Shown here piece by piece: positions 1 to 64,000 of a DNA stretch of 64,000 nt (the stretch's first letter is position 1; every line of letters begins with the position of its first letter). The DNA lies in assembly GCA_027923965.1 (NCBI GenBank), contig AP026969.1, positions 2,108,001 to 2,172,000 of the forward strand, given 5' to 3'. Both the position numbers and the translations under genes were made by a program. Source of the DNA: Comamonadaceae bacterium OS-1. Lineage in GTDB: Bacteria > Pseudomonadota > Gammaproteobacteria > Burkholderiales > Burkholderiaceae_C. The notes under the pieces were generated by a model that was not told where the DNA came from, did not search any database, and worked only from the letters and a program-made list of their open reading frames with translations.

Positions 1-1
1 G

Positions 2-709
2 GTCATCGTGCGCGAAAACTCCGAGGGCGAATACTCCGGCGTGGGCGGTCGGGTGCACCAGGGCCACCCGATCGAGGCCGCCACCGACGTGACCATGATG
101 ACCCGCGTGGGCGTGGAGCGGGTGATGCGCTTTGCCTTTCGGCTGGCCCAGTCCCGCCCCCGCAAGCTGCTGACGGTGGTGACCAAGAGCAATGCCCAGC
201 GCCACGCCATGGTGATGTGGGACGAGATTGCCGTGCAAATCGCCCGGGAATTCCCCGATGTGCGCTGGGACAAAGAAATTGTGGATGCCGCCACCGCCCG
301 CATGGTGAACCGCCCGGCCACGCTGGACACCATCGTCGCCACCAACCTGCACGCCGACATCCTGAGCGACCTGGCCGCCGCGCTGGCGGGCAGCCTGGGC
401 ATTGCGCCCACCGCCAACATCGACCCCGAGCGCCGCTACCCCAGCATGTTCGAGCCCATCCACGGCTCGGCCTTCGACATCATGGGCAAGGGCCTGGCCA
501 ATCCGGTGGGCACCTTCTGGAGCTGCGTGATGCTGCTGGAACACCTGGGTGAGGCCGCCGCCGCCGCACAGCTGATGCAGGCCATCGAGCAGGTCACCGC
601 CAACCCGGCCCTGCACACCGGCGACCTGGGCGGCAAGGCCACCACCGCCCAGGTGACCCAGGCGGTATGTGATCTGCTGGCGGTACCCGCCCTGCGCCGA
701 GCGGCCTGA
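2..709 (+). CDS. ttuC: tartrate dehydrogenase/decarboxylase family, 5' truncated by window edge
   Basis: The visible 235 residues are the C-terminal two thirds of an isocitrate/isopropylmalate-type beta-decarboxylating dehydrogenase. The run [13 protein letters not shown] near the edge is the family's substrate-binding segment; [12 protein letters not shown] carries the metal-binding aspartates, and [14 protein letters not shown] is the cofactor-site loop. Members of this clade oxidise or decarboxylate L-/meso-tartrate or D-malate with NAD. The true start lies outside the window. The TtuC assignment over LeuB or D-malate dehydrogenase rests on the following genes (dicarboxylate carrier, glycerate kinase, pyruvate kinase), which match the tartrate utilisation set known from Agrobacterium vitis. 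Family is certain; exact substrate is inferred. Confidence 0.85.
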
Positions 710-721
710 ACACCGACCCAA

Positions 722-741
722 CCCCTGCCCATTCGCAGGGG
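722..741 (+). other. small hairpin between ttuC and dctA
   Basis: CCCCTGC and GCAGGGG can pair around a six-base loop, followed only by a weak T stretch (CTTTCC). It lies 13 bases after the ttuC stop and about 90 before dctA. It could be a leaky terminator or an mRNA stabiliser that sets different ttuC and dctA levels; a functional terminator is doubtful because the T tract is poor. Confidence 0.35.
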
Positions 742-828
742 GCTTTCCATACCGCACCCCGACTTATTAAACAGCCAGCAAGTGCTGTCGGGAGCTGCCG
801 TGCCCACTTACCTTACTGGAGACATGCC

Positions 829-2166
829 ATGCGTCGATTTTTCGGAAAACTTTACGTCCAGGTGCTGATCGGCGTGTTCGCCGGTATCGCCCTGGGCCAC
901 TTTGCGCCCCCCCTCGCCAGCGACTTCAAGCCGCTGGGCGACATCTTCATCAAGCTGATCAAGATGGTGTTTGCCCCGATCATCTTCGCCACCGTGGTGC
1001 TGGGTATCGCCCGCATGGAGAACATGAAGGAGCTGGGCCGCGTCGGCATCCGGGCGCTGGTCTACTTCGAGGTGCTGTCCACCTTTGCGCTGGCGCTGGG
1101 CCTGGTGGTGGTGAACCTGGTGGAGCCCGGCAAGGGCATGAACATCGATGCCAGCCAGCTCGACACCAAGGCGATTGCCAGCTACACCGCCAGCGCCGCC
1201 AAGCCCGAGGGTTTTGTCGACTTCATGCTGCACCTGGTGCCCACCAGCATCGTCGACGCGCTGGCCAAGAACGACATTCTGCAGATACTGGTGTTCGCCA
1301 CGCTGTTCGGCATCGCGCTGTCGCACATCGGCCCGCGCGCCAAGCCGGTGGTGGACTTTCTGGATGCATTCACGCACGGCATCTTCTCCATCGTCGGCAT
1401 GGTCATGCGGCTGGCCCCGCTGGCGGCCTTTGGCGCCATGGCCTTTACCGTTGGCAAGTACGGCCTGGGTTCGGTGGTATCGCTTGGCAAACTGATGGGC
1501 ACGATGTACGCCACCTGCGTGCTGTTTGTGGTGGTGGTACTGGGCGGCATCGCCCGGCTCTCGGGCTTCAGCCTGTGGAAATTTCTGAAGTACATCAAGG
1601 ACGAGCTGTTTACCGTGCTGGGCACTAGCTCGTCCGAGTCCGTGGTGCCACAGCTCATGCACAAGCTGGAGCATGCCGGTGTCTCCAAGCCCGTGGTCGG
1701 CCTGGTCGTGCCTGCGGGCCTGACCTTCAACCCCGACGGCCAGTGCATCTACTACACCATGGCGGCCATCTTCATCGCCCAGGCCACCAACACGCCGCTG
1801 ACGCTGATGGACCAGCTGGTGGTGCTGGGCGTGCTGCTGCTGACCTCCAAGGGGTCGGCCGGTGTCACCGGTTCGGGCTTCATCACCCTGGCGGCGACGC
1901 TGGCATCGATGGGCAAGATTCCGGTCGCGGGCATGGTGTTGCTGCTGGGGGTGGACCGCTTCATGTCCGAAGCCCGTGCCATCACCAACACCATCGGCAA
2001 TGCGGTCGGCACGCTGGCCATTGCCCGCTGGGTGGGTGCGGTGGACCGCGACCGCCTGGCCCGTGTGCTGGACGGCCAGGCCATGCCAGAGGTAGTGGAC
2101 GCAGTGAACGCCGCGCCCTACGCCGTCCCCTTGCGTGCAGACCACCCCGCACAGGCTGTGGCCTGA
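829..2166 (+). CDS. dctA: DctA-type C4-dicarboxylate:cation symporter
   Basis: A 445-residue protein of the dicarboxylate/amino acid:cation symporter (DAACS) family, close to the usual 430-450 of DctA. It opens with [18 protein letters not shown] and [23 protein letters not shown], both typical of DctA helices. The reentrant-loop signature appears as [16 protein letters not shown], and the substrate/cation-site segments as [19 protein letters not shown] and [15 protein letters not shown]. It should import succinate, malate, fumarate or, in this operon, tartrate across the inner membrane. An ATG at 829 follows a GGAGA site at 818-822. Its position inside a tartrate operon, where A. vitis uses an MFS carrier (TtuB), suggests it is the tartrate importer here; that is inference. 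Confidence 0.92.
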
Positions 2167-2184
2167 ACCCGAAAGCCCGGCCCC

Positions 2185-3483
2185 ATGCACCCCACCGATC
2201 CAAGCAGCCTGCTGCGCGCCATGTTCGATGCCGCCATCGCTGCCGCCCAGCCTGCGCTGTGCGTACCGCCCCATCTGCCAGCTGCGCCAAAAGGCCGGTT
2301 GGTGGTGATCGGCGCAGGCAAGGCCTCCGCCGCCATGGCCCGTGCGGTAGAAGACCACTGGCCAGGCCCGCTCACCGGCCTGGTCGTTACCCGCTACGGC
2401 TACGCCGTGCCCTGCGACCGCATCGAGATCGTCGAGGCCGCCCATCCGGTGCCCGATACCGCCGGCGAAATGGCCGCGCGCCGCATGCTGCAGCTGGTAC
2501 AGGGCCTGACCGAAGACGACCTGGTGCTGTGCCTGGTCTCCGGTGGCGGCTCGTCTTTGTTGCCATTGCCGCTGCCCGGGCTGGCCCTGGCCGACAAACA
2601 GGCACTGAACCGCGCCCTGCTGGCCAGCGGTGCCAGCATCCGCGAGATGAACTGCGTGCGCCGCCACCTGTCGGCCATCAAGGGGGGCCGTCTGGCCGCC
2701 GCCTGCCACCCGGCGCGGGTGCTCAACCTGCTGCTGTCCGACGTGCCGGGCGACGATCCCATCGACATCGCCTCCGGCCCTACCGTGCCCGACCCCAGCA
2801 CCTGTGCCGACGCGCTGGCCATCTTGCGCCGCTACGCGATTCCCGTGCCGCCGCAGGCGCTGGCCTGGCTGGAAAGCGGCGCGGGCGAAACCCTGAAACC
2901 CGGCGATGCGCGCCTGCCCCGTACCGAAACCCGCTGCATTGCCACCCCCCAAATGGCGCTGGAAGCCGCCGCCGCCGTGGCCCGGCATGCCGGTTACACG
3001 CCCTACATCCTGGGCGATGCCATCGAGGGCGAAGCGCGCGATGTCGCCAAAACCCTGGCTGGCCTGGCGCTGCAGGTGGCACACCGGGGCCAGCCGTTCA
3101 CCGCCCCCTGCGTACTGCTGTCCGGCGGCGAGACCACGGTGACCGTGCGCGGCCACGGGCGTGGCGGGCGCAATGTGGAGTTTCTGCTCTCGCTGGGCAT
3201 TGCCCTGGACGGCGCGCCGGGCATCCACGCGCTGGCGGGCGACACCGACGGCGTGGACGGCCAGGAGGAGATTGCGGGGGCGGTACTGGCCCCCGACACA
3301 CTGGCCCGCGCCTGGGCGCAGGGCCTGAGGCCGCGCGAGCGCCTCGACGACAACGACGGACACGGTTTCTTCGAGGCGCTGGGCGACTCGGTGGTGACCG
3401 GCCCGACGCTGACCAACGTAAACGACTTTCGCGCCATCGTGATCACCGCTGGCGCTTGCAAGGAAACTGGATATGCGACGTAA
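2185..3483 (+). CDS. ttuD: glycerate 2-kinase (MOFRL family; also called hydroxypyruvate reductase)
   Basis: A 432-residue protein with the DUF4147 N-terminal domain (LVVIGAGKASAAMARAVE, then LCLVSGGGSSLLPLP) and the C-terminal MOFRL domain (PCVLLSGGETTVTVRGHGRGGRNVEFLLSLG, followed by AGDTDGVDG). These proteins phosphorylate D-glycerate to 2-phosphoglycerate with ATP; older annotation calls TtuD a hydroxypyruvate reductase. It would use glycerate made from tartrate by the upstream dehydrogenase. Its stop overlaps the pyruvate kinase start by 11 bases, so the two are probably translationally coupled. It begins 18 bases after dctA, consistent with one transcript. Confidence 0.9.
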   Translation: MHPTDPSSLLRAMFDAAIAAAQPALCVPPHLPAAPKGRLVVIGAGKASAAMARAVEDHWPGPLTGLVVTRYGYAVPCDRIEIVEAAHPVPDTAGEMAARRMLQLVQGLTEDDLVLCLVSGGGSSLLPLPLPGLALADKQALNRALLASGASIREMNCVRRHLSAIKGGRLAAACHPARVLNLLLSDVPGDDPIDIASGPTVPDPSTCADALAILRRYAIPVPPQALAWLESGAGETLKPGDARLPRTETRCIATPQMALEAAAAVARHAGYTPYILGDAIEGEARDVAKTLAGLALQVAHRGQPFTAPCVLLSGGETTVTVRGHGRGGRNVEFLLSLGIALDGAPGIHALAGDTDGVDGQEEIAGAVLAPDTLARAWAQGLRPRERLDDNDGHGFFEALGDSVVTGPTLTNVNDFRAIVITAGACKETGYAT

Positions 3484-4888
3484 CAAGCACGCCAAGATCG
3501 TGGCCACACTCGGCCCGGCCAGCGACGACAAATCCACCATCCGGGCGCTGTTCGATGCCGGGGCCGATGTGTTCCGACTCAACTTCAGCCACGGCAAGCA
3601 CGCCGACCACCAGCGCCGCCTCGACCTGCTGCGCGAGATCGAGCGCGACACTGGCCGCCCCATCGCGGTGCTGCTGGACCTGCAAGGCCCCAAGCTGCGC
3701 ATCGGCACCTTTGCCGCCGGCCCGGTGAGCCTGGCCGAAGGTGCTGCATTCCGGTTCGATCTGGACAGCCAGACATCCGGCAGCAGCAGCCGGGTGGCGC
3801 TGCCCCACCCGGAGATTTTTGCGGCATTGGAAATCGGCACCGAGCTGTTGCTGGACGATGGTCGCCTGCGCCTGCGCGTCGAGCGTTTCGGACCCGACTT
3901 CGCCGACACCCGCGTGATCAACGGTGGCCCGCTGTCCGACCGCAAGGGCGTGAACGTACCCGGCGTGGTGCTGCCCCTGTCGGCCCTGACCGAGAAGGAC
4001 CGGGCCGACCTGGCCTTCGGTCTGACGCTGGGCATCGACTGGGTCGCGCTGTCCTTCGTGCAGCGGCCCGAGGACATCATTGCGCTGCGCGCCATCGTTG
4101 CGGGCCAGGCCGGCATCGTCGCCAAACTGGAGAAACCGGCCGCCATCGCCGCGCTGGAGGCCATCGTGGCCGAGACCGATGCGGTGATGGTGGCGCGTGG
4201 CGACCTGGGGGTGGAAATGCCCGCCGAGCAGGTGCCGTCGATCCAGAAGCGCATCGTCCACGCCTGCCGCCGCGCGGGCAAGCCCGTCATCGTGGCCACG
4301 CAGATGCTGGAGTCGATGGTGGCCGCCCCGGTGCCTACCCGCGCCGAGGCCTCGGACGTGGCCACCGCCGTCTACGAAGGGGCCGACGCGGTGATGCTAT
4401 CGGCCGAATCGGCCAGTGGCCGCTACCCGGTGGAGGCCGTGCAGATGATGGCACGCATCATCGCCCACACCGAGAGCGACCCGCGCTACCGCGAAGCCAT
4501 CGACGCAGCGCACCCCGCACCCCTGGCGCTGGCGGCAGATGCCATCGGCAGCGCACTGCGCGACATCACCGGCCTGCTGAATGCAGCGGCCACCGTGGCC
4601 TACACCAGCTCGGGCTACTCGGCCCTGCGCATGGCACGGGAGCGGCCCCATGCGCCCATTCTCGGCATGACCCCCGCGCTGGCCACTGCGCGCCGCCTGG
4701 CCCTGGTGTGGGGTGTCCATGCCGTGCTGTGCCCTGAGGTGGCCGACGTGCCCGAGATGGCCGCATTGGCCAGCCGCACCACCCTGCAAGAAGGCTTCGG
4801 CACCCCGGGCCAAACCATCGTCATTTCGGCAGGCATGCCGTTTGGGACATCTGGCACCACCAACCTGCTGCGCATTGCGCATATCTGA
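3473..4888 (+). CDS. pyk: pyruvate kinase
   Basis: A 471-residue pyruvate kinase with the expected order of motifs: KIVATLGPAS at the N-terminus, FRLNFSHG, LLDLQGPKLRIG, the small beta-barrel B domain (about residues 70-165), the active-site segment IVAKLEKPAAI with catalytic Lys, and VMVARGDLGVEMP. It converts phosphoenolpyruvate plus ADP to pyruvate plus ATP. ATG 3473 overlaps the end of ttuD, so it is the TtuE-equivalent that completes the path tartrate to glycerate to 2-phosphoglycerate to (via enolase elsewhere) pyruvate. It may equally be the organism's main glycolytic enzyme; no other copy is in the window. Confidence 0.95.
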   Translation: MRRNKHAKIVATLGPASDDKSTIRALFDAGADVFRLNFSHGKHADHQRRLDLLREIERDTGRPIAVLLDLQGPKLRIGTFAAGPVSLAEGAAFRFDLDSQTSGSSSRVALPHPEIFAALEIGTELLLDDGRLRLRVERFGPDFADTRVINGGPLSDRKGVNVPGVVLPLSALTEKDRADLAFGLTLGIDWVALSFVQRPEDIIALRAIVAGQAGIVAKLEKPAAIAALEAIVAETDAVMVARGDLGVEMPAEQVPSIQKRIVHACRRAGKPVIVATQMLESMVAAPVPTRAEASDVATAVYEGADAVMLSAESASGRYPVEAVQMMARIIAHTESDPRYREAIDAAHPAPLALAADAIGSALRDITGLLNAAATVAYTSSGYSALRMARERPHAPILGMTPALATARRLALVWGVHAVLCPEVADVPEMAALASRTTLQEGFGTPGQTIVISAGMPFGTSGTTNLLRIAHI

Positions 4889-4916
4889 GCCCGCACCCAA
4901 CCCGCTGGAGACCCCC

Positions 4917-5900
4917 ATGAAAAAAGCATCTATCCGCACCACGGGCCTTTTCCTGGCCCCGGCTATGGCCCTGGCCGTATCCGCAGGCAGCGCCCTGGCC
5001 CAAGCCTGGCCGGGCAAGGCTATCCACCTGGTCGTACCGTTTCCGCCCGGCGGCACCACCGATGTACTGGCCCGCGCGCTGGGTGACAAACTGGCACAAA
5101 GTCTGGGTCAGCCGGTCATCGTGGAGAACAAGGCCGGCGCCGGGGCCACGCTGGGCGCGGACTATGTCGCCAAGTCCAAACCCGACGGCTATACCCTGCT
5201 GATGGGTGCTGTGCACCACACCATCGCCCCGGCGGTGTATAAAAAACTGCCCTACGACTTCCAGAAGGATTTCGCACCCATCACCACCGTGGCCATGGTG
5301 CCCAATGTGCTGGTGGTCAACGCCAATACCCCGGCCAAAACCACCACCGAGCTGGTGGCCCTGGCCAAGGCCCAGCCCGGCAAACTGACCTACGGCTCCA
5401 ACGGCAACGGCACGGCCCAGCACCTGATTGGCACGCAGTTCGAGAATCTGACCGCCACCGACATCATCCACGTGCCCTACAAAGGCAGCGGCCCGCTGGC
5501 GGTGGACCTGCTGGGTGGGCAGATCACGATGTCGTTCGACACCATCACCCCGGTGCTGCAGCACATCAAGGGCGGCAAGCTGCGCGCTCTGGCCGTCACC
5601 ACCGCCAAGCGCTCCTCCGCCCTTCCCGATGTGCCCACACTGGACGAGGCCGGGCTGAAGGGCTTCAACATCGGCACCTGGTTTGGCGTGCTGGCCCCGG
5701 TGGCCACCCCCAAGGACATCACGCTGCGGCTGAACACCGAGATCGTCAAAGTGGTGCAGTCACCCGACTTTCGCAAGCGCATGGAGGAGATTGGGGCCGA
5801 GCCCATCGGCAACAGCGCCGATCAGATGGCCCAGCAGATCAAGGACGAATCCGACAAGTTCGCCAAGCTGGTGAAAGACAGCAAGGTGGCGGTGGAGTAG
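4917..5900 (+). CDS. Bug-family tripartite tricarboxylate transporter substrate-binding protein
   Basis: A 327-residue periplasmic receptor. ATG 4917 follows a CTGGAG site and gives a classic Sec signal peptide (KKASIR, hydrophobic core, SALAQA), so it is preferred over longer in-frame starts inside pyk. The mature protein begins WPGKAIHLVVPFPPGGTTDVLAR, the Bug/TctC hallmark, followed by VENKAGAGATLGADYVAKS and HVPYKGSGPLAVDLLGGQI. Such receptors bind carboxylates for TctAB permeases, or act in sensing. No tctA or tctB lies next to it, as is usual for the very numerous orphan Bug genes of Burkholderiales. Its place suggests tartrate or a related hydroxy acid as ligand, which is inference. 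Confidence 0.92.
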   Translation: MKKASIRTTGLFLAPAMALAVSAGSALAQAWPGKAIHLVVPFPPGGTTDVLARALGDKLAQSLGQPVIVENKAGAGATLGADYVAKSKPDGYTLLMGAVHHTIAPAVYKKLPYDFQKDFAPITTVAMVPNVLVVNANTPAKTTTELVALAKAQPGKLTYGSNGNGTAQHLIGTQFENLTATDIIHVPYKGSGPLAVDLLGGQITMSFDTITPVLQHIKGGKLRALAVTTAKRSSALPDVPTLDEAGLKGFNIGTWFGVLAPVATPKDITLRLNTEIVKVVQSPDFRKRMEEIGAEPIGNSADQMAQQIKDESDKFAKLVKDSKVAVE

Positions 5901-5916
5901 GCCAAAATTTAGGTAT

Positions 5917-5966
5917 AAAAAAGGCAGCTAGCGCTTATTGGATAAGCACAAGAAGCTACAAATTTT
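5917..5966 (-). repeat. dispersed palindromic element, copy A
   Basis: Contains CTAGCGCTTAT facing ATAAGCACAAGAAGCTA, the two arms of the element, flanked by an A/T run. It starts 16 bases after the Bug receptor stop and is oriented against that gene. Its minus-strand reading would give VASCAYPISAS, close to the peptide encoded by copy M. Confidence 0.75.
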
Positions 5967-6146
5967 GTAGTATTTGCAGCCCACCCGCTCAAAAGCCGGT
6001 TTGGCAGGTAAACAGCACCCAGCATGCGGGCTTTTTCCAGCTGCGGCACGCGCATGCCGCGCGCGGCTTCCAAAAGCCTTTTCTTGAACCCAGTTGGCAC
6101 ACTGGTTTGTAGACCGCACGGCATACATTCTCAGAAGAAATTGACA

Positions 6147-6197
6147 GATAGCGCTTATAGAACAAGCTTCTTTAGCTATTAATTTTATAGCTTTTTT
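6147..6197 (-). repeat. dispersed palindromic element, copy B (degenerate)
   Basis: Keeps TAGCGCTTAT and a TAGCTATT arm plus the A/T-rich flank TTTTATAGC, but the central stem is disrupted. It is less certain than the other copies. Confidence 0.5.
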
Positions 6198-6296
6198 CGA
6201 AAAACCTATCCCCTACAATGGAACCACCCCAAGGCAAGTCGTGTGAAGGCGTGCGGTGCGCCCAGCTGGCTTCGCACCGTGAAAGGTCTCCGTTCG

Positions 6297-8009
6297 ATGA
6301 TCTCTATTGCCTCTCCGCAGCCCGGGAACCGCAGTGCCGCGTGGCCTTTGCTGGCCAAGGCCACCCTGGTAGCCCTGCTGCTCACCGCGCCAGCTTGGAT
6401 TTTGGGCCCGATCTTCGGCGACGACTTCTTCTACCACCTGCTCTACAACACCTTCTTCAATGAGCAGCTGCGCGCGGGAGATTTCTATCCGCGCTGGCTT
6501 TTCAACGGCAATGCCGGTCTTGGCGGCCCGGTTTTCTTCTTCTACGGCGCGGTCCCGTCGTTTGCCACCTGCTTCTTCTCCGTTTTTGGACTGAGCGTTC
6601 CGCACCAAATGGGGGCGGCCGTGTTTGTGGCCACCTTGGGCAGCGGTGTAGCCGCCTATGTATGGGCCCAGATGGTGGTCTCCCGCCCGGCGGCGGTGGC
6701 GGCAGCCTTGCTGTATATGGCGCACCCCTACCACCTCAATGTCGATCTGTATCTGCGTTTTGCCTTTGCAGAATACTGGTCTTTTGTCTGGATGCCGCTG
6801 GTCTTTGCCGCCATGGTGGCAATCACCCGCGGTCGGCCCCATTTTTGGCTGTTGGGTGCGGTCTCGTATGCCTTGCTGATCGCGACCCATCCGCCCAGCG
6901 TGTTGATCTTTACCGGTCTGCTGGTTCCTTACGGGCTCTGCCTGCTGGTTGCGGCACCGGGACCGCAGCGGCTGGCCATCGCAGCCCGCATGGCCGGGTC
7001 GTTGGTACTCGGGGTCGCCCTGGCCGGCATCTACCTGGTGCCCGCCCTGACCACCCAACAGTTCGCCAGCTATGCCGAGGTGTTGAAAGTGTGGGATGCC
7101 CGCTTTTTTGTGGACCATGCTGGCCTGTGGCGCGACGGGTTGTTGCTGTCGCACGTGTGGCGCTATGGTGCCGATCCGGCCATGATGGTCTATGCCAATG
7201 CGGTGGCGTTCTCGCTGCTGGTGACCATGGTCTGCGTGGGTGTGGCCTGCGTGCGCGCCGAGTCGCCCCGCCAGCGCCTGTGGCCCCTGTTCTGGGCCTT
7301 GATCGTCGCGCTGACGATGTGGTCCATGGGCCGTGACGCCCTGCCTTTCTGGGAATTCGCGCACTACCTGCAACGCATCCAGACCCCCACCCGGCTCAAT
7401 ATGGCCATGGTGCTGGCGCTGGTGCCCCTGGTCGGGTACGCGGTAGACCGCTGGCCGCCCGGCAGAGCGCTCGCCGTAGTGGCGTGGGTGGTGGTGGCGG
7501 TGTATGCCGCCACGTTCTGGGTCCCCTCGGCTAAACAGATCTACTGGGGCTGGACCAAGTATGCCCATGTGCAGACGGGCAGTGCCATCTTGCCGCCAGA
7601 ATCACGCCCGGTGGAGGTTCCCCGCGCGCTGGCCAGCAACGCAGCGATGTCCGCACTGGGCGAGGCCACGCCCCGCGCAGCCTTTCTTTCGGGCTTGGGA
7701 ACCGTGTCAACGCCGCAATGGGGGCCCAATGGCATCGTGGTGGAAACCCAAAACGCCCAAGCGGATGCCCTCGTCGTACACCAGTTCAACTACCCGGGCT
7801 GGCGTGTGGTGAGTACACCACCCAGCGCTTTCAGTGTGGGTGCCACGCCCCAAGGCCTGCTGTCCATCCAGCTTCCGGCCGGTACGTACCGCTTGTCTAT
7901 CACCCGCAGCAAGTTGCCTGCGGAATGGACGGGGCTGGCGATCACGGCGAGCGCGGTGGTGGTCGCACTGGGCGTGCTGCTGGTGATACGCCGCCGGAAA
8001 AGGCTATGA
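6297..8009 (+). CDS. polytopic membrane protein, PF10131-like (6-PTP-synthase-related domain), probable GT-C type
   Basis: A 570-residue integral membrane protein with about a dozen hydrophobic segments and a periplasm-like C-terminal domain (about residues 430-545) before a last helix and a basic tail. The segment after helix 1, FNEQLRAGDFYPRWLFNGNAGLGG, is typical of the PF10131/YfhO-like multi-membrane proteins that resemble GT-C glycosyltransferases; the pterin-synthase name is historical. ATG 6297 is chosen because it sits after GAAAGG; a GTG at 6243 is an alternative. It converges on, and overlaps by 6 bases, a minus-strand GT2-GtrA gene, suggesting joint work in cell-surface or lipid glycosylation. 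Function is inferred from fold only. Confidence 0.75.
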   Translation: MISIASPQPGNRSAAWPLLAKATLVALLLTAPAWILGPIFGDDFFYHLLYNTFFNEQLRAGDFYPRWLFNGNAGLGGPVFFFYGAVPSFATCFFSVFGLSVPHQMGAAVFVATLGSGVAAYVWAQMVVSRPAAVAAALLYMAHPYHLNVDLYLRFAFAEYWSFVWMPLVFAAMVAITRGRPHFWLLGAVSYALLIATHPPSVLIFTGLLVPYGLCLLVAAPGPQRLAIAARMAGSLVLGVALAGIYLVPALTTQQFASYAEVLKVWDARFFVDHAGLWRDGLLLSHVWRYGADPAMMVYANAVAFSLLVTMVCVGVACVRAESPRQRLWPLFWALIVALTMWSMGRDALPFWEFAHYLQRIQTPTRLNMAMVLALVPLVGYAVDRWPPGRALAVVAWVVVAVYAATFWVPSAKQIYWGWTKYAHVQTGSAILPPESRPVEVPRALASNAAMSALGEATPRAAFLSGLGTVSTPQWGPNGIVVETQNAQADALVVHQFNYPGWRVVSTPPSAFSVGATPQGLLSIQLPAGTYRLSITRSKLPAEWTGLAITASAVVVALGVLLVIRRRKRL

Positions 8010-9089
8010 CTTCTTCCAGGTGAACATCGCCGAGGCCACGTAGTTCCACACCGTGCCGACCACCACGCCGGCCAACCCGGCAAGCCACCATTCCTGCTGG
8101 CGGTTGAAGATCATGTTGGCCACGCCCACATTGCCCACTGCACCGACACCGCAGACCAGGTAGAACGACAACAAGCCGGTGAAAAAGTGCATGCCGCGCA
8201 AGCGCCGGTCGCGGTAGGTGAGAAAGTTGTTCAGAACGTAGTTGGATGTCATGGCGGCCAGCGTGGCCACGATCTGCCCGACCGCGAACGGCACATTTCC
8301 TACGCGGAACGCCAGGAAGAGGATCAAAAAGTGGACGAACAGACCGCTCCCACCCACCAGCGAAAACAGAATCAGGCGCGGCGGCAGAATATGGCCGAAG
8401 CGCTTGTCCAGGATCAGCATGATGTACTGCCAGAGCACGGCAGAATCCAGCTTGCTCTCCCCCGCGAAGCGCTCGCGGAAGACGAATGGCAGTTCCGCGT
8501 AGCGCGGGGGCGTTGGCGACGACGCAAACAGGTCCAACAAAATCTTGTACCCCTCGCCGGACAGCCGCCGGACAGCGCGGTCGAAAGCCTCGCGCTGAAC
8601 CAGGAAAAATCCACTCATCGGATCGGTGAGCGGCGATGCCACGACCAGCTTGGCCAGGTAGGTGGCAAACCGGCTCATGGCCGCGCGCTTGTTGTCCCAT
8701 TCGCCGACCGAGCCGCCTTCGCAGTAACGGCTGGCAACCACGAAATCCAGTTTGTCCTCGCGCACCTTGGCCAACATACGCGGAAGCAGCGTCTCATCGT
8801 GCTGCAAATCGGCATCCATCACCACGATAGAGGGAGCTGATGAGGCCAGAACGCCCTCCACCACCGCCCGCGACAAGCCGCGTCGGCCGATGCGGTGCAG
8901 GCAGCGCACGCGGGAGTCTTCCCGGGCGATGCTGCGAACCAAGTCGGACGTTCCGTCGGGCGAATCGTCATCGACGTAAATCACTTCCCAGCGGATGCCT
9001 GCCAACACGGCATCTAACCGGGATATCAACTCGCGGATATTGTCGCGTTCGTTGAACGACGGCACCACGATCGAGAGCTCAAGCATCAC
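8004..9089 (-). CDS. GT2 glycosyltransferase fused to GtrA-like membrane domain (dolichol-phosphate-mannose synthase type)
   Basis: A 361-residue fusion. Residues 1-230 are a GT-A glycosyltransferase: SIVVPSFNERDNI, EVIYVDDDSPDGT, the metal-site DADLQHDE near residue 92, and DPMSGFFLVQRE, all matching DPM1-like enzymes that transfer a sugar from a nucleotide donor to polyprenyl phosphate. Residues about 235-360 form four hydrophobic segments of the GtrA/DPMS_TM family, with NYVLNNFLTYRDRR, thought to anchor or flip the lipid-linked sugar. The likely product is a lipid-linked sugar for a GT-C enzyme, and the neighbouring converging membrane protein is a candidate user. The sugar cannot be told from sequence. 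Confidence 0.88.
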   Translation of the reverse strand: MMLELSIVVPSFNERDNIRELISRLDAVLAGIRWEVIYVDDDSPDGTSDLVRSIAREDSRVRCLHRIGRRGLSRAVVEGVLASSAPSIVVMDADLQHDETLLPRMLAKVREDKLDFVVASRYCEGGSVGEWDNKRAAMSRFATYLAKLVVASPLTDPMSGFFLVQREAFDRAVRRLSGEGYKILLDLFASSPTPPRYAELPFVFRERFAGESKLDSAVLWQYIMLILDKRFGHILPPRLILFSLVGGSGLFVHFLILFLAFRVGNVPFAVGQIVATLAAMTSNYVLNNFLTYRDRRLRGMHFFTGLLSFYLVCGVGAVGNVGVANMIFNRQQEWWLAGLAGVVVGTVWNYVASAMFTWKKS

Positions 9090-9283
9090 GTTTCTTTCAA
9101 AGGATGGTCGCCGGACGGCCCCCTAGAAACATTTTGGCACATGAGTTACTTGCGTTGCCGAATCAAGCCAACTCGTTACAACCCTCCACCGCTTTCCGAC
9201 TGGAACTCTACAACGAGCCCAATGGGAAATGCAACGGGATGCCTGTCAGATGGCCCCCGGATCCAACCCGTTGCCCCCTGCCG

Positions 9284-10897
9284 TCACTCCCACTCAATAG
9301 TGGCAGGTGGTTTGCTCGATACGTCGTAGGTCACGCGGTTGATGCCGCGCACTTCGTTGATGATGCGGCCCGACACCTTTTTGAGCAGCGCGTAGGGCAG
9401 CTCGGCCCAGTCGGCGGTCATGAAGTCGCTGGTTTGCACCGCGCGCAGGGCCACCACGTAGTCGTAGGTGCGGCCATCGCCCATTACGCCCACGCTCTTG
9501 ACGGGCAGGAACACGGTGAACGCCTGGCTGGTGAGCTGGTACCAGGTCTTTCCGGTGGCCTCGTCCTTAAAGTTGTGTAGCTCTTCAATGAAGATCGCGT
9601 CGGCCCGGCGCAGCAGGTCGGCATATTCCTTCTTCACTTCGCCCAGGATGCGGACCCCCAGGCCGGGGCCGGGGAAGGGGTGGCGATAGACCATGTTGGC
9701 GGGCAGGCCCAGGGCCACGCCGAGTTCGCGCACTTCGTCTTTGAACAGTTCGCGCAGGGGCTCCAGCAGCTTCAGGCCCAGTTGCTCGGGCAGGCCGCCC
9801 ACGTTGTGGTGGCTCTTGATGGTGACGGCTTTTTTGCTTTTGGCACCGCCGGACTCGATCACGTCGGGGTAGATGGTGCCCTGGGCCAGCCACTTGGCAC
9901 CTTTTGCGCCCTCGCCTTTGAGCTTGGCAGCTTCTTGTTTGAACACGGTGACAAACTCGCCGCCGATGATCTTGCGCTTGGCTTCGGGGTCGGTCACGCC
10001 CGCCAGTTTGCCCAGGAACAGGTCGCTGGCATCGGCACGGATCACCTTGGCGTGCAGCTTACCCACGAACATGTCCATCACCATGTCGCCCTCATTCAGA
10101 CGCAGCAGGCCGTGGTCTACAAAGACGCAGGTCAGTTGGTCGCCAATCGCGCGGTGGATTAGGGCAGCGGCCACGGACGAGTCGACGCCGCCCGACAGAC
10201 CCAGAATCACCTCTTCATCGCCCACCTGGGCACGGATGTGGGCTACGGCCTCGGCGATGTAATCGCCCATGATCCAGTCGGGGCGGGTGCCGCAGATGCC
10301 GAGCACAAAGCGGTTCAGCAGCGCCTGGCCTAGTACCGTGTGGGTCACTTCGGGATGGAACTGCACGGCATAGAAATGGCGGGATTCGTCGGCCATGCCG
10401 GCGATGGGGCAGCTGTCGGTGCTGGCCATCAGCTTGAAGCCAGGGGGCAGCTCGGTGACCTTGTCGCCATGGCTCATCCACACATTGAGCATGCCCTCGC
10501 CCTCGGGCGTGGTGAAGTCGGCAATGTCTTTGAGCAGTGCGGTGTGGCCGCGGGCGCGCACGCTGGCAAAACCGAATTCACGGGTGTGACCGGTTTCCAC
10601 CTTGCCACCCAGTTGCTGCGCCATGGTTTGCATGCCGTAGCAAATGCCCAGCACCGGCACCCCCAGGTCGAACACGGCCTGGGGGGCGCGGTCGGTGGTG
10701 TCCTCGGTCACGCTGGCGTGGCTGCCTGAGAGGATGATGCCTTTCAGGTTGCCGTCGGCGGCGTAGGCGCGCATCCATTCGTCCGTCACATCGCAGGGAT
10801 GGACTTCGCAAAACACATGGGCATCGCGCACGCGGCGGGCGATGAGCTGGGTAACTTGCGAACCGAAGTCGAGGATGAGGATTTTTTGATGGGACAT
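9284..10897 (-). CDS. guaA: GMP synthase, glutamine-hydrolysing
   Basis: A 537-residue enzyme making GMP from XMP, glutamine and ATP. The N-terminal class I glutamine amidotransferase domain (1-200) has the nucleophile Cys86 in GICYGMQ and the His/Glu pair in HPEV. The ATP pyrophosphatase domain starts near 210 with the P-loop SGGVDSS, and the C-terminal dimerisation domain ends [12 protein letters not shown]. The start at [10 protein letters not shown] matches the family; a longer in-frame ATG at 10948 would add 17 residues overlapping the terminator. guaB lies upstream on the same strand but a kbp-like gene and a terminator separate them. Confidence 0.97.
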
Positions 10898-10904
10898 GGT
10901 TAAA

Positions 10905-10935
10905 AATGAAAAACGGGCAGCACGTGGGCTGCCCG
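10905..10935 (-). terminator. intrinsic terminator after the kbp-like gene
   Basis: On the minus strand, CGGGCAGC and GCTGCCCG form an 8-bp stem around a short loop, followed by TTTTTC and more T. It lies between the kbp-like stop and the guaA start, only 8 bases before guaA's ATG, so it should end or attenuate transcripts entering guaA. Confidence 0.8.
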
Positions 10936-10957
10936 GATCTATCGACAAAAATGCGCT

Positions 10958-11452
10958 TTAGGCTTGCGCTGGAATCCGCAGAACCTGGCCGGGGTAGATT
11001 TTGTCCGGGCTGCTCAGCATGGGCTTGTTGGCTTCAAAAATCTGCGGGTACAGATTGGCGTTGCCATAGGCTTTTTTGGCCACAGCACTCAAGGTGTCGC
11101 CGCTTTCGACCGTGTGGTAGGTGCACTCGGGCACTTCGGGACAGGTCATTTCATCGGCCACACCGGCCACGCCATGGACATTGCCGCAGCAAACGACGAT
11201 CTTTTCGCGGGTTTCCATGTCGGCCACAGCACCACCCACGGTGACGACCTGGTCGGCGCCATTGAAGCTGATGGTCAACCCGTCGGTAGACAAGCCTTGC
11301 GCCTTGATATAGGTGCCAATCGCATCCGCCGCCGCCGTGTTGGCCGCAGCGGCCTTTTCCGCGTTGCTTGGCTCCGCCACTGCAGCAGCGATTTCAGGCT
11401 TGTTGCCAAACAGTTTTTGACCAGCTTCTTTGATAAACGAAATCATGCCCAT
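10958..11452 (-). CDS. kbp: BON-LysM protein, Kbp/YgaU-like
   Basis: A 164-residue protein with a BON domain (about 40-105, ADAIGTYIKAQGLSTDGLTI) and a C-terminal LysM domain (about 115-162) containing VESGDTLSAVAKKAYGNANL and NKPMLSSPDKIYPGQ. This is near-identical in layout to E. coli YgaU/Kbp (149 aa), a cytosolic potassium-binding protein. No signal peptide is visible, which fits. Unlike E. coli Kbp as recalled, it has several cysteines between the domains (VVCCGN, TCPEVPEC). It sits between guaB and guaA and ends at its own terminator. Confidence 0.85.
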   Translation of the reverse strand: MGMISFIKEAGQKLFGNKPEIAAAVAEPSNAEKAAAANTAAADAIGTYIKAQGLSTDGLTISFNGADQVVTVGGAVADMETREKIVVCCGNVHGVAGVADEMTCPEVPECTYHTVESGDTLSAVAKKAYGNANLYPQIFEANKPMLSSPDKIYPGQVLRIPAQA

Positions 11453-11504
11453 GGAATTTCTCCTTTAAACGGTATACAACCCAACAGCAAAAATACTGTC
11501 GGGG

Positions 11505-12974
11505 CTATTCTGACCGGTAGTTGGGGGCTTCCTTGGTGATTTGCACGTCGTGTACATGGCTTTCGCGGATGCCGGCTGAGGTAATTTCCACAAATTCGGC
11601 TTTATTTTTCATATCTTCGATGGTGGCGCAACCGCAGTAGCCCATGCTGGCCCGGATGCCGCCCGCCATTTGGAAAATGATGGAGACCATGGAGCCCTTG
11701 TACGGGACCCGGCCTTCGATGCCTTCGGGCACCAGCTTGTCGGCGTTGGGGTTCTCGGTGCTGACTTCCTGGAAGTAGCGGTCGGCACTGCCCTGCTGCA
11801 TGGCACCGATGCTGCCCATGCCGCGGTAGCTCTTGTAGCTGCGGCCCTGGAACAGCACGACTTCGCCCGGCGCCTCTTCGGTACCGGCAAACATGCCACC
11901 CATCATCACGGTGCTGGCACCGGCGGCAATGGCTTTGGCGATGTCGCCGCTGTAGCGGATGCCGCCGTCGGCAATCAGGGGGATGCCGCTGCCCAGCAAG
12001 GCGGTGGCCACGTTGTCGATGGCCATGATCTGTGGCACACCCACGCCCGCCACGATGCGGGTGGTGCAAATGCTGCCTGGGCCGATACCGACCTTGACCG
12101 CGTCCGCACCGGCTTCGGCCAGGGCCAAGGCGGCGGCACCGGTGGCGATGTTGCCGCCGATCACGTCGATATGGGGGTAGTTTTGCTTGATCCAGCGCAC
12201 GCGGTCGATCACGCCCTTGCTGTGGCCATGGGCCGTATCCACCACGATGGCATCCACACCGGCTCGCACCAGGGCTTCGACACGTTCTTCCGTGCCCTCG
12301 CCCACGCCCACGGCTGCGCCTACGCGCAATTGGCCTTGGGCATCGCGCGCGGCGTTGGGGAAGCTGGTTTGCTTGGTGATGTCTTTAACCGTGATCAGGC
12401 CCTTGAGCTCGAACGCGTCGTTGATGACCAGCAGGCGCTCCAGCTTGGATTTGTTCAGCAGCGCCTTGGCTTCGGCCAGCGACGCGCCTTCCTTGACCGT
12501 GACCAGCTTCTCGCGCGGGGTCATGATCTGGCTCACGGGCACGTCGTAACGGGTTTCAAAGCGCAAGTCGCGGCTGGTGACGATGCCGACCACCTTGCCG
12601 CCGTCGCATACCGGAAAGCCGGAAATGCCCAGCTGGGCCGACATATCGATCACCTGGCGCACGGTGTGGCTGGGGGTGATGATGACGGGATCGCGCAGCA
12701 CACCGGATTCGTAGCGCTTGACCTTGAGCACTTCGGCAGCTTGCTGCTTGGGTGTAAAGTTTTTGTGCACGATACCCATGCCGCCTTCCTGGGCCATGGC
12801 AATAGCCAAGCGGGCTTCGGTGACCGTGTCCATGGCGGCAGACACCAGGGGCAGGTTCAGGGTGATGTTGCGGGAGAGGCGGGTCGCAAGAGACGTGTCC
12901 TTGGGCAGGACTTGGGAGAACGCTGGCACTAGCAACACATCGTCGAAAGTGAGCGCTTTTCCTAGCAGACGCAT
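11505..12974 (-). CDS. guaB: inosine-5'-monophosphate dehydrogenase
   Basis: A 489-residue NAD-dependent IMP dehydrogenase, the first committed step of GMP synthesis. The TIM barrel opens with [14 protein letters not shown]; a CBS pair is inserted at about residues 95-205. The catalytic loop is [15 protein letters not shown] with the nucleophilic Cys, and the flap region [11 protein letters not shown] follows. Length equals the bacterial norm (about 488). It is followed on the same strand by the kbp-like gene and then guaA, an interrupted version of the usual guaBA pair. Confidence 0.97.
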
Positions 12975-13103
12975 ATAGAAAGCTCCAAAAGTCAGATTGT
13001 ACTAGCCCGCGCGCTCCTCCTTTTCTGTAACAAACGCAGCGCAATTGCGTGCAGACCCGTCCAAAGCGTTCAAATCACCAGGGCCCACCGCTAAACTGCG
13101 CGC

Positions 13104-13592
13104 ATGAAACTGCACAAATCGCTTGTTATCGCCCTCGGGTGCGCTTGGTCATTGACTGCACTCGCCCAGTGGCAATGGATTGACAGCGGTGGCAGAAAAG
13201 TGTTCAGCGACCGCGGCCCGCCGCCCGACATTCCGGCAAAAAATATTTTGCGCCAACCTGGCGGCACGCCTAAAAATGCGCCGGTTGCCGCGCCTGCCGC
13301 ACCGGCTTCGGCAGTCTCTGCCCCCAAGGTCAGTGGCGTGGACAAGGCTTTGGAAGAAAAGAAAAAGCAGGCCGAAGCGACCGAAGCCGCCCAACGCAAG
13401 GCCGAAGTGGACAAAAACGCCGCGGCCCAGGCCGAAAACTGCACCCGTGCCAAACAGTCCAAGGCCAATTTCGATTCGGGTGTGCGCATTGCCCGCACCA
13501 ACGACAAGGGCGAGCGCGAAATCCTCGACGACGCGGCCCGTGCCAGCGAACTCAAGCGCCTGCAGGACGTGATCAGCGCCGACTGCAAGTAG
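13104..13592 (+). CDS. secreted DUF4124 protein
   Basis: A 162-residue protein with a signal peptide (MKLHKSLVIALGCAWSLTAL, cleavage after LAQ) and an N-terminal DUF4124 motif, QWQWIDSGGRKVFSDRGPPPDIP, a short beta module common in Burkholderiales and Xanthomonadales envelope proteins. Residues about 85-120 are Lys/Glu/Ala-rich and likely a charged helix. Only one Cys pair (ENCTRAK, SADCK) is present and could be a disulfide. Function is unknown. It runs head-to-tail against rnfH, with two bases between the stops. Confidence 0.75.
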   Translation: MKLHKSLVIALGCAWSLTALAQWQWIDSGGRKVFSDRGPPPDIPAKNILRQPGGTPKNAPVAAPAAPASAVSAPKVSGVDKALEEKKKQAEATEAAQRKAEVDKNAAAQAENCTRAKQSKANFDSGVRIARTNDKGEREILDDAARASELKRLQDVISADCK

Positions 13593-13594
13593 GC

Positions 13595-13939
13595 TCAGTA
13601 CCCGGCCTTCGCTCCCGCGCGCTTCTTGGTAAACAGGCCCGCACGGCCAGCGCCCTGGCGGCTGAAGCGTGTGCGGCGAGCAACCTTGGGGTCCACGGTA
13701 AGCGGGCGGTACAGCTCCACCCGGTCGCCGTCTGCCAACGGCTGGGTAGGCGCAGCCAATTTGCCCCACACCCCGCTATCCAGGCCCAGTGTCTCCACAC
13801 CCGCAAAAGCGGGAAGCACGCTGCAGGCCTGCAAGGCATCGGCCAAACACGCACCCGCGAGCAACTCCAGCGCCACTTCGACCACCTGGCCGGGCGCCAC
13901 GGCACACACCACGGTGATGTTCAACCCCGTGTCAGCCAT
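13595..13939 (-). CDS. rnfH: RnfH family ubiquitin-like protein
   Basis: A 114-residue protein of the UPF0125/RnfH family, a beta-grasp (ubiquitin-like) fold. Conserved features are the start NITVVCAVAPGQVVEVALEL, the VWGKLAAPTQPLADGDRVELYRPL block, and DPKVARRTRF with a basic tail. It overlaps the end of ratA by 8 bases; the ratA-rnfH pair beside smpB is a widespread proteobacterial arrangement. Its role is not settled; the name comes from some rnf operons. Confidence 0.9.
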   Translation of the reverse strand: MADTGLNITVVCAVAPGQVVEVALELLAGACLADALQACSVLPAFAGVETLGLDSGVWGKLAAPTQPLADGDRVELYRPLTVDPKVARRTRFSRQGAGRAGLFTKKRAGAKAGY

Positions 13940-14381
13940 ACACCTGCTCGGCGCGCTTCACAAAGGCATCGACCAGACTGCCCGCGATGCGGTCGAACAC
14001 CGGGCCGACCAGGGCCGATAGCGCGATGTTGTCAAAGCCATAGTTCAGCTGCAGATCGACCCTACAGGCGCGCTGGCTGCCGTCGCCCACAGGGGTGAAG
14101 CTCCAGGTGCCATCCAGGTTGGAGAAAGGGCCTTTGATGAGCTTCATCTGCACCTGGCGGCTTGCCGGACTAGTCACATGGGTGTTGTGGGTGACGAACT
14201 TCTGGTGGATGCCGCCAAACGCAATGCCCACTTCGGCGGTCATGCCATTGGCTTCTTCGCTGAGCACAGCGGCCTGGTCGCACCAGGGTAAAAACTGCGG
14301 ATACAGCGCGACCTGGGTCACCAGGGCGAACATTTCTTCGGCGCTGTACCAGATGAGGACGGACTTGTGGACGTTTTTCAT
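13932..14381 (-). CDS. ratA: RatA-type START-like domain protein
   Basis: A 149-residue single-domain SRPBCC/START protein (COQ10/RatA family). Typical stretches are SAEEMFALVTQVALYPQFLPWC near the N-terminus and LNYGFDNIALSALVGPVFDRIAGSLVDAFVKRAEQVYG at the end (split here: the second half is the C-terminal helix). E. coli RatA was reported to block 70S ribosome association, while the Coq10 relatives bind ubiquinone; which applies here is open. Divergent from smpB, overlapping rnfH. Confidence 0.9.
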   Translation of the reverse strand: MKNVHKSVLIWYSAEEMFALVTQVALYPQFLPWCDQAAVLSEEANGMTAEVGIAFGGIHQKFVTHNTHVTSPASRQVQMKLIKGPFSNLDGTWSFTPVGDGSQRACRVDLQLNYGFDNIALSALVGPVFDRIAGSLVDAFVKRAEQVYG

Positions 14382-14442
14382 AGAATGGAGGGCTGCGCGG
14401 GATTGTAGAACCTGCTCCCGCCCTCCTCCCTACTAGCATTCA

Positions 14443-14916
14443 ATGGCCAAAAAACCCGATCCTACCGCCCGCATTGCCGACAACAAAAAGGCCGCTTTCA
14501 ACTACTTCTTCGAGGAGCGCATCGAGTGCGGCCTGGTGCTGGAAGGCTGGGAGGTCAAGTCGCTGCGCGAAGGCAAGGTGCAGCTCACCGACGGCTACGT
14601 GGTGGTGCGCGCGGGCGAGCTGTTTTTGATCGGTTGCCAGATTCACCCGCTGAACTCGGCCTCTACCCACATTAGCCCCGACAAGGTGCGCACCAAGAAG
14701 CTGCTGCTGCACAAGGAGCAGATCAAGAAAATGATCGTCAAGGTGGAGCAAAAAGGCTACACCCTGGTGCCGCTGAACCTGCACTGGAAGGCCGGCAAGA
14801 TCAAGTGCGAGATTGCCCTGGCCAAGGGCAAGGCCGAGCACGACAAGCGCGACACCATCAAGGACCGCGAAGGCAAGCGCGAGGTCGAGCGCGCCATGAA
14901 GTCGCGCCAGCGCTGA
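14443..14916 (+). CDS. smpB: SsrA-binding protein
   Basis: A 157-residue SmpB, the partner of tmRNA in rescuing stalled ribosomes. It has the beta-barrel core with [33 protein letters not shown], and the basic C-terminal tail [19 protein letters not shown] that reads the empty mRNA channel. The tmRNA gene itself is not in the window. ATG 14443 starts [17 protein letters not shown], the usual length. Confidence 0.97.
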
Positions 14917-14975
14917 TCCTGCCGCTCTACCGGTATACCCGTAGCCGCGTCCTGCGGGGGGGCAGACGAGTTACA

Positions 14976-14999
14976 TTTCCACGCAATTCGACGTGGAAA
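14976..14999 (+). promoter_or_regulatory. hairpin covering the ribosome-binding site of the chemoreceptor gene
   Basis: TTTCCACG and CGTGGAAA form a perfect 8-bp stem with an 8-base loop. The 3' arm contains GGAAA, the only plausible ribosome site, 5-8 bases before ATG 15004. Pairing would hide it, so the structure may limit translation or act as a thermal or protein-controlled switch. Seen directly; function inferred. Confidence 0.5.
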
Positions 15000-15003
15000 A
15001 CCT

Positions 15004-16596
15004 ATGCCTACCTTTATCTCCAATCTTTCTGTCAGCAAGCGCCTGGGCTTGGGCTTTGCCATGGTGTTGGCTCTGTCGGTAGCCATCATCGTGGTGGCTA
15101 TTGGGCGGCTGAATGCCGTGGCCGATGCCGCCCAATACATGGTGGCCTCTCCCATCAAAACCGAGCGCATCGTGGGCGACTGGTACCGCAACATCCACAC
15201 CGGTGTACGCCGGACCGGCGCCATTGCCAAAAGCAACGATCCCGCATTGGCGGGCTTTTTTGCCGAAGACCAGGCCGCATCGACCAAAAGCTCGAGCGAA
15301 AACCAAAAATTGGTGGAGGCACTGATGCGTACGGAACAGGAAAAAACCCTGTTCAACCAGATATCCGAGCAACGCAAGGCCTATATCTTGGTGCGCGACA
15401 AGATTCTGGAGCTCAAAAAAGAAGGCAAGGGTGAAGAAGCCAGCAGTTTGCTCGACCAGCAATTCACGCCCACCGCCAAAAGCTACATGGGCAAGATGGA
15501 AGAGCTGCTGGCCTACGAGCGCCAGGACATCGATGTCCAGGCCAAAGGCATCCAGGACAACTTCACCACCAGCCGCAACCTGATGCTGCTTCTGGGCGCG
15601 GTCAGCCTGGTACTCAGCGCGGTGATCGCCTGGCTGCTGTCGGGATCCATCACCGGGCCCTTGGCCCAGGCCAGCGCCGTCGCCCGCCAAGTGGCCTCGG
15701 GCGACCTGAGCGCCCGTATCGACAACCAGCGCACCGACGAACTCGGCGAACTCCTGTCCAGCCTGCAAAGCATGCAGACCAGCCTGGTGCAGGTAGTGTC
15801 GAATGTGCGCTCCGGCTCGGAAAGCGTCTCTACCGCCAGTGCCGAGATTGCCGAAGGCAACAACGACCTGAGCGCCCGCACCGAGAGCCAGGCCAGCGCC
15901 CTGGAGCAAACCGCGGCCTCCATGGAAGAGCTCAGCTCCACCGTCAAGCAAAACGCCGACAACGCCCGCCAGGCCAACCAGCTGGCCTTGAGCGCCTCCA
16001 GCGTGGCCATCCAGGGCGGCCAGGTCGTGGGCCAGGTGGTCGAGACCATGAAGGGCATCAACGAATCGTCGCGCAAGATCTCGGACATCATCCAGGTGAT
16101 CGATGGCATTGCCTTCCAGACCAACATCCTGGCGCTGAATGCCGCCGTGGAAGCCGCCCGCGCGGGCGAACAAGGCCGCGGGTTTGCCGTGGTGGCCAGC
16201 GAAGTGCGCAGCCTGGCCGGACGCTCGGCCCAGGCCGCCAAGGAAATCAAAAGCCTGATTGGTGCCAGCGTGGAGCGGGTCGAACAAGGCTCTTTGCTGG
16301 TAGACCAGGCCGGCGTGACCATGACCGAGGTGGTCAACTCCATCCGCCGGGTGACCGACATCATGGGCGAGATCAGCGCTGCCAGCAACGAGCAGTCGCT
16401 GGGCGTGGCCCAGGTCGGCGAAGCCGTAACCCAGATGGACCAGGCCACCCAGCAAAATGCCGCCCTGGTCGAGGAAATGGCCGCGGCCGCCAGCAGCCTG
16501 AAAAACCAGGCCCATGATCTGGTGCAGGTCGTCGCCGTGTTCAACCTGGGTGCCCAGGGGGGGCCGCAGAATCTGTCGCTGGGTATGCGCCGCTGA
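15004..16596 (+). CDS. methyl-accepting chemotaxis protein
   Basis: A 530-residue transmembrane receptor. A helix at about 14-34 precedes a periplasmic four-helix-bundle ligand domain (35-190), then helix 2 ([20 protein letters not shown], near 197-216), HAMP (217-270), and a long cytoplasmic signalling coil. The hairpin tip is [36 protein letters not shown], broken here at its conserved core. Adaptation region residues flank it ([20 protein letters not shown]). There is no NWETF-like CheR tether at the C-terminus. No che genes are nearby. Ligand unknown. Confidence 0.93.
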
Positions 16597-16632
16597 GCGG
16601 GAACCTTTCCACGCGCCCGGTATCATCTTTGC

Positions 16633-17016
16633 ATGCGCCGACTCGTCCTCATCCTCATGATCGCCTTGCTGCCCCTGCGCGGCTGGGTGGGCGAGGCCAT
16701 GGCCATGGAGATGTTGGCCCAGCATGCACCCGCTATACAAAAAGTAGCTGCTCACGCTCACCACACCAGCACAAGTAGCACTTTTGACATGGAAATGCAG
16801 GCCGACTGCCACGAAAGCGCAGAAGCCACATCGTCCGATACCGGCACCTCCCACTGCGGCACCTGCCCGCTGTGCCAGATGTGCCACACCGTAGCCGCCC
16901 CCGCCTCCTCGGCGGCGGTTCCAACCCCCTGGCTGCCGCATGCGCAGCCCACCACCGGCCCCGCCCGGTTTGCCAGCGCGAGCGCCGCATTTGCGCTGAA
17001 ACCACCGATTTCCTGA
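16633..17016 (+). CDS. CopL/DUF2946-like small Cys/His-rich copper-locus protein
   Basis: A 127-residue protein starting with a signal-like helix (RLVLILMIALLPLRGWVGEAMA). The centre is rich in possible metal ligands: HAHHTSTSS, MEMQADCHES, and HCGTCPLCQMCHTVA, with four Cys in 11 residues. Such proteins open copper-resistance operons; CopL of Xanthomonas is the named relative and controls copA expression. Family assignment is by layout and motif, not by a strong domain. Residues 33-52 are encoded by copy C of the dispersed element, which adds His residues. It is the first gene of the collinear copper operon reaching 21048. Confidence 0.6.
   Translation: MRRLVLILMIALLPLRGWVGEAMAMEMLAQHAPAIQKVAAHAHHTSTSSTFDMEMQADCHESAEATSSDTGTSHCGTCPLCQMCHTVAAPASSAAVPTPWLPHAQPTTGPARFASASAAFALKPPIS
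16731..16786 (+). repeat. dispersed palindromic element, copy C (inside the CopL-like gene)
   Basis: CGCTATACAAAAAGTAGCTG, CTCACGCTCA, then AGCACAAGTAGCACTTTT. The arms AAAAAGTAGC and AGTAGCACTTTT are imperfect complements. It lies sense and in frame and encodes AIQKVAAHAHHTSTSSTF. Confidence 0.75.
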
Positions 17017-17096
17017 ACGTCCCAGCCGTAGTCCGTCCGCAATTTGCCTGAACCGGCAGCGTTGCGGGCATTGCTTGAGTCGTTCAGGAGATTGTT

Positions 17097-17357
17097 TTGA
17101 AAACCCTATTTTTAAGCGGCAGTCTGCTGCTCTGTGCCGCCGCGTGGGCGCAAAGTCCCGCCGATCCCTCGGTACGTGTACCCACAGTCACCTACCGCTC
17201 TGTGTTTGCCGATACCCCTGCCGGGGTGGAAGCCCGGCCGCTGGACTGGAGGCGCGCCAACGCCGACGTGGCCCAGTTCCCACGCGGCCATGCGGATGTG
17301 CTGAAGTGGGAGCAGGCCGCCGCGCGGGCCACCCAGAAACCGCGGGCTGCCCCATGA
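17097..17357 (+). CDS. small secreted protein of copper operon, unknown function
   Basis: An 86-residue protein. The start is a TTG at 17097, supported by an AGGAG site at 17086-17090 and by the resulting clear signal peptide MKTLFLSGSLLLCAAAWAQ. The mature 67 residues contain VTYRSVFADTP and PLDWRRANADVAQFPRGHADVLKWEQ, a pattern I associate with small proteins found ahead of copper-resistance outer-membrane factor genes, without a known activity. Its TGA overlaps the next ATG (ATGA), so the two are translationally coupled. Confidence 0.7.
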   Translation: MKTLFLSGSLLLCAAAWAQSPADPSVRVPTVTYRSVFADTPAGVEARPLDWRRANADVAQFPRGHADVLKWEQAAARATQKPRAAP

Positions 17358-18760
17358 GCCGCCGCTTTCGAAGCACCGGCATGGCGTGGGCCCTGCTGGC
17401 CCTGACGGGCTGCGCCACGCTCTCGCCCGATGGTGACCTGGGGGCCGTACAGCAACTCATCCAGGGCAAAACCGCCGGAGTCAGCCCGCAGTTAAGCCCC
17501 AACCCGCAAGCCGTCGCCGATCTGCTGGCCCAGCCGCTGAGCGCCGAGGCTGCCGTGCGCATCGCCCTGCTGAACAGCCCGCAGCTGCAGTTCTCGCTGG
17601 CCACGCTGGGTGTGAGCGACGCAGACCGTGTGCAAATGGGCCGCCTGCCCAACCCGCACTTCGCCATGGGCCGCTTCACCGAAGGCGACACGCGCGAGAT
17701 AGAACGGGTGCTCAGTTTCAACGTGCTCGGGCTGCTGGCCCTGCCCTGGCGCGCCCAGTGGCAAGGCCAGCAGCACGCAATGGCCCAGTTGCAGGCTGCG
17801 CAGGACGTGGTGCGGCTGGCCGCAGACACGCGCAAGGCCTGGATCACCGCCGTGGCCGCCCAGCAAAGCGCCCTGTACCTGCGCGACGTGAAAGAGGCTG
17901 CCGAAGCCGGGGCCGAGCTGGCACGGCGCATGGCCCGGGTGGGCAACTGGAGCCGTCTGGAGCAGGCCCGCGAACAGGTGCTGCTAGCCGATGCCACCGC
18001 GCAGCTCGCCCGCGCCCGGAACCTCGCCTACAGCACCCGCGAAAAGCTCACCCGCCTGATGGGCCTGTGGGGCGCGCAAACCGGCTTTGTGCTGGCAGAC
18101 CGCCTGCCCGACCTGCCCAAGGCCGCCACCGAGATGACCGATATCGAGGCCCAGGCCCTGCGCGAACGGCTGGACGTGCGCGCCGCCGTGGCCCGCACAA
18201 GCTATATCGCCCGGCAAGAAGGCTTTGACAAGGTGGCAGGCTATTTCGACGGCCTGGCGCTCAGCTACACCCGCAACACCACCTTCGACAACGCAGCGGG
18301 CAGCAAGTCTGCCAAGCGCGGCTGGGAGCTGGAGCTGCCCTTGCCCCTGTTCGACTGGGGCGGTGCCCGCAACGCCCGTTCCAAGGCGGTATACCTGCAA
18401 TCCACCGCCCAGGTGCGCGCCGTGGCCATCCAGGCCCGGTCCGAGGCGCGCGAGGCCTATTTTGGCTACCGCACTGCGTTCGATCTGGCGGTGCACTACC
18501 GCGACGAGATCGTGCCGCTACGCAAGTTCATCAACGACGAACTGGTGCTGCGCTACAGCGGCATGCTGGCCAGCGTATGGGAACTGCTGGCCGACACCCG
18601 CCAGCAAAGTTTGAGCGTGGGCAGCGCCATCGAAGCCCAGCGCGACTTCTGGCTGGCCGAAGCCGACCTGCAAATCGCACTCACCGGCACCTCGCCCGGC
18701 GCGCTGGCATCCCTCTTGTCGGGCGCAGCCGCCGACACCGCATCTACCCAAGGACATTGA
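17354..18760 (+). CDS. TolC/CusC-type outer membrane factor lipoprotein
   Basis: A 468-residue outer-membrane efflux protein. The N-terminus MSRRFRSTGMAWALLALTGC carries a lipobox (LTGC), so it is probably lipid-anchored like CusC. Two internally repeated TolC-type halves follow: AEAAVRIALLNSPQLQFSLATLGVSDADRVQMG in half one and GYFDGLALSY with ELPLPLFDWGGARNARSKAVYLQS at the start of half two (read as separate stretches). It should form the outer-membrane channel for copper or another metal. Unusually, no RND pump (CusA) or adaptor (CusB) gene accompanies it; it is followed after 1 base by the multicopper oxidase. Confidence 0.88.
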   Translation: MSRRFRSTGMAWALLALTGCATLSPDGDLGAVQQLIQGKTAGVSPQLSPNPQAVADLLAQPLSAEAAVRIALLNSPQLQFSLATLGVSDADRVQMGRLPNPHFAMGRFTEGDTREIERVLSFNVLGLLALPWRAQWQGQQHAMAQLQAAQDVVRLAADTRKAWITAVAAQQSALYLRDVKEAAEAGAELARRMARVGNWSRLEQAREQVLLADATAQLARARNLAYSTREKLTRLMGLWGAQTGFVLADRLPDLPKAATEMTDIEAQALRERLDVRAAVARTSYIARQEGFDKVAGYFDGLALSYTRNTTFDNAAGSKSAKRGWELELPLPLFDWGGARNARSKAVYLQSTAQVRAVAIQARSEAREAYFGYRTAFDLAVHYRDEIVPLRKFINDELVLRYSGMLASVWELLADTRQQSLSVGSAIEAQRDFWLAEADLQIALTGTSPGALASLLSGAAADTASTQGH

Positions 18761-18761
18761 T

Positions 18762-20138
18762 ATGGACCGCAGAACTTTTTTCGGCAGCGCAGCCCTTTCC
18801 GCAGTGGCAGCCGCCAGCGTCAGCAAAGTGGCCCTCGCCGCCCTGCCCGAGCCGGTGACCGCCACCACGCCCGCCACCGCCCCGCCGCTGGTGCCAACCA
18901 CGGGCCGCCCCTACAACCCCGTGGTCACGCTCAACGGCTGGACCTGCCCCTGGCGCATGAACGCCGGAGTGAAAGAGTTCCACCTGGTAGCCGAGCCCGT
19001 GGTGCGCGAAATCGCCCCGGGCATGCAGGCCACGCTGTGGGGCTACAACGGCCAGTCGCCCGGCCCCACCATCGAGGTCGTGGAAGGCGACCGCGTGCGC
19101 ATCTTCGTCACCAACCGCCTGCCCGAGCACACGACCGTCCACTGGCATGGTCAGCGCTTGCCCAACGGCATGGACGGCGTGGGCGGCCTGACCCAGCCGC
19201 AGATCCCGGTGGGCAAGACTTTCGTCTACGAGTTTGTGGCGCGCCGCCCCGGCACCTTCATGTACCACCCGCATGCCGACGAAATGGTGCAAATGGCCAT
19301 GGGCATGATGGGCTTCTGGGTAACGCATCCCAGGGCCAAAACGCCTTTGGTTGCCGAGGTGCAGCGCGATTTCTGCTTTCTGCTCAATGCCTATGACATC
19401 AGCCCGGGTAGCACCACGCCCCGGCCCAACACCATGCTGGACCAGAACCTGTGGACCTGGAACAGCCGGGCCTTCCCCGGCATCGACAGCCTGAACGTGC
19501 GCCAGGGCGACCAGGTGCGCATCCGCGTCGGCAACCTGACGATGACCAACCACCCCATCCACCTGCACGGCCATGAATTTGTGGTCACCGGCACCGACGG
19601 CGGCCCGGTCCCCCCCAGCGCCCGCTGGCCCGAGGTGACCACCGACATCGCGGTGGGCCAGATGCGGCAGATCGAGTTTGTGGCCAATGAACCCGGCGAC
19701 TGGGCCCTGCACTGCCACAAAAGCCACCACACCATGAACCCCATGGGCCACACCGTGCCCAACATGATTGGAGTGGACCACCGGGGCCTGGTGCAAAAGA
19801 TCCAGAAACTGGTGCCCGACTACATGCTGATGGGCGAGCGCGGCATGGCCGACATGGGCGAGATGCAAATGCCCATCCCCGACCAGACCCTGCCCATGAT
19901 GACCGGCACCGGCCCCTACGGCCCCATCGAGATGGGCGGCATGTTCACCACCCTCAAGGTACGCAAGGACCAGCAACCGGGCGGCTACAGCGACCCCGGG
20001 GCCTACCCGCAACCACCGGGCACGCGGGCGTTTGAATGGACCGGCAGCCTGGCCGAGCCCGCACGCCCCGCGGCCGTGGCCCCCGTCGATGCGCTGCAGG
20101 TGCACAAACCTGGCGCAGGAGCCCACAGTAGCCATTGA
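18762..20138 (+). CDS. Tat-exported multicopper oxidase (copper resistance)
   Basis: A 458-residue multicopper oxidase. The N-terminus MDRRTFFGSAALSAVAAAS is a twin-arginine signal, expected for a cofactor-loaded periplasmic enzyme. All copper-site motifs are intact: HWHG at 127-130, HPH at 169-171, HPIHLHG at 264-270, and HCHKSHH at 317-323 with Cys318 as type-1 ligand and Met328 as likely axial ligand. It lacks the long Met-rich insert of classical CopA, but residues about 345-385 are Met-rich (MADMGEMQM, LPMMTG, EMGGMF). The expected role is oxidation of Cu(I) in the periplasm. Copy D of the dispersed element begins just after its stop. Confidence 0.93.
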   Translation: MDRRTFFGSAALSAVAAASVSKVALAALPEPVTATTPATAPPLVPTTGRPYNPVVTLNGWTCPWRMNAGVKEFHLVAEPVVREIAPGMQATLWGYNGQSPGPTIEVVEGDRVRIFVTNRLPEHTTVHWHGQRLPNGMDGVGGLTQPQIPVGKTFVYEFVARRPGTFMYHPHADEMVQMAMGMMGFWVTHPRAKTPLVAEVQRDFCFLLNAYDISPGSTTPRPNTMLDQNLWTWNSRAFPGIDSLNVRQGDQVRIRVGNLTMTNHPIHLHGHEFVVTGTDGGPVPPSARWPEVTTDIAVGQMRQIEFVANEPGDWALHCHKSHHTMNPMGHTVPNMIGVDHRGLVQKIQKLVPDYMLMGERGMADMGEMQMPIPDQTLPMMTGTGPYGPIEMGGMFTTLKVRKDQQPGGYSDPGAYPQPPGTRAFEWTGSLAEPARPAAVAPVDALQVHKPGAGAHSSH

Positions 20139-20139
20139 G

Positions 20140-20202
20140 GCAATTGCTCTCAAATTCGCAGCTGCTCACGCTCATGGAATAAGCACGAGAGCTCGATTTT
20201 CT
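20140..20202 (+). repeat. dispersed palindromic element, copy D
   Basis: GCAATTGCT, AGCTGCTCACGCTCAT and ATAAGCACGAGAGCT followed by a T-rich run. It begins 2 bases after the multicopper oxidase stop in the same orientation, so the transcript would carry a hairpin followed by T tract. Confidence 0.75.
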
Positions 20203-20229
20203 TTAAATTTTGAATCCTGGAAAAACACC

Positions 20230-20724
20230 ATGCAAAAAAGCACCCTGTCCCTGATCGCCACCCTCCTCGCCACCACCAGCGCCCTGGCTTTGGCCCACGG
20301 CGATGCCACCCACGCCAAAGCCGCTGGCCCTGTAAAAATGGAACAAAAGGCCTGGGGCATTGCGGGCAACCCTAAAAAGGTCAACCGCACCATCACCTTC
20401 ACCATGACCGATGCCATGCGCTTCGACCCCAGCCAGATCACGGTGAAGCAGGGCGAAACCATCCGGTTCGTCATCCAAAACGGCGGCGGCATGCTGCACG
20501 AAATGGTCATCGGCACCCCCCAGGATCTGGACGAGCACGCCGCGCTGATGGTCAAGTTTCCCAACATGGAGCACGACGAGCCCTACATGGCCCATGTCGG
20601 CGCAGGCAAAACCAGCGAAATCGTCTGGAACTTCAACCAGGCGGGCAGCTTTGACTTTGCCTGCCTGATCGCCGGGCATTACCAGGCCGGCATGCGCGGC
20701 AAGATCACCGTCGCGGCTAAATAA
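20230..20724 (+). CDS. periplasmic cupredoxin-like copper protein
   Basis: A 164-residue protein. ATG 20230 gives a standard signal peptide ending SALALAHG. The cupredoxin domain (about 50-164) has RTITFTMTDAMRFDPSQITVKQGETIRF, the His-containing strand MLHEMVIG, and the C-terminal ligand loop FACLIAGHYQAGM with Cys, His and Met, so a type-1 copper site looks complete. It is Met/His-rich like partner proteins that hand copper to multicopper oxidases. Position between the oxidase and a CusF-like gene supports a periplasmic copper-carrier role. Confidence 0.87.
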   Translation: MQKSTLSLIATLLATTSALALAHGDATHAKAAGPVKMEQKAWGIAGNPKKVNRTITFTMTDAMRFDPSQITVKQGETIRFVIQNGGGMLHEMVIGTPQDLDEHAALMVKFPNMEHDEPYMAHVGAGKTSEIVWNFNQAGSFDFACLIAGHYQAGMRGKITVAAK

Positions 20725-20739
20725 ACCCAAGGAACCACC

Positions 20740-21048
20740 ATGCGTACCATCACCACCGCTCTCAAAGCCCTGGCCATCGCCGCCATCAGCACTGCCGCCC
20801 TGGCCCAGGCCACTCTGCCCTACACCGACGGCGAAGTCCGTAAAGTCGACCTGTCGGCCCAGAAAATCACCCTCCAGCACGGCGAGATCAAGAACCTGGA
20901 CATGCCGCCCATGCGCATGGTGTTCCAGGTCAAAAAGCCGGCCCTGCTGGAGGGCGTGAAAGCGGGCGACAAGGTGAGGTTCACCGCCGAGCAGATCAAC
21001 GGCGCGCTGGTGGTCACCGATCTCCAGCCTGCGCCAGCGTCTCAATGA
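20740..21048 (+). CDS. CusF-like periplasmic copper chaperone
   Basis: A 102-residue protein with signal peptide (ending TAALAQ) and a small OB-fold. Alignment by eye with E. coli CusF places KITLQHGEIKNLDMPPMRMVF over the metal-binding strand: the His and both Met ligands (CusF His36, Met47, Met49) are kept, while the cation-pi Trp44 is replaced by Met. It should bind Cu(I) or Ag(I). The 3' end overlaps the convergent regulator gene by 35 bases. It is the last gene of the copper operon. Confidence 0.88.
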   Translation: MRTITTALKALAIAAISTAALAQATLPYTDGEVRKVDLSAQKITLQHGEIKNLDMPPMRMVFQVKKPALLEGVKAGDKVRFTAEQINGALVVTDLQPAPASQ

Positions 21049-21430
21049 TCGGGCACGGCAGCTCCTTGCCGGTGTGTTCGCAGCTGTCGATCAGGTGCGA
21101 CAGCGCCTGCTGCATGCGCTGCAGGTCGGCCAGCCGGGTGCGGATCTCGTCCAGCCGCTGGCCCGCAATCTGCCGGATGGCGTGGCGGTCCAGGCCGTCC
21201 TCCAGCGACAGCAGCTCGGCCACCTCGTCCAGCGAAAAGCCCAGCTCCTGCGCCCGCTTGATGAAGCGGATGCGCTGGCCCAGCGCCGCCGGGTAATGCC
21301 GGTAGGCCCCGCGAGCCTCGGGCACCGGCAGCAGGCCGCGCTGTTGGTAGTAGCGGATGGTTTCCACTCCGACCCCGGCGGCTTTCGCCAGCTTGCCGAT
21401 GGTCAGGGTGGCGGTGGGAGTGGTATCCAT
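21014..21430 (-). CDS. MerR-family metal-responsive regulator
   Basis: A 138-residue MerR protein. The winged helix is TIGKLAKAAGVGVETIRYYQQRGLL; a long dimer coil follows (about 85-115), then a metal loop with Cys117 and Cys126 (CEHTGKELPC). Positions 117 and 126 equal two of the three mercury ligands of Tn501 MerR (82, 117, 126), but position 82 is Arg rather than Cys. Monovalent-metal sensors such as CueR lack that third Cys (Ser instead), so Cu(I)/Ag(I) sensing is more likely than Hg or Zn. ATG 21430 is the start that begins just outside the operator at 21452-21483. Confidence 0.85.
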   Translation of the reverse strand: MDTTPTATLTIGKLAKAAGVGVETIRYYQQRGLLPVPEARGAYRHYPAALGQRIRFIKRAQELGFSLDEVAELLSLEDGLDRHAIRQIAGQRLDEIRTRLADLQRMQQALSHLIDSCEHTGKELPCPIIETLAQAGDR

Positions 21431-21451
21431 CAAAAATCTTTCAAAAATCAC

Positions 21452-21483
21452 TTGACTCTGGGGTGGACTACGGAGTCTATGCT
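21452..21483 (+). promoter_or_regulatory. MerR-type operator-promoter driving the P1B ATPase gene
   Basis: A -35 TTGACT and a -10 TATGCT are separated by 20 bases, the over-long spacer that MerR proteins correct by twisting DNA. The spacer and -35 edge hold the imperfect dyad ACTCTG...CGGAGT. The layout is very close to the E. coli zntA promoter as I recall it. It lies between the divergent regulator (start 21430) and the ATPase gene (start 21513). Confidence 0.85.
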
Positions 21484-21512
21484 CCACCTATAGAGTTTGC
21501 AAAGGAGCCTCC

Positions 21513-23792
21513 ATGAAAGACCCTGTCTGTGGCATGACTGTGACCGAAAAGTCTGCCCACGCTCATCCCTACTTGGGTCATAGCTACTATTTTTGCAGTG
21601 CAGGCTGCAAGACCAAGTTTTCCGCCAACCCGCAGAAGTACCTCGCTCCACCAGAGCCCAGCCCGGCACCCGCAGTGGCCGGGGCCATCTACACCTGCCC
21701 CATGCACCCCGAGGTGCGGCAAGACCATCCCGGCAGCTGCCCGCATTGCGGCATGGCGCTGGAGCCGGAAATGCCCAGCCTGGACGAGGCCGAAAACCCC
21801 GAGTTGGTGGACTTTCGCCATCGCTTCTGGTGGACCTTGCCGCTCAGCGTGGCGGTGATGGTGCTGGCCATGTTGGGGCACCGCCTGCAGTGGTTCGACA
21901 TGCAGGTGCAAAGCTGGATTGAGATGACCCTGAGCCTGCCGGTAGTGTTGTGGGCGGGTGCGCCGTTTTTTGTGCGCGGCTGGCAGTCGCTGCGCCACCG
22001 CAGCCCGAATATGTGGACGCTGATCAGTCTGGGTACGGGCGCGGCATTTGTCTACAGCCTGGTGGCCACACTGGCACCGCAGGTGTTTCCGGCATCGTTT
22101 ATGTCCATGGGCCGGGTGGCGGTGTACTTCGAGGCGGCGGCGACGATCATTTCGCTCACGCTGCTGGGCCAGTTGCTGGAGCTCAAGGCCCGCTCGCAGA
22201 CCTCAGCGGCCATCCGGTCCCTGCTGGGCCTGGCCCCCAAGACCGCCCGCCGCATCGCCGACGACGGCAGCGAGGCCGACATTCCGCTCACCCACGTGCA
22301 CATCGGCGATCGCCTGCGGGTGCGCCCTGGCGAAAAAGTACCGGTAGACGGTGTGGTGCTGGACGGCAGCAGCGCGGTAGACGAATCCATGCTGACCGGC
22401 GAGCCCATGCCTGTCACTAAGCGCAGCGGCGACAAGCTGATTGGTGCCACGCTCAACACCACGGGTGCGCTCACCATGCAGGCCGAGCGGGTGGGCTCCG
22501 GCACCATGCTGTCGCAAATCGTGCAAATGGTGGTGCAGGCGCAGCGCTCCAAAGCGCCGATGCAGCGCATGGCCGACAGCGTGGCGGGCTACTTTGTGGG
22601 GGCGGTGGTGTCCATCGCCGTGTTGACCCTGATCGCCTGGGGAATCTTCGGCCCCGCACCCAGCTGGAGCTACGGCCTGATCAACGCGGTGGCCGTGCTC
22701 ATCATCGCCTGCCCCTGCGCGCTGGGCCTGGCCACGCCCATGTCCATCATGGTGGCAACAGGCCGTGGTGCCACCCAGGGCGTGCTGTTCCGCGATGCGG
22801 CGGCCATTGAGAACTTCCGCCAGATCGACACCTTGATCGTCGACAAAACCGGCACGCTGACCGAAGGCAAGCCGGTGTTCCACAGCGCCCTGGCCCTGCC
22901 GGGCTTCGATACCGATGGCGTGCTGCGCCTGGCCGCCAGCCTGGACCAGGGCAGCGAGCACCCATTGGCCGATGCCATCGTCCGTGCCGCCCGCAGCCAA
23001 GGCCTGGCCCTGGCCCCCGTGGAGGGCTTTACATCGGCCAGCGGCATCGGCGTGCAAGGCCAGGTGGACGGGCATGCGCTGGCGCTGGGCAATACCGTGT
23101 TGCTGCAGCAAATGGGCATCTCGGTGGCCGCGCTGGAGGCGCAGGCCGAAACCTTACGCAGCCAAGGTGCCAGCGTGATTTACCTGGCGGTCGATGGCCG
23201 CTTAACAGGCATGCTGGCCGTTGCCGACCCCATCAAGGCCAGCACCGCCGAAGCCCTGGCCGCCTTGACCGCTGCAGGCATCCGCATCGTGATGGCCACC
23301 GGCGACGGTGTCGGCACCGCGCAGGCCGTGGCCCAGCAGCTGGGTATCACCGAGGTGCATGGCGAAGTCCAGCCCGCCGACAAGCTGGCCCTGGTGGTGC
23401 GGCTGCAAAAAGAGGGCCGCAAAGTGGCCATGGCGGGCGACGGCATCAACGATGCCCCGGCGCTGGCCCAGGCTGACGTGGGTATCGCCATGGGTACCGG
23501 TACCGACGTGGCCATGCACAGCGCGCAGGTCACGCTGGTGAAGGGCGATTTGCGCGGCATCGCCACGGCGCGGGCCTTGTCCCAGGCCACCATGGCCAAT
23601 ATGCGGCAGAACCTGGGTTTTGCCTTTGTCTACAACGCGCTGGGCGTGCCGCTGGCTGCGGGCGTGCTGTTTCCCTGGACCGGCTGGCTGCTGTCGCCCA
23701 TGGTAGCGGCCCTGGCCATGAGCCTGAGTTCGGCCTCGGTCATCACCAACGCCCTGCGCCTGCGCCACGCGAAAATAAATACACACGGATAG
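21513..23792 (+). CDS. copA: copper/heavy-metal-exporting P1B-type ATPase with YHS and metal-binding N-terminal modules
   Basis: A 759-residue P1B ATPase. The N-terminus is not the usual HMA domain: residues 1-40 are a YHS module (DPVCGM, FCSAGC), and 60-85 a heavy-metal-binding domain ([17 protein letters not shown]). The core has the TGEP actuator loop near 295, the membrane CPC motif at 400-402 (Cu(I)/Ag(I) type), the phosphorylated DKTGT at 444-448, and [10 protein letters not shown]. It exports Cu(I) or Ag(I) from the cytosol. The MerR-type promoter lies directly upstream and the HMA-bearing gene starts 3 bases after its stop. Confidence 0.95.
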
Positions 23793-23795
23793 GCT

Positions 23796-24497
23796 ATGAA
23801 GACCATGACTACTTTTGAAATCACCGGCATGACCTGCGGCGGCTGCGTCAAGCGCGTACAAGCCAAACTGGAAGCCGTCGTCCCCGGCGTGCAGGTCCAA
23901 CTCACGCCTCCCCAGGCCACGGTGCCGGGCCCTGCCGATGTGGCCGCCCTGCAAGCCGCGCTGGCGGGCAGCCACTACGCCATCACAGCACCCGCCGTGG
24001 TCGACCCACCACCCGCTGTGGCTCCCAGCTGGTTCGCCACCTACCGCCCGCTGTTGCTCATCCTGGCCTACATCCTGGGGGCGAGCCTGCTACTGCAGGG
24101 CGCACAGGTCAGCGCCATGGGCACCATGCACTACTTCATGGCCGGGTTTTTTTTGGTATTTTCGTTCTTCAAACTGCTGGACGTGCGCGCCTTTGCCGAT
24201 GCCTATGCGGGCTACGACCTGCTGGCGCGGCGCTGGCGGCCCTGGGGCTTTATCTACCCGTTTGTGGAGCTGGCGCTGGGCGTGGCCTATGTGGCCCACT
24301 TCCAGCCGGTGCTGACCAACGCGGTGACGCTGGTGGTAATGGGCTTCTCGGCCATTGGTGTGATCGGTGCGGTGCTAAACAAGCGCAGCATCCGCTGTGC
24401 CTGCCTGGGCACGGTATTCCAGCTGCCCATGTCCACCGTCACCATCATCGAAGACGTGGGCATGGTGCTGATGGCCGCTATGGCGCTAGTGTTGTAG
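23796..24497 (+). CDS. HMA domain fused to MauE/DoxX-like membrane protein
   Basis: A 233-residue fusion. Residues 5-65 are a heavy-metal-associated domain with the Cu(I)-binding GMTCGGC. After a Pro-rich linker (ALLWAYS cytosolic by topology) come four hydrophobic segments, starting PLLLILAYILGASLLL, resembling the MauE/DoxX family of small redox-linked membrane proteins. Between the last two helices is RCACLG, a Cys pair likely to be redox-active or metal-binding. It is co-transcribed with copA (3-base gap), so it probably gives the ATPase its missing HMA donor or moves copper or electrons at the membrane. Precise activity unknown. Confidence 0.75.
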   Translation: MKTMTTFEITGMTCGGCVKRVQAKLEAVVPGVQVQLTPPQATVPGPADVAALQAALAGSHYAITAPAVVDPPPAVAPSWFATYRPLLLILAYILGASLLLQGAQVSAMGTMHYFMAGFFLVFSFFKLLDVRAFADAYAGYDLLARRWRPWGFIYPFVELALGVAYVAHFQPVLTNAVTLVVMGFSAIGVIGAVLNKRSIRCACLGTVFQLPMSTVTIIEDVGMVLMAAMALVL

Positions 24498-25157
24498 CTA
24501 CCAGGTGCCTTTGGGCTTGCGGGCCCGCACGGCGGCGGAGACCATCTCCACCGTCGCAGCGCGGTTGGCTTTCTGGGCGAAGTCGATGGCGGTGAGGTTC
24601 TTCTGGTTCTTCAGCAGCGGGTCGGCACCTTCGTCCAGCAGCAGCTTGACGGCATCGTCGCTGCCGTACTGCGCGGCCATCATCAGGGGGGTGCTACCGT
24701 TGGGCGAAGCCGCGTCGATGTAGGCAAAGTTCTCCAGCAGCAGGCGCATGACGTCCACATGGCCGTGGGTAGCGGCGTAGTGCAGCGGGGTCCAGCCGGT
24801 CTTGTTGACATCCGCGCCCTTGGCGATGAGCTGGGTGCAAATGTCCAGCTCGCCCTGCAGCGCGGCGATCATCAGCGGACTCTCGTCCTGGGCGGTGCGG
24901 GTTTCGGTCTTGATCTTGGGCCAGGCCAGCAGCGCGTTGGCGGCTTTGAAGTTTTCGCCTTTCAGCGCCAGGTACAGGCCCGAGCGGCCCTGCGCATCGG
25001 TGGTGTTGCCGTCAAAACCGCGTTGCAGCAGCGACTGGATCTCGCCGCCATTGTCGCGCTGCACAGCGGTAAAGAAGTCGTCGAACGAACCCGCCTGTGC
25101 GGCATTAAAACCCATTAGAACAATAAGATAGACGGTTTTCTTGAAGTGCTTTATCAC
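24498..25157 (-). CDS. secreted ankyrin-repeat protein
   Basis: A 219-residue protein starting at a GTG that overlaps the tatD stop (GTGA). The N-terminus has a signal peptide (KHFKKTVYLIVLMGFNAAQA). About five ankyrin repeats follow, seen as DESPLMIAALQGELDICTQLIAKGADVN, WTPLHYAATHGHVDVMRLLLEN and STPLMMAAQYGSDDAVKLLLDEGADP (each a separate repeat). It probably binds a protein partner in the periplasm; ankyrin proteins of this type sometimes inhibit or guard periplasmic enzymes. It converges with the HMA-MauE gene with no space between. Confidence 0.85.
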   Translation of the reverse strand: MIKHFKKTVYLIVLMGFNAAQAGSFDDFFTAVQRDNGGEIQSLLQRGFDGNTTDAQGRSGLYLALKGENFKAANALLAWPKIKTETRTAQDESPLMIAALQGELDICTQLIAKGADVNKTGWTPLHYAATHGHVDVMRLLLENFAYIDAASPNGSTPLMMAAQYGSDDAVKLLLDEGADPLLKNQKNLTAIDFAQKANRAATVEMVSAAVRARKPKGTW

Positions 25158-25948
25158 GATAGAACTCCGCGAAACAGGCGGTCGAAATTGGCGCTGGTGG
25201 TGTGCGCCACCTCTTCGACCGACAGCTTTTTGATGTCTGCCACCTGCTTGGCGACATACGGCACATAGGCAGGCGTATTGGTCTTGCCGCGGAACGGCAT
25301 GGGTGCCAGGTAGGGGCTGTCGGTCTCGATCAGCAGGCGGTCCATGGGCACAAAGGCGGCCACATCGCGGATGTCCTGGGCGGTCTTGAAGGTCAGAATG
25401 CCCGAGAACGAAATGTAAAAACCCAGGTCCAGCGCGGCACGGGCCACGGCCTGGGTTTCGGTGAAACAATGGAAAACGCCGCCCGCGCTGCCGGGCGAGC
25501 CATCCTCGCCCAGCTCGCGCAGGATGGCGATGGTGTCGTCGGACGCACTGCGGGTGTGGATCACCAGCGGCTTGTCCACCTGGCGGGCGGCGCGGATGTG
25601 GGTGCGAAAGCGCGCACGCTGCCATTCCATGTCGGCCACGCTGCGTTCGCCCAGGCGGTAGTAGTCCAGCCCGGTCTCGCCAATGCCCACCACGCGGGGC
25701 AAGGCCGAGCGCTGCAGCAAATCCTCCAGCGTGGGCTCTTGCACGTCGTCGTTGTCGGGGTGCACGCCCACCGTGGCCCAGAAGTTGTCATAGCCGGTGG
25801 CCAGGGCATGCACGTCGGCAAATTCCTCCAGCGTGGTGCAGATGCACAGGGCGCGGGTCACCTGGGCCTCGGCCATGGCGGTGCGGATGGCGGGCAGGTT
25901 GGCTACCAGGTTGGGGTAGCTGAGGTGGCAATGGGAATCGGTAAACAT
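25154..25948 (-). CDS. tatD: TatD-family metal-dependent hydrolase/DNase
   Basis: A 264-residue TIM-barrel hydrolase. Metal ligands are in MFTDSHCHL at the start, GIGETGLDYYR, the His of VIHTRSA, and the Asp of LIETDSPYLAP; HCFTETQ is the family's barrel motif. TatD proteins are 3'-5' DNA/RNA exonucleases or D-aminoacyl-tRNA deacylase relatives (YcfH/TatD subgroup). In this order after tmk-holB-pilZ it corresponds to ycfH of E. coli. Confidence 0.93.
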   Translation of the reverse strand: MFTDSHCHLSYPNLVANLPAIRTAMAEAQVTRALCICTTLEEFADVHALATGYDNFWATVGVHPDNDDVQEPTLEDLLQRSALPRVVGIGETGLDYYRLGERSVADMEWQRARFRTHIRAARQVDKPLVIHTRSASDDTIAILRELGEDGSPGSAGGVFHCFTETQAVARAALDLGFYISFSGILTFKTAQDIRDVAAFVPMDRLLIETDSPYLAPMPFRGKTNTPAYVPYVAKQVADIKKLSVEEVAHTTSANFDRLFRGVLS

Positions 25949-25974
25949 GGCAGCGCGCGAAAGCGCGGAGAGAA

Positions 25975-26334
25975 CTAGATGGTTTGCGTGGGGCGGTCTG
26001 ACGCAAGATGGGGACCCAAGATTTCTTCAATCTTGATCTTCAGCACGCGGGCTTTTTCCTCTTTGGGAAACTGGACGCCCACGCCCTGGGTGCGGTTGCC
26101 CGCGGCGCGGGCAGGCGTGACCCAGGCCACGCGCCCGGCGATGGGGTAGCGCTGGGGGTCGTCCGGCAGGGACAGCAGCACATACACGTCGTCGCCCAGC
26201 TGGTAGTCGCGGGAGGTGGCGATGAACAGGCCGCCCTCGGTGAACATCGGGATGTAAGCCGCGTGCAGCGCGCCTTTTTCCTTGATGGCCAGTTGGATGA
26301 CGCTGGGGCGGGGTGAGGAATGGTTGCTGCTCAT
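25975..26334 (-). CDS. pilZ: PilZ domain protein
   Basis: A 119-residue stand-alone PilZ domain of the type IV pilus PilZ subgroup, identified by MFTEGGLFIATSRDYQLGDDVYVLLSLPD and GRVAWVTP (separate parts). Like P. aeruginosa PilZ it lacks the RxxxR c-di-GMP motif, so it likely works through PilB/FimX-type partners. Its ATG overlaps the holB stop (ATGA); the holB-pilZ-tatD order is conserved in beta- and gammaproteobacteria. Confidence 0.9.
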   Translation of the reverse strand: MSSNHSSPRPSVIQLAIKEKGALHAAYIPMFTEGGLFIATSRDYQLGDDVYVLLSLPDDPQRYPIAGRVAWVTPARAAGNRTQGVGVQFPKEEKARVLKIKIEEILGPHLASDRPTQTI

Positions 26335-27332
26335 GGCCGTGAGTTTAGGACGTTTTGGGCCCGACCCACCAGCGATTCCAGCAGCAGCCCCGCATTGAAG
26401 GGGTGTTCCACCACACGGGCGGTGGCGCTCAGGTCTTTGGACCACTGGGTGAGTGCCGCCACAGCTGGTGCGGCGGGCAGATCGCTGGCCGCAAAAAACC
26501 GCGGCGCGGCCCCCATGCGGGCCAGCAGCAGGTCGTGGCAGAGCTTTTGCAAGGCATCGACCACCTGGGCCGGGGCCCAGTCGGCAAACACCGTCAGCGC
26601 GCCCTGCCCCACGGCGCGGGGAATGGCCGACCAGCTCTGCGCGGTGCGCCCGGCGCGCGCCCATTGCAGGGCATTTTCCGGGCGGCTCCCGGCGGCGGCC
26701 AGCAGCACAGTGGCATCGGCAGCAGGCACGCCCTGCGCCTGCAGCCAGGCGGTGGACACATCTTTTTCAGGCCAGACCATGTTGTGGCCCATGCAGCGGC
26801 TGCGGATGGTGGGTAGCAACTGGTGGGCCGCCCCCGTGGCCAGCACAAACTTCACGTCGCCCGGCGGCTCCTCCAGGGTTTTGAGCAGGGCGTTGGCGGT
26901 AATAACGTTCATGCGCTCGGCCGGGTACACCAGCACCGCTTTGCCCCGGCCCCGACCGCTGGTGCGCTGCGCAAACTCCACCGCATCGCGCATGGCTTCC
27001 ACGCGGATTTCCTTGCTGGCCTTGCGCTTTTTGTCGTCGATGTCGGACTGGGCCTTTTCGCCCAGCGGCCAGCCCAGCTCGACCATCATGGCCTCGGGCA
27101 TCAGCAGGCACAGGTCGGCGTGGGCGTGTACTTCAATCGCGTGGCAGCTGGCGCACTGGCCGCAGGCTCCCTGGGCGGTAGGTGTATCGCACAGCCAGGC
27201 ACGCACCAACTCCATGGCCAGCGTGTACTGGCCCAGGCCGCTGGGGCCTTGCAGCAACCAGGCGTGGCCGCGCTGGGCCAGCAGACTGTCGCGCTGCTGC
27301 GCCACCCAGGGGGGCAAAAGGGGGTTGCTCAT
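26331..27332 (-). CDS. holB: DNA polymerase III subunit delta'
   Basis: A 333-residue clamp-loader subunit. The AAA+ core begins [20 protein letters not shown], where the P-loop Lys is replaced (GLGQYT), as is normal for non-hydrolysing delta'. The zinc module is ACGQCASCH; sensor and SRC motif appear as TIRSRC. The start MSNPLLPPW is chosen for its ATGA overlap with tmk. It is shorter at the C-terminus than nothing unusual for the family. Confidence 0.93.
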
Positions 27333-27982
27333 GCCGACTCCATCCAGCCGCGCTGCACCAGCACGCTGTGGATTTGCTGCCACACCGCGTCGCGCTCCAC
27401 GTCGGCAGCGATGCGCGCGAACCGGGCCGGGGCCTGGGCGGCGCGCTGGGCGTAGCCATCGGCCACGCGGGCAAAAAAGGCGGCGGGCTGGGATTCAAAC
27501 CGGTCGGGCACGCGGGCCCCCGCCAGCCGCTCGGCGGCCACGGCGGGTGGCAGATCGAACCACAGCGTCAAATCCGGGTTACGAACAAAATCAGCACCTA
27601 GCGCTGGTACAGACTGCACGAGCAGCTCCAAATACGATAGCACGCCCAGGTCGAAGCCCCGGCCACCACCCTGGTAGGCAAAGGTGGCATCGGTGAAGCG
27701 GTCGCAGACCAGCACCTCGCCGCGGGCCAGGGCGGGTTCGATCACGTTTTGCAAATGGTCGCGCCGGGCGGCGAAGACCAGCAAGGCCTCGGTCAGCGGG
27801 TCCATGGCATCGCCCAGCACCAGGGTGCGAAGCTTCTCGGCCAGCGGCGTGCCGCCGGGCTCGCGGGTCAGCGTGACTACCCTGCCCTGCGCCCGGAAGG
27901 CCGCGGCCACGGCGGCGATATGGCTGGACTTGCCCGCGCCGTCTATGCCTTCAAAGCTGATAAAGATGCCAGGTGGGTTCAT
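27329..27982 (-). CDS. tmk: thymidylate kinase
   Basis: A 217-residue dTMP kinase. The P-loop is [11 protein letters not shown], followed by [14 protein letters not shown] and the substrate motif [16 protein letters not shown]. Compared by eye with E. coli Tmk, the stretch between GGGRG and PDLTL is 8 residues longer; the extra part (around residues 114-132) coincides with copy E of the dispersed element and encodes [13 protein letters not shown]. It overlaps mltG and holB by 4 bases each, so the block is translationally coupled. Confidence 0.95.
27587..27642 (-). repeat. dispersed palindromic element, copy E (inside tmk)
   Basis: On the gene's strand: GTGCTATCG, AGCTGCTCGTGCAG, AGCGCTAGGTGCTGATTTTG. 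Sense orientation but one frame away from the other intragenic copies. Identity is lower than for copies F, H or M. Confidence 0.6.
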
Positions 27983-28962
27983 TTTTTGCGCTGGAATTTA
28001 TTGACGGCGGCGTTGTGTTCGTCCAGGCTGCTGCTGAACTGGCTGGTGCCGTCGCCGCGCGCTACAAAGTACAGGGCGGTGGTGGGGGCGGGCTGCACCG
28101 CTGCCAGCAGCGACTGCGTGCCGGGCATGGCAATCGGCGTGGGCGGCAGGCCCCGGCGCAGGTAGGTGTTGTAGGGCGTGTCGGCTTGCAGGTCACGTTT
28201 GCGCAGGTTGCCGTCAAAGTCGGCACCCAGGCCGTAGATCACGGTGGGGTCGGTTTGCAGCGGCATGCCGATGCGCAGCCGGTTGTTGAACACGCCCGCC
28301 ACCAGGGTGCGGTCGCCCGACTGGCCGGTTTCTTTTTCGATGATGCTGGCCAGGGTCAGGGCCTGTTCCGGGGTTTTGGCTTCGCTGGTGGGCTGGCGCA
28401 GCGCCCAGGCGGCGGCCAGTTTTTTGTCCATGGCGTGCATGGCCCGCTTGAGCACCGCAAAGTCGCTGCTGCCCTTGGAGTAGGTGTAGGTGTCGGGGAA
28501 AAAGCGGCCCTCGGGATGCACACCCGGGCGGCCCAGCGCGACCATGATGGAATCATTGCCCAGCGCTTGGCTGTCGGGCCTGAGCTGCTCTGCTTTGGAT
28601 AGCGCGGCGCGCACCTGGGTGAAGTTCCAGCCCTCTACCAGCGTCACCGAGCGCAGCGCCTCATCGCCGCGCACCAGCTTGCCCAGCAGGCTGATGGGCG
28701 TGGTGCCGGTGGCGATTTCATAGCTGCCGGCCTTGATCTGGCGGGCATCGCCCGAGGCGCGGAACCAGGCGTAGAGCAGCATCGGCGAGGTTTGCACGCC
28801 TGCATCCACCGCTGCCTGGGCCACCCCGCGCGCGCCCGTGCCGGGCTCGATGGACAAATCCAGCGACGGCGCAGCCAGGGCCAGCGGCTGGTGTAACCAC
28901 CACCATGCTGCGCCGCCGCCCACACCCGCTACCAAGAGCAAAACCAAGATCAGACGACGCAC
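27979..28962 (-). CDS. mltG: endolytic peptidoglycan transglycosylase MltG
   Basis: A 327-residue inner-membrane lytic transglycosylase (YceG family). One N-terminal helix ([19 protein letters not shown]) anchors it; the LysM-like subdomain precedes the catalytic region with [11 protein letters not shown] and the catalytic Glu in ASIIEKETG, then [18 protein letters not shown]. It cuts nascent glycan strands and sets their length. It is the first gene of the coupled mltG-tmk-holB-pilZ-tatD set and diverges from ygfZ. Confidence 0.95.
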
Positions 28963-28994
28963 AGCCTTACAAGCCTTATAGATAACAAGGGGGG

Positions 28995-29897
28995 ATGATA
29001 ATTCACGCTATGAACCTTTTACCCAACGGCTCCGCCCCCCTCACCCACCTGGGTGTCATCCGCGCCGAAGGTGCCGATGCCGCCAGATTCCTGCACGGCC
29101 AGCTCACGCAAGACTTCGCGCTGCTGGGCACGACTGAAGCCCGCCTGGCCGCGTTTTGCAACGCCAAGGGCCGCATGCAAGCCAGCTTTGTCGGCTTCAA
29201 ACGCAGCCCCACCGAGATTTTGCTCATCTGCCACCGCGATCTGCTGGCCGCCACGCTCAAGCGCCTGAGCATGTTCGTGATGCGCGCCCAGGCCAAATTG
29301 ACGGACGCGACGGCCGACTTTGCGCTCTACGGAGTGATCGGAGGACCGGAGCAACCCGCCTGGACCACCGCCACGGTAGACGGCACCACCACCATCGCCC
29401 TCTACCCGGCCGACGGCCAGCCGCGCGCGATGGTTATCGCCCCCACCGGCAGCCCCGTGCCCGCAGACTCGGCACTGGGCCTGGACCTGTGGTTGTGGAG
29501 CGAGGTGCGCAGCGGCATCGCCACGGTATCCACCCCGATTTTCGAGGCCCTGGTGCCGCAGATGCTGAATTACGAGTCGGTCGGCGGTGTGAACTTCAAA
29601 AAAGGCTGCTACCCCGGCCAGGAGATCGTGGCACGCAGCCAGTTCCGCGGCACCCTGAAGCGCCGCGCGGCCATCGTGCATGCGGACGTGGCGATGGCCG
29701 CTGGGCAAGAGGTGTTCCATTCCGCCGATGCCGAGCAGCCCTGCGGCATCGTGGTGCAGGCCGCAGCGTCCCCCGAAGGCGGGTGGGACGCGATTGTGTC
29801 GCTGCAGATTGCCGCGATGCAGGACCGGGCTTTGACCGTGGATGGCGCGGCTTTGACCCTGCTGCCCCTGCCGTACGAGCTACTGGCGGATATCTAA
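28995..29897 (+). CDS. ygfZ: folate-binding protein YgfZ (Fe-S cluster maintenance)
   Basis: A 300-residue GcvT-like protein. The hallmark is NFKKGCYPGQEIVARSQFRG with the conserved Cys of K-G-C-Y-x-G-Q-E; an N-terminal segment FLHGQLTQDF and AFCNAKGRMQASF match the folate-binding fold. YgfZ uses tetrahydrofolate to help build or repair some Fe-S proteins such as MiaB. ATG 28995 is taken; ATG 29010 would remove five residues. Its end overlaps the convergent acetyltransferase gene by 18 bases. Confidence 0.93.
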   Translation: MIIHAMNLLPNGSAPLTHLGVIRAEGADAARFLHGQLTQDFALLGTTEARLAAFCNAKGRMQASFVGFKRSPTEILLICHRDLLAATLKRLSMFVMRAQAKLTDATADFALYGVIGGPEQPAWTTATVDGTTTIALYPADGQPRAMVIAPTGSPVPADSALGLDLWLWSEVRSGIATVSTPIFEALVPQMLNYESVGGVNFKKGCYPGQEIVARSQFRGTLKRRAAIVHADVAMAAGQEVFHSADAEQPCGIVVQAAASPEGGWDAIVSLQIAAMQDRALTVDGAALTLLPLPYELLADI

Positions 29898-30323
29898 AAA
29901 CATCTCGATGTGCGGAATCCCCACTTCCGCGTACACCTCGCCCCGCGGCGTGAAGCCCAGCCGCTGGTAAAAGCCCTGGGCGCTGGTCTGGGCGTGCAGG
30001 CAGACCTCCACGTCGCCCCGCTCCCGCGCGGCTTGCACCAAGGCCTCCAGCACCTGCTGTCCCAGGCCGCTGCCGCGCAGGCTGGCGAGCACCGCCATAC
30101 GCCCGATCCGCCCGACACCCGGTGCATGCACCAGCAGCCGTCCGGTCGCCACCGGTTCCCCTTGGGTATCGCAGATAACAGCATGCACGGCGGTCTGGTC
30201 GGCCACATCCCACTCCATGTCGGCGGGGATTTTTTGCTCGTGTACGAACACCGCCGTGCGGACTTGGGAGGCTTGGGCGCCCAGTTGGCTCCAGGGGCCG
30301 AGCCTGGTGGGGTCAGATCCCAA
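29880..30323 (-). CDS. GNAT-family N-acetyltransferase
   Basis: A 147-residue GNAT protein of the ElaA-like group: VRTAVFVHEQKIPADMEWD at the N-terminus, acetyl-CoA loop RLGRMAVLASLRGSGLGQQVL (here RIGRMAVL...RGSGLGQ) and AQGFYQRLGFTPRGE near the end. The substrate is unknown. The start is unusual: upstream in frame is a TGA, and the only usable start is a TTG at 30323 with GGAG 7 bases before it; both lie in the inverted-repeat element, so residues 1-5 (MGSDP) are repeat-derived. Confidence 0.85.
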   Translation of the reverse strand: MGSDPTRLGPWSQLGAQASQVRTAVFVHEQKIPADMEWDVADQTAVHAVICDTQGEPVATGRLLVHAPGVGRIGRMAVLASLRGSGLGQQVLEALVQAARERGDVEVCLHAQTSAQGFYQRLGFTPRGEVYAEVGIPHIEMFLDIRQ

Positions 30324-30538
30324 TTGCGCGCTCCATCACTGCCGTAGCAGAACCCTGAAAATCCGCATTTGGGCTCTGACCCCTCCCGGCGGTTCTCCGT
30401 GACGGACGGTGCAGGTTTGCACGGTCCCTGACGGCTGATGGTTTGTTCGCGTCAACCCGCCAATAGGGGTCAGAACCCAAATGCGAGTATTGGTCCGTCG
30501 CCAATTTACCGTTCATCGCGCAATTGGGGTCTGACCCC
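30309..30538. repeat. nested inverted-repeat (REP/BIME-like) element
   Basis: Four copies of a GGGGTCAGA-N-CCCAA motif in alternating orientation. The outer pair (30309-30330 and 30517-30538) matches in 21 of 22 bases and ends ATTGCGCG; the inner pair (30364-30383 and 30466-30485) matches in 19 of 20 and ends AAATGCG. In the centre GGACGGTGCA (30404-30413) and TGCACGGTCC (30418-30427) form a hairpin with loop GGTT. The motif resembles REP sequences mobilised by RAYT transposases; no such gene is in the window. Confidence 0.85.
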
Positions 30539-30587
30539 CATTGGCTAATCCGCATGGGGGAACCCGTGGGTCCATTAATCAAAGTAG

Positions 30588-31514
30588 TCATAAATTGAAT
30601 GCGTTACGCAGGGCCTGCGCAGCAGCCTGGTGCGCCAACTTGGCCTCAGGTATCGCCCGGCCCATTTTGATGAATTCGTGGGTCACGCCGCGGTAGATAT
30701 CCAGGTCCACCGGCACACCGGCCAGCCGTAGTTTGTCGGCGTACAGCACGCCCTCGTCCACCAGGGGGTCGCATTCGGCCAGGCCGAACCAGGCGGGGGC
30801 TACGCCGTCCACGTCGGGGGCTTCCAGCGGGGCAAAACGCCAGTCTTTGTAGTCGCCGGGGGCACGCAGGTACTGGTTAAAAAAGAAGTCGATGTGTTCG
30901 CGCTCCAGCAGAAGGCCGCTGGCGAAGCGGCTGTGCGAGGGCGTGTCGGCATGGGCCGCGCAGCCGGGGTAGAACAGCAGTTGCAGGGCCAGCGGCAACT
31001 GCGCGTCGCGGGCCTGGATGGCGCAGACCGCTGCCAGTGTGCCGCCAGCGCTGTCGCCGCCCACGGCCACGCCAGTCGAGTCGGGATGGGAGGCCAACCA
31101 GGCCAGCGCGTCCCAGGCATCGTCCACGGCGGTGGGAAAGCGGTGCTCGGGCGACATGCGGTAGCCCAGTGAGACCACCGCACAGCCACTCAATCGGCTG
31201 AGTTCGCGGCACAGGATGTCGTGGGTGTTGACGCTGCCCACCATGAAGCCACCGCCGTGCAGGTAAAGCAAGGTGGGCAGGCGGTCAAAAGAAGGCGCGT
31301 AGCGCCGGGCAGGCAGGGCAAAGCCGTCGCGGGCTGCAATCGTGAAGTCGTCCACCCGCGCCAGGTGGGCCTTGGGCACTTCCAGCATGGCCGCGCCGAT
31401 TTCATAGGCATCGCGGGCTTGCTGGGGCGTGAGCAGGTGCATGGGCGTGCGGCGGGCGCGGGCCATGCGGTGCAGGACACCGGCCATGGCGGGAGTAAGG
31501 GGAGCGGTATGCAT
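30588..31514 (-). CDS. alpha/beta hydrolase, hormone-sensitive-lipase-type esterase
   Basis: A 308-residue esterase of the HSL/Aes family (lipolytic family IV). The oxyanion hole is YLHGGGFMVGS, the nucleophile elbow GDSAGG, the acid is in AECDPLVDEG, and the catalytic His in GVTHEFIKMG. It probably hydrolyses short-chain esters in the cytosol; no signal peptide is present. The stop is about 50 bases beyond the nested inverted repeat. Divergent from trhA. Confidence 0.92.
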   Translation of the reverse strand: MHTAPLTPAMAGVLHRMARARRTPMHLLTPQQARDAYEIGAAMLEVPKAHLARVDDFTIAARDGFALPARRYAPSFDRLPTLLYLHGGGFMVGSVNTHDILCRELSRLSGCAVVSLGYRMSPEHRFPTAVDDAWDALAWLASHPDSTGVAVGGDSAGGTLAAVCAIQARDAQLPLALQLLFYPGCAAHADTPSHSRFASGLLLEREHIDFFFNQYLRAPGDYKDWRFAPLEAPDVDGVAPAWFGLAECDPLVDEGVLYADKLRLAGVPVDLDIYRGVTHEFIKMGRAIPEAKLAHQAAAQALRNAFNL

Positions 31515-31597
31515 GGGCCGCCATCGTAACGGCCTACTGTCACGGCATTGCCACCGAAATATTTTCTACTACGGACTTTAAGGAAATACCCCAAACC

Positions 31598-32224
31598 ATG
31601 CCCACCCAGGAGCGCCCGCAAAGCCGGGGCGAAGAAATCGCCAACACCCTGAGCCACGGCATTGCGCTGGCGGCGGTGGTGGTGGGCGTGCTGTTTCTGC
31701 TGCTGGCCACGGGCCCGCTGCGGCTGGGCACTTGCGTGTTTGCGGCCACCATGCTGCTGCTGTACCTGTCGTCCACGCTGTACCACGCGCTGCCTGCGGG
31801 GCGCGCCAAGCAGTTGTGGCTGCGGGTGGACTACGGGGCGATTTATTTCTTCATTGCGGGCAGCTACACGCCGTTTGCCCTCGGGGCGATGGTTGGCATC
31901 TGGGGTTGGACGCTGTTCGCCCTGGTCTGGCTGCTGGCCATTGCGGGTACGGCCCTGAAGGTGCTGGGCCATTTATCGCATCCCTGGTTGTCCACCGGCC
32001 TGTACCTGGCCATGGGCTGGCTGGTGCTGGTGGCCGCTGTGCCCTTGGTAGGACAGTTGTCGCCGTCAGGGCGGGCCTGGCTGGTGGCCGGGGGCCTGGC
32101 CTATACCGCCGGGGTGGTGTTTTTTGCGCTGGACGGGCGCTGGCGGTATGCGCACGCGGTGTGGCATGGCTTTGTGGTGCTGGGAAGCGCCTGCCATGCC
32201 TGCGCAGTACTGTCACACTTTTGA
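31598..32224 (+). CDS. trhA: hemolysin III / TrhA family membrane protein (PAQR)
   Basis: A 208-residue seven-helix protein. Conserved PAQR positions are present: GEEIANTLSHGIALA at the start, SSTLYHALP, and the C-terminal HAVWHGFVVLGSACH with the paired His residues of the predicted metal site. The bacterial branch is named from B. cereus hemolysin III; E. coli YqfA/TrhA affects membrane energetics and fluidity. AAGGAAAT lies about 15 bases before the ATG. Confidence 0.92.
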   Translation: MPTQERPQSRGEEIANTLSHGIALAAVVVGVLFLLLATGPLRLGTCVFAATMLLLYLSSTLYHALPAGRAKQLWLRVDYGAIYFFIAGSYTPFALGAMVGIWGWTLFALVWLLAIAGTALKVLGHLSHPWLSTGLYLAMGWLVLVAAVPLVGQLSPSGRAWLVAGGLAYTAGVVFFALDGRWRYAHAVWHGFVVLGSACHACAVLSHF

Positions 32225-32300
32225 AATCAAACCGTCATGATGGACGGACCTGCTTGGGGTTCAATACGGGTATTCCCACACCCATCCCCAGGACTACCCC

Positions 32301-32585
32301 ATGAATGCCATCAAAGAAGCCCAAAAATTCATCGCCAAGCGCCCCGAATCCGAGGCGGCGCGCACGCTGGCCCAGTTGGTGCTGACGCTGGAGTCCACCG
32401 AGCCGTTTCCGCTGGAAAAACTGTACGCGCTGGACCTGGAGCGCTTTGACCTGGCGCTGGACATCCTGAAGGAATGGCGGCTGGACCGCTACATCGCGGG
32501 CAAGTCCAAGCTGTACGACCTGTCGCTGCAAATCCAGGAACAAGGCCCGCAAGACCGCACCTCGCACTTCGGCGAACTGAACTGA
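32301..32585 (+). CDS. conserved small protein of unknown function
   Basis: A 94-residue soluble, charged protein (MNAIKEAQKFIAKRPESEAARTL... to HFGELN). Predicted mostly helical, with no Cys, no signal peptide and no domain I recognise. Codon use and GC match the neighbours and AGGACTACCCC precedes the ATG, so it is likely real. It converges with the patatin gene, five bases apart. Confidence 0.65.
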   Translation: MNAIKEAQKFIAKRPESEAARTLAQLVLTLESTEPFPLEKLYALDLERFDLALDILKEWRLDRYIAGKSKLYDLSLQIQEQGPQDRTSHFGELN

Positions 32586-32590
32586 GGTTT

Positions 32591-33742
32591 TTACAGCGGC
32601 TGCACCTGCCCCATGTCGGGCCGCAGCAGCCACTGGGCGAACTCATCGGCCATTTGCTGGCTGGCGGCGATGGCACCGGTCCAGGCTTTGGCGCGGCGGG
32701 GCAGGTCCAGGCCGTAGTGGCTGAAGTCGGCGCGGTCGGGCAGTTTGCCATTGGGCAGGGTTTTGACCCAGTCGGGATTCGGGGCCAGCACCAGCATGTT
32801 GTCCAGAAAGCTGGACGATTTGTGCCGCCAGGTCAGCCGCTTGTCCAGCCAGCCGGGCACTACCGCTTTTTGAAAATGCGGATACAGCACCAAACCGGCA
32901 GTAGACACATTTTTTATATCTTTTAGGCCATCCGTGCTTATTCCATCGGCACGAGCAGCTATTTTTTGCATAGCAATCTTGGGCCGCAGGTATTGCAGGT
33001 GCAGGTGGTAGTCGGTGAGGCCGCCGTCCCAGTAGGCACCGGGCGGCGCGCCGGGAATGTCGTGTACCGCACGCAGCACAAACGGGATGGAGCAACTGGC
33101 CAGCAATGCAGGCACCAGGTTCTGCGCCGTCAGGTCGAACTGGCGGGTCGGGTAGTCGCGGCTGCGAAACGGCAGGCGCGCGTGCTGGCTGGAGAACACC
33201 ACCCGCTCCAGCCAGGCACCCATGGTTTTACGGCGCAGTGCATTGGCCAGGTAGGCCCCCGCAAAGCCCAGCGGCGTGCGCAAGGCCTGGTCGCGGGCCA
33301 GCAGGTGCCGCCCGCGCGAGGTGATGATGTGCAGCTTGAAGCAGGGGTGCTGCAATACCTCGGCCTCGCGCCCCGCGTAAAACGCCTTGAGGTTGCCGCC
33401 AAACACCCGGCTGATGGTGTCGGGCGTGGGCATTTTGCGGCCCGGCGGCAGGTCGTAGTGCTGAAAAATGTATTCCTGCTCCAGCCGGTCAAAGCCCTGC
33501 AGCGGGTCTTTCAGGCAGGCGGTGGTCATGCGCCAGGCACCGATGGACGCACCCACCAAATGGATGGTGTGGGCGCTGGCCCGCAGCCAGTCGCCAAACA
33601 AAAAACGGTCCAGCCGCCCCAGCACCAAGCCTTTTGGGCCGCCTGCGGCCGCCGGAATCACCCGTACATCACGGGGTTGCAGGCCGTGCTGCTGCAGGTG
33701 TTTAAAGGCCGTGGGGCCGGCATACAGGCTCAGAGCCCTCAA
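32591..33742 (-). CDS. patatin-like phospholipase
   Basis: A 383-residue patatin-fold protein with the Ser-Asp dyad: nucleophile elbow GASIGAW at 64-70 and DGGLTDYH with Asp239. An oxyanion-type Gly cluster is AAAGGPKG near 31-38. It should hydrolyse acyl esters of lipids. No signal peptide. Residues 255-280, immediately after YLRP, are encoded by copy F of the dispersed element (KIAMQKIAARADGISTDG and on) and look like an insertion in a loop past the catalytic Asp. Its start overlaps the HDOD gene stop by 4 bases. Confidence 0.87.
   Translation of the reverse strand: MRALSLYAGPTAFKHLQQHGLQPRDVRVIPAAAGGPKGLVLGRLDRFLFGDWLRASAHTIHLVGASIGAWRMTTACLKDPLQGFDRLEQEYIFQHYDLPPGRKMPTPDTISRVFGGNLKAFYAGREAEVLQHPCFKLHIITSRGRHLLARDQALRTPLGFAGAYLANALRRKTMGAWLERVVFSSQHARLPFRSRDYPTRQFDLTAQNLVPALLASCSIPFVLRAVHDIPGAPPGAYWDGGLTDYHLHLQYLRPKIAMQKIAARADGISTDGLKDIKNVSTAGLVLYPHFQKAVVPGWLDKRLTWRHKSSSFLDNMLVLAPNPDWVKTLPNGKLPDRADFSHYGLDLPRRAKAWTGAIAASQQMADEFAQWLLRPDMGQVQPL
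32910..32975 (-). repeat. dispersed palindromic element, copy F (inside the patatin gene)
   Basis: On the gene strand: TGCTATGCAAAAAATAGCTG, CTCGTGCCGATGGAATAAGC. The left arm matches copies H and I closely; the right arm is altered. Sense, in the same frame as copies C, I and M. Confidence 0.8.
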
Positions 33743-34563
33743 ACAAAGGCCCCGAGATCGGTTTTGGCCGACCAGTCGATCGGGTCCTGCTGCAGCACCA
33801 TGTCGATGTCCAGGCCCAGCGCCAGCCCCACCTCGCCGGGGTAGCTGCCTGCCAGCGCGCTTTCGTCAAACTCCACCTCTTTGGCGCGGGCGCGCCAGGC
33901 GGCCAGGTGCACCACGCCTGCCAGGGGCTCGTACACGCCGTCGTCAAACGGGAAGATTTGCGACTGCAGGGCATCGACGATGCGGTCGGGAAACTGCCAT
34001 TTGCGGGCAAACCCCGCGCCCACGTCGGCATAGCAAAAGCCCAGGCGCTTGGTTTCCATGCGGGCGCGGCGCAGGTCGAGTGGCAGCACCTGCTGGTTCA
34101 GGGCCGCCATCTCCTGCGGCATGCCCATGTGCATCACCAGCTCGCCCACGGCATGCACCAGGCCTGCGGTGAAGGCAGTGGCCGGGTTGTGCCGCACCGC
34201 GCCGGCCAGCGCCCTGGACAGCTTGGCCACGTTCAAGCTGTAGCGCCAGAACTGCTGCAGATTGACCCCCGGTACGGCCCGAAAGCTCAGGCCCAGCGCT
34301 GCGGCCTGGGCCAGGCTGCGCAAATGGTCAATACCCAGAATCGCCAGCGCCTCGGGAATGCTGCTGACCTTGCGCGACAGGTTGAACATGGCCGAATTGG
34401 CCAGGGTCAGCAGCCGGGTGGTCAGGGCCGGGTCGGTGCCGATCAACTGGCCGAGCTTGCGCAGGTCCGGCTCGGGGCGCGCCAGCTCGCTGAGCAGCAG
34501 CGCCACCGCCTTGGGGATGCTGGGCAGGGCCGCTTCGGAGGCTAGCAGTTCTTTTAACTCCAT
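33739..34563 (-). CDS. HDOD domain protein
   Basis: A 274-residue protein made almost entirely of an HDOD domain (about 10-205): LPSIPKAVALLLSELARPEPDLRKLGQLIGTDPALTTRLLTLANSA and ILGIDHLRSLAQAAAL are its conserved parts (separate). HDOD is an HD-like domain without catalytic metal ligands, used in signalling and in chemotaxis or virulence control. ATG 34563 is preferred because AGGAA lies 9 bases upstream; two longer starts exist. It is coupled by ATGA to the patatin gene, suggesting a regulator-effector pair, which is inference. Confidence 0.88.
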   Translation of the reverse strand: MELKELLASEAALPSIPKAVALLLSELARPEPDLRKLGQLIGTDPALTTRLLTLANSAMFNLSRKVSSIPEALAILGIDHLRSLAQAAALGLSFRAVPGVNLQQFWRYSLNVAKLSRALAGAVRHNPATAFTAGLVHAVGELVMHMGMPQEMAALNQQVLPLDLRRARMETKRLGFCYADVGAGFARKWQFPDRIVDALQSQIFPFDDGVYEPLAGVVHLAAWRARAKEVEFDESALAGSYPGEVGLALGLDIDMVLQQDPIDWSAKTDLGAFV

Positions 34564-34632
34564 GGGGGCGGGTTCCTGGCGGGTGGGATAGTGCATGGTA
34601 AAGGATTCAGCCCTTCCCACGCAGGTGCTTTG

Positions 34633-36990
<2,358 letters not shown>

Positions 36991-37053
36991 GAACGGGAGC
37001 GGTTGGAATACAAGGGCGAGAGTTTGCCACAGCCGCGTGGCCACCAGATTAGG

Positions 37054-37115
37054 ATAAAAATCGGCACTTCACGCTGATGGGTCCAGCACAAGCAGCTACT
37101 GATTCAATAGCATTT
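37054..37115 (-). repeat. dispersed palindromic element, copy G (covers the modC stop)
   Basis: On the modC strand: GGCAAATGCTATTGAATCAG, TAGCTGCTTGTGCTGG, CCCATCAGCGTG, then GATTTTTAT. The modC stop codon TAG and its last five or six codons come from the element; the left arm GCAAATGCTATT is shared with copy I. Confidence 0.75.
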
Positions 37116-37866
37116 GCCGCAGTTTGCTTTGCATCGGGGTGCCCACCACACCGCCCATCGCCACCCGTGCCTGGCTGCGCGCCGTGGCATCCACCAAGTC
37201 GATCTCTTGCACCACCTGCCCGGCATCGAACACAAAGGCCACATCGGCCAGTGCCAGCACGTCGTCCACGTCGTGGGTGATCATCAGCGCCGGAATGCCC
37301 CATTGGCGGCGCACTTGGGCCAACTCTTCACGCAGGCTTTGGCGCAAGGCCGGGTGCAGGGCCGCAAACGGCTCGTCCAGCAGCAGCACCTGGGGCTTGC
37401 AAGCCAGGGCCCGGGCCAAAGCCACCCGTTGCTGCTGCCCACCCGACAGCGTGGCCGGGCGGCTGCGGGCCAGTGCGGCCAGGCCAAAGCTGTCTAAAAG
37501 GGTCTGGATGTGGGCTTGCTCGGAGGCCGACAGGCTGCGTTTGCGCCAGCTCTTCAGGCCGAAGGCGATGTTCTCTTGCACCGACAGATGCGGAAACAGC
37601 GCGTAGTTTTGCGGCAAATAGCCCACGCGGCGCTCGGGCGTGGGAATGTTGATTTTTTGGGCCGCGTCGAACAGCGTGCGCCCGTCCAGCCGGATATGGC
37701 CTTGCGTGGGCCGTAGCAGCCCGGCAATCGCCTGCAGGGTCAGGGTTTTGCCCGCGCCCGACGGGCCGTAGAGCGCAGCAAACGGCACATCGCTGGCGAA
37801 GCGTACGGCCAGATCGAAGCGCCTGCGGCCATCCGCGACCGTCAATTGAATATCTACATCGATCAT
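37096..37866 (-). CDS. modC: molybdate ABC transporter ATP-binding protein, short form
   Basis: A 256-residue ABC ATPase: Walker A YGPSGAGKTLTL, signature LSGGQQQRVALARAL, Walker B QVLLLDEPFAALH, and H-loop MITHDVDD. It has the ModC-type start IDVDIQLTVADGRRRFDL. ModC proteins usually run to about 350 residues with a C-terminal TOBE/Mop domain; that domain is absent here. The C-terminal residues MLLNQ and the stop come from copy G of the dispersed element, raising the possibility that the element truncated it. Last gene of the TSUP-modE-modB-modA-modC set. Confidence 0.88.
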   Translation of the reverse strand: MIDVDIQLTVADGRRRFDLAVRFASDVPFAALYGPSGAGKTLTLQAIAGLLRPTQGHIRLDGRTLFDAAQKINIPTPERRVGYLPQNYALFPHLSVQENIAFGLKSWRKRSLSASEQAHIQTLLDSFGLAALARSRPATLSGGQQQRVALARALACKPQVLLLDEPFAALHPALRQSLREELAQVRRQWGIPALMITHDVDDVLALADVAFVFDAGQVVQEIDLVDATARSQARVAMGGVVGTPMQSKLRQMLLNQ

Positions 37867-38013
37867 CACAGGTGGGTGGTCCAGAGCACATGCATTAGCA
37901 CCCCCTTCCAGAAACACCGCAGAACTGGCTTTGCCAGGCTGCTGGTGTTGCCCCCTGCAAGGGGGTTGGAGGCCACACGAAGTGGGCAAGCCTGGGGGTG
38001 TGCCATAAGCCCA

Positions 38014-38748
38014 TCAAGGTTTGCCGAAGCCGTATTTAGCCAAAACCTGCTGCGCGGAATCGGTGAACAGGAAGCTGACGAACTTTTGCGCCACGGCCTT
38101 CTGCTGGCTGTCGCTGACCACCGCAATCGGGTACGACACCGGCGTATGGCCGGGCGGGGTCAGGACAATCTTCACCTTGTCGCCAAACAAAATCGCATCA
38201 GTGCGGTAGACAAAACCGGCCTCCACCTCGCCGCGGCTGACGTAGTCCAGCACCTGGCGCACATTGTCGGCCTGCACCAGCTTGGGCTCCAGCGCCGTCC
38301 ACAGGTTGGCACTGGTCAGGGTTTGCTGGGTGTAGCGGCCTGCGGGCACCGTGGCGGGCTTGCCGATGGCGATTTTGCGCACAGTGGGGTTGGTCAGGTC
38401 TTGCAGGGTCTTGAGGCCGGGGCCGTCTTTGCCGGGCTCCACCAGCACCAGGCTGTTGGTGACGAAGCTTTTGCGGCTTTCAGGATGGACCAGCTTCTGC
38501 GCCACGGCCCGGTCCATGGTGTCTTGGTCGGCACTGGCAAACACGTCCACCGGTGCGCCCTGGCTGATCTGCTGCAGCAGCACGCCAGATGCGGCGAAGT
38601 TGAAACGCACGGTGGCACCGGGCTGGCTGGCCTCGAACTTGGGGCCTATTTCCTTGAACGCATCGGTCAGGCTGGCGGCGGTGGAGACGGTGATTTGCTG
38701 GGCGCTGGCAGCCAAAGGCAGGAGCAGAAAAAGGCTGAAAAGTCGCAT
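38014..38748 (-). CDS. modA: molybdate-binding periplasmic protein
   Basis: A 244-residue receptor with signal peptide MRLFSLFLLLPLAASA and mature start QQITVSTAASLTDAFKEIG. The oxyanion-binding pattern fits ModA: TAASLTDAF, FNFAASGVLLQQI, VDVFASADQDTMD and VEAGFVYRTDA. It delivers molybdate or tungstate to ModBC. The gene follows modB by 8 bases. Confidence 0.95.
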   Translation of the reverse strand: MRLFSLFLLLPLAASAQQITVSTAASLTDAFKEIGPKFEASQPGATVRFNFAASGVLLQQISQGAPVDVFASADQDTMDRAVAQKLVHPESRKSFVTNSLVLVEPGKDGPGLKTLQDLTNPTVRKIAIGKPATVPAGRYTQQTLTSANLWTALEPKLVQADNVRQVLDYVSRGEVEAGFVYRTDAILFGDKVKIVLTPPGHTPVSYPIAVVSDSQQKAVAQKFVSFLFTDSAQQVLAKYGFGKP

Positions 38749-38756
38749 GGTCGGGC

Positions 38757-39431
38757 TTAACGGAGTGAAAAAAAGCGGTTCGACAGCACCAGCACGGTGA
38801 TCGACAGCACCGAGGTGATGGCCACCAGCAGCAGCGCCAGGTCGCCCTGCCCGGCCTGCACGGCGTCGTAAATCGCCATCGACAAGGTTTGCGTCTGCTG
38901 CGGAATCGAGCCCGCCACCATCAGCGACGCGCCAAATTCCCCCATGGCGCGCGCAAAGGCCAGCAGCGTGCCCGCCAGGATGCCGGGCCAGGCAAGAGGA
39001 AGCGTGACGCGCAAAAACACCGATAACGGGCTTTGCCGCAGCGTGCTGGCCGCCGCCTCCAGCGAGCGGTCGACCCCTGCAAACGCCGCGCTGGCCGATT
39101 TGAGCACCAGCGGCAAGGCCACGATGCTGGAGGCCACCACCGCGCCGTGCCAGCTGAAAATGATGGTGTAGTCCAGGTGCTCCCGCAGCCAGCTACCCAG
39201 CGGGCTGCGCCGCCCGGCGGCGACCAGGATGGCGTAGCCGATCACCGTGGGCGGCAGCACCAGTGGCAGCATGCACACCGCCTCCAGCACGCCGCTGCCG
39301 GGAAATTGTTTGCGGGCAAATACCCAGCCCAGAGCGATGCCCGCGATGGTGGCCAGCAGCGTCGCCACCGCCGCCACTTTGAGCGACAACAGCAAAGGAA
39401 ACCAGTCCATGGTGGCGAGCAATGCAGACAT
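38757..39431 (-). CDS. modB: molybdate ABC transporter permease
   Basis: A 224-residue permease with five to six helices. It starts MDWFPLLLSLKVAAVATLLATIAGIALGW; the coupling loop to ModC is AAASTLRQSPLSVFLRVTLPLAWPGI, an EAA motif. FARAMGEFGASLMVAGSIPQQTQT is the ModB-specific segment. Gene order modB-modA-modC differs from the common modABC. Confidence 0.95.
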   Translation of the reverse strand: MSALLATMDWFPLLLSLKVAAVATLLATIAGIALGWVFARKQFPGSGVLEAVCMLPLVLPPTVIGYAILVAAGRRSPLGSWLREHLDYTIIFSWHGAVVASSIVALPLVLKSASAAFAGVDRSLEAAASTLRQSPLSVFLRVTLPLAWPGILAGTLLAFARAMGEFGASLMVAGSIPQQTQTLSMAIYDAVQAGQGDLALLLVAITSVLSITVLVLSNRFFSLR

Positions 39432-39460
39432 GGCTGCATTGTATCCAGCCAGATATAGCG

Positions 39461-39814
39461 CTAAGGTGCCAGCAGTTCCTGGAGCGCCGCAATATCCGCC
39501 GCCGCAGCGTTGCGGGCGGACTCCTCCACCGCGCGGTAATGCCGCACCAGCTTCTCACCCAGCGGCGACAGCGCCGTGCCCCCGCCCTGCACGCCCCCGG
39601 CGGCCGTAGTGACCACCGGTGCCACCAGGGCCCGGTTCATCTCGTCCACCAGCACCCAGGCGCGCCGGTACGACATGCCGAGCTGGCGGGCCGCCGCCGA
39701 GATGGAGCCGGTTTGCGCAATGGCTTCCAGCAGATCGACCTTGCCCGGGCCGATGGCAATACTGGCATCGCGGTAGATGCGCAGGCGGAACTGGGCTTTG
39801 GAACTTGCAGTCAC
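39461..39814 (-). CDS. modE: ModE-type winged-helix regulator, DNA-binding domain only
   Basis: A 117-residue protein matching the N-terminal domain of ModE/LysR-like regulators: GPGKVDLLEAIAQTGSISAAARQLGMSYRRAWVLVDEMNRAL, with the wing after it. It lacks the C-terminal Mop/TOBE molybdate-binding repeats of E. coli ModE (262 aa), so it cannot sense molybdate the same way. Such short forms are widespread. The start is GTG 39814, overlapping the stop of the TSUP gene (GTGA). It most likely controls the downstream modBAC. Confidence 0.87.
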   Translation of the reverse strand: MTASSKAQFRLRIYRDASIAIGPGKVDLLEAIAQTGSISAAARQLGMSYRRAWVLVDEMNRALVAPVVTTAAGGVQGGGTALSPLGEKLVRHYRAVEESARNAAAADIAALQELLAP

Positions 39815-40548
39815 AACGGCTTCACGAATAAACCGATGGTCAGGCACACGCCGATCCCCACGATGGCGATGCGCAGGTATTTTTCGTTCACCCGGTGCAG
39901 CGCCCACGAGCCGATCAGCCCGCCGACGATGGCGCCTGCACCCAGCACCAGGGCGGGCTGCCACTGCACCTGGGGCGAGGTGATGAACAAGGCCACGGCA
40001 GACGCATTCATCACCCCGGCCAGTACGTTCTTGGTGGCCCCGGCATTGCGGGTGGGCAGCCCGGCCATGGTCAGTGCCGCCATCATCAAAAAGCCGATGC
40101 CGCCACCAAAGTAGCCGCCGTAGATGGCGATGAAAAACTGCGCTACCGCCGCGCCCGCAGGGCCGATGTGCACTGCGGCCTCGCCCGGCTTGCGGAAAAA
40201 GCTGCCCCAGGCAAACACCACGGTGGCAAACAGCACCAGCCAGGGCACCAGCCGGGTGAAGATGTCCGACGGGGTGTGCAGCAACAGCAGGCCGCCCAGC
40301 GCCCCGCCCAGCACGCTGACCAGCAGCAGCGCCCAGAACGGCAGTGCGCCCGCGCCGGTGACCAGCTTGCGGCCCGCGAAGCCAGAGGTCAGCTGGCCTG
40401 GGAACAGCGCCACGGTGGAGGTGATATTGGCCGCCAGCGGCGACATGCCGGTCAACATCAGCGCGGGCAAGGTGACGAAGGAGCCGCCCCCGGCCAGAGA
40501 GTTCTGCAAACCCGCCCACAGCCCCGCCACCAGAATCAATGCAAGCAC
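39811..40548 (-). CDS. TSUP-family permease (TauE/SafE)
   Basis: A 245-residue, eight-helix permease of the sulfite exporter/TSUP family. The two repeat signatures are present: AGLQNSLAGGGSFVTLPALMLTGM in the first half and IAIYGGYFGGGIGFLMMAALTMAG in the second. TSUP proteins move sulfite, sulfonates or other organic sulfur anions. Translational coupling to modE is notable because sulfate and molybdate are chemical analogues; a transported oxyanion is an inference. Copy H of the dispersed element lies in the gap upstream. Confidence 0.87.
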   Translation of the reverse strand: MLALILVAGLWAGLQNSLAGGGSFVTLPALMLTGMSPLAANITSTVALFPGQLTSGFAGRKLVTGAGALPFWALLLVSVLGGALGGLLLLHTPSDIFTRLVPWLVLFATVVFAWGSFFRKPGEAAVHIGPAGAAVAQFFIAIYGGYFGGGIGFLMMAALTMAGLPTRNAGATKNVLAGVMNASAVALFITSPQVQWQPALVLGAGAIVGGLIGSWALHRVNEKYLRIAIVGIGVCLTIGLFVKPL

Positions 40549-40571
40549 GTGGGCTTTCCTCAGAGAAAAAG

Positions 40572-40631
40572 ATAAAAATAGCCTCTAGCGCTTATTCCAT
40601 AAGCACGAGAAGCTATTTAATGTATAGCAAA
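40572..40631 (-). repeat. dispersed palindromic element, copy H (best-preserved)
   Basis: On the pgm strand: TTTGCTATACATTAAATAGC, TTCTCGTGCTTATGGAATAA, GCGCTAGAGGCTATTTTTAT. The arms AATAGCTTCTCGTGCTTAT and ATAAGCGCTAGAGGCTATT pair imperfectly and a T run follows, so it can act as an intrinsic terminator for pgm, whose stop is the next codon upstream. Confidence 0.85.
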
Positions 40632-42272
40632 TCAGGCCAGGGCCAAATCCACAATGCCTTGCGCCTCTTTGGCGATGCGGCGCAGATGCTCTTCGCCATG
40701 GAAGCTTTCGCAGTAGATTTTGTAGATGTTCTCGGTGCCCGAGGGGCGCGCGGCGAACCAGCCGTTCTCGGTCATCACCTTCAGACCGCCCAGGCTGGCA
40801 CCGTTGCCGGGGGCCGAGGTCAGCACCTTGGTGATGGGCTCGCCCGCCAGCTCGGCACTGGTGACCTGCTGCGGGGTGAGCTTGCCGAGCTTCTTTTTCT
40901 GCTCCGGCGTGGCGGGTGCGTCGATGCGGTCGTAAGCGGGGGCGCCAAAGGCATCGGTGAGCAGCTTGTAGGCTTCGCCAGGGTCGCGGCCGGTGCGGCC
41001 AATGATTTCGGCGGACAGCAAGGCGGGCACCAGGCCGTCCTTGTCGGTGGTCCACACGCTGCCGTCGCGCCGCAGAAAGGAAGCGCCCGCGCTTTCTTCG
41101 CCCACAAAACCCAGGCTGCCGTCGCACAGGCCATTGGCAAACCATTTGAAGCCCACAGGCACCTCGTACAAATTGCGGCCCAGGCGCGCGGCCACGCGGT
41201 CGATCATGTTGCTGCTGACCAGGGTTTTGCCGATACCGGCCTGCGCACTCCAACCGGGGCGGTTCTGGAACAGGTAGTCGATGCACACGGCCAGGTAGTG
41301 GTTGGGCTGCATCAAGCCCACGCTGCGGGTGACGATGCCGTGGCGGTCGTGGTCGGTGTCGCAGGCAAAGGCGATGTCGTACTTGTCTTTCAGGCCAATC
41401 AGCGAAGCCATGGCGTTCTTGCTGGACGGGTCCATGCGGATGCGGCCATCCCAGTCCACCGACATGAAGCGGAAAGTGGCATCCACCTGCTCGCTCACCA
41501 CGCTGAGGTTCAGCGCGTATTTTTCGGCAATGCGGGCCCAGTAGTGCACGCCTGCGCCGCCCAGCGGGTCCACGCCCATGCGCACGCCGCTGCTGCGGAT
41601 CACATCCATGTCGATCACATTGGCCAGGTCGGCCACATAGTGGGTGACGTAGTCATGGCGGTGGGTGGTGTCGGCGCGCAGGGCCTGGGCGTAGGGCATG
41701 CGCTTTACGTCCTTCAGGCCGGTTTCCAGGTGCACGTTGGCGGCTTTTTCGATCCAGCCGGTGATGTCGCTGTCGGCCGGGCCGCCGTTGGTGGGGTTGT
41801 ATTTGTAGCCGCCGTCTTCGGGCGGGTTGTGCGACGGGGTCATCAAAATGCCGTCGGCCAGGCCGGTGGTGCGGCCCTGGTTGTAGACCAGGATGGCGTG
41901 CGATACGGCGGGCGTGGGGGTGTATTCGTCGCCCTCGGCCAGCATGACGTGCACGCCGTTGGCGGCCAGCACCTCCAGCGCGGTGGCCCCGGCAGGCTCG
42001 GACAGGGCGTGGGTGTCAATACCCAGAAACACCGGGCCGGTGATGTTGTTGAGTGCGCGGTACTGGCAGATGGCCTGGGTGATGGCCAGCACGTGCTGTT
42101 CGTTGAAGCTGCTGTTGAATGCGCTGCCCCGGTGGCCCGAGGTGCCGAACGCCACGCGCTGAGTGCTTTGCGCAGGGTCGGGGCGCAGGCTGTAGTAGGC
42201 GGTGACCAGGCGTGGCAAATTGACCAGCATGGAAAGCGGTGCGGTATGACCGGCAAGGGGGCTGTGGGACAT
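40632..42272 (-). CDS. pgm: phosphoglucomutase (alpha-D-glucose phosphate-specific)
   Basis: A 546-residue enzyme, the same length as E. coli Pgm when started at ATG 42272 ([12 protein letters not shown]). The catalytic phosphoserine loop is [11 protein letters not shown], the metal loop DTDHDRHG, the sugar-binding loop [11 protein letters not shown] and the phosphate-binding loop [16 protein letters not shown]. It interconverts glucose 1- and 6-phosphate for glycogen, UDP-glucose and surface polysaccharide. It diverges from the DUF1223 gene. Its stop abuts copy H of the dispersed element. Confidence 0.96.
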
Positions 42273-42505
42273 GGAGGGGTCCATTTCTTGTGTGGGGTTT
42301 GTCTCGCTGGAGCCTGCACGGCAGGCGCGCAAGCAGCAACATTGAACCACACCCGCCCCCCACTTTGGGCCTGTTACAACGCCTTACCCTGATAAATTTA
42401 AAGCGCTTTGGAGGGTGGGCCAACCCGCGGTCCGGCTCACGTTGTAAGTTCTGTCGCCCTGCCCCGACGAATGGCCATCGACCACCCTTTTTTCCAGGAG
42501 CCAGC

Positions 42506-43243
42506 ATGGCAAATGCTATTCAATATATAGCTTCTATCGCCCTATCCATCAGCACAGGAGCCGTATTTTCTTCGGAAAGCATGTGCACGCAAGCGTCGGG
42601 CAAAAACCGGCTGCCGGTGGTGGAGCTGTACACCTCGGAGGGCTGCAGCTCGTGTCCGCCGGCCGACCAGTGGCTCAGCCAGCTCAAGGGCCAGGCTGCG
42701 GTGGTGCAGGCCTTCCACGTAGGCTACTGGGACCAGCTAGGCTGGGTAGACCGCTTCGCCACACCGGCCCACACCGTGCGGCAGCGCCAAGTGGGCACGT
42801 GGAACCAGCAGGCCACTATTTACACGCCGCAGGCGGTGTTGAACGGCGAGGAATGGAAGCGCTGGGGCGGCACCGTCGCCGACAAGGACGCCGGGCCCGC
42901 ACTGGCCCAGATCAGCCTGCACCAGGTCGGAACGGACCAGTTCGAGGCCATGGTCACGCCGGGGCCCAGTGCGCCCGGCCACTGGTCGGCCTACTGGACC
43001 GTGACCGAGAACGGCCACAGCTCCAAAGTCCAGGCCGGTGAAAACGCCGGGGAGTTCTTGCAGCACGACTTTGTGGTGCGCCAGTATGTGGTGGCGGGCG
43101 TGTACGCCAGCGATGCGCGCGCGCCGCAAAAGCTCGCCTTTCGCAGCATCGCCAGCAGCCACGACCATCCACGGCGCATCAATCTGGTGGTGTTTGACCC
43201 GCAAACGGGCAAGACGCTGCAGGCCCTGGCCGCGCCCTGTTAA
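42506..43243 (+). CDS. DUF1223 secreted thioredoxin-like protein
   Basis: A 245-residue DUF1223 protein with the family core VVELYTSEGCSSCPPADQWLS (shown here as the CxxC motif, Cys47 and Cys50), HVGYWDQLGWVD, and YTPQAVLNG. It is probably a periplasmic thiol-related protein. CAGGAG sits five bases before ATG 42506. The hydrophobic N-terminus AIQYIASIALSISTGAVF is encoded entirely by copy I of the dispersed element and seems to act as the signal sequence. Its stop overlaps the convergent GST gene by 4 bases. Confidence 0.85.
   Translation: MANAIQYIASIALSISTGAVFSSESMCTQASGKNRLPVVELYTSEGCSSCPPADQWLSQLKGQAAVVQAFHVGYWDQLGWVDRFATPAHTVRQRQVGTWNQQATIYTPQAVLNGEEWKRWGGTVADKDAGPALAQISLHQVGTDQFEAMVTPGPSAPGHWSAYWTVTENGHSSKVQAGENAGEFLQHDFVVRQYVVAGVYASDARAPQKLAFRSIASSHDHPRRINLVVFDPQTGKTLQALAAPC
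42509..42572 (+). repeat. dispersed palindromic element, copy I (encodes DUF1223 N-terminus)
   Basis: GCAAATGCTATTCAATATAT, AGCTTCTATCGCCCTATCCA, TCAGCACAGGAGCCGTATTT. The left arm is shared with copy G. Sense orientation, in frame from the second codon. Confidence 0.75.
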
Positions 43244-44169
43244 GCAGCCCGCAGCACGTAGCCGATGCGCGGAAAGTGCACGTGCACCGTGCCCGCCCGC
43301 GGGTCCACCCGGCGCAGCGTGAAGTGCATGCGGGTGGCGGCCACCAGTTCGCCCTCGGTCGCCTCCGTGCCAAAGCTCTCGGCGTGCACGCGGACCTGGC
43401 TGCCCAGGGGGATGCCATGGTCGTCCTGGAACACCTCTTCCGCCAGGGGCAGCGGTGTGGCGGCTGCAGCCACGGCAATCGCCTCCGCCGGTGCCATGCG
43501 CCCGGCCTCGCCCTGCTCAAACGCCGCCACGCGGTCCATCCAGGCCAGCACGCCGGAGGTGGCATCCAGAATGCCTGCGATGTTGGACACATTCACGCGG
43601 GTGAACCACAGCGGCGCGTAGACGGCAAAGTCGGCCAGGCAGGGGGTGTTGCCGACCAAAAACGCCTGGTCTTCCAGCATGCTGGCGATGCGGCGCAGGT
43701 AGGACTTGTAGGCCGTGGTGGCATCTGGCACCCGCAGGCGCGGGGCGATGCCGCCCATCTTGGCCCGGTCGTCCACAAAAGCCTGGGCAAAGCCGGGCGG
43801 GGCCTTGGCAAACAACTGTGCCGCACCCTGGGGCTGGAAGTTGTAGGCCATGGCAGCGGCAAACAGGGTGGTGTCGCCCCACTGCGCCAGCACCCGTGCC
43901 AGGCCTTTGTGGCTGGAGGGCGACAGCGACGGGGTGGGCTGGCGGTGCTCCAGCACGTCGCAGATCAGGGCAGTGTCGCAGTAGATGTCGGCGCCGATTT
44001 GCAGGATGGGGGTTTTGCGGTAGCCACCGGTGAGCGCCTCCACGTCGGGCTTGGGTGCGATGGGTGGAATGTTGACCGACTGCCAGGCCAGTTGCTTGAA
44101 GGCCAGCACGCGGCGGATCTTTTCAGCGAAAGGCGAAGTTTTGTAGTGGTGCAGGATCAGGTCACTCAT
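43240..44169 (-). CDS. glutathione S-transferase family protein with C-terminal extension
   Basis: A 309-residue protein. Residues 1-85 are a thioredoxin-like GST N-domain (LHHYKTSPFAEKIRRVLAFK, YRKTPILQIGADIYCDT), and about 95-225 the helical GST C-domain (FLVGNTPCLADFAVYAPLW). Residues about 235-309 are an extra beta-rich module (GIPLGSQVRVHAESFGTE, ATRMHFTLRRVDPRAGTVHVHFP) not found in ordinary 200-230 residue GSTs. Cytosolic; substrate unknown. A short membrane-protein gene lies just upstream on the same strand. Confidence 0.85.
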   Translation of the reverse strand: MSDLILHHYKTSPFAEKIRRVLAFKQLAWQSVNIPPIAPKPDVEALTGGYRKTPILQIGADIYCDTALICDVLEHRQPTPSLSPSSHKGLARVLAQWGDTTLFAAAMAYNFQPQGAAQLFAKAPPGFAQAFVDDRAKMGGIAPRLRVPDATTAYKSYLRRIASMLEDQAFLVGNTPCLADFAVYAPLWFTRVNVSNIAGILDATSGVLAWMDRVAAFEQGEAGRMAPAEAIAVAAAATPLPLAEEVFQDDHGIPLGSQVRVHAESFGTEATEGELVAATRMHFTLRRVDPRAGTVHVHFPRIGYVLRAA

Positions 44170-44180
44170 GCAGGTCTCCG

Positions 44181-44387
44181 TTAGTTTGGCTTGGAATTCA
44201 TCCGGGAACGCAGGTAAATCAACACCGCGCCCAGCGCCGCCGCAATGCCGCCGCCCACCACCATGGCCAGCCCCAGGTCATCATCGGCACGCTGGGTGAA
44301 CAGGCCCAGCACCAGGGTCAGCAGCCCGCCGTACAGCAGGATCCAGATGGTGTTTTCGACCCGGGCAATGGTTTTTTCGGTGAACAT
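44181..44387 (-). CDS. small two-helix membrane protein
   Basis: A 68-residue protein with two hydrophobic segments (IWILLYGGLLTLVLGLF and AMVVGGGIAAALGAVLIYL) linked by an acidic loop (TQRADDDLG) and a basic tail. No family name is recognised; similar short proteins are common in Comamonadaceae. It ends 11 bases before the GST start and is likely co-transcribed with it. Confidence 0.7.
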   Translation of the reverse strand: MFTEKTIARVENTIWILLYGGLLTLVLGLFTQRADDDLGLAMVVGGGIAAALGAVLIYLRSRMNSKPN

Positions 44388-44428
44388 GGGCGCACTGTAA
44401 CCCCGTGTGTCACCGAGCGCCAGATTTA

Positions 44429-44487
44429 CAAGAAAAAGGCCTCTAGCGCTGATGGAATGGGCGAGAGCAGCTATTATTTTCAGAGTA
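44429..44487 (-). repeat. dispersed palindromic element, copy J (overlaps the thiolase stop)
   Basis: On the thiolase strand: CTGAAAATAATAGCTGCTCT, CGCCCATTCCATCAGCGCTA, GAGGCCTTTTTCTTG. Arms and a T run are kept, so it could end the thiolase transcript; the TGA stop sits in its left edge. Confidence 0.8.
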
Positions 44488-45655
44488 CTTCAAATACGCC
44501 TGCCGCGCCCATGCCGCCGCCGATGCACATGGTGACCAGCACCCGCTTGGCACCGCGGCGCTTGCCTTCGATCAGTGCGTGGCCGGTGAGACGCTGGCCG
44601 CTCACGCCGTAGGGGTGGCCCACGGCAATGGCGCCGCCGTTCACGTTCAATCGGTCTGCGGGAATGCCCAGCTTGTCGCGGCAGTAGATCACCTGCACCG
44701 CGAAGGCTTCGTTCAGCTCCCACAGGTCGATGTCGCTGACCTTCAAGCCCAGGCGCTTGAGCACCTTGGGGATGGCGAACACCGGGCCGATGCCCATTTC
44801 GTCCGGCTCGCAGCCCGCCACCGCAAAGCCCAGGAAGCGGCCCAGCGGCTGCAGGCCGCGCTGGCTGGCCAGGGTTTCGTTCATGACCACCACCGCGCCG
44901 CCGCCGTCGGAGAACTGGCTGGCGTTACCGGCGGAGATCAAGCCACCTGGAATCGCCGAGCGCAGCCCGGCAATGCCTTCCGCCGTGGTGCCTTCGCGGA
45001 TGCCTTCGTCCTGGCTCACGGTGACCTCCTTGGTCATCAGGCCGCGCACCTTGTCGGCCACGCCCATGGTGACGGTGATGGGCGCGATCTCGGCGGTAAA
45101 CCGCCCGGCGGCCAGTGCAGCGCTGGCTTTTTGCTGGCTGGCCGCGCCGTATGCGTCCATCTGCGCGCGGGTGATGCCGTAGCGCTGGGCTACCATTTCA
45201 GCGGTTTGCAGCATGTTCCAGTAGATCTCGGGCTTGTTTTTGACCAGCCAGGGGTCGGTGAGCATGTGGGTGTTCATCTCTTGCTGCACGCAGGAAATGC
45301 TTTCCACCCCGCCTGCCACATACACATCGCCTTCGTTGGCGATGATGCGCTGCGCGGCCATGGCGATGGTTTGCAGGCCGGACGAGCAAAAGCGGTTTAC
45401 GGTGACACCCGATGTCGTTACGGGACAGCCTGCGCGCAGGGCGATCTGGCGGGCGATGTTGGCCCCGGTGGCACCCTCGGGCGTGGCGCAGCCCATGATC
45501 ACGTCGTCCACTTCGGCGGCTTCAATGCCTGCACGGGCGATGGCGTGCTGCACCGCGTGGCCGCCCAGGGTGGCGCCGTGGGTCATGTTGAAAGAACCCT
45601 TCCAGCTCTTGGCCAGGGGGGTGCGGGCGGTGGAAACAATTACAGCGGCGGTCAT
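44480..45655 (-). CDS. acetyl-CoA C-acyltransferase (thiolase, FadA type)
   Basis: A 391-residue thiolase. The acyl-enzyme Cys is in [11 protein letters not shown], the catalytic His in VGHPYGVSG, and the second Cys in [13 protein letters not shown]. Glu-Leu-Asn-Glu-Ala (ELNEAFAV) is the oxyanion-site loop. It cleaves 3-ketoacyl-CoA in beta-oxidation. It lies 12 bases after the FadB-like gene, the normal pairing for a fatty-acid oxidation complex. Confidence 0.95.
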
Positions 45656-45667
45656 GTTCTGTGTTCC

Positions 45668-47788
<2,121 letters not shown>

Positions 47789-47811
47789 GCGTACACCTCG
47801 GGGTTGAAATA

Positions 47812-47823
47812 GAACGATCGTTC
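47812..47823. promoter_or_regulatory. perfect 12-base palindrome upstream of fadB-like gene (candidate TetR-type operator)
   Basis: GAACGATCGTTC is a perfect palindrome in an AT-rich context, just ahead of the beta-oxidation operon. Sites of this kind are used by TetR-family regulators of fatty-acid degradation in proteobacteria. No regulator gene is adjacent. Confidence 0.55.
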
Positions 47824-47867
47824 GATTTTTATTCTAGAGGCTCACGGCAGGATCACGTCTGCTGGTT

Positions 47868-47883
47868 TGTCCCAGTTGGGACA
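47868..47883. promoter_or_regulatory. second palindrome in the fadB upstream region
   Basis: TGTCCCAGTTGGGACA: 7-base arms around a 2-base centre, 45 bases beyond the GAACGATCGTTC site. Two-fold symmetric, so a protein-binding site is plausible, but no known regulator can be assigned. Confidence 0.4.
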
Positions 47884-48047
47884 GGATTTAGAGGCTGGTG
47901 CCACCTCGCGAAATACAGAACAGATGTACAAGTCAACGGTATAAATCCGCGTCATTTCAGCATCATTCCGCACGACTAACGGCTGTCTTCGCGATCTATC
48001 GAATGGCGGACCGACAAATAGCTACGCACCGGGCCTCAAACAACGAA

Positions 48048-48863
48048 TTAGGTTATGAACCAAGAGACGAGATTGCGTTTTTGTAGGCGTGTAGCTCGCT
48101 GAATCCGCTCTACCAACAGCTGCTTCTCTAGCTGAGGGTGCTTATGGTCAATCCCTTCGTTATAGAGGTACTGAACTTCATCCCAGAATGAAGCAATTGC
48201 CGTAATGAACCGATGCAGCATCGCAGGCTGAATACGTAAAGTCGCCGCACTTGGCGTTTGGTAACTTGTTCCTCCGGGAACCGGAAACAGAATTTCTGAC
48301 GGCACGGGCCACAACTCTGGATGATCCTTTGTGAGGAGGTTAAGGCTCTTACCATCACCATGACGGCAAACGTTTCCCACAAGATGAAGCAAGGCAAGAT
48401 CTTCAGAAGCTTCAAATTGATCAAGGGGATGCCCCCGCAAGGTCATGAAAAGTGCAATGACCTCCTCCCACGCGTTCGCTTGCGCTTTTACTGCAATTTC
48501 GGATTTGACCTTCATTTCATTTGCACACCGAGCGAGGTAGGAACGAAGCTGCCGCTCCCATATCGATTGCAAAGAGAGGCAAAAGGCTGTGGTCGTTGCG
48601 AACAAGAGGCTCTCGGCGTCCGAAATCGAAAAACTATCGAGTGCGTTATCGCTTGTCCGAAGACGATGCAGATTCGCATCCAATGTCGCCAATGCCGGAT
48701 CAACGACATCGTCCAAGAGGGCGATTGCAACACTGCCATTTGAGAGGGCATGCACATCTGTCCATGGGGCACCGCCCCAGCATCCATAGCGCAGCGTAGC
48801 GTTTTCCATAATTGGATGATGTCCAGTCAGATTGAGTTGTTGTTCGTACATGGTGCTAGCCAT
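48048..48863 (-). CDS. unrecognised protein in AT-richer segment
   Basis: About 271 residues if started at ATG 48863 (MASTMYEQQLNLTG); a start at 48896 would add 11. I recognise no family. It is soluble, helix-rich, with LSLQSIWERQLRSYLARCANEMK in the middle and LVGNVCRHGDGKSLNLL after it, a motif that recalls helical HEPN-like proteins but lacks their R-x(4-6)-H. The base composition is visibly AT-richer and codon use (ATA, AGA, TTA) differs from flanking fad and liv genes, suggesting acquisition. It stands alone on its strand between two operons. Confidence 0.6.
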   Translation of the reverse strand: MASTMYEQQLNLTGHHPIMENATLRYGCWGGAPWTDVHALSNGSVAIALLDDVVDPALATLDANLHRLRTSDNALDSFSISDAESLLFATTTAFCLSLQSIWERQLRSYLARCANEMKVKSEIAVKAQANAWEEVIALFMTLRGHPLDQFEASEDLALLHLVGNVCRHGDGKSLNLLTKDHPELWPVPSEILFPVPGGTSYQTPSAATLRIQPAMLHRFITAIASFWDEVQYLYNEGIDHKHPQLEKQLLVERIQRATRLQKRNLVSWFIT

Positions 48864-48906
48864 CGTCCGCTTCTTGTCCCAACATCGTACAAGCAAGACC
48901 GGCGCA

Positions 48907-49593
48907 CTAAACCTCTAGCCATTCGCGGCAAATCCCGGCATTCGCACGCAACTGCGCGGGCGTGGCAGCCAGCACCACCTGCCCCCGCCCCATCACCAGC
49001 ACCCGGTCGGCCACCTCCAGCGCCAGGGCCTGTTTTTGCTCCACCAGCAACACCGCCACGCCCTGGGCTTTGAGCAGGCGCAGGGCAGCAGCCACCTGCG
49101 CCACCACCTGGGGGGCCAGGCCTTCGGTGGGTTCGTCGATGACCAGGAGCTGGGGGTTGCCCATCAGGGCGCGGGCCAGGGCCAGCATTTGCTGTTCGCC
49201 ACCTGACAGCACGCCACCGGAGGTGTGCTCTCGAGCCTTGAGGTGGGGGAACAGGGTGTATACGGCATCAAAAGTCCAGGGGCCGTTGCCTTTTTGGCCC
49301 AGCAGCAGGTTTTGCTGCACGCTCAGGCGGGGAAAAATGTCACGGGCTTCCGCCACATAGGCGATGCCTTGCTGGGCGACGGCAAACGGCGGCTGACCCA
49401 CCAGTTGCTGGCCGTGCCACAGGATGGAGCCCTCGCAGCGCACAAGGCCCATCAGAGCCTTGGCGGTGGTGGAGCGTCCCGCGCCGTTGCGGCCCAGCAG
49501 GGCTACGGTTTCACCGGGCTGGATGGCGAACGACACGCCGTGCAGCACGGGGGTCTGGCCGTAGAAGGCGCGCAGGTTTTGGACGTGTAGCAT
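48907..49593 (-). CDS. livF: branched-chain amino acid-type ABC transporter ATP-binding protein LivF
   Basis: A 228-residue ABC ATPase of the LivF type: Walker A LLGRNGAGRSTTAKAL (with Arg at the usual Lys position: GAGRST), signature LSGGEQQMLALARAL, Walker B LLVIDEPTEGLAP. The Arg in place of the P-loop Lys is common in LivF-like subunits of this clade. It overlaps livG by one base (TGATG). Together with LivG it powers a high-affinity uptake system. Confidence 0.92.
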   Translation of the reverse strand: MLHVQNLRAFYGQTPVLHGVSFAIQPGETVALLGRNGAGRSTTAKALMGLVRCEGSILWHGQQLVGQPPFAVAQQGIAYVAEARDIFPRLSVQQNLLLGQKGNGPWTFDAVYTLFPHLKAREHTSGGVLSGGEQQMLALARALMGNPQLLVIDEPTEGLAPQVVAQVAAALRLLKAQGVAVLLVEQKQALALEVADRVLVMGRGQVVLAATPAQLRANAGICREWLEV

Positions 49594-50339
49594 CAGGCCC
49601 CCTGCCCCAGGTAGGCGGCTTGCACCCGCGGGTTGGCGCGCACTGCATCCGGTGTGTCGAAAGCAATGACTTCGCCCGCCACCAATACAGCGATTTTGGC
49701 CGCTACCGCTGATACCACCTGCATATCGTGCTCTATTATCAGTAGCGTTTTGCCTTGGGTTACGTCGTGGATGAGCTGCACAAAATGAGTGGCTTCCTGC
49801 ACGCCCATGCCCGCCGTGGGCTCGTCCAGCAGGATGACGCTGGCCCCGCCTGCGATGGTGATGCCCAGTTCCAGCGCGCGCTGCTCGGCGTAGGTCAGGT
49901 GGGCGGCCAGCACGTCGCGTTTGCCATCCAGCTGCACCTGGGCCATGAGCTGCTCGGCCCTTTCGCGCACGTCCTTAAGGCCACTCAGCAAGCGCCAGAA
50001 GGTATAGCCATAGCCTTGGCTCCACAGCAGGCTGCAGCGCAGGTTTTCGAACACGCTGAGCTGGGCAAACAGGTTGCTGGTCTGGAAGCTGCGCGACAGG
50101 CCTGCGCGGTAGATCTCGAACGGCTTTTTGCCCTGGATGGCCTGGCCGTGCAGCAGAATCTGGCCGCTGCTGGGGGCGGTGCGGCCACTGATGAGGTTGA
50201 ACAGCGTGGATTTGCCCGCGCCGTTGGGGCCGATCAGGGCTACGCGCTCGCCCGTGGCCACCGTCAAATCTGCACCCCGGATGATCTGCGCCGCGCCGAA
50301 GTTCTTGCGCAGCGCGATGAGTTGCAGCGCGGGCGTCAT
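49593..50339 (-). CDS. livG: ABC transporter ATP-binding protein LivG
   Basis: A 248-residue LivG: Walker A GPNGAGKSTLFNLISG, the LivG-typical RSFQTSNLFAQLSVFENL, LTYAEQRALELGITIA signature, VILLDEPTAGMG and H-loop LLIIEHDM. The start at 50339 overlaps the livM stop (ATGA). Codons around IIEHDM (ATA, ATT) and the underlying DNA weakly resemble the dispersed element, but protein length is normal. Confidence 0.93.
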   Translation of the reverse strand: MTPALQLIALRKNFGAAQIIRGADLTVATGERVALIGPNGAGKSTLFNLISGRTAPSSGQILLHGQAIQGKKPFEIYRAGLSRSFQTSNLFAQLSVFENLRCSLLWSQGYGYTFWRLLSGLKDVRERAEQLMAQVQLDGKRDVLAAHLTYAEQRALELGITIAGGASVILLDEPTAGMGVQEATHFVQLIHDVTQGKTLLIIEHDMQVVSAVAAKIAVLVAGEVIAFDTPDAVRANPRVQAAYLGQGA

Positions 50340-51466
50340 TTGCGCATCCCCAGAACCCCGCCCACCACCAGAACTGCAACAGCCCCGGCCCAGCTCCAGC
50401 CACTGGCCGCGTCCAACGCTAGACCCAGAAAGCGCAGCTCCGACCCCAACGATGCCCGTAGCTGCAGCTGGTACACCATCTCCACCATGGCCGCGAACCC
50501 GGCAAAGGCCAATGCCCAGGCCGCATACCGAGGCACATCGCGCCAGCGCAGCCGCCCCGCCAGGCTGACCACGCCACCCGGCACCCACACCACCATGGCG
50601 ATGAACACCAGCCCCACATACAGCAGCCAGGCCTTGGTGATGCCGCTGAGCAGCACATTGGCCAGCACCATCAGCACGGCACCGACCACAGGGCCGAAAA
50701 AATGGCCCGAGCCGCCCAGGTAGGTAAACAGCAAATACGCGCCCGAGCGCTGGCTGCCCAGCACGTCGGCGGTTACGGTCTCGAAGTTCAGCGCGGCCAG
50801 CCCACCGCCGATGCCTGCAAAAAAACCAGCGATGACCACGGCCATGAAGCGGATGCGCCGCGCATCAAAGCCCACAAACTCCACCCGCTCGGGGTTGTCG
50901 CGCACCGCATTGAGCATGCGGCCCAGCGGGGTGCGGGTGAAGGCGTACATCAACCCCGTACACACCAGGGTGTAGGCGGCCACCAGGTAGTACACCTGCA
51001 GCTGCGGCCCGAAAGTAATGCCGAAAGGCGACGCGCCCGCCACGCGGTTGCCCGACACGCCCGCCTCGCCGCCAAACACCTGCGGCAGCAGCCAGGCCAG
51101 GGCGGCGACCAGCTCACCCAGGCCCAGCGTGACCATGGCGAAGGTGGTGGCCGACTTTTGCGCCGTCAGCCAGCCCAGCAGCAGCGCCACCCCGGCACCT
51201 GCCAGCCCGCCCACCACCGGCACCAGGCTGACTGGCAGCACGGCCGCGTTCAGCGCGTGGATGGCGGCGAAGGCGCCCAGGCCGGAGTAGATGGCGTGGC
51301 CAAAACTCAGCATGCCGCCCTGCCCCAGCAGGATGTTGTAGCTCAGGCAGACGATGGCGGCGATGCCCATCTGCGTCAGCAGGTTCAGGCCCAGGCTGCT
51401 GCTGAAAACCCAGGGCGCGGCCAACAGCACCAGTGTGAATGCGGCCCCTGCTGCCTTAGTCCGCAC
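50336..51466 (-). CDS. livM: ABC transporter permease LivM
   Basis: A 376-residue permease with about ten helices, starting at a GTG that overlaps the livH stop by 11 bases. The family stretch NILLGQGGMLSFGHAIYSGLGAF is followed by LGRMLNAVRDNPERVEFVGFD, the coupling-helix region. It ends with additional helices (GWSWAGAVAVLVVGGVLGM), somewhat longer than the usual LivM of 320-360. Forms the membrane channel with LivH. Confidence 0.92.
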   Translation of the reverse strand: MRTKAAGAAFTLVLLAAPWVFSSSLGLNLLTQMGIAAIVCLSYNILLGQGGMLSFGHAIYSGLGAFAAIHALNAAVLPVSLVPVVGGLAGAGVALLLGWLTAQKSATTFAMVTLGLGELVAALAWLLPQVFGGEAGVSGNRVAGASPFGITFGPQLQVYYLVAAYTLVCTGLMYAFTRTPLGRMLNAVRDNPERVEFVGFDARRIRFMAVVIAGFFAGIGGGLAALNFETVTADVLGSQRSGAYLLFTYLGGSGHFFGPVVGAVLMVLANVLLSGITKAWLLYVGLVFIAMVVWVPGGVVSLAGRLRWRDVPRYAAWALAFAGFAAMVEMVYQLQLRASLGSELRFLGLALDAASGWSWAGAVAVLVVGGVLGMRK

Positions 51467-52334
51467 GCCGCCCCCACAGGCCTTGCGGGCGCACCAGCAG
51501 CACCAGAACCAGTAGCAGGTACGGCAGCAGCGGCGCAAACCGGCTGAGCATGTCCATCCCCACCGCAAAGGTCTGCAGCACGCCGATCAACAGCGACGCG
51601 CCCAGCGCCCCGGTCAGCGAACCCATGCCGCCCACCACCACGACCACAAACACCACAGAGCCCACGGTGGCCGCCATGCCCGGCTCGGTGACAAAAGCGT
51701 TGCCGCCCACCACGCCTGCCAGCCCGGCCAGCGCCGCGCCGCCGCCAAACACCAGCATGAAAATGCGCGGTACGTTGTGGCCCAGGGCCTGCACGGCATC
51801 GGGGTGGGTCAGCGCCGCCTGTACCACCAGGCCGGTGCGGGTGCGGGTGAACAGCAGCCACAGCGCCAGCCACATGCCCAGCGCCACCAGCACCATGAAG
51901 GCCCGGTAGGCGGGGAAAGGCGTGCCCCACAGCGTAAACAGTGGCCCGGCCAGCGCCTCGGGCACCCGATAGTCCACCGGGCCACGCCCCCACGCCAGTT
52001 GCACCAGCTCGCCCAGCACGGTGGCCAGGCCAAAGGTCACCAGCATCTCGGCCTTGTGCCGCCCGGCACCGTGGGCGTGCACGCGGCGCAGCACATAGCG
52101 CTCAAACGCCGCGCCCGCCAGCCCCACCAGCAGCGGGGCCAGCAGCAGCGCGGGCCAGAAGCCCAGCACCAGGGTCAGGCTGTAGGCCACGTAGGCGCCC
52201 AGCATGTAGAAACTGGCGTGGGCCAGGTTCAGCACCCCCAGCAGGCTGAAAATCAGCGTCAGCCCCGCGCTCAGCATGAACAGCACCAAGCCGTAGCTGA
52301 GGCCGTTCAAGAGCGAGAGGGTGAAGAATTCCAT
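51456..52334 (-). CDS. livH: ABC transporter permease LivH
   Basis: A 292-residue permease: LLNGLSYGLVLFMLSAGLTLIFSLLGVLNLAHASFYMLGAY is the classic LivH opening (the Asn-Leu-Ala-His motif within), and GRDVPRIF-like coupling loop appears as GHNVPRIFMLVFG. Start MEFFTLSLLNG at 52334 is supported over a longer ORF lacking a site. No periplasmic receptor (livJ/K) accompanies this cassette in the window, so the substrate cannot be read; nearby fatty-acid genes suggest an organic acid. Confidence 0.92.
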   Translation of the reverse strand: MEFFTLSLLNGLSYGLVLFMLSAGLTLIFSLLGVLNLAHASFYMLGAYVAYSLTLVLGFWPALLLAPLLVGLAGAAFERYVLRRVHAHGAGRHKAEMLVTFGLATVLGELVQLAWGRGPVDYRVPEALAGPLFTLWGTPFPAYRAFMVLVALGMWLALWLLFTRTRTGLVVQAALTHPDAVQALGHNVPRIFMLVFGGGAALAGLAGVVGGNAFVTEPGMAATVGSVVFVVVVVGGMGSLTGALGASLLIGVLQTFAVGMDMLSRFAPLLPYLLLVLVLLVRPQGLWGRRAD

Positions 52335-52381
52335 GCGGGCGGGCGTATCCAGAGGTTTTGGCGGCAAACTTACAAGCCGTT

Positions 52382-52436
52382 TAGGCCTCCAGCGCCCTAT
52401 CAATGAGCGTGAGCAGCTATTTTAATCGTAGCAATT
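52382..52436 (-). repeat. dispersed palindromic element, copy L
   Basis: On the minus strand: TTGCTACGATTAAAATAGCT, GCTCACGCTCATTGATAGGG, CGCTGGAGGCCTAA. It begins about 10 bases after the acyl-CoA synthetase stop, in the same orientation. The terminal T run is lost, so terminator activity is doubtful in this copy. Confidence 0.75.
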
Positions 52437-52445
52437 ACAGCGGGA

Positions 52446-54071
52446 TCACCCCGGCAGCCGGTAATCCTTCAGCATCTCGCGCAGCCGCATTTTCTGCATC
52501 TTGCCGGTAGCACCCAGCGGGATGGCGTCGACAAACACCACGTCGTCGGGCACCTGCCATTTGGCGATTTTGCCCTCGTAAAAGGCCAACAACTCGGCCA
52601 CGCTGAGCTCGGCACCGGGCTTTTTCACCACCACCACGATGGGCCGCTCGTCCCACTTGGGGTGGGCCACGCCGATGCAGGCGGCCATGGCCACCGCCGG
52701 GTGGGCCACGGCGATGTTTTCTACCGCGATGGAGCTGATCCATTCGCCGCCAGACTTGATCACGTCCTTGCTGCGGTCGGTGATCTGCAGGTAGCCGTCG
52801 GCATCGATGGTGGCCACGTCGCCGGTGGGAAACCAGCCATCCACCAGCGGGCTGGGCTCGGGGCTGCGGTAGTAGTCGGCCACGATCCACGGGCCTTGCA
52901 CCAGCAGATCGCCGGCCGACTGGCCATCGTGCGGCAGGGGCTGGCCGTCGTCGCCCAGTACCTTCATATCTACGCCGTAGACCGCCCGGCCCTGCTTCAG
53001 GCGCATCGCCAACTGCTCTTCTTTGGATAGCAGCAGATGCTTGTTCTTCAGGGTGCACAGCGTGCCCAGGGGCGACAGCTCGGTCATGCCCCAGGCGTGG
53101 ATCACCTCCACGCCGTAGTCGTGCTGAAAGGCCTTGACCATGGCCGGGGGACAGGCCGAGCCGCCAATCACGGTGCGTTGCAGGCTGCTAAAGCGCAAGC
53201 CCGCGGGCTGCATGTGGCCCAGCAGCATCTGCCACACGGTGGGCACGCCTGCGGCAAAAGTGACCTTTTCCGACTCGATCAAGGTGTAGACCGAGGGGCC
53301 GTCCATGGCCGGGCCGGGGAACACCAGCTTGCAGCCGGTAAGCGCCGCGCTGTACGGAATACCCCAGGCGTTGACGTGGAACATGGGCACCACGGCCAGC
53401 ACCGCGTCACGGGCGCTGAGGTCCATGGCATCGGGCAAGGCCGCGGCGTAGGCGTGCAAGGTGGTGGAGCGGTGGCTGTAGAGCACGCCCTTGGGATCGC
53501 CGGTGGTGCCGCTGGTGTAGCACAGGCTGGAGGCGGTGTTTTCGTCGAACTGCGGCCACACGTAACTACTGGAGGCGGCAGCGATCCAGGCTTCATAACT
53601 CACCAGGTTGGGGATGCCGGTGTCCGCAGGCAGCTTGTCGGCATCGCACAGCATCACCCAGTGCTGCACCGTGGGACACTGGGCGTGGATGGCCTGCACC
53701 AGCGGCAGGAAGGTGGCATCGAAGCACAGCACCCGGTCTTCGGCGTGCTGGGTGATCCAGGCGATTTGCGTGGGGTGCAGGCGCGGGTTGATGGTGTGCA
53801 GCACCCGGCCCGAGCCACTCACGCCGTAGTACAGCTCCAGATGCCGGTAGCCGTTCCAGGCCAGCGTGGCCACGCGGTCGCTGAAGGCCAGGCCCCAGCC
53901 GTCCAGCGCGTTGGCCACCTGGCGAGCGCGGGCGGCCACCTTTTGGTAGCTGGTGCGATGGATGTCGCCCTCGACCCGGCGCGAGACGATTTCGCCGTCA
54001 CCGTGGTGGCGGTCGGCGAAGGCGATCAGGGTGGAGATCAACAGGGGTTGGTTTTGCATCAGGCCCAGCAT
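52446..54071 (-). CDS. AMP-dependent acyl-CoA synthetase (medium/long-chain fatty acid type)
   Basis: A 541-residue adenylate-forming ligase. Motifs in order: LCYTSGTTGDPKGVLYSHRS (ATP/AMP binding), HAWGMTELSPLGTL, GWFPTGDVATIDADGYLQITDRSKDVIKSGGEWIS (hinge, three consecutive parts), and the catalytic Lys in PLGATGKMQK. Residues match the DUF-free acyl-CoA synthetases of about 540 residues that activate medium-chain or aromatic acids. Start MLGLMQNQPLLIS at 54071. Adjacent to livHMGF on the same strand, consistent with import then activation of one acid. Confidence 0.93.
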   Translation of the reverse strand: MLGLMQNQPLLISTLIAFADRHHGDGEIVSRRVEGDIHRTSYQKVAARARQVANALDGWGLAFSDRVATLAWNGYRHLELYYGVSGSGRVLHTINPRLHPTQIAWITQHAEDRVLCFDATFLPLVQAIHAQCPTVQHWVMLCDADKLPADTGIPNLVSYEAWIAAASSSYVWPQFDENTASSLCYTSGTTGDPKGVLYSHRSTTLHAYAAALPDAMDLSARDAVLAVVPMFHVNAWGIPYSAALTGCKLVFPGPAMDGPSVYTLIESEKVTFAAGVPTVWQMLLGHMQPAGLRFSSLQRTVIGGSACPPAMVKAFQHDYGVEVIHAWGMTELSPLGTLCTLKNKHLLLSKEEQLAMRLKQGRAVYGVDMKVLGDDGQPLPHDGQSAGDLLVQGPWIVADYYRSPEPSPLVDGWFPTGDVATIDADGYLQITDRSKDVIKSGGEWISSIAVENIAVAHPAVAMAACIGVAHPKWDERPIVVVVKKPGAELSVAELLAFYEGKIAKWQVPDDVVFVDAIPLGATGKMQKMRLREMLKDYRLPG

Positions 54072-54209
54072 CGGCGGTCTCCTAAAAAATGGTTTCCCAG
54101 TATTGCCCGACGGTGGTGGCCTGCGCCCCGGTGTTGACCCGCAGTCTGTCGCGTGCGCAACATGGCCCTGCGCACTGTGCGTCCTCATGAACTGCGGGAC
54201 AATCCCCTT

Positions 54210-55706
54210 ATGACTACTGCCGCAGAGAACGCCACCGAACTAAACCTCGACCTGGGCCTGGCCTGGCGCAACCGCTTTGCCACCCTGGGCACGGCCTTCT
54301 ACACCAACCTGCAGCCCACCCCTCTGCCCTCACCCTACTGGGTGGGCCACAGCCTGGCGGTGGCGCGCGAGCTGGGGCTGGACCCGGCCTGGCTCAGCTC
54401 CGAGGACGGCGCGCAGGCCTTTACCGGCAACACCGCCATCCGCAGCACGCAAACCTTGGCCAGTGTCTACAGCGGCCACCAGTTTGGCCAGTGGGCCGGG
54501 CAGCTGGGCGACGGGCGGGCGATTTTGCTGGGCGAAGTAGTCACACCCAGCGGCCAGGGGCTGGAGGTGCAGTTCAAGGGTGCGGGCCGCACGCCCTACT
54601 CGCGCATGGGCGATGGCCGGGCGGTGCTGCGCTCCAGCATCCGCGAATTCTTGTGTAGTGAGGCGATGCATGGTTTGGGCATTCCCACCTCGCGGGCGCT
54701 GTGCGTCACCGGGTCGGACGCGCCGATCCGCCGCGAAACCATAGAGACCGCCGCCGTGGTGACCCGCGTGGCCCCCAGCTTCATCCGCTTCGGGCACTTT
54801 GAGCACTTTGCGGCGCGCAACCAGATCGAGCCGCTGCGCCAACTGGCCGACTTTGTCATCGACACCTACTACCCCGCCTGCCGGGATGCCGTGAATCCCT
54901 ATGCGGCCCTGCTGCAGGCGGTAACCGAGCGCACCGCCGAGCTGATCGCCCAGTGGCAGGCCGTGGGCTTTTGCCACGGGGTGCTGAATACCGACAACAT
55001 GAGCATCCTGGGCCTGACGCTGGACTACGGCCCGTTCCAGTTTCTGGACGGCTATGACCCCGGCCACATCTGCAACCACAGCGACGACCATGGCCGCTAC
55101 GCCTATGACCAGCAACCCAATATCGGCAACTGGAACCTGTTTTGCCTGGGCCAGGCCCTGCTGCCACTGATCGGTGCGCAAGAGCCTGCCCTGGCCGCGC
55201 TGGAAACCTACAAGACGGCTTTCCCCGCCGCCCTGGCCCGCCGCATGCGCGCCAAACTGGGCCTGGTGGATGCGCAGCCGGGCGACCAGGCGCTGGCCGA
55301 CGGCATTCTGGCCCTGTTGGCGCAAGAGCATGTGGACTTCACGATTTTTTGGCGCACCCTGAGCCACTGGGTAGCTCAAACGCCTGGTAAGTTGCCCAAC
55401 GCCGTACGCGACCTGTGGGTAGACCGCGATGCCGCCGACGCCTGGCTACTACAATATTCAGAGCGGCTTGCGCCGATGGATAGGGCGCAGGCGGCCGATT
55501 TGATGCTCAAAACCAACCCGAAGTTTGTGCTGCGCAACCACCTGGGCGAAGAAGCCATCCGCCGCGCGAACCAAAAGGACTTTGCCGGAGTCCACACCTT
55601 GTTGGCGTTGCTGGAAACCCCGTTTGACGAACATCCGGGGTTGGATGCCTACGCCGACTTCCCGCCCGACTGGGCTTCCTCCATTGCCATCAGCTGCTCA
55701 TCATGA
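54210..55706 (+). CDS. selO: protein adenylyltransferase SelO (YdiU)
   Basis: A 498-residue pseudokinase-fold AMPylator. Typical blocks: [50 protein letters not shown] (each a separate stretch), and [21 protein letters not shown] with the metal-binding Asn and Asp. It transfers AMP from ATP to Ser/Thr/Tyr of target proteins, linked to redox homeostasis. The C-terminus ISCSS keeps the Cys that is selenocysteine in vertebrate SelO. Start ATG 54210. Its stop overlaps msrB (ATGA). Confidence 0.95.
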
Positions 55707-56113
55707 CCCACAAAATTGAAAAAACCGACGCCGAATGGAAAGCCCTGCTAGCCGAAAAAGGTGCAGAACCCGCCGCCTTCCAGGTCACCCGCTTTGCTGC
55801 CACCGAACGCCCCCACACCGGCAAGTACGACCAGAACTGGGCTGCGGGCGAGTACCGCTGCATCTGCTGCGGCAACAAGCTGTTCGACTCGGCCACCAAG
55901 TTCGATGCAGGCTGCGGCTGGCCCAGCTTTTCGCAAGAAGCCGCGCCGGGCGCGATCGAAGAGATCACCGATGTCAGCCACGGCATGCGCCGGGTGGAAA
56001 CCCTGTGTGCCGACTGCGGCGCGCACCTGGGCCATGTGTTCGACGACGGCCCCTCGCCCACCGGGCTGCGATACTGCATGAATTCCGCATCGTTGGATTT
56101 CAAACCTAAGTAA
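55703..56113 (+). CDS. msrB: peptide-methionine (R)-S-oxide reductase
   Basis: A 136-residue MsrB. Two zinc-binding CxxC pairs are present (CICCGNKLF and [10 protein letters not shown]), GWPSFSQ forms the substrate pocket, and the catalytic Cys is in [11 protein letters not shown]. It repairs methionine-R-sulfoxide in oxidised proteins. Translational coupling to selO ties protein AMPylation and oxidative repair. Confidence 0.96.
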
Positions 56114-56125
56114 CCGTTTCTGTTC

Positions 56126-56701
56126 ATGAAAATTCTGCTCGATTTCCTGCCTATATTGCTGTTCGTCGCCGCCTACAAATTCACCAGCATCTACATCGCC
56201 ACCGGCGTGCTGATGGTGGCCACCGTGGTGCAGATGGCGGTGACCTACGCCATCGACAAAAAGCTCACCACCATGCACAAGATGACTCTGGGCATGGTGC
56301 TGGGTTTTGGCGCGCTCACGCTGGTGCTGCAGGACGAAAACTTCATCAAATGGAAGCCCACCGTCCTCTACATCGCCATGGCCCTGGCCATGTGCGTGGC
56401 CATGTGGGGGATGAAGAAAAACTACCTCAAGCTCATGCTGGGCAGCCAGCTGGACCTGCCCGACCCGGTGTGGATGCGCCTGAACCTGGCCTGGATGCTG
56501 TACTGCCTGTTCATGGCCGCCATCAACGGCTACGTGGCCGCCTACTACACCACCGACCAGTGGGTCAACTTCAAGATCTGGGGTTATGTGTTTCCGCTGG
56601 TTTTCATGGTCGGACAAGGCTGGTACGTATCGCGCTATCTGGGGCCCGATGAGTCCGAAGTTGCCACGACCGACACCGCCGAAACCGACAAGACTGTATG
56701 A
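56126..56701 (+). CDS. yciB: septation protein A / inner-membrane YciB
   Basis: A 191-residue membrane protein with five to six helices of the YciB/IspZ family: [18 protein letters not shown] at the start, [30 protein letters not shown] and [20 protein letters not shown] as hallmarks. YciB affects cell-envelope synthesis and division. Its TGA overlaps the bolA ATG by 4 bases (ATGA). Confidence 0.94.
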
Positions 56702-56958
56702 ACATTACCGCCGACAACATGGCGCTGCGCCTGCGTGAAAAATTGGGCCCCACCCAGCTCGAAGTGCTGGACGAAAGCGCCGACCATGCGGGGCACGCTG
56801 GCTCCAACGGCAGCGCGTTTGGCACGCATTTTCGGGTGCGGATTGCTTCACCTTTGTTTACGGGCAAGCCCCGCGTGGCGCGCCATCGCCTTGTGTATGA
56901 TGCGCTGCAAGAATTCATTGACCAGGGCGTTCACGCCATCGCGATTGAAGTCCTCTAG
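56698..56958 (+). CDS. bolA: BolA family protein
   Basis: An 86-residue BolA: N-terminal helix, then [14 protein letters not shown] (conserved His pair region, candidate [2Fe-2S] ligand with a glutaredoxin), [28 protein letters not shown] and the tail [10 protein letters not shown]. It works with monothiol glutaredoxins in iron sensing, or as a transcription-linked factor. No glutaredoxin gene is adjacent. Confidence 0.93.
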
Positions 56959-57018
56959 CCTTCTTTTATTTCTGAGCCGACCGCTCCCGGCTGCTCGCAA
57001 CCCCCTCCTAGGAATCGC

Positions 57019-57804
57019 ATGAAAAAAACACTGTTATCCACCATGGTCGCCGCTGCTTTGCTGGGTAGCCTGGCCCTGTCGGCAACGGCCCAGAACATCG
57101 CCGTGGTGAACGGCAAGGCCGTACCCAAAACGCGCATCGACGCGCTGGTGCAGCAAGTCACGCTGTCGGGCCGCCCAGTCACGCCGGAAATGGAAGGCCA
57201 GATCAAGGAAGAAGTCATCGCCCGCGAAATCTTCATGCAAGAAGCGCAAAAGCGCGGCCTGGATGCCAGCGACAGCTTCAAGCTACAAATGGACCTGGCC
57301 CGCCAGACCCTGCTGATCCGCGAACTGTTTGCCGACTACCAAAAAGCCAACCCCGTCACCGATGCCGACATGCAGGCCGAGTACGACAAGTTCGTGGCAG
57401 CCAACGGCGGCAAGGAATACAAGGCCAGCCACATCCTGGTGGCCACCGAAGCCGAAGCCAAGGCCATCATCGCCCAGCTCAAAAAGGGCGGCAACTTCGC
57501 TGCCATCGCCAAAAAGTCCAGCACCGACAAGGGTTCGGGTGCCAAGGGTGGCGACCTGGATTGGGCCAACCCCAGCAGCTACGTGAAAGAGTTCACCGAA
57601 GCGCTGATCAAGCTCAAGAAGGGCCAGACCACCGACACCCCGGTGAAGAGCCAGTTCGGCTACCACGTCATCCGCCTGGACGACGAGCGCCAAGCCCAGT
57701 TGCCCAAGTTCGAGGAAGTAAAGCCTGAAATCTCCAAGCAGATGTCGCAGCAAAAGCTGGTGCAGTTCCAGGAACAACTGCGCGCAGCCGCCAAGGTGGA
57801 ATAA
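57019..57804 (+). CDS. periplasmic parvulin-type peptidyl-prolyl isomerase
   Basis: A 261-residue protein with signal peptide (MKKTLLSTMVAAALLGSLAL, cleavage near SATAQ), a SurA_N-like helical chaperone part (30-130), and a parvulin domain (about 135-225): YKASHILVATEAEAKAIIAQL, KKSSTDKGSGAKGGDLDWAN, and QFGYHVIRLDD. It assists folding of outer-membrane or periplasmic proteins. AGGA lies upstream of the ATG, and a strong terminator follows. Confidence 0.94.
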   Translation: MKKTLLSTMVAAALLGSLALSATAQNIAVVNGKAVPKTRIDALVQQVTLSGRPVTPEMEGQIKEEVIAREIFMQEAQKRGLDASDSFKLQMDLARQTLLIRELFADYQKANPVTDADMQAEYDKFVAANGGKEYKASHILVATEAEAKAIIAQLKKGGNFAAIAKKSSTDKGSGAKGGDLDWANPSSYVKEFTEALIKLKKGQTTDTPVKSQFGYHVIRLDDERQAQLPKFEEVKPEISKQMSQQKLVQFQEQLRAAAKVE

Positions 57805-57820
57805 GCCTTTGTGCAACTGA

Positions 57821-57845
57821 AAAAGCGGCCCAGGCCGCTTTTTTT
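57821..57845 (+). terminator. intrinsic terminator after the parvulin gene
   Basis: AAAAGCGGCC...GGCCGCTTTTTTTT: a GC-rich stem, tiny loop and a run of eight T. It ends the selO-msrB-yciB-bolA-ppi transcripts, 16 bases after the stop. Confidence 0.9.
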
Positions 57846-57920
57846 ACGCCCGCCCATCCACTGCGCATCGCCAGCAGTCCGGCCAAGCCGGTGTTGTTGC
57901 CAGCCTATGGAACATATTCT

Positions 57921-58709
57921 CTATGCGGCCAACCCAATATCTCGAAGCAATGGACCCCATTTCTGTATCGCAATTTTCTTGAAACCTCCGCCGGTGGGAT
58001 GCAGCTCATTGGCCCAGTCGCCGGCGCCGAGGGTGCCGCGGCTGTCCACCAGGTGTAAATGCCCAGGGTCCATTGCGACGATGTTCAACAGCACCTTGTG
58101 GAAGCGGTCGAGCAGCAGCTTCACGCATAACTGTTGCAGGTCTGGCGGAACACCTGCATTCACCAGGGCCGGCTGGAGCCAGCCTTGCTGACCAAAAACC
58201 CCTTTGCCGTCGGGTATGGCGTAGTCGTAGCTGTGCATGATGATGTGGCAGTCGAGCGAGGTGCGCGTGTAGATCACGCCGATCAGCTTGCGGTAATACT
58301 GGTCCATACGATCGAGAAAACCGTCCAGCCCCTGCTCACCCGCCTGGAAGCAGCCCTCGGCAGTGGTTTCTTTCGAGCACTTGTCCTTAAGCAAGGGGCG
58401 CATATCGTTGAAGCCGGCGAAGTCATTGCCGCCGCCACTGATCAGCACGGCCGATAGACCGGAGCCATACAGTTTCAAAGCTTGGTTGATGCTTTTGGCA
58501 TACTTGCCATCCACATAATCAAAAGCTTCAGCGCCGTTCATTCCCTTGACCAAAATGACATGCGACTTGGTTTCTACCATGGGGCCAATGTAATTGATGA
58601 GGCTACCACCGGGAAACAAATACCAGAACCAAGAATCTCCAATTGCCATCATGGTGGGAAACGCGCCTTGATTTTGCATTATGGTGGCGTCCCAGTAAAA
58701 ATTCGACAT
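57921..58709 (-). CDS. SGNH/GDSL-like hydrolase, cytosolic
   Basis: A 262-residue protein (start MSNFYWDA; an upstream ATG at 58724 would add five). SGNH blocks are recognisable: MAIGDSWFWY (block I, GDS), LISGGGNDFAG (block III, GGND), and ELHPTGGGFKKIA with the catalytic Asp/His region (block V). No signal peptide. Base composition is visibly AT-richer than its neighbours, suggesting transfer. Substrate unknown; homologues are annotated only as SGNH/GDSL hydrolase family. Confidence 0.75.
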   Translation of the reverse strand: MSNFYWDATIMQNQGAFPTMMAIGDSWFWYLFPGGSLINYIGPMVETKSHVILVKGMNGAEAFDYVDGKYAKSINQALKLYGSGLSAVLISGGGNDFAGFNDMRPLLKDKCSKETTAEGCFQAGEQGLDGFLDRMDQYYRKLIGVIYTRTSLDCHIIMHSYDYAIPDGKGVFGQQGWLQPALVNAGVPPDLQQLCVKLLLDRFHKVLLNIVAMDPGHLHLVDSRGTLGAGDWANELHPTGGGFKKIAIQKWGPLLRDIGLAA

Positions 58710-58957
58710 GGTGCAGTCCTTCATTGATTTGATAAGGACTCCAATTTAGGCCGCCAAAGCTGTACGGACATCCTCCAAATAGGGGAGCTAGGTCGGTAAA
58801 TCCTTAAATGTGCTGCTAGATGAAATGCACGTACGCGCAGCACCGGCACCTCGCGCCACCAGCCACCAAATGGCGCAGAGCTTCTCGTAGACGACATCCC
58901 GGGCGGATGCGGATTGAACTGTGGCGACATGGAACCCACGGCCCCATTCGATTGAAC

Positions 58958-59695
58958 TCAGCGCACCAACAGCCAACTTGTAGCGGTTAAGGTCCCGATC
59001 AACACCGGCTGGTGCAGCAGGTAGTACGGCAGGCTCCAGCGGCCCAGCCAGGCCAGGGGGCGTGGAGCAGCGCCTTGCAGCCACTGCGGATGCTTCCTAA
59101 ACAGCCAGAAACCGGCAGCCATGCCCCACCACAGCACGCCCAGCCAGGGGAAAACAGGCACATAGTCTTCGGTGATGGGCTTCTGGGTGATCCAGCCCAG
59201 CCAATTGACTGATTTTTGGTTGAAAAAAGTGGCACTAGCGCTTATGGGTAGAGCGTAGGAAGCTATGAATTTAGAAGCAATTGCCAGTCCACCCATGGGC
59301 CACAGCCACAGACCGCAGCGGGCCGTGAGCCGGGCCACCAGCAGCATCACGGCCATGCCGTGCAGCACGCCGAAGTAAATCCAGCTGTCCGGGAACATGA
59401 AGGCAGACCCGGCCGACACCAGCAGCGCGGCCCCCGCCACCTGCGCCCAGCGCCGCCAAAAACGCGGCCAGCCCACGGCGTGCTGCGCAGCCACCGCCTG
59501 GCCCAGCCCGGCGCAAAACAGAAACAGGCTGACGATGGCCACCCGCTGCCAGGTCCAGAACGGGTCGGCGTAGAAGTTTTGCGGCCACAGGCCCGCGTGG
59601 GCCAGGTCGAAGCTGAAGTGGAAAGCCGTCATCCACACCACGGCCAGGCCCCGCAGGGCATCGACGCGGTCGAACCGGGCCTTCAAGGCTTTCAA
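58958..59695 (-). CDS. DUF1624 / heparan-alpha-glucosaminide N-acetyltransferase-like membrane protein
   Basis: A 245-residue membrane protein with seven to eight helices. The N-terminal [27 protein letters not shown] is the DUF1624/acyltransferase-3-like opening with the conserved Asp-Arg-Gly and His; [20 protein letters not shown] and [14 protein letters not shown] are the other signatures. It should transfer an acyl group across the membrane; the acceptor is unknown. Residues 138-158 ([20 protein letters not shown]) are encoded by copy M of the dispersed element. The stop of the upstream-reading partner leuA overlaps by 4 bases. Confidence 0.85.
59222..59284 (-). repeat. dispersed palindromic element, copy M (inside the DUF1624 gene)
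   Basis: On the gene strand: GCAATTGCTTCTAAATTCAT, AGCTTCCTACGCTCTACCCA, TAAGCGCTAGTGCCACTTTT. Left and right arms both match copies D and H well. Sense, same frame as copies C, F and I. Confidence 0.85.
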
Positions 59696-61230
59696 CCCTG
59701 CGCAGCCACCCGGTCGGCCTTGCTTTGCAGCTTGTTCAGCGCGCTCAGGTAGGCCTTGGCGGAGGCGACCACAATGTCGGGGTCGGAGCCGGTGCCGTTG
59801 ACCACGCGGCCACTGTTTTGCAGCCGCACCGTGACTTCGCCCTGGCTCTCGGTGGAGCCGCTGATGGCGTTGACCGAGTACAGCACCATTTCGGCACCGC
59901 TTTGCACATGCATTTCAATGGCCTTCAGCGACGCGTCCACCGGGCCGTTGCCGTCGGATTCGCCCTTGACCTCTTTGCCATTGACGGTAAACACCACGCT
60001 GGCCTGCGGGCGCTCGCCGGTTTCGCTGTGCTGCGACAGCGACACAAAGCCGTACTGCTCGTTGTCGTGGGCTACGCTCTCATCGCTGACCAGGGCCAGA
60101 ATGTCTTCGTCAAAAATCTCGCTCTTGCGGTCGGCCAGCTCCTTGAAACGGGCGAAGGCGGCGTTGATGTCGGATTCGCTCTCCATGCTCACGCCCAGGT
60201 CTTGCAGGCGCTGCTTGAAGGCGTTGCGGCCACTGAGCTTGCCCAGCACAATCTTGTTGTGGCTCCAGCCCACGTCTTCGGCGCGCATGATTTCATAGGT
60301 GTCGCGGGCCTTGAGCACGCCGTCCTGGTGGATGCCGGAGGCGTGGGCAAACGCGTTTGCGCCCACCACCGCCTTGTTGGGCTGCACCACAAAACCGGTG
60401 GTCTGGCTGACCATGCGGCTGGTGGCCAGGATGTGCTTGGTGTCCACGCCAATGTCCAGCCCGAAGTAGTCGCGCCGGGTTTTAACCGCCATGACGATTT
60501 CTTCCAGCGAGCAATTGCCCGCCCGCTCGCCCAGGCCGTTGATGGTGCATTCCACCTGGCGCGCGCCGCCGATCTTCACGCCAGCCAGCGAATTGGCCAC
60601 CGCCATGCCGAGGTCGTTGTGGCAATGCACCGACCAGATGGCCTTGTCGCTGTTGGGCACGCGTTCGCGCAGGGTCTTGATGAAGTTGCCGTACAGCTCG
60701 GGGATGGCGTAGCCCACGGTGTCGGGCACGTTGATGGTGGTGGCACCCTCGGCAATCACCGCCTCGATGACGCGGCACAGAAAGTCCATGTCGCTGCGGT
60801 AGCCGTCTTCGGGGCTGAACTCCACGTCCGCCACCAGGTTGCGCGCAAAGCGCACCGACTGCTTGGCCTGCTCGAACACCTGGTCGGGTGTCATGCGCAG
60901 CTTTTTCTCCATGTGCAGCGGCGAGGTGGCGATGAAGGTGTGGATACGGCCGTGGGCCGCGTCTTTCAGGGCCTCTGCCGCCCGGGAGATGTCGCGGTCG
61001 TTGGCGCGCGACAGGCCGCAGACGGTCGCATCCTTGATGGCACGGGCAATCGCCTGCACGCATTCAAAGTCCCCCACCGAGCTGGCCGGAAAACCCGCCT
61101 CGATCACGTCCACCTGGAGGCGCTCCAGCTGGCGGGCAATGCGCAGCTTTTCGTCGCGGGTCATGCTGGCGCCGGGCGACTGCTCGCCGTCACGCAAGGT
61201 GGTGTCAAAAATGATGAGTTTGTCGGTCAT
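59692..61230 (-). CDS. leuA: 2-isopropylmalate synthase, type 1 LeuA
   Basis: A 512-residue enzyme with the full three-part layout: catalytic TIM barrel ([13 protein letters not shown] at the start, [12 protein letters not shown] for metal), linker (HQDGVLK region [10 protein letters not shown]) and the C-terminal leucine-binding domain ([22 protein letters not shown]). It condenses acetyl-CoA with 2-oxoisovalerate. It follows the type-2 leuA by 25 bases, and overlaps the DUF1624 gene by 4, so all three may share a transcript and the leucine attenuator. Confidence 0.95.
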
Positions 61231-61255
61231 GGGGTGCTCCTGTGGGGATTATTTT

Positions 61256-62875
61256 TCAGACGGTGGCCGCTTCGGTACGGGGGGTATTTTCACGGTTTTT
61301 GGCACGCTGCAAGCCGCTGAGGATGGCTTTGAGCGAGGCAGACACGATGTTCGCGTCCATGCCCACGCCAAACACGGTGTGCTGCTCGTCAATACGCAGT
61401 TCCAGATAGGCCACGGCCTGGGCGTTGGCCCCGGCACCCAAGGCGTGCTCGTGGTAGTCCAGCACGCGCACCTGAGTGGCGGACGTGGCGTTGAGGTGGT
61501 TCACAAAGGCATCGATGGGGCCTACGCCCTGCCCGGCTGCGGGCACCACGGGTGTGGCGATGGTGGCGGTGCCGTATTCGCGTTCAAACAAAGCCCACAA
61601 ATCCTGCGCGGTGAGTTCCTTGCCCGCGCCGTCCATCACGGCTTGCACGATCTGGCTGAACTCGATTTGCAAACGGCGCGGCAATTCCAGGCCGTATTCG
61701 CTCTCCAGTAAATAGGCGATGCCGCCCTTGCCCGACTGGCTGTTGACGCGGATCACCGCCTCGTAGCTGCGGCCCAAATCCTTGGGGTCGATGGGCAAGT
61801 ACGGAATGTCCCAGGCCGCGCCCTCTTGCCGGGCCGAGAACGCCTTGCGGATGGCATCCTGGTGCGAACCCGAGAACGAGGTATAGACCAGGTCGCCCGC
61901 ATACGGGTGGCGCGGGTGCACCGGCAACTGGTTGCAGTGCTCCACCGTGCGGCGGATCTCGTCGATCTGCGAAAAGTCCAGGCCCGGCGACACGCCCTGG
62001 GTGTAAAGGTTCAAGGCCACGTTGACCAGATCCAGGTTGCCGGTGCGCTCGCCGTTGCCAAACAAGCAGCCTTCGATGCGGTCGGCCCCGGCCATCAAGG
62101 CAAATTCGCCCGCTGCCGTGCCCGTGCCCCGGTCGTTGTGCGGGTGTACCGACAACACAATGCTGTCGCGCCGCTCCAGGTGGCGGTGCATCCACTCGAT
62201 CATGTCGGCAAAAATGTTGGGCGTGGAATGCTCCACCGTGGACGGCAAATTGACGATGCATTTGTGTTGCGGCGTGGGCTGCCACACCGCAGTGACGGCA
62301 TCCACCACGCGCTTGGAAAACGCCAGCTCGGTGCCCGAAAACATCTCGGGCGAGTACTGGAAGGTCCAGCGGGTGCCGGGCTGGGTGGCGGCAATGTCGC
62401 AAAACATCTGCGCATGGCGCACCGCCAAATCGACAATGCCGTCTTCGTCCATGCCCAGCACCACCCGGCGCATCACCGGCGCGGTAGCGTTGTACATGTG
62501 GACGATGGCCTGCTTGGCCCCCACCAGCGACTCGAAGGTGCGGCGGATCAGGGATTCGCGGGCCTGGGTGAGCACCTGGATGGTCACGTCATCGGGAATG
62601 AGCTTGTCTTCAATGAGCTTGCGCACAAAGTCGAATTCGACCTGCGAGGCCGACGGGAAACCGACTTCGATCTCCTTGAAGCCAATCGCCACCAGCGTCT
62701 CGAACATGCGCAGCTTGCGGGCCATGTCCATGGGCTCGATCAACGCCTGGTTACCGTCGCGCAGGTCGGTGCTGAGCCAGATGGGGGCCTGGGCCAGCAC
62801 GGCATCGGGCCAGGTGCGGTCGGTCAAGCGGATGGGGGCAAACGCGGGGTACTTGCTGGCAGGTTGCTTCAACAT
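61256..62875 (-). CDS. leuA: 2-isopropylmalate synthase, type 2 LeuA
   Basis: About 539 residues, of the fungal/actinobacterial-like long LeuA type: [24 protein letters not shown] start, [16 protein letters not shown] catalytic entry, [14 protein letters not shown] for metal, SGSHQDAI, and a leucine-regulatory C-domain ending [23 protein letters not shown] longer reading frame to 62941 runs into the attenuator and is rejected. A leader peptide and attenuator lie upstream. Having both LeuA types in tandem is unusual; different leucine sensitivity or a homologous 2-oxoacid substrate could explain it. Confidence 0.93.
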
Positions 62876-62899
62876 GGTCATTTCTTTCAAGGTTTTCCT

Positions 62900-62951
62900 A
62901 AAACCAGCAACCCAACGCAAAACGGCCCGTTGCTGGTGCATACGGGCCGTT
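62900..62951 (-). promoter_or_regulatory. leucine attenuator (antiterminator/terminator)
   Basis: Two mutually exclusive hairpins in the leader RNA. Antiterminator: AACGGCCCGT (62942-62951) with ACGGGCCGTT (62921-62930), perfect 10 bp. Terminator: ACCAGCAAC (62929-62937) with GTTGCTGGT (62903-62911), perfect 9 bp, followed by TTTT. The middle segment is shared. CGGGC in the end of the leader-peptide gene can pair with GCCCG of segment 2 as the pause/protector helix. Confidence 0.8.
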
Positions 62952-62983
62952 GTGAGGGGTGATGACGCTTTAAGTCGCGTGCG

Positions 62984-63037
62984 CTACCGTCTCCGCCCGA
63001 AGGGGATTAGTAGTAGCGCTAGGGAAATAAAGTGCAT
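62984..63037 (-). CDS. leuL: leucine-operon leader peptide
   Basis: A 17-residue reading frame, MHFISLALLLIPFGRRR, ending TAG 33 bases before the antiterminator arm. Four of its five-residue core S-L-A-L-L-L are Leu, all CTA, three in a row; CTA is very rare in this GC-rich genome. A ribosome starved for Leu-tRNA would stall there and free segment 2 to form the antiterminator. No strong ribosome site is visible (GAATCC precedes), so translation efficiency is uncertain. Too short for automatic gene calls. Confidence 0.8.
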   Translation of the reverse strand: MHFISLALLLIPFGRRR

Positions 63038-63061
63038 AGTTGTGGATTCTAGCCTTGTTTT

Positions 63062-63889
63062 TTACTTGTGCAGGCCGCGTTCGTCAGGTTCGTCCTTCGA
63101 GGTGCTGATCACGCTGGTCTGCACGCCCTTGAACTTGCGCCAGGCGTACACGCCGTAGCCACTGAAGCCATACACCACAAAGGCCGCAAACAGCACAATG
63201 GGCGGGTGGATGGTGATCACGGCCAGGCCCAGGGCGATCAGCACGATCACCACAAACGGCACGCTCTTTTTCATCTGCACGTCTTTGAAGCTGTAAAACG
63301 GTGCATTGGTCACCATACTCAGGCCCGCGTAAATCGACAGTGCAAACATCACCCACGACACATCGGTGGGCGGCACGTCCAGGTCGTTCATCAGCCAGAT
63401 GAAGCCGGCAATCAACGCAGCGGCAGCGGGCGAAGGCAGGCCCTGGAAGTAGCGTTTATCGACCACCGTGGTGTTCACGTTAAAGCGCGCCAGCCGCAGG
63501 GCGGCGCAGGCGCAGTGCACAAAGGCGGCAATCCAGCCCCAGCGGCCCAGGCCTTTGAGGGTCCACATGTAGGCAATCAGCGCCGGGGCCGCGCCGAACG
63601 ACACCATGTCGGACAGCGAATCCATCTGCTCGCCAAAGGCGCTCTGGGTATTGGTCATGCGGGCCACGCGGCCATCCAGGCTGTCGAGCACCATGGCGCA
63701 AAACACACCAATCGCGGCCTGGTCGAAGCGCCCGTTCACCGCCATCACGATGGCGTAGAAGCCGCCAAACAAGGCCGCCAGGGTGAACAGATTGGGCAGG
63801 ATGTAGATGCCCTTGCGGCGCTTGCGCACCAGCACTTCAGGGTTGGATTTGGGACCGGGGTTGAGGCCCGGGTCGTTGCCGTGTTGCAT
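63062..63889 (-). CDS. pssA: CDP-diacylglycerol-serine O-phosphatidyltransferase
   Basis: A 275-residue integral membrane enzyme of the CDP-alcohol phosphatidyltransferase family: DSLDGRVARMTNTQSAFGEQMDSLSDMVSFG holds the D-x2-D-G-x2-A-R-x7-8-G-x3-D-x3-D motif. It starts RKRRKGIYILPNLFTLAALFGGFYA and has six to eight helices. It makes phosphatidylserine for phosphatidylethanolamine synthesis. Its location just upstream of leuL-leuA matches the betaproteobacterial ilv-psd-pssA-leuA region. Confidence 0.95.
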   Translation of the reverse strand: MQHGNDPGLNPGPKSNPEVLVRKRRKGIYILPNLFTLAALFGGFYAIVMAVNGRFDQAAIGVFCAMVLDSLDGRVARMTNTQSAFGEQMDSLSDMVSFGAAPALIAYMWTLKGLGRWGWIAAFVHCACAALRLARFNVNTTVVDKRYFQGLPSPAAAALIAGFIWLMNDLDVPPTDVSWVMFALSIYAGLSMVTNAPFYSFKDVQMKKSVPFVVIVLIALGLAVITIHPPIVLFAAFVVYGFSGYGVYAWRKFKGVQTSVISTSKDEPDERGLHK

Positions 63890-64000
63890 GGCGGTTGCCT
63901 GTCAAAAATAGAAAATTGCGCGGTGCGCGCTGGGGGAACTTGGCTGGGTGGGCCGGGTAGGCCGGTGTCAAGCAAATCATGCACGCTGGCCATGGGCAGC
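63890..64000. other. right edge, no recognisable gene
   Basis: About 110 bases upstream of pssA. A minus-strand frame overlapping pssA's start codons is an antisense/out-of-frame shadow. Psd or ilvC would be expected further right but cannot be confirmed from what is shown. Confidence 0.4.

Follow-up and report, generated by a model that had tools for sequence, protein, structure and literature searches.

Is the palindromic sequence that recurs in and between the genes of this Comamonadaceae DNA a mobile element that inserts into genes in frame, as the palindromic elements (RPE) of Rickettsia do, or is it a signal kept in place? The first view was that of a sequence-only reading of the 64-kb stretch analysed here (the window), which listed 12 related copies, five of them inside genes. 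We find that the pattern looks more like a genome-wide recognition signal than a jumping element.

A large family of near-palindromes

The repeat family is far larger than the 64-kb window. A profile search recovered 236 copies in 1.264 Mb sampled from the genome of Comamonadaceae bacterium OS-1 and none in the reversed sequence of the same sample, used as a control; as the sample is a quarter of the genome, ~950 copies are extrapolated genome-wide. The unit is one 55-letter near-palindrome (motif span ~50-60 bp) with the core positions GCTA / WWW / AGCTnCTyryGC / n11 / GCrC..GC / TTT, near-invariant GC steps and dyad symmetry; the consensus has 20 G/C in 62. In G000 the score distribution is highest at 40-60 bits and tails off thinly towards low values, with 45 per Mb under 27 bits against 207 per Mb over that score. 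Half motifs standing alone show no clear enrichment, one arm being in slight excess when 2-3 mismatches are allowed (17 vs 13 and 249 vs 202), which leaves a short half-site model, as for DNA uptake sequences (DUS), unsupported.

Of the 12 copies listed for the window, 11 belong to the family, with scores of 28-56 bits and E values from 1.7e-6 to 3.5e-15 for the 1.264 Mb. They were still significant (E 2.5e-8 to 5.2e-16 for the 64-kb window) with a second model built solely from intergenic copies outside the window, a non-circular check that gave no match at E<1 in the reversed window. The copy listed at 6147 falls below the threshold and appears to be either half a copy or a fortuitous match. 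The five copies named as in-gene do lie within genes, and the host identities hold for tmk, patatin and DUF1223, which agree with Pfam; the gene named DUF1624 matches PF07786 HGSNAT_cat, and the CopL-like ORF is without a Pfam match. The copies, including one added in selO, are as follows.

5914..5971, minus strand: intergenic copy after gene 4875-5900 (+); 48.4 bits, E 7.8e-13
6137..6191, minus strand: doubtful half copy, listed at 6147; its two best pieces score 8.3 bits (E 0.13) and 5.5 bits (E 0.99)
16732..16788, plus strand: copy in the CopL-like ORF 16657-17016 (+), sense; 36.0 bits, E 6.2e-9; kept in G284 and G222
20145..20205, plus strand: intergenic copy directly after gene 18762-20138 (+); 40.9 bits; same site in G284 and G222
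27585..27642, minus strand: copy in tmk (27329-27982, -), sense; 29.1 bits, 32.8 with the non-circular model
32925..32975, minus strand: copy in the patatin-like gene (32591-33742, -), sense; 41.2 bits
37056..37112, minus strand: copy overlapping the 3' end of gene 37096-37866 (-), which we take to be an ABC ATPase by its motifs; 40.1 bits
40572..40629, minus strand: best copy, intergenic between 39811-40548 (-) and 40632-42284 (-); 55.9 bits, E 3.5e-15; same site with different tips in G284, G037 and G299
42514..42569, plus strand: copy in the N-terminal part of the DUF1223 gene 42506-43243 (+; Pfam), sense; 28.1 bits
44427..44486, minus strand: copy overlapping the 3' end of 44480-45655 (-); 45.7 bits; site common to G284, G037 and G222
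49697..49746, minus strand: possible decayed copy in gene 49593-50339 (-), doubtful; 13.4 bits, E 0.0034 (intergenic-only model)
52383..52433, minus strand: intergenic copy after 52446-54071 (-); 35.4 bits
55447..55504, plus strand: added copy in selO (54153-55706, +; Pfam), sense; 30.6 bits, and 30.8 bits, E 1.2e-8, with the intergenic-only model
59222..59279, minus strand: copy in the HGSNAT_cat gene (58958-59695, -; Pfam; the 'DUF1624' gene), sense; 29.4 bits

No Rfam family matched the window above its gathering score. A single copy used as a query matched one plasmid record and no phage record, at a score at which the same query reaches only 45 of the 236 copies of its own family. Full-text matches to strings of the element in open-licence PMC papers were unrelated by title, and the element appears to be undescribed in that literature.

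Most in-gene copies compared add no element length

Forty-seven of the 236 copies lie inside genes. The sense orientation noted for the five listed in-gene copies is shared by all six in the window and does not extend to the larger sample, with 28 sense and 19 antisense copies among the 47 (P=0.24). The proposed frame bias, by contrast, is real (22/6/0 sense and 16/2/1 antisense copies over the three phases), and a dispersed palindromic family with in-gene copies in open frames is borne out. On each strand, TAG or TAA interrupts two of the three frames of the consensus, leaving one frame per strand open, and it is these stops that give rise to the related peptides and the frame bias. The shared peptides do not by themselves show a coding role.

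In-frame insertion was the central claim, and it fails for seven of the eight in-gene copies compared, whose net length differences of -2 to +11 aa fall short of the 16-20 aa of the element. Relative to homologues, the proteins differ at the element by -2 aa (SelO), 0 to -1 (Nif3), about +2 (HGSNAT), +7 (ThiL), +8 (Tmk and YfiH) and +10 to +11 (DapF), with patatin at -2 to +30 depending on the homologue. In alignments with solved homologues, the stretch under the element has gaps of 0-1 residues in Nif3 and 2 in SelO. The 'DUF1624' gene has a complete HGSNAT domain, its net difference being +2 residues as judged by Pfam end points only. The eight additional residues of Tmk are relative to two solved Tmks; among 80 family homologues, 71 are shorter at the element by no more than 3 residues, and a recognisable copy is present in only a minority of Tmk homologues. 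The DUF1223 gene is of the same length in its relatives, those compared being of the genus alone. Patatin is different: 17 of 24 homologues are without 19-30 residues at the site, the other seven differing by -12 to +2, and this copy of 16-20 residues may be an insertion of the element. Homologues that have the same segment without the element, which the sequence-only reading had named as evidence against insertion, exist for some copies; patatin is compatible with insertion.

In nif3, the outer motif is spelled in place in 13 of 17 genomes with data, using ATA, which makes up 3.4% of Ile codons, or GTA. The other four genomes, without the outer motif, have GTG or GTC there and are as long or slightly longer; the contrast concerns this site and is not one between element-bearing and element-free lineages. 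Core letters are kept at the DNA level inside genes, where rare codons are needed. The presence of a copy in nif3 does not track genome-wide copy number, as G008 and G076, both copy-rich by pattern (146 and 102 copies), have none there, and most nif3 carriers outside the genus are copy-poor by pattern, which we count against the reading that we favour below.

Sites are fixed and dialects differ

We tried to map 105 sites in two relatives, of which 30 and 85 could not be mapped. Among the mapped sites, 73 of 75 keep the copy in a 91%-identical relative and 18 of 20 in a more distant one, always in the same orientation. A MITE or other transposing element, whose sites would differ between relatives, is not supported by these counts. 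No clean empty site that would define element ends or a target duplication was found among the mapped sites. Two intergenic sites are 36-39 nt shorter in G147, which either a gain or a loss of DNA would fit. Conserved 2-kb blocks are no richer in copies than non-conserved ones (2.1 vs 2.5 per 10 kb), a lack of core-over-accessory enrichment that we count against the in-place reading favoured below.

A selfish RPE-like element that inserts in frame into genes would explain the palindrome, the presence of copies both between and in genes, and the open frame with its related peptides, and the patatin counts, being compatible with insertion, raise its odds slightly. Sites that are fixed between species, the two orientations in genes and the seven genes without a gain of element length argue against it, and we consider such an element very improbable, RPE-like insertion being supported for one gene at most. 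Like RPE, as described in PMC2229807, the motif is palindromic, has an open frame and occurs within genes that encode conserved proteins; RPEs are inserts of 105-146 bp, whereas the motif spans 50-60 bp, is without a matching gain in length in seven of eight genes, lies in genes in both orientations and occupies the same sites across species.

What is conserved at the shared sites is the core. Core columns are identical at 177/178 (G284) and 72/72 (G222) positions in genes and at 450/450 and 86/86 outside them, which is partly an effect of detection, since called copies alone were compared, though just 2 of 75 and 2 of 20 mapped sites were uncalled. Variable columns within the motif are identical at only 218/272 in-gene and 464/714 not-in-gene positions in G284 (48/110 and 55/131 in G222), and are thus less conserved than the flanks (mean identity 90.7% in G284, 84.1% in G222). 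The tips, by contrast, change their consensus from species to species where the sites are shared. At column 28, 16 of 17 sites have T or C in G000 and 13 of 17 have A in G222, and the base agrees at only three of the 17 (P=3e-9 against flank identity).

We tentatively favour, at somewhat below even chances, a dyad-symmetric genomic signal that is maintained in place in the manner of DUS and whose intergenic copies double as bidirectional terminators. A putative sequence-specific factor would read the whole ~50-60 bp motif, and an in-place process, be it recombination biased by uptake, as with DUS, or simple selection for binding, would keep the core and drag sites to the dialect of the lineage. 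Copies would erode where the factor or process is lost, perhaps in G147; a pattern search, which detects one dialect best, found no copies in G147, G243 and G194. Several observations count against this reading: the strand imbalance among the 236 copies (99 plus vs 137 minus, P=0.016), the scarcity of low scores, the lack of a clear excess of solitary half motifs, the shorter G147 sites and the possible insertion in patatin. The competence gene product ComEC occurs in every one of the 28 genomes tested, whether or not they have copies, and offers no contrast.

Copies mark gene ends

In G000, copies fill 26 of 31 convergent gene pairs and 5 of 55 divergent ones, with one copy per filled region save for one tandem region with two. 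In the measured contigs of G284 and G222, 26 of 36 and 12 of 27 convergent pairs are filled. Intergenic copies follow stop codons at a distance of ~20 nt, and their two orientations are about equally common in tandem pairs (45 vs 46). In three contigs measured, no two copies are less than 300 bp apart, and spacing is more even than that of random gene ends (CV 0.75, 0.83 and 0.72; P 0.002, 0.07 and 0.005), also with spaced transcript ends as the null (P 0.0055, 0.16 and 0.002).

Hairpin stability exceeds that of column shuffles in convergent copies (z -7.6, 46 rows) and in all intergenic copies (z -6.0) and does not in in-gene copies (z +1.5), while T53 is present in 176 of the 180 copies, of 234, that are aligned that far. 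Intergenic copies therefore combine a stable hairpin with a T run at predicted transcript ends, the features of an intrinsic terminator, and may also serve to terminate transcription in both directions. Arm-to-arm covariation, scored with a fixed pair map that may miss loop-length variants, is near shuffle expectation at single pairs (a few at z 2-3.5, one at -4.4); a simple hairpin with strong covariation is unsupported at single pairs, the support being for the total stability of intergenic copies.

Palindromic repeats of the REP/BIME class occur in hundreds of copies behind genes and form hairpins. It is possible, though not probable, that the family is an old 3'-end repeat of this kind: non-autonomous, spread once in ancestral Comamonadaceae, kept for termination and 3'-end protection, and given its dialects by gene conversion, with in-gene copies as tolerated leftovers. 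This would fit the position behind stops in either orientation with convergent enrichment, the confinement of hairpin selection to intergenic copies, the high peak of scores with few intermediates, the patatin copy and the shorter G147 sites. Neighbouring columns are also locally linked (e.g., 41-43); linkage across the element, however, is weak (up to ~0.07 bits), and for this reason there is no sign of subfamilies. The core is moreover as strict in genes as between them, and some in-gene segments show no length change. The sole RAYT-like gene found, present in 287 of 299 genomes whatever their copy number, has a different conserved repeat behind it. As a mobiliser we reject RAYT: there is one Y1_Tnp gene, and in 19 of 20 loci listed its downstream flank is, by eye, that other repeat. 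A motif copy does sit at the 3' end of the Y1_Tnp gene in G000, G284 and G222. The motif resembles this class in being palindromic, hairpin-forming and present behind genes in hundreds of copies, and differs in the 47 of 236 copies within genes and in that no cognate RAYT was found; none of the six taxon terms looked for occurs in PMC3733652, a paper on this class.

A site bound by a protein that organises or replicates the chromosome (a nucleoid protein, gyrase or a segregation factor), unrelated to DNA uptake, would account for dyad symmetry with near-invariant GC steps, even spacing and DNA-level constraint in genes, and changes of dialect would fit the coevolution of binder and site. It does not predict the avoidance of divergent promoters or the preference for transcript ends; eight coarse bins gave no sign that orientation switches from one half of the chromosome to the other, and some relatives (those named above, by a pattern that sees one dialect best) are without copies. 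We consider this improbable.

Relation to known signals

The closest likeness of the favoured in-place signal is to the DUS of Neisseriaceae and the USS of Pasteurellaceae. According to PMC3630211, PMC1939737 and PMC2346458, these too have high copy number on both strands, in and between genes, and form dialects with an invariant core, are associated with terminators and arise by point mutation in place. The motif shares the strong over-representation on both strands in and between genes and the dialects around an invariant core; it is not a short, single word with a graded excess of near matches. Unlike the ~9-12 bp non-palindromic word of DUS and USS, it is one palindrome of 50-60 bp, with half units not clearly found alone, few intermediates and a strong gene-end bias. 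Gradual drive predicts a graded excess of near matches (PMC1939737), and uptake sequences have a reported orientation bias in genes (PMC2346458), which the motif does not significantly show (28 vs 19).

We speculate further, and consider it rather unlikely, that Comamonadaceae mark self-DNA with a signal of their own, unrelated to DUS and USS: a palindromic 55-bp sequence for uptake or exchange, imprinted in place at about a thousand sites, conserved genes among them, with dialects as exchange barriers, and recruited as the standard bidirectional terminator of convergent genes. If copies are written and rewritten in place, a family of common environmental bacteria would have a genome-wide dialect signal in addition to DUS and USS, and its anatomy, a single long palindrome, is absent from both. 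It would then become testable what imposes one sequence on about a thousand sites, genes included. For annotation, segments of the conserved Tmk, Nif3, DapF, ThiL and SelO carry the motif, and the motif marks most convergent gene ends in the measured contigs of G000 and G284.

Another dispersed repeat with some copies in genes, BRE, occurs in Comamonadaceae and in Bordetella (Hot 2011). As described in PMC3110155, BRE is ~90 bp long, averages 69% G+C in Bordetella, has at most 29 copies per genome in the table of that paper and is sometimes in tandem. Length, G+C and copy number in that description would set BRE apart from the motif, which has 20 G/C in 62, ~950 extrapolated copies and a distance of at least 300 bp between copies in the three contigs measured.

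Abundance and structure of the motif

OS-1 has a single contig of 5.12 Mb, on which the window occupies 2108001-2172000. An iterated profile search of this window together with 60 stretches of 20 kb across the chromosome (1.264 Mb) recovered 236 distinct motif copies at E<0.01 and 201 at E<1e-6, and no copy in the same 1.264 Mb reversed; extrapolation gives ~950 copies per genome. A whole-genome pattern count yielded 200 forward and 199 reverse matches (control, 1 and 0), largely identical near-palindromes read from either strand. The sequence-only reading had listed 12 copies in the window, of which 11 passed the profile search and that at 6147 fell below threshold; an additional copy in selO at 55447 again makes 12. 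The in-gene copies in Tmk, SelO and Nif3 scored 32.8, 30.8 and 44.4 bits under a model from which all in-gene and window copies had been left out, and are therefore unlikely to be chance look-alikes. The sampled copies lie unevenly on the two strands (99 plus, 137 minus, P=0.016), with no visible switch between chromosome halves.

The consensus from the own-genome profile is about TGCTATaaAattaATAGCTgCTcGcGCTtATtcaATaAGCgCaAGcaGCtatTTTT, with prevailing letter classes W at columns 9-11, Y at 25 and R at 41 among 234 aligned copies.

Table. Near-invariant motif columns among 234 aligned copies (denominator, copies aligned at that column)
Left: C3 205/205; T4 207/208; A16 234/234; G17 233/234; C18 233/234
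Centre and right: G26 234/234; C27 230/234; G39 230/232; C40 232/232; T53 176/180; T54 177/178

Solitary half motifs were not clearly enriched once copies had been masked, so the whole palindrome is the unit. Columns are most strongly linked to their neighbours (41-43 reaches 0.26 bits) and only weakly across the element, where linkage is about 0.07 bits or less; this gives no sign of the subfamilies expected from a few active masters. Arm-to-arm column pairs seldom exceed shuffled complementarity (|z| <=2.5, except 3.5 for 23:43 and -4.4 for 32:34).

Copies between genes

With genes called by a custom caller (89.4% of the sample coding), 47 of the 236 copies fall within genes and 164 between them; a further 21 overlap a gene end and 4 lie at sample edges. 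In the 492-kb contig measured for OS-1, with intergenic regions of 50 bp or more counted, one copy is present in 26 of 31 convergent regions and in 5 of 55 divergent regions (P=2.6e-12); tandem regions carry a copy in 49 of 130 cases, one of them holding two. Convergent regions are also filled in the relatives G284 (26/36) and G222 (12/27). Between tandem genes the core lies a median of 16-20 nt after the stop codon, in even orientations (45 versus 46). Relative to column shuffles, folding of ungapped rows was 2.0 kcal better for intergenic copies (130 of 164, z -6.0), 3.3 kcal better for convergent copies (46 of 61, z -7.6) and not better for in-gene copies (31 of 47, z +1.5), so hairpin formation is favoured between genes and not within them. 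Judged by sequence, intergenic copies have the features required of a bidirectional terminator.

Copy midpoints are never less than 300 bp apart in the three contigs measured (OS-1, G284 and G222). Spacing there is more even than that of random gene ends (CV 0.75, 0.83 and 0.72; P 0.002, 0.07 and 0.005, respectively), and with spaced transcript ends as the null the P values are 0.0055, 0.16 and 0.002, not significant for G284; the OS-1 and G284 results share sites and are not independent.

Fixed sites and species dialects

The 492-kb contig contains 105 copies. In G284, at about 91% identity, a position could be assigned for 75 of them (30 unmappable), and 73 of those positions carry a copy in matching orientation. 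The corresponding figures for G222 are 20 mappable (85 unmappable) and 18 with a copy. Core columns are identical between OS-1 and G284 in 177/178 comparisons in genes and 450/450 elsewhere, and between OS-1 and G222 in 72/72 and 86/86. The variable columns agree between OS-1 and G222 in just 48/110 and 55/131, lower than the flanks (84%). Each species has its own tip consensus (GCGCTTATtcaATAAGCGC in OS-1, GCGCTgATggaATaAGCGC in G284, GCGCAGgTtctAccTGCGC in G222), and further spellings, based on few copies, occur in G037, G299 and G301. Where sites are shared, OS-1 has T or C at column 28 in 16/17 copies and G222 has A in 13/17 (P=3e-9 against flank identity). Many sites have been altered in parallel while their positions are unmoved. 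The nearest rival to the in-place signal that we propose below is an old family of REP-like terminators that gene conversion has homogenised.

Copies within genes

The sequence-only reading had proposed an RPE-like element that inserts in frame into genes. An inserted element should add 16-20 residues. We chose eight in-gene copies, four in the window and four in the rest of the sample, for which known proteins or fetched homologues permitted a comparison, and mostly found no gain of element length. The two best solved homologues of Nif3 (ybgI of E. coli and TTHA1606 of Thermus) align through the segment with one and zero gap residues. SelO is two residues shorter than the best solved SelO, and in HGSNAT a 222-position Pfam domain covers 224 residues, as judged from its end points. 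Net gains were +7 for ThiL, +8 for Tmk, +8 for YfiH and +10 to +11 for DapF; in the Tmk segment 71 of 80 family homologues fall short by no more than 3 residues, 29 being equal in length, and few carry a recognisable motif copy. At the patatin site, 19-30 residues are missing from 17 of 24 homologues and the remaining seven differ by -12 to +2, so that this copy could be an insertion. Free insertion of an RPE-like element is the least likely reading, and because patatin counts in its favour we raised its standing slightly, to one still very improbable. For the ORF at 16657 and the DUF1223 gene, the comparison covered genus relatives carrying the copy.

In-gene copies outside the window (L013, L034) and in the DUF1223 gene:
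L013:15976-16037, antisense: copy in nif3, 46 bits
L034:13674-13735 and 16028-16089, both antisense: two copies in one gene of ~1345 residues, presumably purL from its sequence
Window 42514-42569: copy forming residues 3-24 of the DUF1223-gene protein, which is of equal length in genus relatives; by eye, these residues resemble a signal peptide

At nif3, 17 relatives were retrieved; the sequence from G004 was truncated and is left out, so OS-1 was compared with 16. The TA step of the motif is spelled ATA or GTA in 13 of the 17 genomes, giving AIKKIA, AIKNIA or a near variant (AIKKVA, AIEKVA, AINKVA).

Table. Spelling at the nif3 site in 17 genomes
ATA or GTA: G000 (OS-1), G284, G222, G037, G012, G033, G041, G002, G013, G038, G021, G063, G147
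GTG or GTC: G008 and G079 (PIRRVA), G076 (PLGRVA), G043 (AIKRVA)

Segment length equals that of OS-1 except in G008 (+1), G079 (+3) and G076 (+6). In OS-1, 3.4% of isoleucines are encoded by ATA and 5.6% of alanines by GCT. The spelling and lengths indicate that the motif has been written in a conserved protein segment without inserting. Outside the genus, the whole-motif score is 40.8 bits in G021 and 15-20 in G033, G012 and G013, and falls below 7 bits in G002, G038, G041 and G063, where just the outer part is kept. Counting against a simple story, presence at nif3 does not track copy number by the OS-1 pattern: G008 (146 matches) and G076 (102) are copy-rich yet lack the motif spelling, and most carriers outside the genus are copy-poor.

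The claimed sense orientation of in-gene copies did not hold in the larger set (28 sense versus 19 antisense among 47, P=0.24). The preference for one frame is pronounced (P about 1e-6 and 1.5e-5) but requires no special mechanism, since each consensus strand has just one frame without TAG or TAA.

A proposed signal maintained in place

The motif resembles DNA uptake sequences in traits that portions of the literature ascribe to them: constraint at the DNA level in genes, sites that stay fixed, dialects that share an invariant core, and formation within codons that were already present (PMC2346458, PMC3630211, PMC1939737). Even spacing is also claimed for them in part of that literature, its strength being disputed (PMC1939737). 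Unlike uptake sequences, the motif is a long single palindrome without half sites, lacks a graded excess of near matches and is biased to gene ends. Motif copies were not enriched in conserved regions and no receptor for the motif is known, both of which we counted against identity with uptake sequences. Given the shared traits, the terminator features and the filling of 26/31 convergent pairs, we propose a genome-wide signal that would be read by some putative factor, with copies maintained in place and intergenic copies perhaps recruited as terminators.

Taxonomic spread

At least 20 matches to the OS-1 tip pattern, counting both strands, occur in 24 of 299 genomes from 12 genera. Counts range from 0 to 400 within the window's genus, and another genus spans 0 to 189; the pattern favours the OS-1 dialect, so low counts are no proof of absence. 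Profile copies occur in 11 of 80 tmk neighbourhoods of named records, the carriers being Rhodoferax, Simplicispira, Diaphorobacter, Acidovorax, Alicycliphilus, Polaromonas, Comamonas and one further Burkholderiales. The congener G147 gave no profile match in 120 kb; a weight matrix detects a few weak copies, and its nif3 copy is worn (about 20 bits). The motif system appears to have been lost in G147, possibly making it a natural knock-out for tracing the motif's factor via gene loss.

With a single copy as query, which at the same score reaches 45 of the 236 own copies, one plasmid record and no phage record matched. A copy-like match of 76.3% identity lies within a sigma-54-dependent regulator gene of a Comamonas plasmid (NZ_CP101744.1:221184-221242). 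A pattern scan of viral sequences gave an exact tip match on one contig (IMGVR_UViG_3300047523_000008, L286:6092-6114); the scan is weak, as the 1.264 Mb sampled from OS-1 contain the exact pattern just once.

Other repeats

A second, unrelated dispersed repeat of ~100 bp lies at window 37902-38006. It matches other places in the OS-1 genome and, among the genus relatives listed, also G147; it is possibly the BRE of Hot 2011. OS-1 also carries a single-copy RAYT-like Y1_Tnp gene (G000:C1:161390-162085; L089, L090), which 287 of the 299 genomes of the family possess. By eye, this gene is followed by its own conserved repeat (TGTCCC ... AATCTGACCC) in 19 of the 20 loci shown.
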